Positions 1 to 64,000 of a stretch of 64,000 nt of DNA are shown here, in pieces. The position numbers were made by a program, and so were the translations under genes. The stretch is from Syncephalis fuscata (lineage: Eukaryota > Zoopagomycota > Zoopagomycetes > Zoopagales > Piptocephalidaceae): contig JAHLTZ010000013.1 in assembly GCA_025786725.1 (NCBI GenBank), positions 186,001 through 250,000 on the forward strand, given 5' to 3'. Position 1 is the first letter of the stretch. Every line of letters starts with the position of its first letter. The notes beneath the pieces were generated by a model. It searched no databases. It saw only the letters and a list, made by a program, of their open reading frames with translations, and was not told the origin of the DNA.

Positions 1-765
1 ACCGACGGCTTTATCTACGAGAGAAATACACCATTTACGCATACGATTCGTTATCGTAGTGCACTAGGCGGTCTAGTTGGTGTTAGTGCCGCAGATATGG
101 CTGCTGCCGATGCAGCCGCTGAAGCTAAAGAAGCATCCCGATTTGCCTGTCGTAATGGCATGCTACTTACCGATGCTGCCGATAACACGAACGATGGCCA
201 AGTCCCTTCAGTCATTGCTGATGGTCATCTAGCCACAGTATTTGCCTGTATTCCCGATCACGTTGAATATGCACTTCATGAACTATTACGCAATGCTATG
301 CGGGCCTCACTTCGACAACGACGCTGTGCCGCTGAGGCTAATCCATCGGCTGCCGAGTCACCTTTTCCACCTATTCGCGTTACGGTGGCTGAAGGGCCGG
401 CCGATCTTATCTTCCGTGTATCTGATCAAGGTGGCGGTATTAGCAGCCGTGACTGTGCACGTCTCTGGCATTTTGGCAGTGATGGATTTAGAGCATTTGA
501 AACGGTACCCGAATTGGCCGGCAAAGTTGGTGAAGAAGCAGCCCGTCCTCACGTCCGTCTTGGTATTGGTCTATTAATGGCGCGTGTCTACGCCGAATAC
601 TGGGGTGGCGGTCTTGATCTACAAAGTATGCCCGGTTGGGGAGTAGATGCTCATTTACGAGTAAGTAAATTGGGCAACCGTATGGAGAATTTAGGCGAAG
701 TAATGCCATCACCAGATACAGCACAGCCATCACTTCAACATCACAATTCTTCTCGGCTATCCTAA
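1..765 (+). CDS. Mitochondrial PDK/BCKDK-family protein kinase, 3' part
   Basis: The frame is open from base 1, so the 5' end lies outside the window. About 254 C-terminal residues are present. They form the GHKL ATPase domain of the mitochondrial dehydrogenase kinases: an intact N-box ELLRNAMRA with the Mg-binding Asn, a G1 box SDQGGGIS, and a G2 region GIGLLMARVYAEYWGGGLDL followed by the SMPGWGVDA lid end. These kinases phosphorylate and switch off the E1 subunit of pyruvate or branched-chain keto-acid dehydrogenase in the matrix. The sequence does not tell me which substrate. The family is known; the choice between PDK and BCKDK is open. A second, degenerate member lies at 45.9-47.3 kb. 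Confidence 0.85.
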   Translation, partial: TDGFIYERNTPFTHTIRYRSALGGLVGVSAADMAAADAAAEAKEASRFACRNGMLLTDAADNTNDGQVPSVIADGHLATVFACIPDHVEYALHELLRNAMRASLRQRRCAAEANPSAAESPFPPIRVTVAEGPADLIFRVSDQGGGISSRDCARLWHFGSDGFRAFETVPELAGKVGEEAARPHVRLGIGLLMARVYAEYWGGGLDLQSMPGWGVDAHLRVSKLGNRMENLGEVMPSPDTAQPSLQHHNSSRLS

Positions 766-1020
766 TTTGATTTAGTTATAACAACGATATGACAATGACA
801 ACTCTATTATTATTATTATTGCTATTACTATTATTCTTGCTATTATTATAATAGTATCACAGTCATATCGTTATTTTTTATTATTCAGTCCTTTTCTTTC
901 TCATGTCTCTAATGTTTATTGTGTGCCCACATTTCTTTCATTTTTGTCTTTCTAATAAATCAATTTTATTCATTTTATTGAATCGATACATATCCTTTCA
1001 TTATTATTGGTAATGCTTAT
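766..1020. other. Convergent 3' spacer
   Basis: AT-rich DNA between the 3' ends of the kinase gene and RPC53. It holds short ATT/TTA triplet runs near 805-850 and AATAAA-like poly(A) signals (AATAAATC near 954). I see no gene. Confidence 0.5.
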
Positions 1021-2797
1021 TCAACTAGGCTTCTCTGCTAATATGCAACCAATATTAGGTGTGCATACAAAACGTGCAGCTACTGTGCCCAAAATACTAA
1101 TTGTTTTTGATGATCCATCAATGGCGGCAATTTCTTGAGGAAAAGCACAATCAGCACCGTCCGTTACCTAAAACGATCATATTTGTATTAATAAACCATT
1201 AACGTTTGTTAATCATTTGTTAATTAACTTTACTTACATCCATTTCAATGTTACCAAGACGTAGTCGCATACGCCCTGATTTATACACAACTAGTTTACC
1301 AACTAATCCTTCTACACCATTGGATGTTACTTTATCCGTATCTTTAGTAGCATCACTATTTGTATTGGCGGTAGCACTTGTTGTATCTTCTTGTTTAACA
1401 TTATTAAAATCATGCTCAGTTGTTTCTTGTTTAACTTTAATTGAATCGGATTCTAATACCGCCTCATTCATAGCAGTATCAGCGGACTCATTCTTGATTG
1501 GAGCTGTTGGTTCTACATCCACTGCCATAGCGTCACTTGATTGAGATGTGTTGGCTGGCGCATTGAATTTAGGCAATACAGTTGGAAATTGAAAAAAAAA
1601 CAAATTTTCTTCACGGGCCGACTATTATTCAATTTAATAAATACAATTGAAATAAAACAATAATACAACAATATATATATAACTTACATTCTGTGGGAAT
1701 ACCTGTGTATTGTCACGGAATACTGGATACATAAGATTACGTGCTGGCAATGGTACACTTTCTTCGTCTTGGCCAGTCTCTTCTTCCTCTTCTTCATGAG
1801 TATTGTCGGTGTCCATTGCTACGGCTGGCTCACTTACTTCCTGCTTTAACATAGCAAGAACATCTTTTTCTTGTTTAACTACTACATTATCTTCATCTTC
1901 ATCCTCCATCTTGACAGCAACTAATAATACATGCCATTAATAATAGGCTATTTGGCTATTTACATTTTATTACTTACTAGATGATACTGATGTACCTGCT
2001 TTCTTGGTCTTTGTCGCTTTATGTCCACTTGATGAAGCCGTTGTACTGACTGAATCATAAGCAACAGGTGCCCATAAGTCAACCGGAAATTTAGCAGTAC
2101 CATTGCCAATAGCTGTATCTAAATCGACCATAGAAGCACCACCTGCCATGCCTGATGCGCCACCGCCACCACCACCACCGCCTCCTCCTCCTCCTCCTCC
2201 AGATCGGCCCATTCTCGATGCCGCTATTATGTTATAATATAATGCTCAATATACAATCAACAAAATTAGACCATTTACTTACCAAGTGTCGATGGACCCA
2301 TAGCAAGAAATCCTGTCGCCGTCGATGATAATTCTACTCGGCCTCGTGCAGCGCCGCCTCGACCACCGCCTCGACCACCACGGCCGCGAGATGAACTGCC
2401 TCTCTCTTGCTACTTTAATTTAATATGTAGTCGATACTTTTTGATATTACACAACTTACTTTAACTGTTTCCTTTTTAACAGCACTAATTATTATCATTT
2501 CATTAATATAATTTCTATTGATAATGTGTTTATATTTACACTTCTTTTTTGTTTCGTTTAATTGGCACCGTTGGCATAAATTGCGTCTATAATAAAGTAC
2601 AACATATTATTATACTACTCTTATATTATCAATTCTATTTAACTAGTCGTATATGTACTTACCTTTTGTTTTCCTCCTAGTGTAAAATCTTTACTGGGAC
2701 GAAGTGACGGCAATCGCCCTTGAGGTGTAGGCACCACAGTGCTACTTCCCTCGCTTGGTGTAGTTTCATTTGGCTTTGAATCTTCTTTATCTGCCAT
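1021..2797 (-). CDS. RPC53: RNA polymerase III subunit RPC4/RPC53
   Basis: Eight exons on the minus strand: 2663-2797, 2540-2586, 2460-2484, 2283-2409, 1978-2223, 1688-1920, 1238-1621 and 1021-1167. All junctions keep phase, giving 447 residues. The N-terminus has the family signature GRLPSLRPSKDFTLGGKQK, then a KKE-rich basic stretch, an RGG/GRG tract and a run of about 14 glycines. The middle is acidic and rich in VKQE, and the C-terminal RPC4 domain reads EENLFFFQFPTVLP and then GKLVVYKSGRMRLRLGN. In yeast the C53 subunit works with C37 in Pol III termination and reinitiation. The ATG at 2797 is the only one in frame before the signature. All seven introns end in TAG. The reading frame is intact. 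Confidence 0.93.
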
Positions 2798-2974
2798 GGT
2801 CTATATATATCGGCACAGTAACCGATAAGGCAACAACAATAACGGTAGTTGCAACGTCAATAATCGTAATAATAAACAGCACGACAGTGTTAAGAATAAA
2901 AGAATTCAGAAAAGGAATTACTGTTGTAGATTAGTGGCTATTTCTTTTTCTTTTTTTCTTTTATTAACTTCAAA
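2798..2974. promoter_or_regulatory. Divergent promoter RPC53 / RRP41
   Basis: Only 177 bp separate the two start codons (2797 on minus, 2975 on plus). The plus-strand side carries a pyrimidine tract (TTTCTTTTTCTTTTTTTC, about 2941-2958) just upstream of the RRP41 ATG. I see no TATA box close to either start. The spacing implies a shared bidirectional promoter for two RNA-metabolism genes. Confidence 0.5.
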
Positions 2975-4081
2975 ATGGTAAGTAGCGATTATTATTACTA
3001 TTTAACTTTGTTGTAATAAATCAATATTATTTAGTCACGTCTGGAATTGCTAAGTCCAGAAGGTAGTGTCAATAGCTATAATAGTTTAATAATAAACCAA
3101 CTGTGATAAATAGGTCTCCGTGTAGATGGTCGTCGAGCTGCCGAACTACGCAAACTTAAGTGTAGTCTATCGCCCCTACCTCATGCCGATGGCTCTGCCT
3201 ACATCGAACAAGGCAATACAAAGGTGCTGGCAGTTGTTTATGGACCAAGAGAGGTATTGATACCACCAGCTACATACATTCCATGACTAATGATAACCAG
3301 ACACGTCATAGAGCACAAGTGATGCATGATCGTGTTTACATCAATGTAGAGTATACTGTTGTGCCATTTAGTACAGGTGAACGTAAAAAGAGATCAAAAA
3401 ATGATCGGTAATTAAAGAAATGAATATGCGTTAAAGACTATTAAGCATAGTGTATAGACGCTTATTGGAATCAGCACTAGCAATTAAACAAACATTTGAA
3501 TCGGCCATTCAAACCAATTTGTATCCACGTTCACAGATTGACATTTACATCCAACTACTACAGGATGATGGTGGTAGGTAGATGGATACATATATGATAT
3601 GATATTTAATAGAAGATATTGTATTTAGGTGCATTACAAGCAAGCATTAATGCGGTGACACTGGCTTTAATTGATGCTGGTGTACCTATGCTTGATTATG
3701 TTTGTGCATGTACAGGTGGTAATGTGGACAATCAGCCACTCTTAGGTTAGTTATTGGTTTAACTAATAGACTATAATGCATTACTGACATGGATCAATAA
3801 TTAGATTTAAATCATATTGAAGAAGCATCGGCAGAGACACCTGATTTAACAGTGGCTATTTTGCCACGAAGTGGCAAAGTAACCCTATTACAGGTAAGTA
3901 ACAATGATAATAATGGCTATGTTTGATTGTTGACCACTATTGCATTATAGATGACTTCACGGGTGCATACGATCAATTTGAGCAAATGATATCGTTAGCT
4001 ATTGAAGGTTGTCGTCAAGTTCATTCTATTATGGATGATGCAGTGCGGCAATCAATGAAAGCACTTGTTCAACAAGCATAA
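2975..4081 (+). CDS. RRP41: Exosome core subunit Rrp41/Ski6 (RNase PH fold)
   Basis: Exons: 2975-2977 (the ATG alone), 3035-3062, 3114-3253, 3301-3407, 3458-3573, 3629-3745, 3805-3893 and 3951-4081. Rrp41 is a ring subunit of the RNA exosome in the nucleus and cytoplasm. Conserved blocks are RVDGRRAAELRKL, ADGSAYIEQGNTKVLAVVYG, FSTGERKKRSK, LYPRSQIDIYIQLLQDDGG and INAVTLALIDAGVPM. The last exon has a frame break. The zero frame reads MTSRVH and hits TGA at 3987, while the homologous tail (YDQFEQMISLAIEGC to the TAA at 4079) lies in the -1 frame from about 3968. One missing base near 3966-3970 explains this. The identity is certain; whether the break is real is not. Confidence 0.9.
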
Positions 4082-5771
4082 CAATAACGCTATTGATTCA
4101 TTTCTTATTAATAAATAAATTACAATGCACAAAAAAGTGCAATAACGAGCAATCAATATTAGGATGTTATTGCATAAAAATATATTGTACTTTGGGCCTC
4201 TTAGCCTCAAACTGAAGGACAAAAAGATTCATAGCTCGAATAGTAACCGTCGATCAGTTTTAATACTGAAAAGTGTTATTTGTTGAAGCAGTGCCACATC
4301 AACTTTAATTGAACTAATTGGAGATGAATCAGTCTGCACTATTTTTTAATATTCGATGTTAATCAATGCTAAATAGTATTTTAGGTTACTTACAATAAAA
4401 TGCTATAGTTTGATTATGATGTTGATGCAACAGCGTCAATTTAATTTCTTGTAGTAATAGGTGGTAGAAATGAGAAAGCCTTGATTCACCACCGGCCATT
4501 GTACTGGATACACTGTGCATGTTTCTACTGGCATTAGCATCGTACTATTTATTCATTCATTTAAATTACTGGCTTGTTGCTCTATCTCTTAAAATATGAT
4601 TATGCTTCATTATTTTAATAATGCCACCTTTTATGACTACACTTGTTCTTAAGAAAATAGACTTATTGTATTTTTCTATTACACTCCATACTTTATTGGC
4701 AGTTGCTCTACAATAATAACATTTGATATTAAATGGCTTTAATTTTTCATAATACATTATTTATTGCTGAGCATGTTCTACAATAGTGAGTAGCTCCGAA
4801 GATCAAATGACATTCAGTATAATTGATCTTTTCCTTCAAATGGCACTGCTAATTAATGCTGAATTATATGGTCATCATACACTACTAATAAAACTGTATA
4901 TTGCTAGTTATATTTGTTATGAATTTCAATTCATTTAGTTCATTGCTCTCACTCAGTCACATATATTATAGCTTTGCTGTTATTATTATTCATCTATTGC
5001 CTTTTGTCTATTCATTCTATGCTGTATGATTATATATCCCGAGCTATCTTATACTGTGTTCCTACTTTTAACCATTTCACCATTTCAATCCTTTAAATCA
5101 TACTTTTAGTTATTTAAGTAGTCAATTAATCGTTTGTTTGTTGATTGGTTTATTAATCTAATTGTTTAATTAGGTATCATTATTATCATTTTAATATATA
5201 CATTGTCACTATGATATTAATTGCTCAAATGCCATTTATTTAGTCAGATTGGCTATAGGGAAAGTGGCTGTTTAATAAACGACATTTATAATAGTTATAT
5301 TAGTATTGATCCTGCATCATAAATATGCCCATAATGCAATAGTAGAAATTAGAAAATGAAACAGACCATTCAGATGCAATAATCCATGCTGTACATAGAT
5401 GCAATAACAACAAATGCAGAATGACATGGGATCATAGCCATATGGCTTCTATAAATATTCAAGCAGTCTTTCTACACATGACCAACAACAACAATGATCA
5501 GTCTCAAATGTTTTGATAAAATCAAATAGTATGTTACACTCTTTATTGAAATGCTTAATATTATTGCTAATACAATTTTCTATTACATTTGATGCTGTTT
5601 TATGGAAATGATAATAAGTAATAATATTACATTAATATTTATTGAGAATAATAATTTGTAATAATACAGGTGTTTACTCAATTAGTTAAACTAGATTTAA
5701 CATGTATATTAATATTTATAACTTTTTTGTAGATACATAATCGACCAAACATATTTATTCACATAGGTCAT
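4082..5771. other. AT-rich intergenic region
   Basis: It begins with the RRP41 poly(A) area (AATAAATAAATT near 4110). The rest is AT-rich with frequent stops in all frames. A 63-codon ORF at 4566-4757 (-) has lysine-rich, cysteine-containing sequence but no recognisable domain and is probably chance. I see no RNA gene or complete gene. Confidence 0.5.
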
Positions 5772-7678
5772 TTACATCTGATCGGTTACAGATGCAACAT
5801 CGTAGGCAAATTCACCCAATGTTACGTTAAACAATCCGTCGTATAAATCCCCAGTTTCTTTACTCTTATTCAAATCATTCTCTTTTTGAATAACACCGCT
5901 AAACAGCAATCTACGGGCAAGTAGGCTACCACAACCAAGTGAAAGCATAATACCGTGACCGCTTAGTGCGCCGCATACCCAAAGGCCATGCAAACTGTTC
6001 TGCTTATTGTCATAGGGGACTGGTCCGATTATTGGGTGATTATTATTTGTTTTGCAATAATAGCCACTTGCAATCGAATCCACGCATTCTAGTGGATTTA
6101 TAAATAAGTCGTTCGGTGGCAGATATGTCTTAAGCTTGGGGAAAATACGTGCCAGGCCTTGTAGAAGATACAAAGGATATTCAACGGGGATTGGTGGTGG
6201 AACTATTAATTTTAACTGTAAATTACTAAAGTTGTCATTTGTTGGTATCGATGTTGTTTGCTGTTTATTATCATAAGTCCAAACGCCCGTAAATTGCCGC
6301 CTATAAATAAAATTTTAATATGATTGATATATTTATATTTATATATAACTTACGGTCGATTTATGTCTTGATTTTCATTATTTTTAACTGGAGGCCGCCA
6401 AGGACGACCATGAACATTTGATGGTAACTTGACAATGGTTTCAGGATCTAGCCTGCTTTGTACGTTTATTGGATCCGACCAATATGTCCATGTGCGCTGT
6501 GGATATGGTCCTACTGCCAAGTGATCGTTGTAAACCACCTAATTATCACTTATTAACTCAAGACTATTTATTGCAGTTTACAATTACTTACACGACCATG
6601 TGGCTCATTAGTCACTGCAAACTGAATATCCAGTTGAGCACCTAATATTGGTAAATAAGGGCCTACTGCAAGTATAACCGCTGGAGTTTGAGTTATATAT
6701 TCTTTTCCTGTAATTCCATGGTTTAATAAAGCCCCTCGTACTACCTTGTTCTATTAGTATAATTAGTATAATAGGATGTAAAATAAATACATACTTACCT
6801 TTGACTGCTTTCATTATTGTTGTATAAAACATTGACCAATGTTACATTTGTGGCTATGGTTATGTTACCCAATGCCATAGCACGATCAGCAATGTGTTGC
6901 CCAAATGCAATAGGATCAACATAACCAGCATTTCGTATATGAAGTAGCGCTTTTACTTCATCTATTACTAAATCTTCGTTTCCTGCTCCATCACTCGCTT
7001 CAGCGCCAAATGAACCATCGAGTTGTGGATGAATGGCTAACACTTGCTGAATAATTTCAGGACAATCAATAACGTCAATACCATCATGTCGATTACGATA
7101 CGCGTCCAAGTCAAATGTATTAACTATTTTTTTATCATTTTTTAAGAATAAACAGTCATTTGATACTGTGTCTGCAGCTTCTGAATTTCCATTCAAATGC
7201 CATGGGCGTCCATTAAACCAAATTGGACCTAGTCTATTTATTAGCAATAATATCTAGCTATTTGTATACACTTACCGCCTCCATGAGCACTTGCTTTAGA
7301 TGCTTGTTTAAGATAATGTTGCGCTTTCTCTACTTGACCACTAAGCATAACATAGCCATCATCCAAAAAAGCTAGAGAGTCTGCAGTATCTTTATTGATC
7401 TCCGTTCGTAGTTGCGTAATACTTTCTCGCGCCAGTCTACCCAATTCTGGGCTTTCCGGCCACCAACAACGGAATCCGCCACCCGCAGCAGCAGTAGTAA
7501 CTGAACATATCTTTGCTTCTTGTTCGATAATTAAGACGCGACAGGACGGCTGAATACGTGCTATTCCATAAGCCGCAGCAAGTCCGGCAATACCGCCACC
7601 TACAATCAGCACATCAACTGATTCAGGCAACTCTGCCGTGATTGATGGCTCCGAGGGTAACAAACTGTCCAAAGTCAT
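5772..7678 (-). CDS. FAD-dependent oxidoreductase (DAO family)
   Basis: Exons on minus: 7276-7678, 6799-7228, 6592-6750, 6354-6538 and 5772-6300. About 568 residues. The N-terminal Rossmann fold is explicit: VDVLIVGGGIAGLAAAYGIA (GxGxxG) with the acidic end of beta-2, LIIEQE, then GGGFRCWWPE. Mid-protein LLHIRNAGYVDP and the C-terminal pattern PIIGPVPYD ... GLWVCGALSGHGIMLS match FAD-linked amine/amino-acid oxidases (DAO fold, FOXRED1- or sarcosine-oxidase-like). Substrate unknown. No clear mitochondrial presequence precedes the fold. The intron between 6751 and 6798 joins phase 2 to phase 0, so the frame is one base short there; exon 3 is conserved only in the frame starting N-K-V-V-R-G. Otherwise the exons are clean. 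Confidence 0.8.
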
Positions 7679-9293
7679 TGATACAAGTCTGATGCTAGAT
7701 AGTAAAGTCAATTAGCGCTAATAAAATGGCAGCAACGCTGTGACTTTAAGCTATGTGGGGATATGCACTGCTGACGTGGTCTTTCAAATTCAATGCTTTC
7801 CATTCACTGGTCGTACGGCTGAACACAAGGTAACACGACCAATGTCATAAACACGTTACCGATCGTATTAGATTGCAGAGCTATTTTATTTTGAGCCTCT
7901 ATTTTTTGGAAATAAAAGACATGATATACAAATAAGTTGTAGAATTTTAAAAAGACTAAATAGTGTACACACACAATTGTAATGAAATCAGACTTGTTAA
8001 AACATATGTTATTTATTTATTTACATAAGCTAGTAGGCCATCGCTTTGCCTTCTGAATGTGTTAATGTCACATTTTTATATGGATTGACTTGGAGGCATT
8101 ATAAAATGGTAATTTTTAAATAGTAATCTATTTAGAGTACTTTTTTGTTAATGCTGCCATTGCTTTGCTGGTGGCATTGTTCCATAGTTATATTTAGATT
8201 TATGTGAGTGGTTTTATTTTTGTTTTATTACATCACTTGAACAACTCTCTCATCTGTATTTCAGTTTATTCATGATATTTACATGTACAATGTCATTTCA
8301 TTTATTAATTAAATAAAGATAGTCTTTTTTGTAAACAATAAACAATTTACTAGTCATTTAATGTTTGTTTGGTGGCCAAACGACTACATCCAATAATATT
8401 CGCATATTTAAATCAATTTTTATTATTATCGAACATGGAACTAGTAGTTCACATCAGAATCTAAAATACTCATCATTATAGATTTATTATCCAATATGCA
8501 TATACTATATTCACATATAACATTCACATTTTATTCCACACCACTATAGACACACATTGTTAACGATATAGGTAAATAGAGATATATACATACTAGGTAA
8601 TAAATCTATGATAATAAGTGTTTTAATGGCTAATGTCACTCACCATCCATCACCATGTTCTATAGATTGAATATTATTAAAATAGCCAATTAAAATCAAT
8701 GTATAAGCTTAAATGACAGGCAAATGCCGCAAATGCGCAATTAAGTTCTACGAACCATTGTCGCATTTAAGTTAATAAATCCAAATTTAAATATTAAGTG
8801 AAAACAGAAAGTGTAATAAAAACAAATGGCAAATAGTAGCTTAGACATAGGCCAATTTAATTAATTCATCAATTATTCAAATTATTACGATCGGTTGCGT
8901 AAAATAATTTATTGCGCTGAAGTGGACAAATGACGGAAAAGTATGAGGCGCAAAGTAGATTTACCATCATTCATGAAGCTATTTTTAGAACATACATGTG
9001 TTAATTGTTATTTGATTGGTGGCATTTCCAGATCAGTAAATTACTTGGTACAACAAAGGCGTTTTTAAGCTGCAATGCCCCAGACATTGCGTGAATCGCC
9101 GCCTCTATACTCACCATTATCTTTCTATTGTACTTTTTGTAAGTACTTTCTTTGTTGATATCGCATTAAGCATTGCACTATATTGCTATTGTACATAAGG
9201 TGACGGACCAATTATCGTCATTTTAGTTTCCTGTTTCTATATTTTATATGTTTATACTTTTATATTAGCAAACATTAGCATTATCCATTAGCT
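7679..9293. other. AT-rich divergent intergenic region
   Basis: About 1.6 kb between two divergent genes, the oxidoreductase (-) and the exchanger (+). It must contain both promoters, but I see no clear TATA or conserved box. No ORF of note and no repeat longer than a few bases. Confidence 0.45.
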
Positions 9294-10635
9294 ATGAGTC
9301 AGGCTGTACTTCGCCAGGCAACGCGGCTGACGCGTCCAGACACACAGATTACCGGGAATCATTTGGCTACCGGTACAGCGCCTATCAAACATGCGCACCC
9401 TGATCCTACAATTTTATCATCGCTTCGCCACTTTATTATTGGCAATTATGTAAATGTTCTTTTGGTGTTTATTCCTCTTGGCTTTATTTCATATTATGTA
9501 GAATGGAGAGGCGAGCTGGTTTTTGTTTTTAATTTCCTAGCAATTATTCCGCTAGCTAGTATGTTAGGCTATGCCACGGAAGAAATTGCTTTGCGCTTTG
9601 GCGAAACCATTGGTGGATTGTTGAATGCAACGTTTGGTAATGCTGTAGAATTGATTATTGCCATTGTTGCCATTAAAGATGGTTTAATTCGTGTTGTGCA
9701 AGCATCGTTGCTTGGCTCAATTCTTTCAAATTTGTTATTGGTAAGAAGGATTGATATTATAAAAATGGATATGTAGCTAACAGCAATAATTGAATAATTA
9801 GGTACTAGGCTTCTGCTTTTTATTTGGCGGACTAAAATACTCTGAACAATCATTCAATTTAACTGCTGCTCAAAACTACGCTTCTTTATTGGCATTGAGT
9901 TGTTTGTCGTTGCTCATTCCAGCTGCATTCTGGATGACCTTAGCCGACCACGAAAAAGCCAATCAAGCTGTTCTTCGTCTATCACATATTGCAGCCATTT
10001 TCTTACTGTTAATTTATATTTTTTATATCTATTTTCAACTACGTACTCATGCTCATTTGTATGAATCTACTAGCGAAGAAAAGACTGCTGCTACTCCTTC
10101 TGCTGCTAATAACTCAAGAATTACACCGCCCATCAATAAAGATCCGGAAGATAATAGTAGCGCCGACCAAAACATTGATCATGCCGAGAATTCAAACAGT
10201 CCACATATAGAATCAGCTGATAATCAAATTCAGGCTAAAGAAGAGGATGACACGGAATACGAGACACTTACACTGCCCTTTGCCATTGCGGCCCTTGTGG
10301 CTGTTACCGTTTTGGTTGCCTTCCACGCCGAAATGCTTGTTAGCTCCATTGAAAAAATTACCAAGGGCGGGGCTTTAAGTGACACGTTTGTTGGTTTGAT
10401 TCTACTTCCAATCGTCGGTAATGCCGCCGAACATATGACTGCCGTTACTACCGCCATGAAAAACAAGATGGATTTAGCTATTGGTGTTGCACTTGGTTCT
10501 AGTATGCAGATTGCTTTGCTTGTCACTCCATTGCTGGTTATCATTGGCTGGATCATTGGCCAACCAATGACTTTGTTCTTCCATGGCTTTGAAACTGTTG
10601 TTGTTAGAATGAAAAGGGACAATAGAATGGATTGA
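9294..10635 (+). CDS. Vacuolar Ca2+/H+ exchanger (CaCA/CAX family), C-terminus missing
   Basis: Exons 9294-9740 and 9802-10635. Both cation-exchanger alpha repeats are present: [16 protein letters not shown] with [11 protein letters not shown], and [17 protein letters not shown] with [14 protein letters not shown]. This is the Vcx1/CAX family, which uses the vacuolar proton gradient to load Ca2+. An acidic, Ser/Asn-rich loop of about 70 residues sits between the halves, a usual place for a loop but long. After [14 protein letters not shown] the ORF runs into RMKRDNRMD and stops. The last transmembrane helix of the family, usually another 45-50 residues, is absent. Copia-related DNA begins within about 240 bp. 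I infer loss of the 3' end at the retroelement boundary, or an intron carrying the whole block. Confidence 0.85.
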
Positions 10636-10871
10636 ATTGAATAAAATGGATTGTTAATTATTTATTAAAATGTGTTACCGATTTTGGTTATTATATAGTT
10701 AGTGGATTCAATTTAGTCACGCGTTATGATGAAGTGTGATTGTTAGTCATGTGTTTGCATTTAAGCATGATTAACCAAATATGGTAATTAATGTCAGGCA
10801 AATACCTGACGGTCAGGGCCTTGGACATATCGAATGAATGCGGTGTAAACACACGCATTATTTCAATACTC
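10636..10871. other. Junction between exchanger gene and copia remnant
   Basis: 236 bp that should contain the copia 3' non-coding end and any remaining LTR (minus orientation), joined to the broken exchanger gene. No second copy of this sequence lies in the window, so the LTR edge and any target duplication cannot be set. It shows no homologue of the missing exchanger exon. Confidence 0.4.
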
Positions 10872-13800
10872 CTACTCAACGCATTCATCAATACTTACTA
10901 AGCCAAGTTGTTTGGCTAATTTATTATGTTGTTGTTTTGCTAATCCTTTAGTAAATATATCGGCGCTATTTTCATTTGTTGGGCAATAATTGATATTGAT
11001 TAATTTATCATTAACGGCGTCGCGCACGTAATGGTGTTGAATATCAATATGTTTTGAACGCTTATGATGGACAGGATTTTTACTGAGTGCAATACAACCT
11101 TGGTTGTCACATAGGACAGTAATTGGCTGTTGATTATTGAGTTGAAGTCCAATAATAAAATTATTTATCCAGATGGATTCCTTAGTTGCTTCAGTTATAG
11201 CCATGTATTCAGCTTCGGTTGAAGATAATGCAACTGTTCTTTGACGTTTGCTGGCCCATGTAACAGCGGTGTCAGAAAAAGTATAGACATAACCAGTAGT
11301 TGATTTACGGTCATCAATGTTATTTGCCCAATCGGAGTCAGAATAACCGAGTAATATACCACTACCAGTTGAGTAAGTGAGTGAGTAGTGAGAAGTGCCT
11401 TTTATATATCGCATGACACGTTTTATAGCATTCCAATGAATGGGGCGTGGATTGGATGAGTATCGGCTAAGTAGGCTAACTGTGAATGCTAAATCAGGCC
11501 TAGTTGCTTGTGTTAAATACATCAAGCTGCCAATAGCACTTAGATATGGTATGGTGGCCATATATTCGGCTTCCTTTTCAGTTAAAGGATCAGTACTTTT
11601 ACACAGTTTAATGCCGGTGTCCAGAGGTGCTCCTACTGGCTTAGCATCGCTCATATTAAAACGGGCAAGTATGTCTTGAACATATTTGTGCTGTGAAAGC
11701 GTCATAGTGCCACATTTTCTGTTGTAGGTAATTTGAATACCAAGTATGTGATGAATAGCACCCAAGTCCTTCATTTTGAATCGTGAAGATAAGTCAGACT
11801 TAATCTTTTGGACAATGGTTGATGTGTTGCCAATAATAATAAGATCATCAACATAAACGGCGATATGAACAATGGAGTTGTTTGTGTGTTGAGTATAAAC
11901 ACCTGGATCAGCTTCGTTGCGAATGAATTTAAGAGATAGAAGAAATGAATCAATTACAGAGTACCATGCACGGCCGGATTGTTTTAGGCCGTATAATGAT
12001 TTCTTTAATAAACAGACCAAGTTGCCTTCTTCAAAGCCTTCTGGTTGTTTCATGTAAATTTCTTCATCCAAAGTACCATTTAAATAGGCAGTAGTAACAT
12101 CCATTTGATGTACATGATAATTATTTTGCGTGGCAATAGCCAACAGCAAACGAACAGAAGCGAAGCGGACAACAGGTGAAAATGTTTCTTGATAATCGAT
12201 ACCATAAAGCTGTGAATAGCCTTGAGCCACTAGACGGGCTTTGTATCGTTCAACACGGCCGTGTTCATCACGCTTAACTCGAAAGACCCATTTTGAACCT
12301 ATGGCCTTTCGTTCAGCTGGTAATTGAGTAAGTTGCCAAGTCTGATTTTCAAGCAGGCTATTGATTTCATCCTGCATTGCTTCTTGCCATTTATTAGCAT
12401 CGCTACTTGATAATGCTTGTTTTACGCTGGTTGGCTCAGCGTCGATAGATGTAGATAGCATGCCATAGTCACTAGATTGTGATTTTAAAACGCCTTTTCT
12501 TTGGTTGCGCGATGCAACTAATTCGTTGTATGTTGTCGGCCTGTTTGTAATTCGGTTTGAACGACGTTTTGAATTAGAATTATCATCTGAGTTATCATCT
12601 GAATTATCATCTGAATTATATGGCGAATGTGTTGCAGAATTTGAAGATGAAGATGTTGTAGATGGCGGAGATGCTTGTAAGGAGGATGGCGAAGCGGACG
12701 AAGGCTTAAGTGGCGATGATGCACACTTATCAAATGTATCGATGATTAATTCATCGTGAGTAGAAGGCAGTTGATTTGGTGGTGTATATATTGTTGATTC
12801 GTTGAAGATAACATCACGGCTTTTAATGACTTTCTTGGTGTCGATGTTATATAATTTATATGCCTTACTACCGTCAATATAACCAATAAAAATGCAGTTA
12901 TTTGATTTTGAATCAAACTTATTACGTTGACCATGAATGAGAGTGTACGCAGGTGATCCAAATATTCTAAGATGTGCAACAGAGGGTGTGGTGTTATACC
13001 ACAGTTGATTTGGAATAGCATTATCGATCGATTTGCTGGGCGATAAATTACGAATGTGTGCAGCAGTGTGAATGGCTTCAGCCCAGAAACGATTATGTAG
13101 ATTTGCTGATAATAGCATTGATCGAGCGGATTCAATTAACGTACGATTCATGCGTTCTGCAGTACCGTTTTGCTCAGGTGAATATGGAGCAGTTGATTGC
13201 CAAATGATGCCATTTGAAGATAGAAATTGTTGCATCTGTGATGATGTATATTCAGTACCATTGTCAGAGCGTAATGCTTTAATAGACTGACCAGATTGCT
13301 TTTCAACTAATGATTTAAAATCTTTGAAAGTATCAAACAATTGGTTTTTAGAATGTATGAATCTAGTCCATACCTTTCTAGAGTAGTCATCAATAAATAC
13401 AATGAAATACTTTGATCCGCCAATGCTAGGTGTAGACATTGGTCCACATAGATCAGAATGAATAAGTGCAAGCGGAACAGATGAACGAGGAGTGGAGGCG
13501 ACTTTCTTAATAGGTGAACGATGTTGTTTACCTTGTGCGCAAGCAATACAATCGAATTGGGCATTGTTGGTCGTATCTAAACCAGTAACAAGTTTATTAC
13601 TTATTAGTAATTTTAACGAGTTATGATTTAAATGACCATAGCGTTTGTGCCAGAGATCGTAGTTTGCAGTTGCGGCAGGAATGGAAGAAAGTAAAGAGAC
13701 ATCAGAGATATGTAATTTAAAATTAAGTAAATAAAGATTGTTTACGAGGACGGCTTGGCCAATATGAGTACCAGATGTAGAAATGATTTTGCAATCAGAA

Positions 13801-13975
13801 TTATTTTCAAATAAAATAGAGAAGCCATGTGAAGTGAGTTTTCGAACAGATAGTAAATTACTAGTAAGAGATGGAATGTGAAGTACATCACGTAAAACAG
13901 CGTGAACAGTTGATCCATTTAGATGTAGGTCGATTTCAATTGTGCCAATACCAATGGCAGCCATACTAGAGTTGT
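10872..13975 (-). mobile_element. Ty1/copia retrotransposon, 5'-truncated polyprotein
   Basis: One unbroken frame of about 1,034 codons. In order it encodes: the end of the protease region, GAG-pre-integrase (LWHKRYGHLNHNSL ... CIACAQGK), integrase core (HSDLCGP, DDYSRKVW, SDNGTEY, PEQNGTAERMNRT), a low-complexity linker with NSDD repeats, reverse transcriptase (KWVFRVKRD, YVDDLIIIG) and RNase H (GYSDSDWA, STEAEYMA). It ends at the TAG at 10872. Gag and the catalytic protease Asp are missing because the frame is cut at 13975, exactly where the gypsy LTR starts. The order IN-RT-RH identifies copia. The absence of stops means the truncation is recent. The missing 5' part is not on the other side of the gypsy element. 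Confidence 0.92.
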
Positions 13976-14238
13976 TATAACGTATAAAACTTATTCTTAA
14001 ATTAAACTTAAACTTCCACAATATGTGGCCTGAGAGTGTGTAGAAAAATGTATATCCTCTCTTTATTTGAATAAAACATTAGTGTCTTATATAATGGAAC
14101 AGGGGGTAGTTATTAGGCGTGTGTAATACAATTCAGTATACAATACAATATAATGTTTGGGTATAACATTACATGGGGCCTATTTGTATTGAATGTAACA
14201 TTACACTTGTTACAGTAGTGGTAACACTACATGTTACA
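13976..14238 (-). repeat. 3' LTR of the chromovirus
   Basis: 263 bp. In element orientation it starts TGTAACATGT and ends CGTTATA, with imperfect inverted ends (TGTAAC / GTTATA) and a TA rather than CA terminus. It contains TATATAAG and AATAAAG motifs that could serve as promoter and poly(A) signal. It differs from the other copy by a C/T change and an A-run length. Confidence 0.9.
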
Positions 14239-14240
14239 AT

Positions 14241-14250
14241 TCTTCCCCCC
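14241..14250 (-). other. Polypurine tract of the chromovirus
   Basis: On minus this reads GGGGGGAAGA, ending two or three bases before the 3' LTR. This is the expected plus-strand priming site. Confidence 0.75.
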
Positions 14251-14309
14251 ATGGAAATGAATGCCGTCTCGGCATTAGAACATAATGAAAACATACACAA
14301 TTAGTTCAC

Positions 14310-17300
14310 TTAAGTGGCTTGTGAATTATTAAACGCGTCTAGTATCTCTGGCGCATTCGCAAGGTCGTCGCGTGATTGCCAGGTAGCTTCACTTTGATCG
14401 TATCCTTTCCATTTGACTAAATATTCGATACGGCCTCGCCTTTTTCGTTCTTTGAGTATAGCTTCAACTTCGTACTCTTCTTGTCCGGCAATAACATCTG
14501 GAGGTGGTCGGGTAGGTTGTCTTTCGCCAAATTCGGTTGGATTTGGTTCATGTCGTTTAAGTTTAGATATATGAAATACAGGATGTATTCGCATATTATT
14601 TGGTAACTCCAACTTATACGCAACAGAAGATACCTTTTCCACGATAGGAAATGGTCCGAGAAAACGGGCATTAAACTTACGCGTAGGCCGTTGTTTATCT
14701 GCTTCTGTTGTAATGTTGGCAGTTGACAACATGACTAAATTACCAACTTCATATTCTTCTTCTCGTCGTCTATTATCGGCATAACGGGCTTGTCGATCTT
14801 GAGCAATTTTCATTGCAGATTGGGCTTCTGTCAATATAATGTTCATTTTACCAAGGAATTGTGCGGTATTATCTACTAATGTAATGTCGTTATAATCTTG
14901 TTTCACTATAAGATTATCTGCCATTCTTGGATGTCGTCCTAAATCACAATAAAATGGTGTCATTTTAATTGACGATTGTTCCGCGTTATTATACGCAAAC
15001 TCCGCTAGAGAGAGGCAGGTATCCCAATCATCCTGATGATAATTTACGTAATGTCGCAGTATTTGTTCTAGCGTTCTATTAGTGCGTTCTGTTTGACCAT
15101 CGGTCTGCGGATGATATGCGGTTGATGGTTTAAGTTTAACATCAAGTAATTTGAACAGAGAACGCCAAAAAGAACCAACAAAGCGAGTATCGCGGTCGCA
15201 TACCACGCTCTTAGGGAAGCCGTGTAGACGAACAATATTGTCCACAAATAGCTTGGCGACTTCTGGAGCAGATACAGCAGTTTTAGTAGCAATAAAATGT
15301 GCACGTTTCGTCAAGCGATCGACTACCACGAATATGGCATCATGATGTTGCTTAGTCTTTGGCAATTGAACAATAAAGTCCATAGACAAATCTTGCCAAC
15401 GTCCTTCAGGTACTGGTAATGGTTGTAGTAAACCAGCCGGTTGTTGCTGAGAAGGTTTATTACGCTGGCATGCATCACATGAATTAACATATTTGTAAAT
15501 GTCAGATCGTAATTCAGGCCACCAATATGATCGCTGCACATTTGCAATAGTCTTTTCAATGCCGAAATGGCCAGCAGACGGTGCGTCGTGCCTTTCGCGC
15601 AATATGTCAGCTCGCAACTGATAATCTTTGGGTATGCAAATACGTGGTTCACGATTACGCATTTCGTATATTAGACCATCATCAGAACCAAGTCGAAATT
15701 GGCGCGACCATTTGCGCAATTCTTTCGAATGCGCTGTTTCTATCCCCCCCTCTAGAAATGTTTTCACACCTGTGAAAAACGCGTCTTGATTATATCCTGC
15801 ACGGATACGTTGTAACAAATCATCATTTGGGGCAATAGTAGTGATGTTATTAATAGAGACGGGTGGTGTATCGGTACGTCGTGATAAAGCATCTGCAACG
15901 ACATTCATACGGCCAGGCTTGTAATGAATAGTAAAATTGAAACGACTAATCCATTCTAAATAACGTTCATGGCGAGCAGGTATTTTGACTTGTTCACGTA
16001 TGTATTTAAGCGGCATATGATCTGTATAAATGTCGAAATGTTTGCCAGTAAGGTATGTTTCCCACACACGCGTAGCTTCCATAATTGCAAACATTTCTTT
16101 ATCGTAAGTTGGCCAATTACGCTGTGTGCTTGTAAGAGTGCGTGAGTGGTAGGCAACTGGACGTTTACCACTTTCATCTTCTTGTTCTAGTACAGCACCG
16201 ATGGCGAAGTCGGATGCATCAGTAGTTACCATAAATGGTAATTTGGGGTCGGCTGTACGTAAAATTGGAGCGTTACACAAACGTTTCTTTAATTCCTCGA
16301 ATGCTAATGTAGGCGCACCCGCCATATTGAAAGGTACGTCATCACGTGTAAGTTCACTAAGTGGTTCTGCAATCTTAGAATAATTAGAAACAAAACGCCG
16401 ATAGTAGCCAGTTGTTCCAAGAAAACTACGAATACCAGACACGTCTTTTGGTATTGGCCATGATGTAATAGCCTTTACTTTGTCAGCACATGTATGTATT
16501 CCTTCTGCACTGACCATGTGGCCTAAAAACTCAACATTTGACACACCAAATTCACATTTACTTGCTTTAGCATAAAGTTGATGTTTACGTAAAAGTTCTA
16601 AAACTTGTTTAATATGTTCATTGTGTTCATCAGATGTTTTACTATAAATAAGAATATCATCTAAAAATACAACAACACATTTATCAAGCAAAGGACGTAA
16701 TACATCATGCATAAGTCGCATAAATGTAGCAGGAGCATTGGTCAAGCCAAATGGGAGAACTCGAAACTCATAATGGCCGTATCGTGTGTGAAAAGCCGTT
16801 TTTGGGACATCTTCATCTCGAACGCGTATTTGATGATAGCCAGAACGCAAATCAATTTTAGTAAATATCTTTGCACCTTCTAATTGATCAAATAACTCAT
16901 CAATAAATGGTAATGAGTACTTGTTCTTGATGGTTATGTTATTCAACATACGGTAGTCGACACACATACGCATAGTACCTTCCTTCTTTTTAACAAAAAG
17001 TACTGGTGCGCCGTATGGTGATACGCTTGGTTGAATAAAACCTTTGGCTACTAATTCATCTAGTTGTTGCTTTAATTCGGCCATTTCATTGCGTGATAAT
17101 CGATATGGTGGACGTGAAGGTGGGGCATGACCAGGTTCTAAGTCGATTGCAAAATCGACGGCACGTGGAGGCGGTAATCCGGACGGTAATTCATCTGGAA
17201 ATACATCTTTAAATTGATTTAACGTGGATGCATATTTACCAGAGAAAGCAAGCTTGCCAGGCTCGAGAATGGATACTGTGGTAGTACCACCAGCAGTGGA

Positions 17301-17927
17301 TAAGAATGCGAGGAATGTTTCATTATTGTCTGGTTCATCTAAAGTTTGTTCTAGTTGTTCCAATGACATTAATGAGGGGGTAATAATATGAGTGTTAAAT
17401 GGAATATTACGTGTAGAAGAGGACATATTATTAAATAAAATTGGAGTTGATGTAATTGGATCATTCTGCAATGTCTGTATAGTTCTAGATGTCCAATCAA
17501 TTTGTGGATTGAACATCATAAACCAAGGCATTCCAAGTATTGCCTGATATTTTCCCAATGGCATAATTTCAAAGTCTAAATAGTTGGACCATGATTTTAT
17601 TGAAATTGGTACTGAACGAGCAAACAAGGATGCGCGACAAATAGAACCGTTACCTAGTTTAATTTCCTGGCCACCATTTGCATACTTTTCAGTATTAATG
17701 TTTGAGGACATTACAAATGCTGCGTCAAGGAAATTATCGGTGGCACCACAATCGATTAAAATTAAGGCAGGGTGGCCATTAATTTGAGCATTAAGTGTAA
17801 TTAATGGACATCGTTTTAAGGATGCTAATCGATTGTATTCGGCAGGTAACCCGGGAGGGGAAATTGGTCGGCTACATTGTTTGTGACCAGTGCGTACGCC
17901 GTTCTTCACTGGTCGCTGTCTTTTCCC
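14310..17927 (-). CDS. pol: Chromovirus Pol polyprotein with C-terminal chromodomain
   Basis: About 1,200 residues in the -1 frame relative to gag. Order: aspartic protease ([13 protein letters not shown]), reverse transcriptase ([11 protein letters not shown] catalytic motif), RNase H ([17 protein letters not shown]), H2C2 integrase zinc finger (HDAPSAGHF ... CDACQRNK), integrase core with D, D, E ([26 protein letters not shown]) and a C-terminal chromodomain ([31 protein letters not shown]). The chromodomain places it among chromoviruses, which may target methylated histone chromatin. The protease has D-C-G where D-S/T-G is usual. The frame has no ATG at its beginning; the first open codons lie upstream of the gag stop, which fits -1 frameshifting. 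Confidence 0.93.
17885..17927 (-). promoter_or_regulatory. Putative -1 ribosomal frameshift signal (gag-pol)
   Basis: On minus, the slippery heptamer GGGAAAA (17927-17921) sits in gag phase as G GGA AAA. A 6-nt spacer GACAGC (17920-17915) follows, then a perfect 8-bp stem, GACCAGTG (17914-17907) with CACTGGTC (17892-17885), and a 14-nt loop. The gag stop codon TGA lies across the stem end. Shifting -1 at the heptamer enters the pol frame, which stays open to the chromodomain. The geometry matches classic retroviral-type signals. Function is inferred. Confidence 0.8.
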
Positions 17928-18937
17928 GTTTCCGTTTCAGAAGTAGTAGGCGTATCTGAATATGGTTCATCATCGTCATCGGAAATTAATTCGAGGCGGT
18001 AAGCCCGTCGAAATGGGTTGTTATTTGTTTTGAAATGTTGACGGTTAAATGGATTATTATGGTTGCTATTGTTGCGGTTGTTGTTATTGTTATTGTTATT
18101 ATTATTATTGACATATTGGACACGTCGATCAGTATTTCGTCGTTCCGCCATGCAATGTTTGGCCATGTGATTGTTACCACCACAATTATAACATTTAAGT
18201 GGTTGGTTTTCCATACGGTCTAGTTCCATAGGGGCAGATCCGGTGTATTTTGTTTTTAGAGGAGTCATGGAGTGGCCCGTCGTGTCATATAAGGTGGCGG
18301 TGCGAATGGCTTCTTGTAGATCAGTAATACACCGGACGCGTATTTCTTGACTAGCTGTAGCACTATTTAAGCCAGATGCAAATCGATGAACTTGATCGGG
18401 CATATCCATGTTAGGTAACCGGCCGACTACTTCAAGAAATTTGTTAGCGTATTCTTGCACGGACTGTTTGCCTTGCTTAAGACGGTCTAATTGACATCTT
18501 ATGGAGGGGCCTTGTTGTATTGGTTGAAATTGAAATATTAGTCGGTCTTTTAAATTTTCCCAATTTGTAATGTTTGTATAACCTTGTTTCCCTTTTAGGA
18601 AATTTTGACGATTATCAATAAACCATCTTTGTGCTGAACCTCCTAACAAAGAGACGACGGCTACTAGTTGTTGAGCGTCATTCCATTCTGTACGGGCACT
18701 GAGAGCAAAATCCACGGTACCAATCCATAAATTTAAATCTTCTGACGAATGGCCGTGATATTTGGTGAAGTGTGCACCGAACGATAGATTGTGATTGCTA
18801 CTGATGACATGAGGTATTGGTGTAGCAGATCCTGGGGCGTGTTGTGAATCGGTAAGTGTTTCCATTATAGTTGCGGGAAAAAAATCCGGTGAGGGTATTG
18901 GGCTTTCAGAGCTATCACTCGAGTGATCAAATGGCAT
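17906..18937 (-). CDS. gag: Chromovirus Gag
   Basis: 343 residues from the ATG at 18937. The central part is a capsid-like retrotransposon gag domain ([17 protein letters not shown], then [14 protein letters not shown] and [16 protein letters not shown]). The C-terminus has one CCHC zinc knuckle, [14 protein letters not shown], for RNA binding, followed by an asparagine run and an acidic tail. It ends at TGA 17906-17908 inside the frameshift stem. Confidence 0.9.
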
Positions 18938-18950
18938 AAGTTAACAACTA

Positions 18951-18963
18951 CCCGTTGCTACCA
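18951..18963 (-). other. Primer-binding site, initiator tRNA-Met type
   Basis: On minus, TGGTAGCAACGGG begins one base after the 5' LTR. Its complement ends ...GUUGCUACCA, which gives a tRNA with U72 and A73. A1:U72 is the hallmark of eukaryotic initiator tRNA-Met. Exact primer identity needs the tRNA sequence of this organism. Confidence 0.75.
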
Positions 18964-18964
18964 A

Positions 18965-19228
18965 TATAACGTATAAAACTTATTCTTAAATTAAACTTAA
19001 ACTTCCACAATATGTGGCCTGAGAGTGTGTAGAAAAAATGTATATTCTCTCTTTATTTGAATAAAACATTAGTGTCTTATATAATGGAACAGGGGGTAGT
19101 TATTAGGCGTGTGTAATACAATTCAGTATACAATACAATATAATGTTTGGGTATAACATTACATGGGGCCTATTTGTATTGAATGTAACATTACACTTGT
19201 TACAGTAGTGGTAACACTACATGTTACA
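18965..19228 (-). repeat. 5' LTR of the chromovirus
   Basis: 264 bp, matching 13976-14238 except for one substitution and one extra A. It abuts, without a spacer or target duplication, an interrupted gag reading frame of another gypsy element on the opposite strand. Confidence 0.9.
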
Positions 19229-19608
19229 AAATCGGTTCTAACGACTACGTCCGCAGCAATGTCCGCTCGTTACGAATCCGTTCTATCGATGACTTTCGAT
19301 CTATTGGTCATAGTATTGAATTAGGAAGATACACCCATAAGTTACTGCATGCGGCTAAGGCCAGCATAAACGTTGTTACTAATGACCAATCTCTGTCCGT
19401 GTCCAAGACGGCACCCAATGCAATGCAAGTAGGTACCCGTTCCGGCAATAACCGTCGCCCCAAACAACAGCCAGCTACACGTCGCTTCCCTTGTACCCTC
19501 TGTGATGATACGAATCACTACACACATCAATGTCCAAATTTAGCCACTGCCCGTGCATCGATAGCCAGTAAACTACCTGCTAATGATGCCAAACAGGCGG
19601 AAAACTAA
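19229..19608 (+). CDS. gag: Gag C-terminal remnant of the second gypsy element
   Basis: The frame is open from the LTR junction to TAA 19606-19608, about 126 residues, with no own start. It carries a zinc-knuckle-like CTLCDDTNHYTHQC (C-x2-C-x4-H-x4-C) after an Arg/Gln-rich basic stretch. The N-terminal capsid part is absent. Confidence 0.75.
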
Positions 19609-19619
19609 ATGGGACGTCG

Positions 19620-22600
19620 ATGTGTAAGGGTAACGACGTCCCACTCCAAGTAAATCCCTTATCGACCATATCCGCAATTAATGTTGCTTCCGCTACCACA
19701 TTATTGCAGGATGGAACGATTAATGGACATATGGTATCGATGTTAATTGATACGGGTGCTGAACGAACGGTTATTTCTAGCGCTATATGTAGAAATATTG
19801 GCCTTGCCTTAGGCCCGTTCACTGATTCATTCGTTAGATTAGCTGATGGCCGACACGCTAACACTCGTGGCCACTCCTTGGTGGATATCGAAATAGCTAG
19901 CGTTGTTCGGAAGGTTAAAGCAATAGTATTAGATACTTCCCCGTATCCAGTATTATTAGGCATGGATTGGTTATCCGCCGCTGGTGCCAGCATTGATTGC
20001 GCAGCTGGCAAATTGTTTATTGATGGCCAATCCATTGACATGAAATTGTCCAACACTCCATCGCACGGTATACATGTAGTTGCCGTGGCTGGAAAAGTCC
20101 GTAATGGCCGGATACTTTCTAAGTTACAACAGCACTTAGTAAGACGGGATATCCGACCTACCGAGCAAGTTGATAATGCCGTGGTATCATTGGCACTATC
20201 CCAACTACCTCGCGTAGATCTGTCTGAGTCCATCCGACTAGCCCGACTCAACAAACTGTTACTGGAATATACGGATCTATTCGCGGTAAATCCGAATAAT
20301 CCACAAGCAGCTACTAGAGTTCGCCATACCATTAATACTGGTGACTCTAAACCCATTAATACTCCTCCGTACCGTTCTGCTTACCGTCAACGTGAAAAGA
20401 TAACTGAAGCCATTAACGATATGCTTGAGAATGGCATTATTGAACCATCTCGCAGTCCTTGGTCATCTCCAGTTGTTCTTGTTAATAAGAAAGATGGTGG
20501 TGAACGTTTTTGTGTCGATTATCGTAAATTGAACGACGCCACTAAGAAGGATTCATATCCTACGACTCGCATTGATGATGCACTAGATATGTTATCTGGT
20601 GCCTGTTGGTTTACTACTTTGGACCTTGCCTCTGGCTATTGGCAAATCCAAATGAACGAAGCAGACAAGGAAAAGACAGCCTTTGTTACACATGCTGGCC
20701 TATATCAATTCCGTGTCATGCCATTTGGCTTATGCAACGCGCCAGCGACCTTTCAACGATTAATGGACGAAGTATTGGCTGGTCTGAAGTGGCATTCATG
20801 TATTGTTTACTTAGACGATATTATTGTATTTGGTAGGACGTTTGATGAACACCTGCAACGTCTACGAACAGTTTTTAATCGTCTACGCGATGCTGGACTT
20901 CGCCTTAAACGTAGCAAATGTCACTTTGGCCAACAACAAATAGCCTATCTTGGCCATGTCGTGAATGCTAATGGTGTTAAACCAGACCCAGATAAAGTCG
21001 CTGCTGTGCATAATTTCCCTCGCCCTACTGATATACGTGGCTGTAAAAGCTTCCTTGGTCTTGCATCCTATTATCGACGCTTTATTAGCCGTTTTGCCGA
21101 ACGAGCCGAGCCCATTCGTCGCCTTGAGAAGAAAGGTACACCCTTCGTGTGGTCAGACGAACAACAAACCGCCTTCGATGATTTACGCACTACATTGACT
21201 AGTGATACTGTGTTAGCTTATCCAACACTATCTAAGCCGTTTCGAATTGAAACTGATGCTTCTACTTACGGTTTGGGCGCAGTATTATCGCAACAAATCG
21301 ACGATGGATGGCGACCGATTGCTTATGCCAGTAGAGCGTTGAATGATGCACAAAAGAACTATTCAGCTACCGAATGCGAATGTATGGCTATTGTATGGGC
21401 CATAGAGAAGTTCCGACCTTATATATACGGTAGTGAATTTACAGTAGTCACTGATCACTCAGCTCTACGTTGGTTAATGTCACGACCCAATCCAACTGGT
21501 CGACTTGGCCGTTGGGCATTGAAGTTACAGGAATACCGTCCGACTATCGAATATAGGCGTGGTACTGCCAATGCCAATGCAGATGCCTTGTCACGAGATC
21601 CGTTGCCATGGCACGAGCTAGTTGAACTAGCTGAACAAGACAAAGTAGAAGAAGTAATGCACATAGCGGAAAATACAACACCGTTGCTACCAACTGAAGA
21701 AGAATGGGTATATGCACAACAAACAGAGTTAACTACTGCTGATGTATATGCTTATTTACAACAAGGTGCTGAGTATATGACGCTAATGTCCGATGCTAGT
21801 CGGCGTGCTTTACGAAAACGTGCTAAACGCTTTGAGCTAGTGACTGGTCGGTTGAAGAGGAAGGTTATGAAAGGCGATGTGATGACAGAGTTGTTGGATG
21901 TTGTGCCTAATCAATATCGACCTATAGTTCTATATCATTGTCATGATAAAGAATTAGCTGGTCATTTGGGTATTACTCGTACTTACCAACGACTACGTCA
22001 GAGCTACTGGTGGCAGAATATGCATAGTGATGTATGCGACTATGTGACATCGTGCACAGTATGTCAGAAGATACGACGAATACACCAACGATCTGGATTA
22101 TTACAATCACTACCAGTGCCAGAAAAGCCATTCGACTTTATTGCCATCGACCTTATGGGTCCATTTACTGAGTCTGAACATGGTAATAAGTACGTAGCTG
22201 TATGCTGTGATTACACCACGCGTTGGATTGAAGCCGCTGCTATCCCAGATGCAACTGCAGAAACTACAGTACAGTTCCTGATGAATAACGTTATTGCTAG
22301 ACACGGCATGCCTAGTGTACTACTTACTGATGGTGGTACTAACTTTACATCTGGATTAACTGCCGGTATTGCGAAACGACTTGGCATACAGCGACGGATT
22401 ACCTCCGCACGACGTCCACAGACTGACGGACTAGTTGAGCGTTTTAATCATACACTTGCATCGATGATCGCTAAGTTCACTAGTGATTTCGAAAAAGATT
22501 GGGATAAATATCTACCCCTGCTATTGTTTGCATACAGAACAACGAAACAGTCATCCGCTGGCCACTCACCATTTCAGTTACTATTCGGCCGAGAGGCGAC

Positions 22601-23147
22601 TCAGCCATTAGAAGTAGCAGTTGGCCCTGTTTCAACGGCTCCAGTTCGGTTCCATAAGAGAGTAGAAGAATATGAGGAATACGTCACCGATCTGCAACTC
22701 CGACTCAATGATGTCAGGGAAAGAGCCAAGTTAATGATTGAAGCGGCCCAACGTCGGCAGTCGGCTAGGTATAATAAAGGAAGAAGAAAAGAGCCATTTA
22801 AAGAAGGTGACTTAGTGTGGATAGAAGAACAACTACTAAAAGGTACGAAGTTGAGAAAGATGAAAGAAAGAATGAAAGGTCCTTTTAAAGTGATAGAACA
22901 AACGTCAGCTGTCAACTACAGACTCAAAGATTTGGAAACACAAAGAATGTTTTCAGAACACGCTGATCGAATAATTCCACTTCACACACGACCTACCCAT
23001 TTATTATTACCCAACATATCAATTAACCAAATATCATTATCTAACCTTTCCACTAATTCACTTAATGTGTCAACGGGACGTTCGACACTTAGTGAGGGAG
23101 TGATGTGGCGACATATTCAGAACACGTGGTACACGGGTACCACGTAA
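19620..23147 (+). CDS. pol: Gypsy Pol polyprotein (no chromodomain)
   Basis: 1,175 residues, intact. Protease with DTGAERTVIS, reverse transcriptase with IVYLDDIIVFG, RNase H with IETDASTYGLGAVLSQQ, H2C2 zinc finger (HDKELAGHLG ... CTVCQKIR), integrase core (FIAIDLMGPF, LTDGGTNFTS, QTDGLVERFNHT) and a GPF/Y-type module (MKGPFKVIEQTSAVNYRL). No chromodomain follows. The ATG is 12 nt after the gag stop. The pol frame is -1 to gag and open from 19587, so pol could start by reinitiation or by shifting near GGAAAAC (19599-19605), which is not a canonical heptamer. It is a different lineage from the neighbouring chromovirus. Confidence 0.92.
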   Translation: MCKGNDVPLQVNPLSTISAINVASATTLLQDGTINGHMVSMLIDTGAERTVISSAICRNIGLALGPFTDSFVRLADGRHANTRGHSLVDIEIASVVRKVKAIVLDTSPYPVLLGMDWLSAAGASIDCAAGKLFIDGQSIDMKLSNTPSHGIHVVAVAGKVRNGRILSKLQQHLVRRDIRPTEQVDNAVVSLALSQLPRVDLSESIRLARLNKLLLEYTDLFAVNPNNPQAATRVRHTINTGDSKPINTPPYRSAYRQREKITEAINDMLENGIIEPSRSPWSSPVVLVNKKDGGERFCVDYRKLNDATKKDSYPTTRIDDALDMLSGACWFTTLDLASGYWQIQMNEADKEKTAFVTHAGLYQFRVMPFGLCNAPATFQRLMDEVLAGLKWHSCIVYLDDIIVFGRTFDEHLQRLRTVFNRLRDAGLRLKRSKCHFGQQQIAYLGHVVNANGVKPDPDKVAAVHNFPRPTDIRGCKSFLGLASYYRRFISRFAERAEPIRRLEKKGTPFVWSDEQQTAFDDLRTTLTSDTVLAYPTLSKPFRIETDASTYGLGAVLSQQIDDGWRPIAYASRALNDAQKNYSATECECMAIVWAIEKFRPYIYGSEFTVVTDHSALRWLMSRPNPTGRLGRWALKLQEYRPTIEYRRGTANANADALSRDPLPWHELVELAEQDKVEEVMHIAENTTPLLPTEEEWVYAQQTELTTADVYAYLQQGAEYMTLMSDASRRALRKRAKRFELVTGRLKRKVMKGDVMTELLDVVPNQYRPIVLYHCHDKELAGHLGITRTYQRLRQSYWWQNMHSDVCDYVTSCTVCQKIRRIHQRSGLLQSLPVPEKPFDFIAIDLMGPFTESEHGNKYVAVCCDYTTRWIEAAAIPDATAETTVQFLMNNVIARHGMPSVLLTDGGTNFTSGLTAGIAKRLGIQRRITSARRPQTDGLVERFNHTLASMIAKFTSDFEKDWDKYLPLLLFAYRTTKQSSAGHSPFQLLFGREATQPLEVAVGPVSTAPVRFHKRVEEYEEYVTDLQLRLNDVRERAKLMIEAAQRRQSARYNKGRRKEPFKEGDLVWIEEQLLKGTKLRKMKERMKGPFKVIEQTSAVNYRLKDLETQRMFSEHADRIIPLHTRPTHLLLPNISINQISLSNLSTNSLNVSTGRSTLSEGVMWRHIQNTWYTGTT

Positions 23148-23280
23148 TCGATGTGTCAAGCCAGCTATAAAAGCTGGAATATTTACATTTATTAATAAAG
23201 TAGTTCAATTCGAAGAAAACCTTTTATTTACAAGATCCTAGTGTTTTATCTACCTTGCCGTATTACTCAGTCCCCCTTCA
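23101..23280 (+). repeat. 3' LTR of the second gypsy element (edges inferred)
   Basis: It begins after the purine tract with TGATGTGGCGACAT and ends CCCCCTTCA (TG...CA). It contains a CTATAAAAG promoter-like box and AATAAAG poly(A) motif. The right edge is sharp because the following bases are coding sequence of a recognisable gene copy. No second LTR is present to confirm the left edge. Confidence 0.65.
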
Positions 23281-23560
23281 TAATAGTAATACGACAAGTG
23301 GTAAGAAATATTTAGTTCCAGATAACATTATAAATTCTTGTCTAATGCTTTTTTTGTAGTTTCGTAATATTGTAGTTGCAATAATAAAAATAATAGGCAT
23401 AAAGTGAGTTGTGAGAGATAAAGAAATAAAAAGTAACAAATTACTCGGCTATTTATAGCAAATAGTAGTATATAGTAATAGTGCACGCTTTGCTGTTTAA
23501 ACAAAAAAATGTATTTTAACAATGGGCAGCATGGAAATAAAACAATCTAATTAAACGACA
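23281..23560 (-). pseudogene. Truncated 5' end of a secreted-family gene (copy A)
   Basis: Minus strand. The start ATG is at 23328 and the only coding part left is a signal-peptide start, MLSGTKYFLPLVVLLL, cut at 23281 by the gypsy LTR. Upstream DNA to about 23560, including TATAAATA at 23450-23457, is diverged but alignable with the promoter of the neighbouring family member at 25271-25500. The rest of the gene is not in the window. This copy was destroyed by the retroelement. Confidence 0.75.
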
Positions 23561-24113
23561 GCTCAAAATGGAAATTAGTAATTATTTATGTTAATTAAAA
23601 TACCGTCTTTTATACAAATTAGCTATTGATTTGCCACGTTGATGACATAGAATAAATATGGCAACAGTGATGTGGTGTAGTTGGAATAGAATAATTAACA
23701 GACGATTCAAATGTAGCTGAAATGTATGTATAACATTTCTTTCTAAACTGTAGAATAGCTACGTCATTATACCAACTTGGGATAGAATAAAATGGCGGTT
23801 GTTAAGAAATTATGATATGCAATAAAAATATCGTGTTTTATATTAACAAAGTTATGAAATTAAATATAAAAAAGAAAATTTTTAAAGCACTAGTTTACGG
23901 TTACATCTTTAGTATGAATATGAAATAAAACTAAAAAATATTTAGTCAAATGCATAATCTACATTGATTCAAGTCTTTAACAATAATAAATCACAGAGTA
24001 ACCAAAGTATGTTATAGTTTATTACTTTAGCTACACTACTGCTGCGTGTGGCGATGAAAATAATTGTGCAAAAATAAATTAATATATCTGCAACAAATTC
24101 AGTTATACACTGT
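23561..24113. other. AT-rich spacer
   Basis: About 550 bp between the truncated copy's upstream region and the 3' end of the intact family member. AT-rich, no ORF, no clear element. Confidence 0.4.
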
Positions 24114-25270
24114 TTAGTTAGTAGGATCATTGCTTAGTCTTCGGGGATAAGGCGGTGGGAGCTCATCATTGTTACTTGATAGATTCGGTTGATGATTAAT
24201 AGCAGGTGTACGATTGTTTAAACGATTATTAGAATGCGGGTTATATTGTGGTGGAGGTTGATAGCGAGGTGCATTAGTTATCGGTATTAATAAATCCTGG
24301 TAGTTTTCTTTAATATATTTTAATGCTACATCGTATTCCTCAGGATATATGAGTTCTGCATAAATAAATGATAAACCGATAAATAATAAATCATTTGCCT
24401 TTTTTATATCCGCTTCATTCATCACTGTATGAGAAGAAGAAGAAGCAATACCATTGATGGGGCTCATATATTTATTAGAGCCAAATACTATGCTATCTCT
24501 AGTGATGCATGCATCTAATGATTATATAAGTATAAGCAGAGACAATTAAATATCTAACTTACTATCAATATTGCCACCAATCAACCATCCTTTTGCCTTC
24601 ATCTCACGTATAACTATTTAATTGATTATTAGCATAAGATTATTGCAATTAATATACACTCACTTTTTATAAGATCCGGAAACTTAAATTTGTGCGCTAC
24701 TTGTGCTCTATGTGCTTCTTCCAAATAATCACGTATAGTTTTATTGCACTCTGGTTCAACAACCATGAAGCAATAATCGCCGCTTGGTGAAAAAGACTTT
24801 TTAATAACAGAATAAAAAGGATGTGGCAGTGTGTTTGTTGCATACATGTCGTAATCAGCAGTATATATGTCCTATTAACAAGATTGTTATGTTTAAAGTT
24901 TAGAATACAAGTGGATGTACATACATTGTATAATCTAAATGGAAAATAAGTAGTTTCTTTTTTTCCACATATAACTTTGGCGTTGAGTTTACGATTTCCC
25001 GCTGTATCATATTTTGCATTCACAACATACGCGCCACCTTGTTCTATTGCGTTTTCGCTGATCGTAAGGCCTTTGATCTTGAATGCATCATGTTGACCTA
25101 ACCCGTATTTAAAAATAGCATCCATTATAACAATAATGGTTAGTATTGCATTCTGAGGGGGTTCATTATGCTGTTACTTTTGTACCAAAAAAACCTGGTG
25201 ATGCCAGAGCATTTTGGCTAACTGACAGCAGCACCAGTATTGGTAAAAAACACTTGGTTCCAGATAGCAT
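24114..25270 (-). CDS. Secreted four-cysteine family protein (copy B)
   Basis: Exons on minus: 25178-25270 (signal peptide MLSGTKCFLPILVLLSVSQ), about 24925-25122, 24664-24871, 24563-24613 and 24114-24514; roughly 316 residues. I do not recognise a known domain. It aligns along its length with the protein at 48.7 kb. Shared blocks are LNAxVIC, PFYSVIKK, EMKAKGWLI-like and MSPxxG, with four conserved cysteines (VIC, YC, EC, AC). It differs by a proline-rich tail ending in DELPPPYP. Exon 3 has the same length (208 nt) as in the paralog. The first intron lacks a clear AG acceptor before the aspartate codon, so the start of exon 2 is approximate and this copy may be damaged. TATAAATA lies about 130 bp upstream. 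Confidence 0.7.
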
Positions 25271-27104
25271 CGTCTTGTTCTTATCTAATATTTATGTTTC
25301 CGTAATCTCGTAAATATTGTTGTTGCAACAATAAGAATCAGTAGGCGCAAAGTGAGTTGTATAAGAGATAAAGATATAAAAAGTGGCAAATGTTTGAGTA
25401 TTTATACCAAATTGCAGTATGTGACAATCAATGCAGGATTTATTGTTTGAACAAAAAAACATGTATTTTTGATAATGATCAGCATGGAAGTAAAACAAAA
25501 TAATTGAATAATAGTACAAAATGGAAATTAATCATTATTCATGGTAATGAGGATGCTGTTTTAGATTTGGATGCTGCTTTTTACTCAAATTGGTAGTTAA
25601 CTTGTCGCATTGATGGATTAGTACGATATAGTGAAACAATTTCAAGTATTCAAAAAGAATAGGTGGGGCAGTGCTGAACAATCGAGCCGTTTATTTAAAT
25701 ATCTATTTTATGGTTTTGGTTCTAGAACATTAGTACTAATCATTCACATGCAACGTTATTCCAGTTGTATCGATTCTACTACTTTATGAGATAATGCTTA
25801 TTATATAACTATTTTTTACTTTTATGGATTCTAATTACAAAGTTTTATTTGTATGTTTTTAGTTTATTGTTATGCATATTGTTGTAGATTACATTTATCA
25901 AATTGTTCTAAAACATTGTCAAACGTCTAGTGGATTAGCGAGATTAGCGGAAAATCCTGGGCACAACTGAAACACTTATAATGGTCTAGCTAGTTAGCCT
26001 TGCTATTTGGTTTATTTGACAAAACACCTAATGGCAATTTGGATAATCCACCAGTTATGTTTTAATTATTCCATGACGGTAACTAAATATCAAAATACAC
26101 GAGCTGTTATTAAATCTGCTTAATTTATAAAACAATCTAGTAGCAATATAAACAAAGAGCTTTTAAAATATCGTCATAATTTATTAATATACCCTATAAC
26201 AATTGTGTGACATATGTTTACCTATCAAACTAGTCAATAGCTTCGTGAATTTAATCAAATGATCCTGCATGATCACCTAATTTTAGACATAGAGCGGAAA
26301 GATAGCCACATCAGGCGGAGCTTCAATCGGTGTATTGTCGTCATTTTATCCAATCTTTTCCATGTGCTATTTCACTCTTTATCTCTTTCGCTTTGACTGT
26401 CATCACTTCATCCGACTGTTGAAAAAGACGATAGTGTAGCTGTTTATAAGCTATTGTTACTCTAGCACTATTCTTACAGCTGCATCTTGTAGTTATTCTG
26501 TTGTATCTCGTTAGTAGCCTTTATTACCGCCGTACATTTGAACCAGCAAGTTTGCGACGCCACATCTACTTCATGTGATTAGTGTATCGCGTATCTGTAC
26601 TTCTACATTGCGTCTCGACTCTATATCTCCATCCATATACCTATATCCACTTGTCAACCAAACAACACCCGACTATCGCTTAGTCAACTTTGTCATCTTA
26701 GAAGGCCCGTATCTATTTGCCGTTATCTATTCACAGCTTTCTTACGGCAATTGATACCTCACGTGCTTGCTGTTACGACCACCTATTTGTCTATCTATCT
26801 ATCTATCTATCTATCATTTTGTTTACTGCGCTTTTTGTTTATCTCGACTCGTTTATTTGTCGGCAATATTCACATTGTACAGTTGGCGTGTTATTTCTTA
26901 AATCAATCCAATATTCGTTATATCTACAACGTGGTTGGATACGGCAACAATACGTTGACTGTACAAACATTAGCATTCTATAGCTATTTAATTAGCTCAC
27001 TGGATTTGGCGTAATTTTATCTACTCTGTTGTTTATCGGTGTCTATTTAGACACCTAGCAATTAACAACAACAACAATCATATCAGTATCTATAGTTTAT
27101 TGTT
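25271..27104. other. Divergent intergenic region with family promoter
   Basis: The first 230 bp are the promoter of copy B, homologous to upstream DNA of the other family members, with TATAAATA on minus at 25399-25406. The rest is AT-rich. A (CTAT)n run lies at 26791-26814. Small ORFs at 26.7-27.0 kb are low complexity from that repeat and I do not accept them as genes. Confidence 0.5.
25399..25406 (-). promoter_or_regulatory. TATA box of secreted-family copy B
   Basis: TATAAATA about 130 bp before the ATG. The same octamer occurs at nearly the same distance in the other copies (23450-23457, 31367-31374, 48568-48575), within wider conserved upstream sequence. Confidence 0.6.
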
Positions 27105-29105
27105 ATGTATTCTGGTACACGAGGGCGGCAAAATCCGCCGCCTACTATGTTCTATTATCAAAGTAACTTATCCTTTTCAAACGTCCACGATACCTACAAC
27201 AATGATAATGTGGATACACCGCACTGGGATGATGTCTTTACATTTCGACGCCACTCCAGCCGTGCTTGGTCAGTCATCACCGATAATGATGCAGAAGAAA
27301 TAACGACATTATTGGGCAATCCAATACGTGGTCGATTAAAGAGAAAACTAGTTGAATGGTGTAATCGTATGTTAACACGCAATATATTACTTATTGTAGT
27401 GCCTACACTTGCAGTGAGTACTTTATAATATTAATAGAACTGTTTATTAATTATCAATATTTAGATTCTAGCCTGGTGTACAATTCCAATTCCATATGAA
27501 TTAATTGAAAGTAATGTTCCAAAACCGGCACCGGCACCGGCACCAATAGAACATAATGAAACACCATTTAAATCAATGGCTACATCACAACCATCATTTA
27601 CAAATAATCAAGCTCAGCTCAAATGGTCAAAACATTCCGATTTACCATTAAATGTCGCACCAGTTCAAGTGAATAATCAAGTCGATAACAGTGAAACTAG
27701 ATATAACATTTTTACATCTGTTATGTCTAATCACTCAAAAGATAGTATAAAACAACGACAACAATCAACGAACACTATGGATGACAGTATTAATCAATCA
27801 TCTCCACTTAACGTTGATCGATCAACAACGACAGCCACCATCATTTCATCCAGTAATAATAGTAACAATAGTATAGCCGCACCTCATAGTTTAGAATTTG
27901 GAAAACATGAATATGAAGAACATCCACCTATTGCACTAGTTAATTTTTGGTGGTTTCTTTTTGTCTACTATGGCATTTATAATATTATCGCCTTATGGCT
28001 TTTAACTCGTATATTTCAAATCTATTCACTTAACTGGTGGGCAACAGGCTGGAGCAGTAAATCGGCCGGTGCAGCTTGTTGGCTCTGCTCAATGGTCGGT
28101 GGAGCGTTTATTCACTTATTTCTACCACATCTTGAACGCTACACCATTACATGGGTTCTACTTACCTTTCTAATGCTGACTATTCCTCTTTTATCGGCAT
28201 TTGCCGTTATTCGCGGTGAAAATCGCAATGTATACCGACATTCACTTACACTGACCCAGCAAACATTTATGACAACCGATAATATAGGACCACGCATTCC
28301 AGCTTCCTATTTCCGTTTCTTATGGTTCTGTCTTGTTCTAGTCATGATGTGGGCCACTACAGTAGCCGGTGGTTTCTATGCCTGGAGCTATTTATCTTCA
28401 TTGCCACACACCGGCATAGAGGCGTTTATCTACGTCTACTCTTGGGTGGGCATTGTTTACGCTATCGATTTTGTATGTGAAACGATTGTTGAAGAAAAGA
28501 TTCGCTCCCATCCACTTTGTACGGTATTCCGTCTCTATTTCTATCTGCTATATTTCATCTTTTATCGCAATCTATTTGCTCGACTTCGTAATCTTGAACA
28601 ATTTGTCTTAATTCAAGCAGCTTCATCGATTTGGGTCATGATATTCTATCCACTGCGTATGACCCGTACCACGCACCGTTTACTTCAACGATGGTTTGGC
28701 GTGACCCGCGACTACGACGATTACCAGAAGATGCTGGGCCAGCTATTTTATACACGTACCATAGCGGAGAATGTAACCATGCTTGGCTTTCTATGCTGGA
28801 TGAATGCCATTCGAGCCAGTAGCAATTTCCCCATCTATCCATACTACCAATTCAATGGTTATGAAGGTGATCCGTATACCTATGAAAGAACTATGATCTG
28901 TTCTATAGGCGTATGGGTATCGGAATTAGTGACCGCCTATGTGACGCGTGGTCTATTCAAAGCCTATTTCCGACACAGTATTACACGTGAGGCAGTGATG
29001 GATATGCAACGATATCCGGATACAGTATTAACATTAATACTTGTGGCAATTCATGTCATGCAAAGTATGTTATTAGCATTATTCCAACTGAATTTTAAAC
29101 ATTAA
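27105..29105 (+). CDS. Multi-pass membrane protein, function unknown
   Basis: Exons 27105-27413 and 27465-29105, 649 residues, frame intact. The N-terminal 85 residues are soluble and polar. One hydrophobic segment (NILLIVVPTLAILAW) spans the intron. Then comes a disordered Ser/Asn/Thr linker with a PAPAPAP repeat, followed by about ten more hydrophobic segments starting at ALVNFWWFLFVYYGIYNI and ending at a C-terminal membrane segment (VLTLILVAIHVMQSMLLALF). Charged loops contain RLLQRWFGVTRDYDDYQKM. I do not recognise a named family. By layout it could be a channel or transporter of an internal or plasma membrane, but no catalytic motif supports a specific job. Confidence 0.8.
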
Positions 29106-29200
29106 ATTAATTATTTTGTCAATTGGATTAAATAATTAATGGATAATTTATATGACAAATAAAATAGTGTCGATATTTATTACAATACCAACCATTATCA

Positions 29201-30428
29201 TTACTCATCGTGTTTATGTGAGTGACGGCCCTTGCGACGTCTGCGTACTTTTTTATGTTTTTCATCGTTATGTTCGTCGTGTTCTCCTTCTTCTCCTTCC
29301 TCTTCTTCGGTGCCACTGTCTTCAGAGTAATGTAATAAAGCGGTCAATTCCATTTCTTTTTTATCGCTATTTGTTCGTTTAGTCGGTTTTAGAACGAGAA
29401 ATGAATAACGACGCCATAATTGAGCCGATGCAAATAAAAGACCAGCTAAACACTTGGCCTCTCGAGGATCAAGTACCAAAAAGCCATCTGTAGGCGATCC
29501 AATAAGTGATGGTGATAAGCGGGCCAGTATAGCATCGGCATAACTAATTTTGTCTGGTGTATTAAGTGTGGTCATGGCATAGATCAGTGTAGTGGAAAGA
29601 CTAACACGTAAATCGTAGTGTTCTTCTTTAAACGCCGCCGGTGTACGTAGACCCCAATCAGCCGCCGTTAGATTAAAGGCATCTATTAATAACATGTAGT
29701 TATTTAATTGGTTATTTATTTAGCTATTTAGTGATCATTAATTGACTTACCGGTAATAATACCGCCACCACAGCCGGCAAGTGTACCACAAAGTAACTGA
29801 GCAATTAAGCTATTCTGTAGTGCAGGCATAGCACGTATTGATTCAATGGCAAAACCTGCTTGTGCATTAGCACGAGTTAAACCATCGGCCAGTAAAAGAA
29901 TGGGACGAATATAGGGTTCAATGGCATCGAGTAGCCGGAATGCAATATCACCGGGTGCACGAAACATGGCCAAGTAAACAATTCTATTATTATTAATAAT
30001 CCAGTAGTTATTATTACAATTATACATTATTAACATGTCTCCTTTACTCTCTCTCCTTGCGCTCTCCTTTAATTGAAAAGTGTATTGACTTACGCATAGG
30101 TCGGTAGTGTGGTGTTTGAAGAGAGCCAGCTTGGTGGTAGACCCATAAGTACAGCGGCTGATGTAGAACCACCCAATGCCATGGCCATTACAACAAAAAG
30201 GCCCTGAACAAGTGGTGGACGTGGTCCAGACATTGTACGAAGACGTGCTCGATAATCGAGTGTCACTTTAATTGCATGAAGTGTTGCAAGAATAGGGAGT
30301 GGTAGCAATGGCGACCATGTTTCTCGCTGAAGCGGGTCAAGTAGATTGGTTAGAAAACCCAGCAGGTTACTATGTTCAGCCACGACAAGGGTCGGCGGTG
30401 GTTGTTCCTCTTTAAAAGACGACGCCAT
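29201..30428 (-). CDS. TRIC-type intracellular cation channel
   Basis: Exons on minus: 30094-30428, 29751-29983 and 29201-29682; 349 residues, phases consistent. The pattern GGSTSAAVLMGLPPSWLSSN then IVYLAMFRAPGDIAFRLL and CGGGIITDAFNLTAADW follows the animal TRIC (TMEM38) channels: a glycine-rich first repeat, the L-x-F/R-P-x-D segment, and G-x-G-G-x-I-I-T near the second repeat. Animal TRICs carry K+ counter-current for Ca2+ release in the ER. The C-terminus is a long acidic stretch (EEEEGEEGEHDEHNDEKH) and then basic RRRRKGRHSHKH. The ATG at 30428 is chosen because the upstream in-frame codon is not ATG. Confidence 0.75.
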
Positions 30429-31480
30429 ATTGAAACGCAAGTAGAAGAATAAACAAGTATAATCAAATTGTAATGAACAATAGAAAGAAGTAAAGGGGCG
30501 GTATTGGTTAAAGCATACGTCACAGTCTAAAAGTGACCTTGATACTTATAGCTAAATTAACACTTTTTAAAGTAGTTATAATGATATACTAATACGGATA
30601 AGTAGGGGCAAATGGTAGGATAATCAAAATTATGACACTGTGCAGTTAATAGCGTTTTAATAGGATTCCACTGTCATTGACTTGAATTATTGTGGATTAA
30701 ACGTTTACTTGACATTAGATTATTCTATTATTGGTTTATGTTGAATCTGTTGCTGTAATCCATGAATTAATTTTTAAGATTTCTGCTCATATCTTTATTG
30801 CTAAAATATTTTAACATATGCTATGATTTGTATAAGCAATACATTAACGACATAATACCAATAAACAATATTATACAATCATCATATTCATATCGCTTAT
30901 TCTATCTATCACGATAATGTCAATTTGTATAAATGATTGAGTGTATTAAAGTACACAGTAGTCTTTAGCAATCAGTCTGTTCCAAACAGTCATAAGATTG
31001 CAGCTAATTGCAATGTATATCATTAAAAGCTGTGTTTAAATTAGTATCAACAAACATGCATACTCAGTTCGCCGCGTTTACGAATAAATCCATTATTTTC
31101 TTTTGGTATTGGAGTTTGAAATTAAGGACCACACAATGGAATTGCTATAATGAACTATGTTCTTCTCATCATGTTGTCAATATATATACATATATATAAA
31201 TGACAATGCAACTCTAAACATTTGTATTTCAAATTCCGTATTTGAATAACGGGGTTATTACTTGCTGTTTATTTCCATGCGCTCTTCCGTGTTTCTTACT
31301 CTGAAGTAGCATTCCATATTCGTCGTCTCATAGTAAATACATCGACTATTGCATGCTCTATTTTGCTATAAATACTCATTTTAACATATTTATTTGTTAA
31401 TCATCCCATCATATTTTTTCCTTACGTAATAAACTCATAAAAGTACAGCTTTTTATTGACGACTAGGCCTTGACATAGCC
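30429..31480. other. Intergenic region with a duplicated segment
   Basis: It contains one copy (30789-31354) of a roughly 570-bp direct repeat also found at 39274-39853. Just past the repeat lies TATAAATA at 31367-31374, the promoter box of the next gene. No other gene seen. Confidence 0.6.
30789..31354 (+). repeat. Segmental direct repeat, copy 1
   Basis: Nearly identical to 39274-39853. Relative to copy 2 it lacks single bases at several points (for example GCAGCTAATTG against GCAGACTAATTG) and has fewer CATA units in a TA/CATA microsatellite. No ORF is conserved between the copies. Confidence 0.9.
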
Positions 31481-32504
31481 ATGTTTACGATGAAATTCAT
31501 TCTTATATTACTGCTCTAGCTTATGCTAGTATGGTTACTCAAGCCACGCCTGCCGATGGCGCACCAAATCAGCCCAGCCTCGGTGGCAAGTATCTATCCC
31601 AAGTCACTCGTGCCATTTACTAATGTTACTATTTATATAGAATTATAAAAACCAATCAAGACTATGTAAAAAGCTTATTTGGCCTACATAGTATTCATTT
31701 ACCGGCACGCCAAACGAATCTAATGGCATATACTATACCAAAGCAACGCAAAATAAGCAGCCTATTACACTTGCATGTGGACTAAATTCAAATCCCAAAA
31801 GTCATGCTCTTAAAGTATATCAGGTGGTTCTATATAACAATATATGCAATAACTAACAAGTATCGCTATCAATAGGATTTAATGGAAACTTACAAACCGT
31901 TTGATGAACGAAACCCTCCGGTTGCTGTGCCTACAGGAAAGATTATGATCCCAGGAAATACATGCTATGTTCTACAAGGCCAATGTAAAAAAAGATATAA
32001 GGATTTTGCTCAAGTATTTAGTGGGTATGTCAACAATGTTAATTGCGCATAAGAAATATTGTTCTAACCTAAATTAGTCGTGATGATGTGGAAAAAGTAC
32101 AAATTTTGTGGATAAATATTGGAAGTGGTACGAGTTTTTAGTGCTTATATACTATATGTTAATCTATTATTAGGTCTAAAAGCTTTAAAAGAATTGGGAT
32201 GGTATGCCCACATGAATTTTGAAGGTAAGCATGGTGTTTATCACTGATGTTTATACTAACAATATTGCTAGATATTTGCATTTATGAGGACAAATATGAA
32301 TTTGACCCATACTTCATTAACCTCAGTAAGGTTATTCCAGTAGGACAAGGAAGAGTTATCGTTGATAAACTTGAGGGAACAACTAAAATTGATGAAATGA
32401 ATGAGTTTGCTCTAAATGCTAGTCTTCGTCTTGTTAGTGACAATGTAAAAGCTGAGATAGCGATAAAAATGCGTAATTCTTTTAATGAAGGAATGTATTG
32501 GTAA
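31481..32504 (+). pseudogene. Secreted four-cysteine family member, frame-broken (copy C)
   Basis: Six exon-like blocks: 31481-31589, 31641-31823, 31876-32024, 32078-32127, 32174-32224 and 32272-32504. It aligns with the family: a hydrophobic leader, then ITLACGLN, NTCYVLQGQCKKRY, ALKELGWYAHMNFE and DICIYEDKYEFD. The same four cysteines are kept. The block equivalent to one 208-nt exon of the paralogs is here split by an extra intron. The leader frame breaks near 31515 and exon 2 breaks near 31725, each explained by one missing base. From exon 3 on, all junctions are in phase to TAA 32502-32504. It is either a recent pseudogene or a gene hit by consensus errors; the intact downstream exons favour the latter. 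Confidence 0.65.
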
Positions 32505-33250
32505 AATCTTTTTTATTATTTTGGCAAACCAGATTTTAAAGACCGGAATTTAGGACCAATAGACAGCTTTACAGATGCAATCAGTACTATAGCATTGGGC
32601 CCAGAGAATAAATAACAAGTCTTACAAATAACCAGTGATTACTTAAATAAAGCCATGCCATGTTGCGGTTTACTTATTACAACTGTGCACTATTTCTAAT
32701 ATCGATTATTTGTTTATTAAATAATAACATTTATTGCTATTATAAATGTTATTTAGTATAATTAAATAACATAGTATTTTATAAAAATAATATGTATAGT
32801 AGTCTACTATATGCATTTTGTATATTTTAATATATTTAATTCCTTTCTCTATCCTTCAACGTGTAAATGTCGTCAATAGCGCATAATGATCATGGCTGAC
32901 AAATGCCAACTTTAATATGCGGATTTCGCTTATTAATGCTAGGTAAACAAATAGCTACATTTTTAAATCACGTCTTTTCTATTTATTATTCGTAGTAAAT
33001 ATAATGTAACTATAGTTAATAAATAATGAATAGTATGATTTGATCAATTACAACATACATTAAATTAAACACTTTTAATAGTAATTTAATAATAGATAAA
33101 TAAAGATAATGATTAATTTGTTAATTAGCTAGTTAGTTAACAAATCGATTATCTTTATGTATTGTTATTGTTAGAATAAAACAAAATAAGAATTTAAAAG
33201 ATTCACTTTGAATAAATGTCTTTTGTATAGATAATCATAAAAAATAGTAT
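32505..33250. other. AT-rich spacer with a long imperfect hairpin
   Basis: No gene. At about 33106-33157 an imperfect inverted repeat (GATAATGATTAATTTGTTAA against TTAACAAATCGATTATC) could form a hairpin between two convergent 3' ends. It may act in termination, but AT-rich spacers often show this by chance. Confidence 0.4.
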
Positions 33251-34692
33251 CTAATTACCACCAAACAAACGCTTTGTTGCATCTTGACTAGTGGCACCCC
33301 ATCCTATACCAATAATTAAATTAATAGTATATTCATCAGCTTAATTAGCTATACTGTTAAAATAAAAGTAATTACCTGTAGCCGCTGGTGTTGGTGTTGC
33401 TGCTGTTCCAGCTGCTCCAAATCCCCCAAATCCTCCGAATCCCGTTGATGTAGCCGTTGATGTAGCAGTAGTCGTTCCAGTTGCTCCAAAGCCAAAGGTT
33501 GGCTTAGCAGGTGTCGTTGCTGCAGATGTACCAGTACTAAATCCACCCGTTCCAAATCCACCCGTTCCAAATCCGGTTGCAGGTGCCGATGTAGGAGCAC
33601 TTGTGGCTATAGCACCAAATCCACCCGTAGGTGCAGCCGTACTTGTAGCCGTAGTACCAAATCCTTTAGCACCAAAACTTCCTGTACCAAAACCCGTCGT
33701 AGCAGCAGTTGTACCAAATCCTGTAGGTGCCACTGATGTAGCTGGTGTTGCACCAAAGCCTATGCCACCAAATCCCGTTGTAGTAGGTGCTCTATTAGCA
33801 GTTGCACCAAATCCACCGGCCATTGGTGTTGTGCCTAACGTAGTATTGCACTAAACCCACCACTAAATCCTTTTGATGCTGCTGTTAATGACTGCTGCTG
33901 CTGTGTGTTGTTGTTGTATCATTGGTTGTAGCGTACTTTCAGCTATTGACCTTAACTGTGATTTATTCATATCATTATCTTTATCATCTTGCTGACTCGT
34001 TGCAAATCCTAGAATGTATTATAATAATATATAATATTAGCTACATTATTTATCAATATTCATTTTTAAACCATACCATGAACACGTCGTTGCCGTTTAC
34101 TAAATGGATCTCGTTCATCGCCGTAATGACGACGACGCCAATCCTTATAACGAGCACGTATTCTGACCACTTCGTCGTGTAGTCGCGCAACACGAGCAGC
34201 CTGTGACATAAGGCCGGCATGTTGATGGCGAATAACATCGGTCAATGCTTGTGGCGACGTTGTTGGTTCGCGTACAGTCAATGTCACGTGGCGTTCAATC
34301 TTTTCAACTTCCTGTTGATATTGATCGGCGCGTGATTCCATTTGCGCTGCTAGTTCTAAAAAGTAGTCGTGTGTGATATTAGCAAATCCTTGAATATTGG
34401 TTTGCGACGGCTGTTTAAACGCTTCGTAAGAACGAGCACCTTTCTCGGCTGCTCTAAAACTACGATGTACATCGCGTTTAACCGCATCAATAAGCGATTC
34501 ATCGCGGGTCAGTCCCGTATCAACTGACGCGACAGTATGTTGCAGTTCTTTAGCTATTTTCTGTACGCGTAATGCATCATCTATCACAGGAACTGGATCA
34601 AATAAATCAGCAGCCCGTAACTGTGCACGAATATGAGTGTCAAGCGTGAGAAGCAAACGCTGCGTTTCCGCAGGAAGCTCTTCGAACTGCAT
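33251..34692 (-). CDS. FG nucleoporin, Nup58/Nup49 type
   Basis: Exons on minus: 34077-34692, 33376-34008 and 33251-33303. Residues 1-205 form the coiled-coil domain of the Nup62 complex: FEELPAETQRLLLTLDTHI, then YFLELAAQMESRADQYQQEV and a long helical stretch ending DWRRRHYGDERDPFSKRQRR. The C-terminal half is an FG domain rich in GFG repeats spaced by Ala/Thr/Ser. The tail is GWGATSQDATKRLFGGN. The coiled-coil-first, FG-last layout matches the C-terminal half of Nup58 rather than the FG-first yeast Nup49. Two frame breaks lie in exon 2, near 33900-33915 (a CAA/CAG run) and near 33845; each is one base short. The protein identity is firm, the exact sequence between the breaks is not. Confidence 0.8.
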
Positions 34693-34954
34693 GATCTGTA
34701 CGGCTTAATAGAACGGAAAGAAAAGAAATGACACGAAAAAAGAACAGACTCTTTATTTGTTTACTTTTCAGTCGTTACTTTCTAGTATTTCTACAGTTTG
34801 AATTGTCAATATAATTAATATTTATATTATTGACTCTATAATCAATTAAATATCTATTGTTTCTTATATAATTTATATGACCAACTACTGTTAAACACAC
34901 ACACTATAACATAGCGAGTATTCACTTTATAATCAACTGATTAGTATTACTATT

Positions 34955-35949
34955 ATGTCTGTATCAACGTCAGATTCAACACTAAAGAGGAATAAACGAC
35001 CTTTAGAAGAACTATTCAACGATGATGAAGACAGCGACAATAACAATAACAACAATAGCAATAATAACAGCGAGACAATAGCTGTAATAGAACCAAAGGT
35101 ATCTAATACTTTTATATCTACTAAAAGACTACAACATGAACGATCTGTTGAAGGTTATGATAGAAGCAATACAGCTTCACCTATTAAACGTTCATCTTTG
35201 GCAAGAACTGCACCATCAACTAATACAACACAGGAAATAGCCACTATAAATACTACATCTACTACATCTACTACTACATCAGATGTTCAAAGCAGTAATA
35301 ATGATACATCGCGTGATGCTTTCTGGGAAGAGTTACAAAAGTATCAATCATTAGTTACTGAAGCAACGACAAAACCATCTACTATTCATCTAAAGGAGGA
35401 AATTCAACGAGTCATGATATCAATACCGATGGTATTAATAAACATAAACATAAACATGTAGATACAGAAGAAAGACCATCAGTAGCATCGCAACAATTAC
35501 CGTGTCTTCCAATACTTACACCGTATTTGGATGTACCACATCCTACGTTTGAGATGCTTGAATCAGAACGTGATGGATATGAACGATCATTAGGCGGTAA
35601 TAATAGCTTATTCCGTCGTTATTGGTCATCAAGACGTGGTATTGTTGATGCAGTAACTTATCGTCAACGAGATCCATTAATAGAGCCATCTATAAAGATG
35701 TTAACCTCTAATGAACAGTCTCAAGAACGATTACGTGATTTTGATGGTCAAACTCCATTAAAATGGCTATATGAAGAGCAGAACCTTCCATTGCCATCAA
35801 CTGCAGTATTATCTAGTATGAATAGCGGTAGTTCTTATGAACAACAAGGCCGTCCTAACTATCGATATCGTGGACGCGAAAGAGGTGGTGGCGGTGCAGG
35901 CAGTAGACGTGGTAACTGGCGAGGTAAAAGTAATATGAATGTAGAATAA
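34955..35949 (+). CDS. RGG-tailed basic/acidic protein, function unknown
   Basis: The frame starts at ATG 34955 and ends at TAA 35947-35949 with one break near 35395. The N-terminal half is low complexity (KRNKRPLEELFNDDEDSD, Asn run, Thr/Ser-rich). The second half is more ordered: LDVPHPTFEMLESERDGYE, RRYWSSRRGIVDAVTYRQRD and FDGQTPLKWLYEEQNLPLP. The tail is an RGG box (YRGRERGGGGAGSRRGN), typical of RNA-binding proteins. I do not recognise the family. The two halves belong together because the -1 frame upstream of the second half is open back into the first half, with one missing base. It is divergent from the nucleoporin gene, 262 bp away. Confidence 0.65.
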
Positions 35950-36152
35950 TAATAAAATAAATGTTATAAATGTTAATAAAGTGTTATATATTATTAATAT
36001 TCAAACACTAATTTGTAAATGGATTTATAGTCAATATTTTAATTACAGTTGTTTCTTTCTTGAATTCTTGTTAAATAATAACAATTCTTTGTTATTTGTT
36101 ATTATACTCGATCAACGATAGAACAACAGAATAATTCCGTATAAATACTAGA

Positions 36153-38974
36153 ATGGCGCAACCACCAGGTAATCATCAGTATAGGAAGCAGGGTAGACCT
36201 ACAGGCAATATACCTATGATATCGCGTCCAGGTAGTGGATATGGTATACAGCCACCACCACCACCACCACCTATGGCTACTATACCACCTCATCCTTCAG
36301 GATGGACACAGCATCCAGGGCCTACGGGACAGCCTTATTACTATAATACATTTACGCGACAAAGTACATGGAAGCGTCCACCAGAACTGGACCAGCCATT
36401 ACCAATGCGTATGCCACCACCACCACCATCCACACGCGTATCCTATGGCATCCAGACAGTACACACAGCCTGCAACAACAATGACAATGTCGGGACCGCC
36501 TACCACCAACACCACTACTAATACTGGTATGGATAAAACAAATAAATCACAATCCAGTAAAGAAAAGAAAAAAGATAAAGCAAAGCGGATGTAAGTAGCC
36601 AGTTTATCTATGTTTAATTGACACGCAATAATCTTGTAATATCGTGTATTTATAGGACACTCATTCCTGGTACACATTGGAAACTGGTAAAGACTGCAGA
36701 GGGAAGAGAGTTTTACTATGACACAGAAACAAAGAAATCAGTATGGACCATACCGGAAGAAATTGTCGATGCTGTTAATGCATTAAAAACGGTCGAACAA
36801 GAATCGAATAAGCGCAAGGCAGAAGAAATGATTGCAAATGATACAGCTAAACCAATCGATGAGACAGTATCAACAGCTAGTTCATACGAAGATAAAGCGG
36901 AAGAGTCAACGAAACGAATAAGGGCTGAATCGATTGAAACGGGTATACAAGTGGATACGGCAACTAAATCACCAGAAATGGCCACAGAGTATGTAAAGCA
37001 TTTAATTAATTGTACACTCAGTATAAGTTAATGAATGAATGAATATGTAATCACCTATATTAATATTGATTAGAATGACTGAGGAGGACATTCTCTTTCA
37101 ACTTCAGGCAATGCAACAAGAGGAGGAACAACAGTATCAACAACAAACTCAAATACCATCAATAGCACCTGAAGCTGCTCTATCTTACGAGGAGCGGGTT
37201 GTTTTATTTAAGGTAATAAGATAGTTGCCTATAGATGTATAGAAAATGATTAATGTACAACGATTGACTAGACTTTGCTTGAAGAATCTAATGTTTCAGC
37301 ATTTTCATTATGGGAGAAAGAGCTGCCTAAAATTGCGGCAGATCCACGCTATTTACGCAAGTATTTGGATTATTTTAAAAGATTATCATACTAATAGTAT
37401 ATCAAATATATTCAGTCATTCCGTCAGTGAAGCAAAGAAAGGAGATATTTGATGATTATTGCAAACACTTGGTGAATAAGCCCAAAGGAGCAGTAGTGGG
37501 TAGAAAGAAGGTAAGATTCATGTATAGAGGATTTGGCATAAAGCTAATAGAAAGATTTAGACGGCAAAAGAAAAGTATCAAGGATTACTTGAACAACAAG
37601 TGACCGAAACTACACGATGGCTAGACTTTAGTCATAAGCATAAACGGGACTCTCGGTTCAATGCGGTGGACACAAAAGAGCGAATGCGTTTGTTTGATAA
37701 CTATGTTAAAGCATTAAAGGAGGATAAACAGCAAAGTAAGTATAAGAGCGGATAAAAAACAGTTAATTAATTTAGTATGCTAGTTAAAGATAGTGAGGGC
37801 AATAAAGTTAAAGACGACTACCGGCAACTGTTACGTGAGATGCGACGCATAGATTCAGAGTCAAGTTGGCGCAGTGTAAGTAATAACCATGTAAATTAAA
37901 TAGCATACAATTTAGATATTATGGCAATTAGGTAAAGCGAATGATTGAAGACGATGCTCGATATCACGCAGTGGGATCGGCAGATGATCAAGAAGATTGG
38001 TTTTACGAGTATCGTAGAGAACTGGAGAAGCATGAAGAAGAACGTCGACAGAAACGGGAAAAGGAAGAAAAGGAACGAGAACGGCGTCGAAAGTAAGCTA
38101 AATAAAATTGATATATCAGTGCATTTATAGTGTTTGTAGAGAAGAGGCGAGTTTACGGGAAAGAGAGCGGCAAGTTCGACGAGAACGTGCTCAGCGAGAT
38201 CGAGAAGCAAAAAACCAACGGGCCGTGGTGGATAAAGAAGATGCTACTCGCTCGTGCCAAACGTTATTTATTGATAAAATTCGAGATCATACGGTAAGTA
38301 GACTGGATATAAATAAATAAATACATAAAGTAATCGATTAATGGTAGATGACATGGTCAGAGGCACAGCCTGAATTGCATCAAGATAAGCGATTTGAATT
38401 GTGTGCTGAGATGCTTGGTTTACGTGAAATGGAGACATTGTATGAAGTACATATTGATACCATTTACAATGCACGAGAAAAAACATTTTTTGCACTACTT
38501 GATGAACAAGTACCGTTATCGGTGTCGAATTGGGTCGAGGCTAGCGAGATAGTTGGAGAACAAAAGGCAACGACCCAGCTCAAGCTGACCGATAGTAAAT
38601 TGGCCGATTTATTTACACGCTATCACACAAAACGAATGATGAAGGCTAAACAAGACTTGAATGCACTACTTGAAGAAAGTACATTTATTGAATTTCATGC
38701 CCGTGATGGCACATTAGCTATAAAGGATGTTATGGAGGTGCTTCAGGTAAGCAAACCATCTTAATTTGTAGTTGTTCATTGCTAATCAATGATGATGGTG
38801 TGTGTGGATTAGGAGGATCAACGGTATTTGCAATTAGCATTTATTGCCGAGGAGCGAGACCAGATTGTAGAGCGTTATGTTGAAGATCTTATGGCAAAGG
38901 TGGGCCGTAAACCAGAGGAAAAGACGAGTGATGCCGATGATGATGACGATAATGAAGTGGATGCGGATGCATAA
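36153..38974 (+). CDS. TCERG1/CA150-type WW-FF transcription elongation and splicing factor
   Basis: Eleven exons: 36153-36590, 36656-36988, 37074-37212, 37272-37360, 37416-37510, 37561-37739, 37776-37875, 37932-38092, 38140-38293, 38348-38746 and 38813-38974. It has a proline-rich N-terminus, WW1 (GWTQHPGPTGQPYYYN, STWKRP), WW2 (THWKLVKTAEGREFYYD, SVWTIP), then serial FF domains (FSLWEKELPKIAADPRYL, YRQLLREMRRIDSESSW and others) and a charged helix (EEASLRERERQVRRERA). TCERG1 couples Pol II CTD to splicing; fungal relatives are called Urn1 or Dre4. The tail is acidic. The frame breaks at a CCA run near 36430 and again around the exon 4-5 junction; both need +1 or -2, unlike the single deletions elsewhere. 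Confidence 0.85.
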
Positions 38975-40685
38975 ATAGCTTTATTATTAAATTAGTAGTA
39001 TTTAGTTTACTTTTATTTAAGCTTCGATGATGTTGATACCGAATATTATTAGTGGTTGCCAAAAAGATACAAAGTAACAATAAATTGAATTTGATAAAGT
39101 TAGAATTATAGTAATTATAAATACCATTACACTCGATTGAATCAATACTAATTTAGATAATAATTAGAATTAACTAAGAATATTCATCACAAGATTTGGT
39201 AGTTGTATTAAAATGGCCGTATTTAGATATAATTATAAGCTAAAGTTTCAAGCTCTCTTTTCTCACTGTATCTATATCTTTATCGCTAAATATTTTAACA
39301 TATGCTATGATTTGTATAAGCAATACGTTAACGACATAATACCAATAAACAATATTATACAATCATCATATTCATATCGCTTATTCTATCTATCACGATA
39401 ATGTCAATTTGTATAAATGATTGAGTGTATTAAAGTACACAGTAGTCTTTAGCAATCAGTCTGTTCCAAACAGTCATAAGATTGCAGACTAATTGCAATG
39501 TATATCATTAAAAGCTGTGTTTAAATTAGTATCAACAAACATGCACTACTCAGTTCGCTGCGTTTACGAATAGATCCATTATTTTCTTTTGGTATTGGAG
39601 TTTGAAATTAAGAACCACACAATGGAATTGCTATAATGAACTATGTTCTTCTCATCATGTTGTTCAATATATATACATACATACATATATATAAATGACA
39701 ATGCAACTCTAAAACATTTGTATTTCAAATTCCGTATTTGAATAACGGGGTTATTACTTGCTGTTTATTTCCATGCGCTCTTCCGTGTTTCTTACTCTGA
39801 AGTATGCATTCAATATTCGTCTGTATCATAGTAAATACATAGACTATTGCATTGTTGCTATTCTAATATTTTGGACAGGGTCTTGTGTGAAGTGTGACCA
39901 AAAGATATACCATGTAATTGGATCACCAGGTAAAGTCGCATGTGATTGATTGCAAAAATAATATACCTATCGGATATTAGTACCAATTACTAGTAACAAA
40001 TGCCTATTACGACAATATGACGAGTAGCTACTTGTTAGTTGTGAACATATGAGCAGTCACCTGAACTAATATGCTGCGCTAATAATGAAATACTACAAGA
40101 CATTCCAGTTCTATTATTAGTTATGTTTACTATATAATGATAGCTTTATTCAATATCAATAAAGAAATAATCAAGTTTCTAGTCCAATGTTATTTCTACT
40201 TAGTGTCATACAAGTTATTCAGTTTATTATAGTTAAACTGTGGTAATTGATAACCAATAAGGAATAATTTTATTATAAAAGCAATACAACCAAACAACAC
40301 ATTGCATTCTGAGCGTTAAGCTAAGCGTTAATAAGCATCAGAAATTAGCGTTATAGGATAGCGATAGGATAAGGTGTTGCTTGGTCATCTAAGTTGCAAT
40401 TTCTAAAACTAGAAGCGTAACATTACGTTATTTCCTTGTATGCTGTTTATGCTGGAGAAGCTATTTTAATTTATAAAACTCAATGTATTTTTCTTTTAAA
40501 TTTTTCATATCTTTATTAATAAAATACTTTATGTCTGTAGAAAATTTGTTCATTTCATTCCACATGTACCAATAAAACGGCAAAGGCCACATCACAGCCT
40601 AACGCTATTAATAAATCACGTCATTGCGTAATTTATATTAGACAAATACTTTCTGTTCTTACAAAGGCAATGATATCTTTTTCCA
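38975..40685. other. Intergenic region with a duplicated segment
   Basis: Holds copy 2 of the direct repeat (39274-39853). A short ORF at 39758-39949, partly inside the repeat, ends with a hydrophobic, cysteine-containing stretch (IVAILIFWTGSCVKCDQK) that looks like a signal peptide but has no matching partner. The rest is AT-rich with no gene. Confidence 0.5.
39274..39853 (+). repeat. Segmental direct repeat, copy 2
   Basis: Partner of 30789-31354, about 8.5 kb away and in the same orientation. Here the repeat is not followed by the TATAAATA promoter or a secreted-family gene. It has extra CATA units and the single bases that copy 1 lacks. Confidence 0.9.
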
Positions 40686-42273
40686 ATGCCGTTTGAAAAT
40701 AGCAACGCTTCAGCAAAGATATGGGCTATTGTCGAGATTGTCGAGCACATAGCATTATTCAGTGGAAGTCAGGCCACCGCTATCCTGTCATGTACTTGTG
40801 CTCAATTGCGCAGCTCTATAACAAAAAGTGATCGTTTATGGCATGCGTTTTATCAACATGCTTTCTTTTTTTGTAAGGACAATGATGACGGCTGGTTAAG
40901 CTGGCGACTAAATCAGGAATACTCGACTTTGATGCACACGGATTGTGTAAAAGACGAACACACAAAAAACTATAGCTGGTGGCAACGTTACAGCCAACGT
41001 AAAAAACTACATATAATTGGCTTGAGAATAAGCCGACAAAAACGTTCAACATAATCGGTATTAAGCAGGGTTCAAGCCCAATGTTAACATACAATGATTG
41101 TGATATATTAGCCACTTGTCCTGGTTGGATTGCCTTGACTGATCGTTACCAGCACTGGATTTATTTAATTGAGCTTTCGCCAATTCGTTCAGCAATCGTA
41201 CACACACTAACTTATAGTGAGAAGTCATTTACCAAATTAACTGCAGTATTCAGTACTAATCATCAAAAGCCTTTTGACGACAAAGAAAAAAAAGAGTGCA
41301 ATCTATACTTGATTCTGCACATGTTTTTTCCATACAAAGGCATAAGTGAGCTGCAACTATGGAATGTAGGCAATAGGCAACTATCGCAAACAATTCATTA
41401 AAAGGACGTTTAATGGGCAAGATCATTGGCTTATCTCTGCTACAATGTGAGATTGAACGTGGCTGTTTTAGTCCGCCGCCTTATGATAGTTTTATATCTT
41501 TGATTACAAATATCATTCCAACTAAGAATCGTAAAGTGCAATTTATAGACATTCCCAAGAAAAACAAAAGCAGTCGTTGCATTATACAATCAGTATATGA
41601 GGATTTTGTAATTTTATTGCGCTATTCTAATTATTTACCCTCAGACTCGTACGATGTAATCAAAGTGCCAACAAACACGCTATCCGACGAAGTAGCCAAC
41701 AATGAATCACAGCAGATAATAACCCTTAGCTCAAATTGTTTTTCACCTTCTAATGGAATGAGGCAATTATCTTGTAATTTTCATCGATTGGATCAGAATA
41801 GGGCCTTGTTTCATAATCCAATGCAGTTTGTCGGATCCAACGGCAAACAGCAATATACTGATTACATTGCTGTTTTATCAGTGTCGAACGGCTTAGTTTG
41901 GGAAGCTAGTTATCCTGGAGAACGAAGTGAGCGTTTAATTTTTATGCCTGAGCATAATCTATTTGCTATTCTGTATTCTGAATGGCCAATAATTGTGGTT
42001 ATTTCATTATTGGATGGATCAATTAAGCACAAAATTGGCATTGATTTTTCACTTGATAAGTTTAGCAATTTTGAGCGTTGTTTTGATACATTAATCGTTG
42101 GATATTATTTAAAAGCAAGCCAATATTGCATTGTTAATTTAGCAACAGGTCAGCATTCTATTCATTTATTTCCTATATCAAACGTTACAAATTGCAAGCC
42201 TACATTTGGTCATATGCTAATAAGAAATAGTAACGAATTGCAAGCTATAAGTTTTGTTCCTGAACCAATATAA
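40686..42273 (+). CDS. F-box-like protein, frame-broken
   Basis: From ATG 40686. The first 50 residues resemble an F-box: AIVEIVEHIALFSGSQATAILSC then LRSSITKSDRLWHAFYQH. F-box proteins link Skp1-cullin ubiquitin ligases to substrates. The remaining 450 residues show alternating short beta-like segments (LLRYSNYLPSDSYDVIK, YIAVLSVSNGLVWEASY, VISLLDGSIKHKIGIDF) that could form a propeller, though I see no clean WD or kelch repeat. Three ORFs in successive -1 frames (40686-41054, about 41003-41401, about 41377-42273) join if one base is missing near the A6 run at 41001-41006 and another near 41390. No intron is apparent. Confidence 0.6.
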
Positions 42274-42525
42274 CTTTTGACGCAATTACAATAGCAATAA
42301 ATAGTATATTTGGACTTTATTACTTTTCCAATGTATCTATAGCAAGAAAATACACATTGTTGAGCGATAATTAAACAGCGAGATTAGAAGAGACAAAATA
42401 CTAATGACATAAATTTAGTTTTTATTTGCATATTCTCAATAAAATAACATACACAATTAGAGTAACAATAAACCAAAGAAAGCTCTATTAAGCGAATAAA
42501 CAAGTGTTTTTATAGATTTAGTTGA

Positions 42526-43472
42526 TTAGATTATTACGGTTTGATTGGGCTTAATATTGGAAGAGAAATGAAATAAATCGTCGACCATTCGTTCGCTAAC
42601 ATCATTAATAGAAAGATTAAGATCCGCCAAAGGATCCACAAATTGGTCGATTGATAGATAATGCCATTTTGTGTAAGTATAGGCTCGCCTACAACATGAG
42701 CATCCTCGACGTGAATATTATCACTATTGCTATTGCTGTTGCTATTATTAGCTTTACCCATACGCGCCACCTGTAGCGACACACCGGCAAGTGTGGGCAC
42801 ATCGTATTGATGATCTAGTTTCATTGAATCTGCTGGAATTTTTGTTGGGACCAAGAGACCAGCCAAAGTAAATCCCATCATAGCTCGATTGAAATAGTTG
42901 GGCCCCAGTAAGAGACGTTGTGCATTGGGCGATAGTCGGTCAAAAGCCACATCAATTGGTGCAAATAACTAAAATAAATATTTACTAATGAAGATGACCG
43001 TATTTTCAAGCGCTTATACGACTTACTGTTAAATTCTGAAAGGATCAACCAATAAATGACTATGTATTCCGAGCAAATTTAGATGCGTGTTCAACTGAGA
43101 GAATTGCGGCTGCTTTGCAATGATTGTACCAATGGTATTGGGCCGAAGTGGTGCTGGCCCATTAGGAAGCGTAGCAAGTGGCGATTTGGGCATCCATTCA
43201 AACACTTTAACAAAAGGCAGGCCAGGCAATGGTCCATTTTGTACAATGGCAGGAAGACCAGGCTTTTGCAGTCTATGTAATCGATGTATGTTCTTGCTTT
43301 TACTCTTTGCTCGAGTCGAATGTCGTTGTTCTACTCCGATTATAGACTTTATCTTTGGCACTATTGATGCTGCAACTAAGCCTGCTTCTATTGTATTAAT
43401 ACCGTAACCAACATTGTGACCAATAATTATTATGGTCGATAATATTGTAATTAGTCTGTGAATTCCACGCAT
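42526..43472 (-). CDS. Secreted fasciclin (FAS1) domain protein
   Basis: Exons on minus 43027-43472 and 42526-42968. A signal peptide opens the protein (MRGIHRLITILSTIIIIGHN). A basic, proline-containing region then leads to one FAS1 domain: IGTIIAKQPQFSQLNTHLNLL, LFAPIDVAFDRLSPNAQRLL and the NGIIY...IDQFVDP signature corresponding to the NGVIHxID motif of the family. FAS1 proteins act in cell adhesion at the surface. I see no GPI signal. Two breaks, each one base short, fall at the end of exon 1 (near 43035, in a T run) and in the NGIIY motif (near 42655). Confidence 0.72.
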
Positions 43473-43876
43473 TCTCTAGTTATTGTCTAAAGACACATTA
43501 AACATATGTTTACTACTACTAAAGTTGTACAACCTATCTTTTCTTTTGAAAATCGTCAACCGAATACAAAACAACAACAAAGGAACAAGCTTAATTGGTA
43601 CCAAGTTACGGAACTTTTGTTTATAAATATACATTGCATTCATAAGTCCATCCATTGTCATAATAAGCGCGTTACCATGGCGCATTTTATTGTCGACTAT
43701 TTAACAACGCACGTAATATGATATAATATCTATGTCACTTGGCAACTTTATTCAATACATACGATGCTATTCATTAGCAAAATAGTAGCTAGGCTACCTA
43801 TCTGTTCACAATAGCTTCTTTTCTACCAATGATTGTCCATCATTATTGGCACACCTCAATGTATCTGCAGTTCATG
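43473..43876. other. AT-rich spacer
   Basis: About 400 bp between the FAS1 gene start and the last exon of the Rds3 gene, both on minus. It should contain the FAS1 promoter and the Rds3 3' end. No gene or clear motif. Confidence 0.4.
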
Positions 43877-44512
43877 CTACCTTTGTTTAAATCCTAATAG
43901 TAAACGTGAATAATCAATGAAATTCATTAATTAGCGGATAGCTTACCATATTTCTTCCGTTCATAAAATAGATCGGTCTTTGATGTGCCCAAATTGACAA
44001 CCTTTGGACAGCCATCTCTCTACAAAGCGCAAAAGTGCAAAAAAATAGATAGGCACGTCATGTTGTTAATGCTATGTTCCATATTCTCAATAGGCACAAC
44101 ACCACTACTCTTATCGATAGTCCAATATGCACTATATTGTAGCGTATTCGTTACTATCGCTATTTACTTACATCTTTTTCCAAAACAGTACACTCTTTGC
44201 AGTAGTACGCGTCAGAAATGCCAACACCACCACAGACAACACAGCGTCCCTGGAAAGTGCCGTAGTTACATTCGTCGCAGATGTGGACGAGCGTGCACGG
44301 CCGTACATAAGAGTCGCAGATAACGCATTTGCCATCGCATTTCTCGCATAAACGACCAATAGCTATTATCGTTATCGTTAGTAGGCAAAAATAGAATGCG
44401 ACAACCGCAAAAAGGTATCGTTATAAGCAACATGGCTTATTAAAACAAACGACCACTTACCAATGCCCGGCTGCTTACGGCACATAATAAGATCGGGGTG
44501 ATGACGAGCCAT
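43877..44512 (-). CDS. RDS3: SF3b subunit Rds3/PHF5A
   Basis: Four exons on minus: 44461-44512, 44172-44362, 43947-44019 and 43877-43893 (17 nt). All are in phase and give exactly 110 residues, the family length. It is a zinc-binding knot protein of U2 snRNP SF3b that helps recognise the branch point. [62 protein letters not shown] and [20 protein letters not shown] are all present, with all cysteine pairs. Only the last residues differ (FKQR). The frame is intact. Confidence 0.96.
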
Positions 44513-45891
44513 GACAATACAAGCAGATCACTTATACGTACGTAAAAAGTTGCAATAACAAAACGTGCGAATCCGATCTAGAATGCACTAAGCCTATTCA
44601 ATGGTGTGCACTATTTGTCAATAAATCAACTTTTAGTTATTAATCATTATTAATAGACCATAGATTGATCAAAACTATAACCACCAATCATGTCAATTTA
44701 GTGAAGTTTTCCCATTGCCATTGTAAGCCATTGGTAGACGGCAAATTTGTCTGCCGTGACTGCAACGATGCTTCACCGCCTTTTGGTAGCCATGTAACCA
44801 TCAGGTGCATCCTATGCAAGCTTGCATCTTTGCTTCAAAATAGACCAGTAATTAAGACGGATATGATACACGTGCCAGAATATCCTCCGTCGCGTACCAC
44901 AACTTACTACGGCTACTGGTTGGTGGTTAGTTGTTGTTGTCATGCCAACATCCTGATCAGGCTGGAATGGGTTATGCCCCAGACTGCTACTACGCAAACA
45001 AAACCGACTATCCCACGCTCTGCAAGCACTTATAACGAATAACAATTGGTTATAATGGACATGGTAATTAACGTCGTTTCTCGTATATTAGTTTACGCGG
45101 CACATTCTCCATTTATGCCATAGAAAGGCAGTATACAATTAAATTAGTGCTTTATTCGGTTTATTATTAGCTCTTTTTTATTTTATTTCTATTCTATTTT
45201 TGTTATTTGCCATTGTATCTCACATAGTCGCCGTATTCGGCGCATATTACATTTATATACACACGCACATTGGATATTGTGCATTCGTGTCGTGTTTCTA
45301 AATTGGAGGATTGCCGTCATATCCGAATTTGTACTCAGCTGACTTGTGCGTGTTTGTGTGTTTGCGTGTCTGCATCATCCATCTCATCATCCCCTTTAAA
45401 TACACCGCCTTGTTTGTCCCCCACCCACCAACTGCATTCTTTCTTTATTTTGTCTTCTGGTTTCTTTTATTCACTGTTGGTCATCATGGCTTTCTAAATT
45501 TATTTTGCGCGTATACTTTTTGGCTATTGGAATTATTTTAACAGCAATTAACAGCAATATCTTTGGCTTTTATTGGACAGCAACTTTTATTTTTAGGCTT
45601 TATTTTCTCTGACCTGCACCGCAATTACAATGACTTGGCTACGTCATCCTCGACCTAAAATGGCTTTTCTCTATTCTCAACAATTATTTTGCTTACCGAA
45701 AGAAAAACTTAAAGAACATTAACATCAGTATTAGCTATTCTCTATCGAGTTGAATACTCACATTAATTATTCATTGATTGCTTTAATAATCAATCCAAAT
45801 CCTCTCTCCAGTTTTAAATTTTGCCGTTATTGGTACTTATTGTTTTGAACTATAACTATTTGCTCTATTTGAAATTTAATTGATTATCAAC
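44513..45891. other. Intergenic region with an uncertain cysteine-rich ORF
   Basis: A frame open at 44665-45042 (+) encodes CHC, CRDC and CILC pairs (HCHCKPLVDGKFVCRDC), suggestive of a zinc site, but has no ATG near its start and no recognisable domain. It lies divergent to Rds3. I cannot confirm a gene. The remainder is AT- and pyrimidine-rich with no feature. The last 150 bp are the promoter of the kinase-like gene. Confidence 0.35.
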
Positions 45892-47268
45892 ATGAAAGCT
45901 GCCGTAACATCTTTACAGATGCTGCCATCTAATCTGACGCATCGTCTTACGGCCGCGGCAGTGACACGCATTTCGGTAAGCAATGACAACATAGGCAGTG
46001 TAACCATAAGCCTTTCACTGTTGCCGTTTTTAGTAATCATAACTAATTGTTTATTTATTACTCATTAGCTCAAGGAAATGTTTATGAAGAACCGTGAAAT
46101 ACTGGCAAATCATGATGGGACTGCTCTAGTAACACCGGCCCAGTTCCTTCATCGCGAACTGCCGGTACGTCTGGGACAAAGTGTAGCGTTGTTGGACGCA
46201 ACACTGTCTCATTCTGATACGACACATTCGCGTAGCTCTATACTACGAGCAACAGTGGTAAAACGTGTCATCCACCAGTATGTCAATGATATCAAGTTAT
46301 TGCTCGATACGCCTGTACCAAAGACGGCGGAACAAGCTATTGGATTTACGAGTATTTTGCACAAGATACGAGAAGGCCAGAGACAATCTATATTTACTCT
46401 TGGCGAAGGTGTGAGTCCTTTAGCAAGTCTGGAACACACTGAGGAAACACGTCAAATGCAGCGCTTTCTGGGAAGATTCTTCTCCGCTCACTTGGGCACA
46501 CATATGCTAATTGGTAACCATTTAACATTATGTGAGCATGGACGTACACTTGTGGACACTGTTCGTCCATACGACATTGCCCAACAAGCGATTGAAGATG
46601 CCCGTCGTAGCTGTGCGGTAGTGTATGGCCGACCTGCACCCAATGTCGAGTTTATTGCACCGGAGCCTAGTGTTTCCACCACATATATACCCGAGCATCT
46701 TAGACGTATTCTATACGAAACGGTCACATTTGCTCTGCGTGGAACTATGGAGCACTTTGGTGTGGCAAAGGATGCAACATCTACCTCTAGCACTGTTCCA
46801 TCCGTAAAAGTAGTGATGATCAACGGAGAAGAAGATGTTAGCTTTAAGGTGTCGGATATTGCGGGTGGTACACCAGCTCGTCAAGTTGAACGACTCTGGT
46901 GGTACAATTGGGAGGATGTCATTCGTGCTCATTCTCGTAACGCTGGTCTAACACCAGTGGCTGATCAATCTAGCGAATTCCAATCTGTCTGTCCGTTTGC
47001 CATGCCTACTAATGGCGAGCCAGCGAACCTAACTTGCATGCCAGGCTTTGGCTTTGGACGAGGATTGCCCGTTGCCCGTTTGGCAGCCAGATACTTTGGA
47101 GGCGATCTGGATCTTGTCTCCATGGAAGGCTACGGCACTGATGTCTATGTACATCTAACACGCGCCGATACTTGCCTGGAAAACTTTCCACCAAGTCCCG
47201 AAGTGGCCGATGCTATCGATCGCAACTACTGGATTATTCCACCAGCTGCGGTTGAACTTGAGGCCTAA
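45892..47268 (+). CDS. PDK-family pseudokinase
   Basis: Exons 45892-45975 and 46069-47268; 428 residues, frame intact. The layout is that of mitochondrial dehydrogenase kinases: an N-terminal helical domain (LHRELPVRLGQSVALLD, then LGTHMLIGNHLTL) and a GHKL domain ending FGFGRGLPVARLAARYFGGD, SMEGYGTDVYV. Key residues are lost. In the N-box, where E-L-x-K-N-A-M-R-A is usual, it has ETVTFALRG (residues 245-253), so the Mg-binding Asn is Phe. The conserved His-containing R-x-R-H-N segment reads REGQRQ. The G1 Asp (SDIAGG) and G2 glycines remain. The wild-type family phosphorylates E1 subunits; this one may bind nucleotide or partners without catalysis. The N-terminus (MKAAVTSLQMLPSNLTHRLT) could be a mitochondrial presequence. 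Confidence 0.85.
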
Positions 47269-47597
47269 ACACTTCAGTCATATCAGTTTCTTTCTCTTCT
47301 TTTCGTTTCGTTTATTGCTTGTTTGCGTGCGTAAAATACACTGCAGGTTTTAATTGCTTACCAATTAATTGACATTGTTTGGTATATATTTTGAATGTTT
47401 GTTTTTTCTATATACAAAAAACAAGCATGAATATCAATTTAATAAATCTATCAGATTTGTTGCAGTGTAATATATAAGCTACATGGCACACGGTTTAAGA
47501 CATACGTTTTAGTTTAATTAATCTTATTGTCAATTTCAAATAAAATTGGCCTTCATTATCCATAGCAACCTGCTAACTTTCTAGTGCTTTTATCAAG
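47269..47597. other. Spacer, 3' of pseudokinase
   Basis: About 330 bp holding the kinase-like gene's 3' end (AATAAATC near 47440) and the promoter of the next small gene. No metal-response or other box recognised. Confidence 0.4.
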
Positions 47598-47894
47598 ATG
47601 AATACACGCAATCCATCCCATATCTATCGCTTTTTAGAAGATAAAGGACAATTCACTAATAGTGATACGATAAACGATGCAAAAGCACCACCAGCTTGTA
47701 CTGTAGCAATTCGACAAAACGAAAAGACTCGTTGTATTTGTCAACTGGATCACGATGACCTGTGTACCTGTACAACATTTGGTCTTTGTGCATGCGATCG
47801 GACTAGTTGCTATTGCGAGGATTGTTCTCCAGTACAAGCGAACTTGAACCAGCATACTTTGAAAGGAAACTCGTCGAAATCGAAAATTGAATAA
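47598..47894 (+). CDS. Small CxC-rich, metallothionein-like protein
   Basis: 98 residues from ATG 47598, single exon. The core (residues 46-76) holds nine cysteines in four C-x-C pairs plus one (CIC, CTC, CAC, CYCEDC) with spacings of 7, 5, 4 and 2 residues. C-x-C clusters are the mark of metallothioneins, which bind Cu or Zn in the cytosol. Unlike most fungal copper thioneins, the cluster contains aromatic and acidic residues (LDHDDL, TTFGL, Tyr) and is flanked by polar tails of 45 and 22 residues, with no signal peptide. Metal binding is inferred from spacing only. Confidence 0.6.
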   Translation: MNTRNPSHIYRFLEDKGQFTNSDTINDAKAPPACTVAIRQNEKTRCICQLDHDDLCTCTTFGLCACDRTSCYCEDCSPVQANLNQHTLKGNSSKSKIE

Positions 47895-48699
47895 ATTGTA
47901 TAGTTATTGTCATGCAGTACTATGCTAAAAATGAACTATGAGCATTACTGCAAAAGTGAAACTAACTTTGATAATGTATAAATATCAATACAACAAATTT
48001 ATTACAGGTTCATTTCAAAAATACCAGTATATCAACATTTATAAGACCTAAATATAAATGATACGTCTAATGTTTACTACACGTTCAGTAATTCAAGTAT
48101 AATTAGAGATTATCTGAATTATATGATTAAAATTTTACGATTAAAATTTATTAAAGGCAATAAGTAACTATATATTGTATAATTTTAGCTACAAAAAATA
48201 TTAAATTGATAAAGCAATGAAAATCTACATGCAAGCGATTAGCACTAATACTTAGGACTAAATCAACAAAATAAAATTCTAACTAGACGGCACAATTGTT
48301 TACCATTGCCCCAGTTATTTCTTTTTAGATACATAACATCTTGTTACCATATTTGTTCTAAGCCACTAACATAACAGGTCAACTAGTTGTATATAAAGCG
48401 GTATCTAGATCTAAAACGGCACTTTCAATTAGCTTGCACGATTATTAGTCCCCGTTTTGAGCTGTAATTCGATTAGAATGTTTTACCCCCATGCCGGTCA
48501 TTATTGCAATACAAGGCCTATCGCTTAAACAATAAAACGTGCATTAACTACTATGTATTGCAATTGCTATAAATACTTGAATAATTGCCACTTTTGTTTC
48601 TATATCACGCACACGACTCATTTTACAACTTCTTATTTTTATTGCTATAACTACAGTATCTCACAAAACTACGGGATATACGCATTAAACAAGAATCCA
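47895..48699. other. Promoter region of secreted-family copy D
   Basis: AT-rich. The last 140 bp align with the promoter of copy B, including TATAAATA at 48568-48575, a TTGCCACTTTT block and the stretch before the ATG. No gene. Confidence 0.5.
48568..48575 (+). promoter_or_regulatory. TATA box of secreted-family copy D
   Basis: TATAAATA 132 bp upstream of ATG 48700, in the context GCTATAAATACTTGA, comparable to GGTATAAATACTCAA upstream of copy B. Confidence 0.6.
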
Positions 48700-49735
48700 A
48701 TGATGCTATCCAAAACCAACTATCTTTTATCTCTACTGGTGCTGCTATCGGTCGGTCAAAGTATAGCAGCATTGCCAAACAATCTTGATGCAAAAGGTAA
48801 CAACATAATGGATTTGTAATACGATGGTAATACTAACATAACAATACTAGATTTTGTCTCTGAGTATCAACTAGGCCAACCTGGAGCATTTGGTATCAAG
48901 AGCTTAGTTATTAATAAGGATGCAGTGAAAAAAGAAGGCGCATATGTTATGGAAGGAAAATATATTGTAGATGGATCTTATCGGCTCAATGCTAGAGTTA
49001 TATGCAGAAATGAGCCAACTAAATATTTGCCATTCAGATTCTACCAGGTATGCATATCCGCTATTACTTTAAATCTTAGTCATAATAACTTTGCTGATAG
49101 GAAATGTATTCTGGGGATTTTAACATGTTTGAATCAAATTCTCTGCAAAGCCCCTTTTATTCTGTCATCAAAAAATTTACTTTAGATAAAGGCTATCTTT
49201 GCTACATGACTGCTAATTCAATGTGCAAGAAAACCGTTCAGTCCTATCGTACCGATAAATACGTTGAACCACAAGTAGCAAAGTCTAGACTTTTGAATTT
49301 TATAAGCTGCAAGTACATATCAGTTACAGTATTTGTTTTGCTAATATCCAATTGAATAGTGATTAAAGACATGAAGGCAAAAGGGTGGTTAATTATTTCT
49401 GCCGTCAGTTCCGGTAAGTTGAATAGTTAACTTTTGCACTTGTAACTATGCTTATATGATTATCAGATGGATGCATTGATGATAATCGCATAACATTTTC
49501 TTCCATCGATCGCATGAGTCCTATGGATACAGCATTTCCAACTATTGATGGGCGTGTAAATGACAATCAAATCATAATGGAGAATGAGAGACTATGGATG
49601 TGGCTGGCCTATTTTTATCTTAAAACTGAACCTAGTTTGAGATACTTGCAAGCATTAAAAGACGTTAAAGATAAATACAAGGATTTAGCAATATCAATAA
49701 CTAATCCACCATTCAATCAAAATTCACGACCGTAA
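48700..49735 (+). CDS. Secreted four-cysteine family protein (copy D)
   Basis: Five exons: 48700-48796, 48851-49047, 49101-49308, 49360-49413 and 49467-49735; all in phase, 274 residues. Signal peptide MMLSKTNYLLSLLVLLSVGQ with likely cleavage after SIAA. Conserved with copies B and C: LNARVICRNE, FYSVIKKF, YLCYMTANSMCKK, DMKAKGWL, GCIDDNRITF and MSPMDTAF. The four cysteines could form two disulphides. The third intron begins GCAAGT at 49309, a GC-AG intron, needed to keep the MKAKGW block in frame. This is the best-preserved member. I do not recognise any known domain. Secretion, paralog expansion and rapid divergence are typical of effectors or host-interaction proteins, but that is inference. 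Confidence 0.8.
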
Positions 49736-50911
49736 ACTATCATTCTAGTAATTGTTTAATTCATAGTATACCTACCATTAGTTGTCAAACAAGTACGTCA
49801 AGTAATGGTAATGGCAATTTTCTACCGCTTTATACTCTGCAATTATAACATAATTATACTAGCCGAAAAGCATATATTTATATATATCGCAGTCAATAAA
49901 CTTATTTTTGCTATTTTTCGCCGCTATACATGCAATAGTAGTTATAATAAAGCAATAAACCACAACATTATTTGAATAATCAAATGAGCCATTTGATCAG
50001 AATAGTGGCATAATGTTTCTAGATTAGTTTTAAACTACTAATGGTTTATTTTTTTACCAAGTATTATATTGGTTGCTTATATCAATTGTTTGGTTTGTTA
50101 ATTTGCTTATAGTATTTTTACTATATGTATTTTTTACTGTACTGTTTTATAGATAATCTGTGAGCTTTATTGTGCTGCATTATTGGTTAAATATTCTATA
50201 TAGTTTATCCTACAAAATAATGCTAGCTATTATGTAACTATAATTTAACGTTATGATAGTATATTTCTGTTCAAAATGCCAATTTAGTCAATCAAACTTG
50301 CTATTACTGTTATCATGTAACTGACAATGCTACAATATATAAAAAATAATTAATTAAGCTACATTACACAGCATAAAAACTATTAATGCTTCGACTCAAC
50401 ACGAGTTATCTTTGCTTTATAAATTGTTATTTGTCTTGTTAGCATTACCAGTGTCAGGCAGTGACGAATATGTACCAAATACATCCAGCTAAGTCTTGTG
50501 ATTGAACGCTATCATAAAGCGTATTCTCAGCATCTTTTAATGCACATAATTGATGATGCCTCCTATATTCCTAATGAGCCTATTACTATGCAACCATTAG
50601 TAGATGCAGTTATCACTTTTTGACACGTGTCTCAGCAGAAACCACACAGTCGTCATAGAATGCAGGGCATGGAAAGCCGAGCCAGCTAAAGCTAGTAAGC
50701 TAATACTTCTGTACAACTTATCAGGCTCACGACCATTCCTAGCTTAGGCTAAATAAAAATCATACATAGCAAATGCAGCGTCGTTTTCCAAGAATCTTTT
50801 TAACCAAGTTTTCTTATACTGCACTATTCTCTCTCTCTCTCTCGCACCTTATTGAACGTTTCTTCCCATCGTACTTGCCTTTATATTACTTCTGTTCTTA
50901 TCGTACATTCA
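49736..50911. other. Intergenic region with a possible degraded leader
   Basis: Mostly AT-rich. At 50387-50480 an ATG followed by a hydrophobic run (LLFVLLALPVSGSDEYVP, one base out of frame with the ATG) resembles the leaders of the secreted family. It is followed by fragments without a continuous frame. A (TC)n run lies near 50828-50843. No accepted gene. Confidence 0.35.
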
Positions 50912-52156
50912 ATGAAATTAAAAATATTTCGACGCAAGAATGAAAATACTGCTGATGAACCTTTATCGCCTGATCCATCCACCAGTGTTGAAAGAGACAA
51001 TTTACATCAAAGCTCGTTTGCACAGAACACTGGTAGATTAAAATGGCATCAAGCATCTAAAAAAGTATACAGAAAAATCTTGTCTATCAAAAATATAATC
51101 TTTAAACAAAAAACGCAACAAAATACTGCGACACTCAATAGTAACAATATCAGACCGGATACATCCGATAGTATATTAGAAACAACAAAGGACGCAACAA
51201 CAAGCAATAGCATTCGTGCCATTAAGGAGGAAACAGATGAAAGCATTTCTACTATCAAACAATATTCTATAGAAGAAGCCAGCATTCAACAGTCAACGAG
51301 TCGTTTGACTGCTGATGTACCGCAAGCAGAAACAGTAGCTAAAAGTGCCAATGCCATTCAGAGCAATGATAAAAGAGATTCAGTAACTAAGGGGACAACT
51401 ACTGATATAATCAAAATTGAAGAAGCCACTGAGCCAGTTATTGTTCAAGATAATGATAATGCTGAGCCGACAGTTCAGGATAACCTGCTGACACAAGCAA
51501 TTATTGAATCTGGTAATATTCATTTAAACATTGTTTAAAAATATTTATTTGTTTTAGAACCTATACCAGAATCTAGTGATAAATCTAATAATGATAAAGA
51601 TAACATTATTGCAGCTATACCTGGTCAAATTGGTAAGAAGAATTAACACTTATAGCTATAAAATTAAACGAATAATTAATAGAGATTAAAGAAGAGTCCA
51701 CAAGTGAACCAATAGTCCATGATGTCGAAAGACTAATTGATATTCAACCACCAGCTAGTTATGAAAATACTGAGTACTACACAATTATCCAGTCATTCCT
51801 CGTAAGCGAAACATCAAGTTTAAACGAGCCACAGACCTGCCGTGTTCCAGCCAATTCCGCAATTGTAAGCTACAGTTTATACAGTTTAATGTAATAATAG
51901 CACTAACAACAATAATAATAACGCTATATTTTAATCATTACAGACTGAGTCTAGTGCTGATGAAAAGGACAAAGTTCCATCAATGCTTACAACTCAAGTT
52001 GAACCAGAAAGTAACACATCTGACCATTTAAATACAATTAAACTCTTAACAACAGCAGGAAATATTGAAGGTATTTGGTTATTGCTGGCAATGTATGCGG
52101 AATATTTGCAAATGGCAATTTCTTGTCTTTTTTGACAAATAGGATATCAATATTAA
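50912..52156 (+). CDS. Disordered acidic protein, function unknown
   Basis: Five exons: 50912-51512, 51558-51632, 51683-51864, 51944-52070 and 52143-52156; all in phase, 332 residues. The N-terminal 70 residues are basic (MKLKIFRRKNENTADE, WHQASKKVYRKILSIKN). The rest is low in hydrophobics and rich in Glu, Asp, Ser, Thr and Gln with KEE/IKEE motifs, and is probably disordered. No domain or signal peptide is seen. The consistent exon phases and conserved-style splice sites argue that it is a real gene. The last exon codes only four residues. Confidence 0.6.
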
Positions 52157-54973
52157 TACGTATAATGTCCATTTAGATGCCCCTGGTGGTTTTGGATCCA
52201 AAGGTTAACTAGAGTTCGGTTTAATAAATCTATGGCAAGTAATTATTAAATAATATATATCTATGATTTATTAATTGGTCCCAATGCTATACTTTATATA
52301 GAATAATACAAATGACTAAAATAAGCTATCAATTGCTTTATTGCCCATAGCATTTTATAAACATCCACCCATCAGTAAATCTGTTTTTAATATCTTAGTT
52401 CACTGTTTATACGCTTTGTTTTTAGCATGGTATTCAATTAACAATAATTGTTTCACTATTAAAAAATAATACTTTAGCACCATACTAACCATAATATTTT
52501 AATTAATTATCTATAGACAGGTATGGTATTGCTATTTGGTCAATCAAACAATAATTATGCTAAGGCTATGCATATACAAATGCAACTAATTAAATAGTGC
52601 AACTATCAATCATTAATACAACCAAATAGATAGATAAATAAACCACGCTTAAACATTTAGACATTAATAAAAATTGATTGTAGAATATTAATCAAAGTGC
52701 TAAATATTTTTTATCTCTGTTTACCATATGAATGAACAAACAAAGGAATCGTATTTAAACTAATATCGTTATTTAAATAGACAATATCATTGTTTATGGT
52801 GTGTACAACTTGTATAGCAGACGGTATACACAGGTGAATAGGTGGCTGGTTGCAGTGGCGTGCTTGAACTCAAAGTGTTTATATGCTGAACTGGCTACAT
52901 AATGCCGATGCCTCGGTTTACAGACATGCCAGTAATCATACACCAACCTATATACACGGTAGTGACAGTTAAAAAGTAGGCTTTGCCTGTGTGTGGGCAT
53001 ATAAAAAGGGAAAGATGTCCACGTATCAAAATCACCAATAATATTAAATGGTACATAACATGCTAACGATTAATTTTTATTTAAAGTCAGATAGCCAAAT
53101 TAAGTAATATTCGCGTAATTGAACTAGCATTGTTCTACTGAACGCGGAACTGAGTGGTGAGTGACATCAATGAGCAAAATATAATATTTTGAATACTCTG
53201 CAGCAACAAAAACACTATTATTAATATCATTTATTTATATATTAATTATACTATTATAATAAATCATAATAAATATCAATCTAATATTAACTTACCATTT
53301 AATACGACTATATATGTTAGCACATGTACTAGCATATAACGCACAGCGTCATGACTTTTTGGTAGTTAGCAATTTAGTACTGCATACAGTCTATATGCTG
53401 TCAAAGCTATTGTATACTCTAGTTTGCCATAGATAACCAATACAGCCATCGGCTGGCTGCTGTAAATATATGGTAGTGGTAACAGTTGTAAATTGCACTG
53501 CTGTACTATCATTAAAAACGTGCTCTGCTACTGTATTAGCATTGCAATCTATTACTATTGCTACTGTATGCATACAATGGCAATAAATGATGACTATAAT
53601 GGCTATATGCCACCAAATCGGTTATATGCATTGATTTACTATGTATCGCTAGTTCAGATCATGTTAGCAGCATATTATAGTGTGTGTAGTAGCAGATCGC
53701 ACTGTTATTGTTGAAATTGCAGATCTGTTGCCAGATGACTTATAAATGCAGTCTATAGTAAAAATGAAGCATAAAATGAGATTCTAACAGCACATGCTCA
53801 ATATAACATAAACACAAGCCAGAAAAGCACTTACCGTGTCAAATAAACTGCCGACACCAATGACTAGAGCAATGAAAGTGATTTGTAAAAATAGTAAGAT
53901 TACAAAAGAGCAATGCAAGTACATAGTGTAGAAGGTGTTTGTACTTGACTAGTAGTCAGTCAGCTACTGAACTATCTAGTTAGCATATATGAGTGTACAA
54001 TATATGCAATGGATATATGTTGTCAAGTGTGAAGAAAGAGAAAGGAAATGTGATGACGTAGATTGTGAGATGTGAGCCTGTCAGTCAATATTTATAAACA
54101 GCCGAGTTAATTGATTAATAAATGGAGTGTAAATAATAAAAGTCAATTACCCAACATGTCGTACATATAGAACAAGTGAAGCAATAATGCATTAAAAATA
54201 AAAGTCATTTGACACCAAAACTACTCATTATCATAGAATATGTAATAAAAAGATAATTGCCATTTAACATCAAGTGTCATTATTATAAGCATCTGTCAAT
54301 AGAACAATAAGTGTAATAAAAAGAATAGATAACAGACAATGAAGACGAACATAATCATATAACAATATCACCAATAAAATAATGACTGTAATAAACAAAT
54401 ATGATTATAAAACATGTCATTAATAGAGTAATCAGTGTAGTAAGAAGAATGGATGTTATTTGACATCAACAGCTAGTATCATAGATGCATACTGACAGTA
54501 AACAATAGGCGTTAGATATCCAGTATATAAGCAACAGCTTCTATTACATGTTAAATAAAATGTTGTAAATAATTTACTTTAAACTATACATTTGTAAATT
54601 TAAGCAAAAGACATTTTGTATGTACGACTTATATAAATCTTTTTATATCTTTCAGATATTTATTATTGTTATGATTCGTTCAGTAACAAACAGATTCAAA
54701 AGGCAATGTATTGTAATCAGACAATTGTGCGCTGTTTTGTATAGATACTAGTATAACAAGTGTATATCAGCTAGGAAAAACATGTCATGCTAGCATCTAA
54801 TGCTACTGTATAATTGGCGTAAACAAACAAGATAGGAGAGGAAGGAAAATAGATAAAAAGGCTACTGTTTCGCCACAACAACCGTGGCCGGCATAAACTA
54901 GCTGTGCCGAACAATATATGGTGTACACGAAAGATGCAGAAAGGATGAGGGCGTGCTGCTACTGCAGCTACGC
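52157..54973. other. Long AT-rich intergenic region with degenerate repeats
   Basis: About 2.8 kb without an accepted gene. At 54100-54510 several degenerate units recur, each with TGTAATAAAAAG-like and TTTGACATCAA-like words spaced about 60-120 bp. Small ORFs at 52.8-53.0 and 53.4-53.7 kb lack codon structure and are probably chance. Confidence 0.45.
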
Positions 54974-56548
54974 TTATTTTGGAGCACAAATATCTGTGTG
55001 GGCAGCTTCGGGATCGGCGAAGCTCTTGGCAGTGATGTAAGTACCGTAGATCATCACAGCGGTACCGAATACGACCAAGGCCAAATCGGCAATACGAGCA
55101 GTACGTGTGCGGGCCACAGCACGGTAGTGGAAGATAGGTGGGTAGATGAAGCAGAGTGGAATACAGGCAAAGTTACCAATAAGCGAGACGAATTTGTCGA
55201 GTTCGGATGAGCCAGCCCAAGCGATAGCAATGCATACGAGCACAATACCGGTACGGAAGGCGTTCTTGGACCACTTCCACTTGTGGGAGATGGCACCGGA
55301 ACGATTGAGACCAAACGAACCCTTTTCAAGAATGGTAATAGCCGGGAACATCTGTAGCGGTACCGAGAGCAGAATAGCAATCGCATACAAGATTTGCAAT
55401 GTCTGTACAATTGGGTTCATTTGACCAAGATTGTTGGTGATGGGGCCTTCAACGGCGTCACCAAGAGCAGCGTAGGAAATGGAGCCGACACCAACAAACA
55501 AAGAGTAGACACAGTCAAAGTAATGGCCAACACACGGGGGAACTTTTGTGGCTCCTTCATGGCTTCAACAATTGGAATAACCAAGCCGATACCTTCGTAG
55601 CTATAGACAGCAGTACCAATGAAAAGAGCAAAGTGCTGAGTGTTCAATGATTGCACAGTAGGAGCAACGCCCTTTGATACAAGAATGCTGATGTCAAAGT
55701 ACAGAATGTACACAATACCAAACAACATGAAGAGCTCGGCCATCAAGGAAGCAAAGCCGAGTCGTTCAATGCGACGGATCAATGCGAATGGAACAAGTAC
55801 GGCAAGTTGTGCACAGATAAATACCGGCACTGATACGATGGCACTACAATGAGATAGTGACTTGGTTACTGCTTGTAGCGTATCGGCAATGAAGATGATA
55901 TAGGCGCAAGAGAAACCGATTTGCGAAATAGCAATCGAGAACTGGACAACCATGCGCATATAACGGCCATACAATTTATCGGCAATTTCACCAAAACTAC
56001 CACCACTGGCTGCACCAGTATTGCCTTCGGAGGCCAAAACGGCTTCACGACTGCGTACCAACAGCATATAGGAGTAGTAGGAAAGGACACCAACAAACAC
56101 CATAAGGACAATAGAGAACCACATACCGCCGTTATCGAAGGCCTTGGGCAAAAAAAGAATACCAGTGCCGACAAACGCCTTTACCAGCATGAAGACGGCA
56201 CGCGTGACCGAGGCAGTACCAGCCTGGTGGTGGGCCTCCGCCATGGCCATCTCTTTAAAAGAGGATACATCGCTGTGGCGTGTTGATTCTCTGATAGGTG
56301 TTTCACCACCAAAACGGCCATAAGTATCGGCCAAATCATCGCCCAATGAACGTCGTCTAAATAAATAAATTATTAATAAAATTATTAGTAAATCATTAAT
56401 AAAATCACTGATAACAATAATAACATTTATATCATCTATTATTATATTTATAATAATAGTAACACAATATCGACATGTAAATTACTCATCATAATACTTA
56501 CGGTTCAATAGGCGATGCCTTTTCCAATGGGTGTTTGTCATAAGTCAT
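54974..56548 (-). CDS. Vacuolar amino-acid transporter (AAAP/Avt3-type)
   Basis: Exons on minus 56502-56548 and 54974-56356. After a polar N-terminus, the AAAP fold begins with SVTRAVFMLVKAFVGTGILFLPKAF, the family's first helix motif, followed by about ten more membrane segments (SIVLMVFVGVLSYYSYMLL, GFSCAYIIFIADTL, YSYEGIGLVIPIVEAMK). The ending is typical (FRTGIVLVCIAIAWAG, LIGNFACIPLCFIYPPIFH). Yeast Avt3/4 export neutral amino acids from the vacuole. The frame is one base short near 55500, at TTGTTTGTTGG, where VSTL should continue into FVGVGSISYAALG. About 475 residues if restored. Confidence 0.82.
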
Positions 56549-59500
56549 GATGAAAGGTCACAAAAAAGCTAGCTTGTAATACAGCTTTTGCAAACGACAA
56601 CAATGATAGTAGCAGTGACAGGAGAGGTGGTAGAGGAAATGGTAGTAGTTATAGCAGATGACAATGGAGGTACAGTAATAGGTAATGGAGAGAAAGTGTT
56701 GCAGATGTGCTGTGCTGTGTTAATGGTGGGGGGGAACGCGATACGTGAGAATGTCAAAGGACGAGAGTAAAGCGGGAACAAGGTGTATATATATATATGT
56801 AGAGCGGTATATATATTGTAGTGAACCGAGCCGGTTTAGCGTGAGAAACTAGTTTGCCGGAAAAGCAAAAACTTTCCACAGTGCTATAGCTTATAGTTAT
56901 TTGTCGTCAGGACCAAAGGTAGCTTGGTGTGTTCAAGTTCGTATTGGCTATAAGTGGTATAAATTCGTTAGTAAGAAAACCAGTTAAAAAGCGAGAAAAC
57001 TCAAAACAAAGGGCAGCGCGTGGTAGTGGAAAACAGGGTAAACGCGAGTTTTAGCGCGACAATTTGTTAAAAACTTGTTATTTCGTTATCGTTAATGGAA
57101 AAAGTCAATAGATAGAAGGAAAGAAGAAAAGTGTAATGGAAGGAGGGAGGGAAATGTGAAACGGCGAAATAGGCAAGGAGATGTTGATTGCCATAGTAGA
57201 ACCGGTCACATTAAATTAACCGTTATATTTATATAGGCAAATTGCCGTGCCGCCACATTATTCGCGTGGAAAAAAAACTGGACTAATAGAACAATCACAC
57301 GTATAATAGAAAGGCAACAACCATGAGTGCAGCTATGAAATTACACAATGGATTACTCCGTATCTCCATTTAGACACGAATAAGACGTAGGTTTAATTGC
57401 TTTGACAATCTATAAGAGGAAAAGCGAGTATCTATACACGGCAACAAGGAACAAACAGCCGATGGACATGTGACATATTGCAACGCAAAAATTTGATAGA
57501 TAATAAAGACATGTACAAAACAGGAAAGACAATAAAGCAACATATATATGCACGCCAATACCTACCTTGAAGGGAACTGTGTGCAGGGTAATAATCAATG
57601 TAGGACAAGCACGGTAGAGTAAGCAAGATAGAAACAATGTACGAAGGAGAACCACTGTGGCTTTGATGCCAAGCAAGCGTGGGATGTTATGAGTAATGAA
57701 GATAGAGTGGGGAGCAGTAAAATATATTGAAAGAGTAATGATCGTTAGCGTTAATCGTCAATATTTGAGTGTGTTGATGTAGCGTTGTTGTTTTGTTTGT
57801 GTTGTCGTTGTTTCGTCTCAAGTGAATACGTGTGAGTGAGGTGTGTGTGAGTAAAGTTGAGTGGAAGAGTGAACGAACGGATTGACTGGGATTGAAATCA
57901 ATAAGCCAAAGTGAGAATGTAGGAAGTTGGCAAGGTAGAAAGGGGATAGAGAAAAGCGGCAAAGTTAAACGGCGGCAACAAGCAGATAGATAAAAGGAGA
58001 AATGATATGGATAGTTGGTAGTTGTGTAGAACAGGTGGGTTGCCTTGGAGAAAGCATAGGATATATAGTTGTAAGTCATCATGTGGTAGGTGTGCATTTT
58101 TGCACAGCCACGGTTACAATAATATGTGTGTCACTCCTAAGATGGAGACATCGTATCACATCGACACATTGCGCATTCTCCATCCTCGTCGCTGGAATGA
58201 ATGAATGAGAACCACATGTAGCGATTTGCTCTAAACAGTAGAGGCATCGCCGAATACAGCACAATAAGCATGCCATTCGTTGGCCTTTATCGCCCCTATC
58301 CAAGCTTCAGACCTATAGATCGTCGTCGGTCATTCTTATCCGCGCGTGATGCATGTCCTCGTGCCCCGCGCTATTTGCCGCACTATTTTCGGCAATCAAT
58401 AGGGAATCATACTTTCTACGTCACGGAGCACTGTTACGGATAAAGCAGCACACCACGTGCGTACAAGTAGCAGTTGGGTTTTAACATGGCGCTTATTTGC
58501 GCGATAGGAACAAACAAACAAACAAGTAAACAAGTAACAATGACTGGCTTAAACGGAATGTGAATCCTAAACGGTATTTGTTTTACTTATGATCACTAGA
58601 CGACCGGCCATCTGCATTCCAAACGACAATAATCATAACAATAAATTACTATTTGCCTGCATCAAAGACTCCTAACCAAGGAGAAGGGCCTGTCTGTATC
58701 ATCACTATTGCTACAGAATGTTGTTGGGGCAAGTTCAGGATGGCTAAAGATAGACCGTTAACAAGGAAAATACCATTATAAAACTTGTCCAATCATCATT
58801 TTGATCACATTGCTTGCAGCCATGATGGTCGTAAAATGTAATAAAACGTGTTCCATTGCCTTATTGGGCAGTGAAAAAATGACCTCAAGGTACTCAATAT
58901 AGCAAATGGGCACGAGGTAGCAAGAACATATCTGGTGATTGTAACATGACCATTTATTATTGCCTTTAAAGGTACTCTCTCTATGTAGATAGAATAGACT
59001 AGCCAAATAGCCACAAGACAATTGCTATTACGATGATCATCGTCATAGCAGCACTGATAGTGATAATACAAAGTTAGGTATGATGCTACCATAATTGTAA
59101 CTAATAACCGATGACCTGTTACCACGACTATAACGTATTTTACCATTGATGTCACGGTGATGCCATTGGACTTGCAATAATATGAATTCAGGTTTTATTT
59201 TAATATGGATTCAAACTGCTGCAAGACATTGCCAGACTACAGGTGAGATGCTAGCAATAGTGTTAGTGTGGTGGTGTGGCACTAGTAATTAGTGCCTGTG
59301 ATCGGACTGTGAACTTCATATTTCAAAAATAATGTAACACGTTGTATCATCGGCTGGACATGGAAAGTTTCACATGGCAAGGCTGTACAATTCATAGCTT
59401 AATTTAGGAAATAATCTAATAAACAACATTTTTATTATTATTTAATAGTGATAATTGTAGTGAAAACAACACTAATACTATTGATATTAATATTAATTGC

Positions 59501-59549
59501 AATTATAATAAAATAGTGATTTATTGAATGAATCAAAATACGCCTAGCG
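56549..59549. other. 3-kb intergenic region
   Basis: Upstream of the transporter gene (minus) and downstream of the thymidylate synthase gene (also minus). A (TA)n run lies at about 56783-56799. The area at 58.2-58.5 kb is less AT-rich than its surroundings, but I recognise no tRNA, snRNA or coding frame there. ORFs listed in all frames at 57.4-58.3 kb are short and mutually overlapping; I see no supported gene. Confidence 0.45.
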
Positions 59550-60608
<1,059 letters not shown>

Positions 60609-60949
60609 CGCTACTATGTTAGACTATAATAAACCAAGTTTCTTTTAATTTAACTAGTGGATTTGTCAAATACAAAAACAAAGAATATTTTTACGATCAA
60701 AGGTAAATAAATTGCAATTGATTGCAAAGAAATATAACCATACGCGTAAATAGAATGGAAAATAAGTAATATCAATAGTAATCTACTAATAATGTTATTA
60801 ATAATGATAATAATAGATTTAATACACTCTATCGACTACACTTCTCTCTTTTTGTTTACTTTAAGCTTTTTATGCTTGTTTGTTGGTCAGCCTTTGTTTA
60901 AACACCGATCTGACTGTCGTTTCTTCTCTAGTTTACTTGCGCGTCTATT
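60609..60949. promoter_or_regulatory. Divergent promoter with ACGCGT box
   Basis: 341 bp between the start codons of thymidylate synthase and CSM1. A palindromic ACGCGT lies at 60742-60747. Another ACGCGT is in the first CSM1 intron at 61057-61062. ACGCGT is the MCB element bound by the MBF factor at G1/S in yeasts, where the thymidylate synthase gene CDC21 is a classic target. Confidence 0.55.
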
Positions 60950-62502
60950 ATGCCTCAAAACGACTTGAATAGCAATCCTGGCGAGGAGAATGTGTTTGTA
61001 GAAAAGGTAATTGCATTGATTTGTGTACTAGTCTTAGTCTTTACCTACTTACAATAACGCGTATATAATAGCGAAGTCGTGGTCGTCCACGCAAGGGCGA
61101 GAAACGTCCCGCGAAACGACCACCCGGTATGTTTAGTAGAAATACTACTATTTTTAATTTAAAAATATAATGGCTCTAACTAGTCGGCGGTGCAGTTAAA
61201 AGAATGAAGGCCACAGCTCCAAGCAGTACATGGTTAAAAACAAACCAAGAGCTGTCAAGTAGCCGGTCAAATAGCAAAGATCTAGTATTGGATAATGACA
61301 TGGATATGCTAGATATGGATACAGATATGACAGGATACACTGGACAGAATGGATTGGAAACAATGGATGTCTCTGATACTGTCGAAAAACGACCTAAGCG
61401 AGCCTTGACACAAAAGCCAAGTGAAAGTAAAGCATTGCAAGGTATGAAATTAGCATACCAATTTAATGACAACTAATTAAAAGTACAATAATAAATATGA
61501 ATTAATGTTAAAAGACAATACTACAAAATCCAGCTATAAAACACGATCATCTTTAGGAACAGCTGGTGAAATGGATATATCCTTTGAAACCTCTGACTTG
61601 ACAAAACCATGGCTTTCTATGAACATTGAAGAGGTAAATCATTAAACATATAATTAAATGGATTTATTACTAATTGTGCGGTAGCTACGTCAATCATACA
61701 CCAAACTGCATTCACGTCATCATAAACTGCGTGAATTAAGAGAAACGGAAGCGGAAAAGTTATTACAACGCTACAAGAAAAGTATGGAAGCAGAGATGAC
61801 AGGCAAGTAGACAAATAAAGTAATAATGATATATAATACTAATTAATACGGTATAGCAATGTCAGATCAGCTAAAATTACTTCAAGAAGAGAATCAACAT
61901 TTACAACAGGTTGGATTAACACACCAGAAGCAATGAATCAGAAAGAGGGGACAACGGGCATCAAACAACACCAAAGAATAATAAATTAAGTAAGTTCTGA
62001 TTTATATTAATAATAACAAATACCAACCAACTGTTACTATTCAATAGTTGCAGAGCTTAAGGAAGAGCTTAAATCGGCCAAGGAACGAGAACAAGACTAT
62101 ATTGATCAATTGGAACAGTTACAATCAAGTGAACTTTTGGAACTATATTCAAAGTTAACTGGTGCAGTTATTACACGCCAAACAACAGAAGATCCACGGG
62201 ATATAGTATTTGACTTTGTGCACGAAGGTCGTAATGGAGGTAAGTTGGCATTAGTAGATAAATAACAAATAATTAATAAACTGTAATTAGTTATTCAATA
62301 TCGACTAATATTCTCGCTTGAAGATGAAGATATTGAATTTATGCCGACCATGGATGCAGAAAGTGATCCAGAAATGTGGAGTCGTTTGCCAGAATTTATG
62401 CGTGAACCTCTTTTATTTAACCAAGAAGAGCTATCGATGTTCTTTTGGCGAGTCAGTAACCATTTGAATCATCAGCATAAATCAAAGCGTCCCGTAGTCT
62501 AA
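60950..62502 (+). CDS. CSM1: Monopolin/kinetochore subunit Csm1/Pcs1
   Basis: Exons: 60950-61006, 61072-61126, 61184-61441, 61515-61633, 61685-61802, 61857-about 61989 (with one break), 62048-62239 and 62291-62502. The N-terminus has an AT-hook, RSRGRPRKGEKR. A central coiled coil (LKLLQEENQHLQ, ELKEELKSAKEREQD) leads to the C-terminal Csm1/Pcs1 globular domain: LLELYSKLTGAVI, VFDFVHEGRNG, IQYRLIFSLEDEDIEFMP, FFWRVSNHL. In yeasts it clamps kinetochore microtubule sites and, with Lrs4/Mde4, controls rDNA. The intron at 61803 starts GCAAGT (GC-AG). The frame breaks once near 61910-61945. Identity rests on the C-terminal domain, which is clear. Confidence 0.82.
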
Positions 62503-62702
62503 TACAAACATATCACTACTGTGTTTGTTTATCTAGTTTTTTGTGGTTATTATTGTTGTTAATATTAATGATAATGACATGGCCATTAGTTTATTAGTAA
62601 TATTACATTTTTACTGAAACGACTAATGCTACATTAATTAATGATTACATGTCAATTGTATATTTATGGCTAAATAGTTGTCACTTTTTACTAATAATGT
62701 GC

Positions 62703-63464
62703 TTAATTTTTAACAGCATTATTAATAAGCAATATTTTCGTGCCCGTGGTTGATACGCAGGCCATAAAGTGGCCATACTTAAAGTGTGCTTCAATTTTCC
62801 ATGCGGGTACAACTTGACCGGTTTCTATGTGTACATAGGCTGGTGTAATGATAACCGACTTTGTAGTAAGAGGGGCATTGAGTAGATGATAGTGCTGTTG
62901 TTGCTTCTTCTTTTTGTCTTGTACCATAATCTCTGTTAGATCACTGTTAGACGCAGGAACATTGATGTGCTTGGCCATTATTTGATATGCTTCTTTTGGC
63001 CTAATGTAATTGGCTACGGCGTGAGGACTCCAAGCCGAAACACCATCGATATTATGGCTAAAACTGTCGCTATAATTGATAACCTTGTTTTCAGCATCAA
63101 GATTTACGTTAATATCACCGTTGAATACTTCAACGCCGTGAATTTGTTGCTTAAGATAAAAATGGGCCATAAACGGCATTTTGGACTCATATTCATTAAC
63201 AATGATATAATCTCCCTTTGCCACATTAAGCTTTTGTTCAACAAACTTACTCATGGAATCCTTAGGAGTATCTTGTTTTAATGACGGTTGCATATTGTAT
63301 TCCTCAAGCATTTTAGACATAAAACTAAACTCGGCAACTTGCGGTACATTCACATAGATCGGCTTAGTAGACAAATAATCTTCATTTTCAGGCTGAACAC
63401 TACTACCTATTGCCAGGGCAGCAAGGGTAATTGTACCAATGATAGTAGAAAATCTAAAAAACAT
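62703..63464 (-). CDS. Secreted fungalysin (M36) propeptide-only protein
   Basis: 253 residues in one exon from ATG 63464 to TAA 62703. Signal peptide MFFRFSTIIGTITLAALAIG. The body is the propeptide of M36 fungalysin proteases: an FTP motif (PFMAHFYLKQQIHGVEVFNG, DINVNLDAENKVINYSDSF) and the later PepSY-like end (AYVHIETGQVVPAWKIEAHF, FMACVSTTGTKILLIN). In full fungalysins the propeptide folds and inhibits the catalytic domain until cleaved. Here the stop comes exactly where the catalytic domain should start. There is no HExxH, and the next 200 bp hold no further exon, since the convergent CSM1 gene ends at 62502. It may be a free inhibitor/chaperone or a truncated gene. Confidence 0.78.
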   Translation of the reverse strand: MFFRFSTIIGTITLAALAIGSSVQPENEDYLSTKPIYVNVPQVAEFSFMSKMLEEYNMQPSLKQDTPKDSMSKFVEQKLNVAKGDYIIVNEYESKMPFMAHFYLKQQIHGVEVFNGDINVNLDAENKVINYSDSFSHNIDGVSAWSPHAVANYIRPKEAYQIMAKHINVPASNSDLTEIMVQDKKKKQQQHYHLLNAPLTTKSVIITPAYVHIETGQVVPAWKIEAHFKYGHFMACVSTTGTKILLINNAVKN

Positions 63465-64000
63465 CTTAATCCGTAATCAATTGATACGAATGGCGATTAA
63501 ATGATAGTTGCAAAACTGAAGATAACAAAAGCAAGAACAACAACAACAATAAAGCTATTTAGAATCAATTGAAGTAAAAATTGAATAAATTCGTTACAGT
63601 GTATTGAATAGAGGAGAGATACAGAGGTACAATTGAACGAAAAACAATTCGTTTTAAATACATCAATCAATCTCCGAAGACATAAGTATCACCATCTGAA
63701 ACAAGTTAATATTTTTGGCAAATGACATGTTATCAACGTGTATATTGGATTTCAAATGGGCAATTGGGACACATGGCGATCACGTTGTATCTGAATAGTG
63801 CACGGCGATTGAATAAGTGATTTACCGAGATATTTCGTATTTTAGTAATAACGTCTATTGTATAGGTAAATACCTGATTATAATACATATAAATTCGATA
63901 AGATTATTAATATAACCATTTAACAATTAATAGAAACAGTAATAATAATAATAATAATAATAAATGTAATGTCTATAGATATAATTACGAATAGAATACG
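63465..64000. other. Upstream region of the propeptide gene
   Basis: Promoter side of the minus-strand gene, ending in an (AAT)n run at about 63938-63963. No second gene is visible before the window ends. Confidence 0.45.

Follow-up and report, generated by a model that had tools for sequence, protein, structure and literature searches.

The question raised by this locus is what kind of protein is encoded by a group of strongly diverged, multi-exon genes that begin with signal peptides. The window, by which we mean the whole 64,000-nucleotide stretch of DNA analyzed, is from Syncephalis fuscata. Syncephalis is a mycoparasitic genus whose hosts are other fungi, and to our knowledge the effectors of fungi attacking fungi have been little studied. 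The original prediction described three long members and one truncated member of an unfamiliar secreted family with four conserved cysteines and no known domain. We consider it probable that these are secreted pseudokinases that arose from, or share an ancestor with, secreted kinases of Syncephalis, and that they are binders at the host interface, partly as PPxY adaptors.

Members of the family in the window

The features of the four members are as follows.

48700..48796, plus strand: copy C exon 1, signal peptide; the second Met, at 48703, is the annotated start (P0001)
48851..49047, plus strand: copy C exon 2, with the YxLGQPGAFG motif, strands b1-b3, C83 and most of helix aC
49101..49308, plus strand: copy C exon 3 (208 nt), with b4, b5 including C131, hinge C139, aD and aE; followed by intron 3, which has a GC donor
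49360..49413, plus strand: copy C exon 4 (54 nt, phases 1/1), MKAKGW
49467..49735, plus strand: copy C exon 5, with b7-b8 including C187, a shortened activation segment and an aF-like W..L...Y
25178..25270, minus strand: copy A exon 1 (signal peptide); donor with one G fewer than in copy C
24925..25121, minus strand: copy A exon 2; expected acceptor without AG
24664..24871, minus strand: copy A exon 3 (208 nt)
24563..24613, minus strand: copy A exon 4 (51 nt, MKAKGW)
24114..24514, minus strand: copy A exon 5, proline-rich tail
31481..31823, plus strand: copy B exons 1-2 region; by our reading neither exon keeps an open frame
31876..32024, plus strand: copy B exon 3a (149 nt), CYVLQGQC
32078..32127, plus strand: copy B exon 3b (50 nt), after an extra intron absent from A and C
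32174..32224, plus strand: copy B exon 4 (51 nt), LKALKELGW
32272..32504, plus strand: copy B exon 5 to the stop
23300..23328, minus strand: truncated member, start of the signal-peptide exon only, ATG at 23328
23097..23302, minus strand: LTR-like stretch of 206 bp, starting at the truncation point

Copy C (48700-49735, plus strand) is an intact gene. Its five exons of 97, 197, 208, 54 and 269 nt give a single open frame of 274 aa with a signal-peptide-like start, identical (100% over 273 aa) to the annotated hypothetical protein BDF19DRAFT_440103. The exon model, open frame and annotated protein thus bear out its description as a long, multi-exon, secreted-looking member. Its cysteines are C83, C131, C139 and C187 (P0001 numbering), and C83 adjoins the position of the kinase Lys.

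The other two long members are defective near their 5' ends. In copy A (25270-24114, minus strand) exons 2-5 are 197, 208, 51 and 401 nt, and MKAKGW is present. Its first intron has a donor short of one G and lacks an AG where the acceptor should be, so the 5' end may splice unlike that of copy C. Copy B (31481-32504, plus strand) has a stop within the signal-peptide exon and, as read here, a frame change in exon 2; exons 3a, 3b, 4 and 5 read open. Its six exons result from the splitting of exon 3 into 149 + 50 nt. A and C share the 208 nt exon 3, and the exon before the last is 54 nt in C and 51 nt in A and B, as had been noted. MKAKGW is found in A and C, with LKALKELGW as its counterpart in B. 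The truncated member at 23.3 kb has the start of the signal-peptide exon, but nothing beyond it, and the LTR-like stretch adjoins. That stretch (23302-23097) is 99% identical to one adjoining another family copy (L041), and retroelements do lie near family copies, as the original prediction held.

Family size and common features

Using copy C as a tblastn query we obtained 71 exon matches in S. fuscata, which were sorted by hand into 23 family loci and one kinase locus. With this number of matches and loci, chance can be excluded. The family is real, with 23 loci found by a single query, and the subfamily of copy B adds 14 further loci at E ≤ 0.01. Its members are secreted-looking, strongly diverged and multi-copy, as expected. 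No relatives were found outside S. fuscata in a search of limited sensitivity, and at that sensitivity the proposed lineage restriction stands.

An exon 3 of 208 nt is common to 11 of the 21 spliced models, A and C included. For the small exon, 18/21 models have phases 1/1, and its Trp lies at the same codon in 18/21. The claim of four conserved cysteines holds in part: an 11-row alignment shows C83 and C131 in every row and C139 in nearly all, but C187 is not constant.

By hand count, seven of the 23 loci are no further than 10 kb from the end of a contig. A search for three repeats of TTAGGG gave no match, by a method that skips simple repeats and from which telomere association cannot be judged.

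Predicted fold

Sequence searches agreed with the earlier view that no known domain is present. A Pfam search with copy C and with exons 2-5 of copy A returned no family at E ≤ 10, six annotated members gave no kinase family in Pfam, and the best match of copy C in a PDB sequence search had E 0.33. The predicted fold, the positions of introns and the comparison of profiles indicate a degenerate protein-kinase fold instead. The AF2 model of copy C (pLDDT 72, pTM 0.68) has a kinase-like order of elements. Foldseek found 583 PDB matches for it at E ≤ 0.001, and the best 50 of 583 are all kinases. The AlphaFold model of a second member, P0006 (pLDDT 62), gave 516 PDB matches; the best 50 of 516 are likewise all kinases, and include the TRIB2 pseudokinase. 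No ribonuclease fold occurs among the best 50 of either set. Two models match kinases, so the lack of a known domain applies to sequence searches only, and the family is predicted to have the bilobal fold of the protein kinase-like superfamily.

The kinase matches superpose loosely on the AlphaFold models, and the underlying alignments are shallow. Together with the lack of a Pfam or PDB sequence match of note, this would suit a novel, non-kinase secreted fold containing cysteines, for which the kinase-like model and the common introns would be coincidental. Yet for two members the best 50 matches were kinases only, and given the introns and profiles described below we regard a novel fold as very improbable.

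Probable relationship to secreted kinases of Syncephalis

A group of kinases whose long models have hydrophobic N-termini is present in three Syncephalis species. Its members include L049 (108 bits to PF00069) and P0010-P0015, 'kinase-like domain-containing proteins' of S. fuscata, S. plumigaleata and S. pseudoplumigaleata. All six modelled S. fuscata loci, three of them near-identical, have a 54-nt exon with phases 1/1, preceded in 5/6 by a phase-0 intron. This exon encodes the catalytic loop, and it surrounds the same Trp as the small exon of the family; exon 4 of copy C is the counterpart of the kinase exon bearing LHSAGWAHGDIKPK. The family thus has the trait of the secreted-kinase group, namely a phase-0 intron and then a 54-nt exon that surrounds the Trp in phases 1/1, so that besides the two introns flanking this exon a third one agrees in phase. 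The 54-nt exon is absent from six other S. fuscata kinases (ten loci tried, six gave a model), which argues against a novel fold. ULK-like kinase loci (L077 and L078; the name is our own) were rejected as a source of the family, their catalytic-loop introns being elsewhere.

Comparison of the family with these kinases by hhalign gave scores of 40.3 and 38.1 (E = 6.6e-5 and 1.5e-4, over 198 and 193 columns). In 200 column shuffles the score did not exceed 25.0, and the reversed family scored 18.8. A score of 38 against at most 25 in the shuffles supports homology with the hydrophobic-N-terminus kinases and, being far above the shuffles, speaks against a novel fold. The signal is carried mostly by one kinase. 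Taken singly, three of four kinases have scores close to those of the shuffles, a point in favor of the novel fold. Fragments from four further S. fuscata kinases scored 15.7-17.2. An unknown cysteine-rich domain was rejected on the fold and intron evidence.

The kinases resemble the family in having, where the models are long (L049, P0011 and P0012), an N-terminus that is hydrophobic by eye, as well as an AFGxxGLV-like motif and the 54-nt exon with phases 1/1, for which gene structure comes from S. fuscata loci only. The N-terminal motif reads YESGQPDAFGVHGLVID in L049 and YQLGQPGAFGIKSLVIN in copy C. KC and DGxGC cysteines occur in 9/9 kinase sequences, and two of the four family cysteines, in b3 and b5, are at positions with Cys in those kinases too. 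Unlike the family, the kinases retain the b3 Lys and a full C-lobe, DFN in 9/9 and the catalytic loop in 8/9 matched sequences (the annotated model of P0014 is without it), and by eye none has a PPxY tail.

Loss of catalytic residues

In an exon-anchored comparison the catalytic-loop His and Lys are each absent from 21/21 family models, and the Asp is present in five and absent in 16; in this table the L050 row is displaced by a doubtful splice. The b3 Lys (VAIK) position corresponds to I82 in copy C (profile alignment, by eye), and no row of the 11-row alignment has K before C83, the residue there being I, T, L or V. At the DFG/DFN Asp position, read by eye for copy C alone, that copy has S197. 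The family thus lacks the marks of an active protein kinase, i.e. a match to Pfam PF00069/PF07714, the b3 Lys, an HRD/HGD loop with Lys and, as read in copy C, the DFG/DFN Asp. It is predicted to be a pseudokinase family, with a kinase fold lacking catalytic residues. As the catalytic motifs are not intact, we file it as relatives, not members, of the secreted-kinase group.

The family would descend from a few secreted protein kinases that are probably active, or have an ancestor in common with them. It would have retained the N-lobe, aE and a helix resembling aF, with the activation segment and C-lobe shortened and the catalytic residues gone. The introns may be a record of the passage from active to dead kinase where sequence similarity is almost gone.

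Selection and decay

The original prediction of fast evolution called for an analysis of dN/dS, which we estimated by NG86 at the whole-gene level. Six pairs among L051, L052, L054 and L055 gave 0.26-0.46, copy C against 13 others 0.43-0.80, and L050/L053, where both splice models are doubted, 0.87. All values are below 1, so positive selection is rejected at the whole-gene level and there is no sign of it as the source of fast evolution.

Stops occur in 6/21 spliced models, four further models look doubtful, and in the window neither copy B nor the 23.3-kb piece is intact. The copies could be secreted-kinase pseudogenes for the most part, spread by transposon-driven duplication and now without function. 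However, copy C is open and annotated (P0001), and the values of 0.26-0.46 for close copies indicate constraint, where unconstrained copies should approach 1. We therefore give general decay only a slight chance.

Possible roles

No paper on secreted kinases or pseudokinases of Syncephalis was among the matches listed by our literature search, whose coverage excludes preprints and most subscription journals. In the portions of text available, PMC6784888 contains neither 'secreted' nor 'effector', and its two mentions of 'kinase' are metabolic enzymes; 'kinase' is absent from PMC10386755. PMC4859500, the lone match for pseudokinase with mycoparasite, was discarded, the word occurring only in reference to a C. 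elegans protein.

In Toxoplasma, the ROP5 proteins are polymorphic secreted pseudokinases, paralogous to the secreted active kinase ROP18 and serving as its co-factor (PMC3393671). The likeness, in function only, is that of a parasite's secreted pseudokinases beside a secreted active kinase; the organism is unrelated, and in Syncephalis the C-lobe is shortened and some of the proteins end in PPxY tails. Powdery mildew effectors of the AvrPm2 family are also diverged and secreted, have a fold resembling that of an enzyme and are predicted to form a disulphide, but they are ribonuclease-like, with 99 residues in mature AvrPm2, where our family is kinase-like (PMC5347869). CRN8 of Phytophthora infestans is secreted too; it is host-translocated with kinase activity, but it is an active kinase, from an oomycete and the CRN family (PMC3426532).

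As secreted pseudokinases, the Syncephalis proteins would be released where parasite and host fungus meet and bind host or parasite proteins through the dead kinase fold, perhaps helping the secreted kinases as co-factors or serving as their decoys. They may form a toolkit for interfering with host fungal cells. The same kinase origin could have led to endogenous pseudokinases of the secretory pathway or cell surface, which might, e.g., serve the secreted kinases of the parasite itself as scaffolds or allosteric partners. This would accord with the occurrence of the kinases in three Syncephalis species and the gene structure common to both families. Yet expansion within one species to 23 loci, with subfamilies in addition, nearby retroelements and stops in 6/21 models would be unusual for housekeeping scaffolds, and we consider an endogenous role unlikely, if credible.

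PPxY tails

A PPxY motif is present in 9/17 models that reach the profile end, and in seven of the ten tails of at least 40 aa, where 0.61 would be expected from shuffles. Part of the family thus carries C-terminal PPxY motifs, making these members putative WW-domain ligands that would recruit a ubiquitin ligase of the Rsp5/Nedd4 type. We know of no partner for PPxY in the lumen, which counts against an endogenous role. The full ROP-like arsenal, in which secreted active kinases and dead-kinase adaptors enter host hyphae and some PPxY tails bring the host Rsp5-type ligase to pseudokinase-bound proteins, strikes us as improbable. The family provides named candidates that can be counted and whose fold is predicted; the genome also holds cousins that are likely active, and the PPxY/WW motif is open to test. 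GRA35 is only a loose precedent for the PPxY idea, since it binds ITCH via the C2 domain and not via WW (PMC10936166).

Within the window, two PPxY motifs lie in the exon 5 tail of copy A, the last being PPPY at about 24158-24147. Exon 5 of copy C stops short of any such tail and has no PPxY. Downstream of copy C there is tail-like sequence in another reading frame.

Copies of the family in the window and in the genome

The window contains three long members of a family of secreted-looking multi-exon proteins (copies A, B and C), and a truncated fourth. The features concerned are:

10872-23147 (10.9-23.1 kb), retroelement polyproteins: copia-type (RVT_2), minus; Ty3-type with chromodomain, minus; another Ty3-type, plus
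23328 (ATG), minus, truncated member (23.3-kb piece)
25270-24114, minus, copy A
27465-29105, 546-aa open frame with several hydrophobic stretches
31481-32504, plus, copy B
48700-49735, plus, copy C

Copy C is complete, with five exons of 97, 197, 208, 54 and 269 nt and introns of 51-54 nt. Exons 2-5 are common to copies A and C, and intron 1 of copy A is without the expected splice sites. Copy B has open reading in exons 3a, 3b, 4 and 5, and its exons 1-2, as read here, are interrupted; using hhalign, exons 3a-5 align with the family with a score of 34.4 over 71 columns, while shuffles of B (n = 100) reach at most 22.9. Of the truncated member at 23.3 kb only the signal-peptide start is left; it breaks off at an LTR-like stretch of 206 bp that is 99% identical to one adjoining another family copy. 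The donor of copy C intron 3 (49309-49359) is GC (GCAAGT), as in several other copies; it is GT in A and others. The 546-aa frame matches nothing in Pfam or the PDB at E ≤ 0.001.

S. fuscata belongs to the zoopagalean fungi, and Syncephalis is described at genus level as mycoparasitic (PMC6784888). Searching with the copy C protein at E ≤ 10 returned the identical annotated 'hypothetical protein BDF19DRAFT_440103 [Syncephalis fuscata]' and one paralogue, with no other match. An 11-row family profile matched nine proteins, all from S. fuscata, in a database that includes S. plumigaleata and S. pseudoplumigaleata proteins; this search depends on common five-residue words, so that distant relatives may escape it.

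In the genome, hand grouping of the 71 exon matches to copy C gave 23 family loci, spread over 11 contigs, and a single kinase locus. L057 (contig C245, 790.8 kb), counted among the 23, is weak with the copy C query (E = 0.06), but its score with the family profile is 75.9 (shuffles ≤ 19.8); used as query, it finds four more loci, one weakly (E = 0.03). Copy B finds 18 loci besides itself (also hand-grouped), of which 14 reach E ≤ 0.01. Contig C112 holds 11 of the 18 and eight of the 14, spanning about 71.8-277.5 kb, an apparent B-subfamily cluster. Some pairs of loci (C14/C135, C168/C78) may represent one locus in two haplotypes. Six of the 21 spliced family models contain stops, and we judge four more doubtful.

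Relationship to protein kinases

Genomic spliced alignment of copy C also matched a kinase gene, L049 on contig C289, with a score of 129, only moderately above unrelated first-run rows (up to about 98 among the matches listed). The L049 product combines a hydrophobic N-terminus with a Pkinase domain (108 bits) and contains HGDIKPKN. The annotation of this kinase (P0010) begins at a downstream Met; an upstream in-frame start (L049 1337-1423) gives a signal-peptide-like N-terminus.

We modelled six loci of this kinase type, three of them near-identical. In all six the catalytic loop is borne by a 54-nt exon with phases 1/1 (LAYLHSAGWAHGDIKPK in L049), preceded by a phase-0 intron in five; L069 is without that intron. 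The small exon of the family is 45-58 nt long (54 nt in 15 models, 51 nt in two). Its phases are 1/1 in 18 of the 21 models, and the Trp sits at the same codon, again in 18 of 21. In copy C it runs from the ninth codon before the Trp to the ninth after, as in L049. The family also has a phase-0 intron at the end of aC, in roughly the same place as in these kinases. Of ten other kinase loci put through the same script, six gave models; four of these show no intron around the catalytic loop, and in the other two the introns lie elsewhere. A second S. fuscata kinase expansion (L077, L078 and other PF00069 matches) includes at least 22 matches covering exactly positions 9-112; in the models of L077 and L078 the introns of the catalytic loop are placed differently.

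Profile comparison also supports the relationship. A family profile of 15 rows, four of them doubtful, aligned with the kinases (six rows) with a score of 40.3 over 198 columns (64% hhalign probability), and with a second set (seven rows, other Syncephalis species included) at 38.1 over 193 columns (51%). Controls scored lower: no more than 25.0 in 200 column shuffles, whose mean was 14.7, 18.8 for the family in reverse, and 15.7-17.2 for pieces taken from four other S. fuscata kinases. The signal is weaker when the kinases are compared one at a time: L049 reached 45.2 (a 36-column stretch), but L069 only 25.7, L070 19.3 and L074 22.3; compared directly with the kinases, the L057 model scored 26.1 and copy B 16.1. 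Family and kinases have in common YxxGQPxAFGxxxLVI, N-terminal of b1, and the family b3 and b5 Cys line up by eye with kinase Cys present in nine of nine sequences (three near-identical). We consider a kinase origin of the family highly probable.

Loss of catalytic residues

Anchored on the small exon, all 21 family models lack both the His of HGD and the catalytic-loop Lys, and five keep the catalytic-loop Asp. Read from the profile alignment, copy C I82 aligns with the b3 Lys and S197 with the DFN Asp; the residue preceding C83 is non-Lys in 11 of 11 aligned rows. The stretch from DFN to the aF-like helix is shortened in the family, and inspection by eye showed no APE-like motif.

C-terminal tails and possible function

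Nedd4-like ligases are bound by PPxY motifs (PMC2958808). Such a motif occurs in the tails of nine of the 17 models that reach the profile end: seven of the ten tails of at least 40 aa, where shuffles predict 0.61, and two shorter ones (L039, L046). Among these 17 it is missing from copy C, the L051/L052/L055 group, L040, L049, L050 and L053. Tail-like sequence persists 3' of the copy C stop in a different frame. We would argue that a secreted protein bearing PPxY is easiest to understand if it arrives in the cytosol of another cell.

An effector role for the family is, in our judgement, evenly balanced. The best analogy for its function is ROP5/ROP18 of Toxoplasma, in which a paralogous secreted kinase is helped by secreted pseudokinases (PMC3393671). 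The RNase-like effectors of mildews offer another, as a case of an expanded family of secreted proteins built on a re-used enzyme fold (PMC5347869).

Selection and possible exchange between copies

NG86 dN/dS is 0.26-0.46 for the six pairs of L051, L052, L054 and L055, 0.87 for L050/L053, and 0.43-0.80 for copy C against 13 others (dS 0.78-1.34). The introns of L052 (C24, 93 kb) and L055 (C279, 5 kb) differ at 0 of 206 positions, yet dS is 0.10, a pattern suggestive of gene conversion or of mosaic copies.
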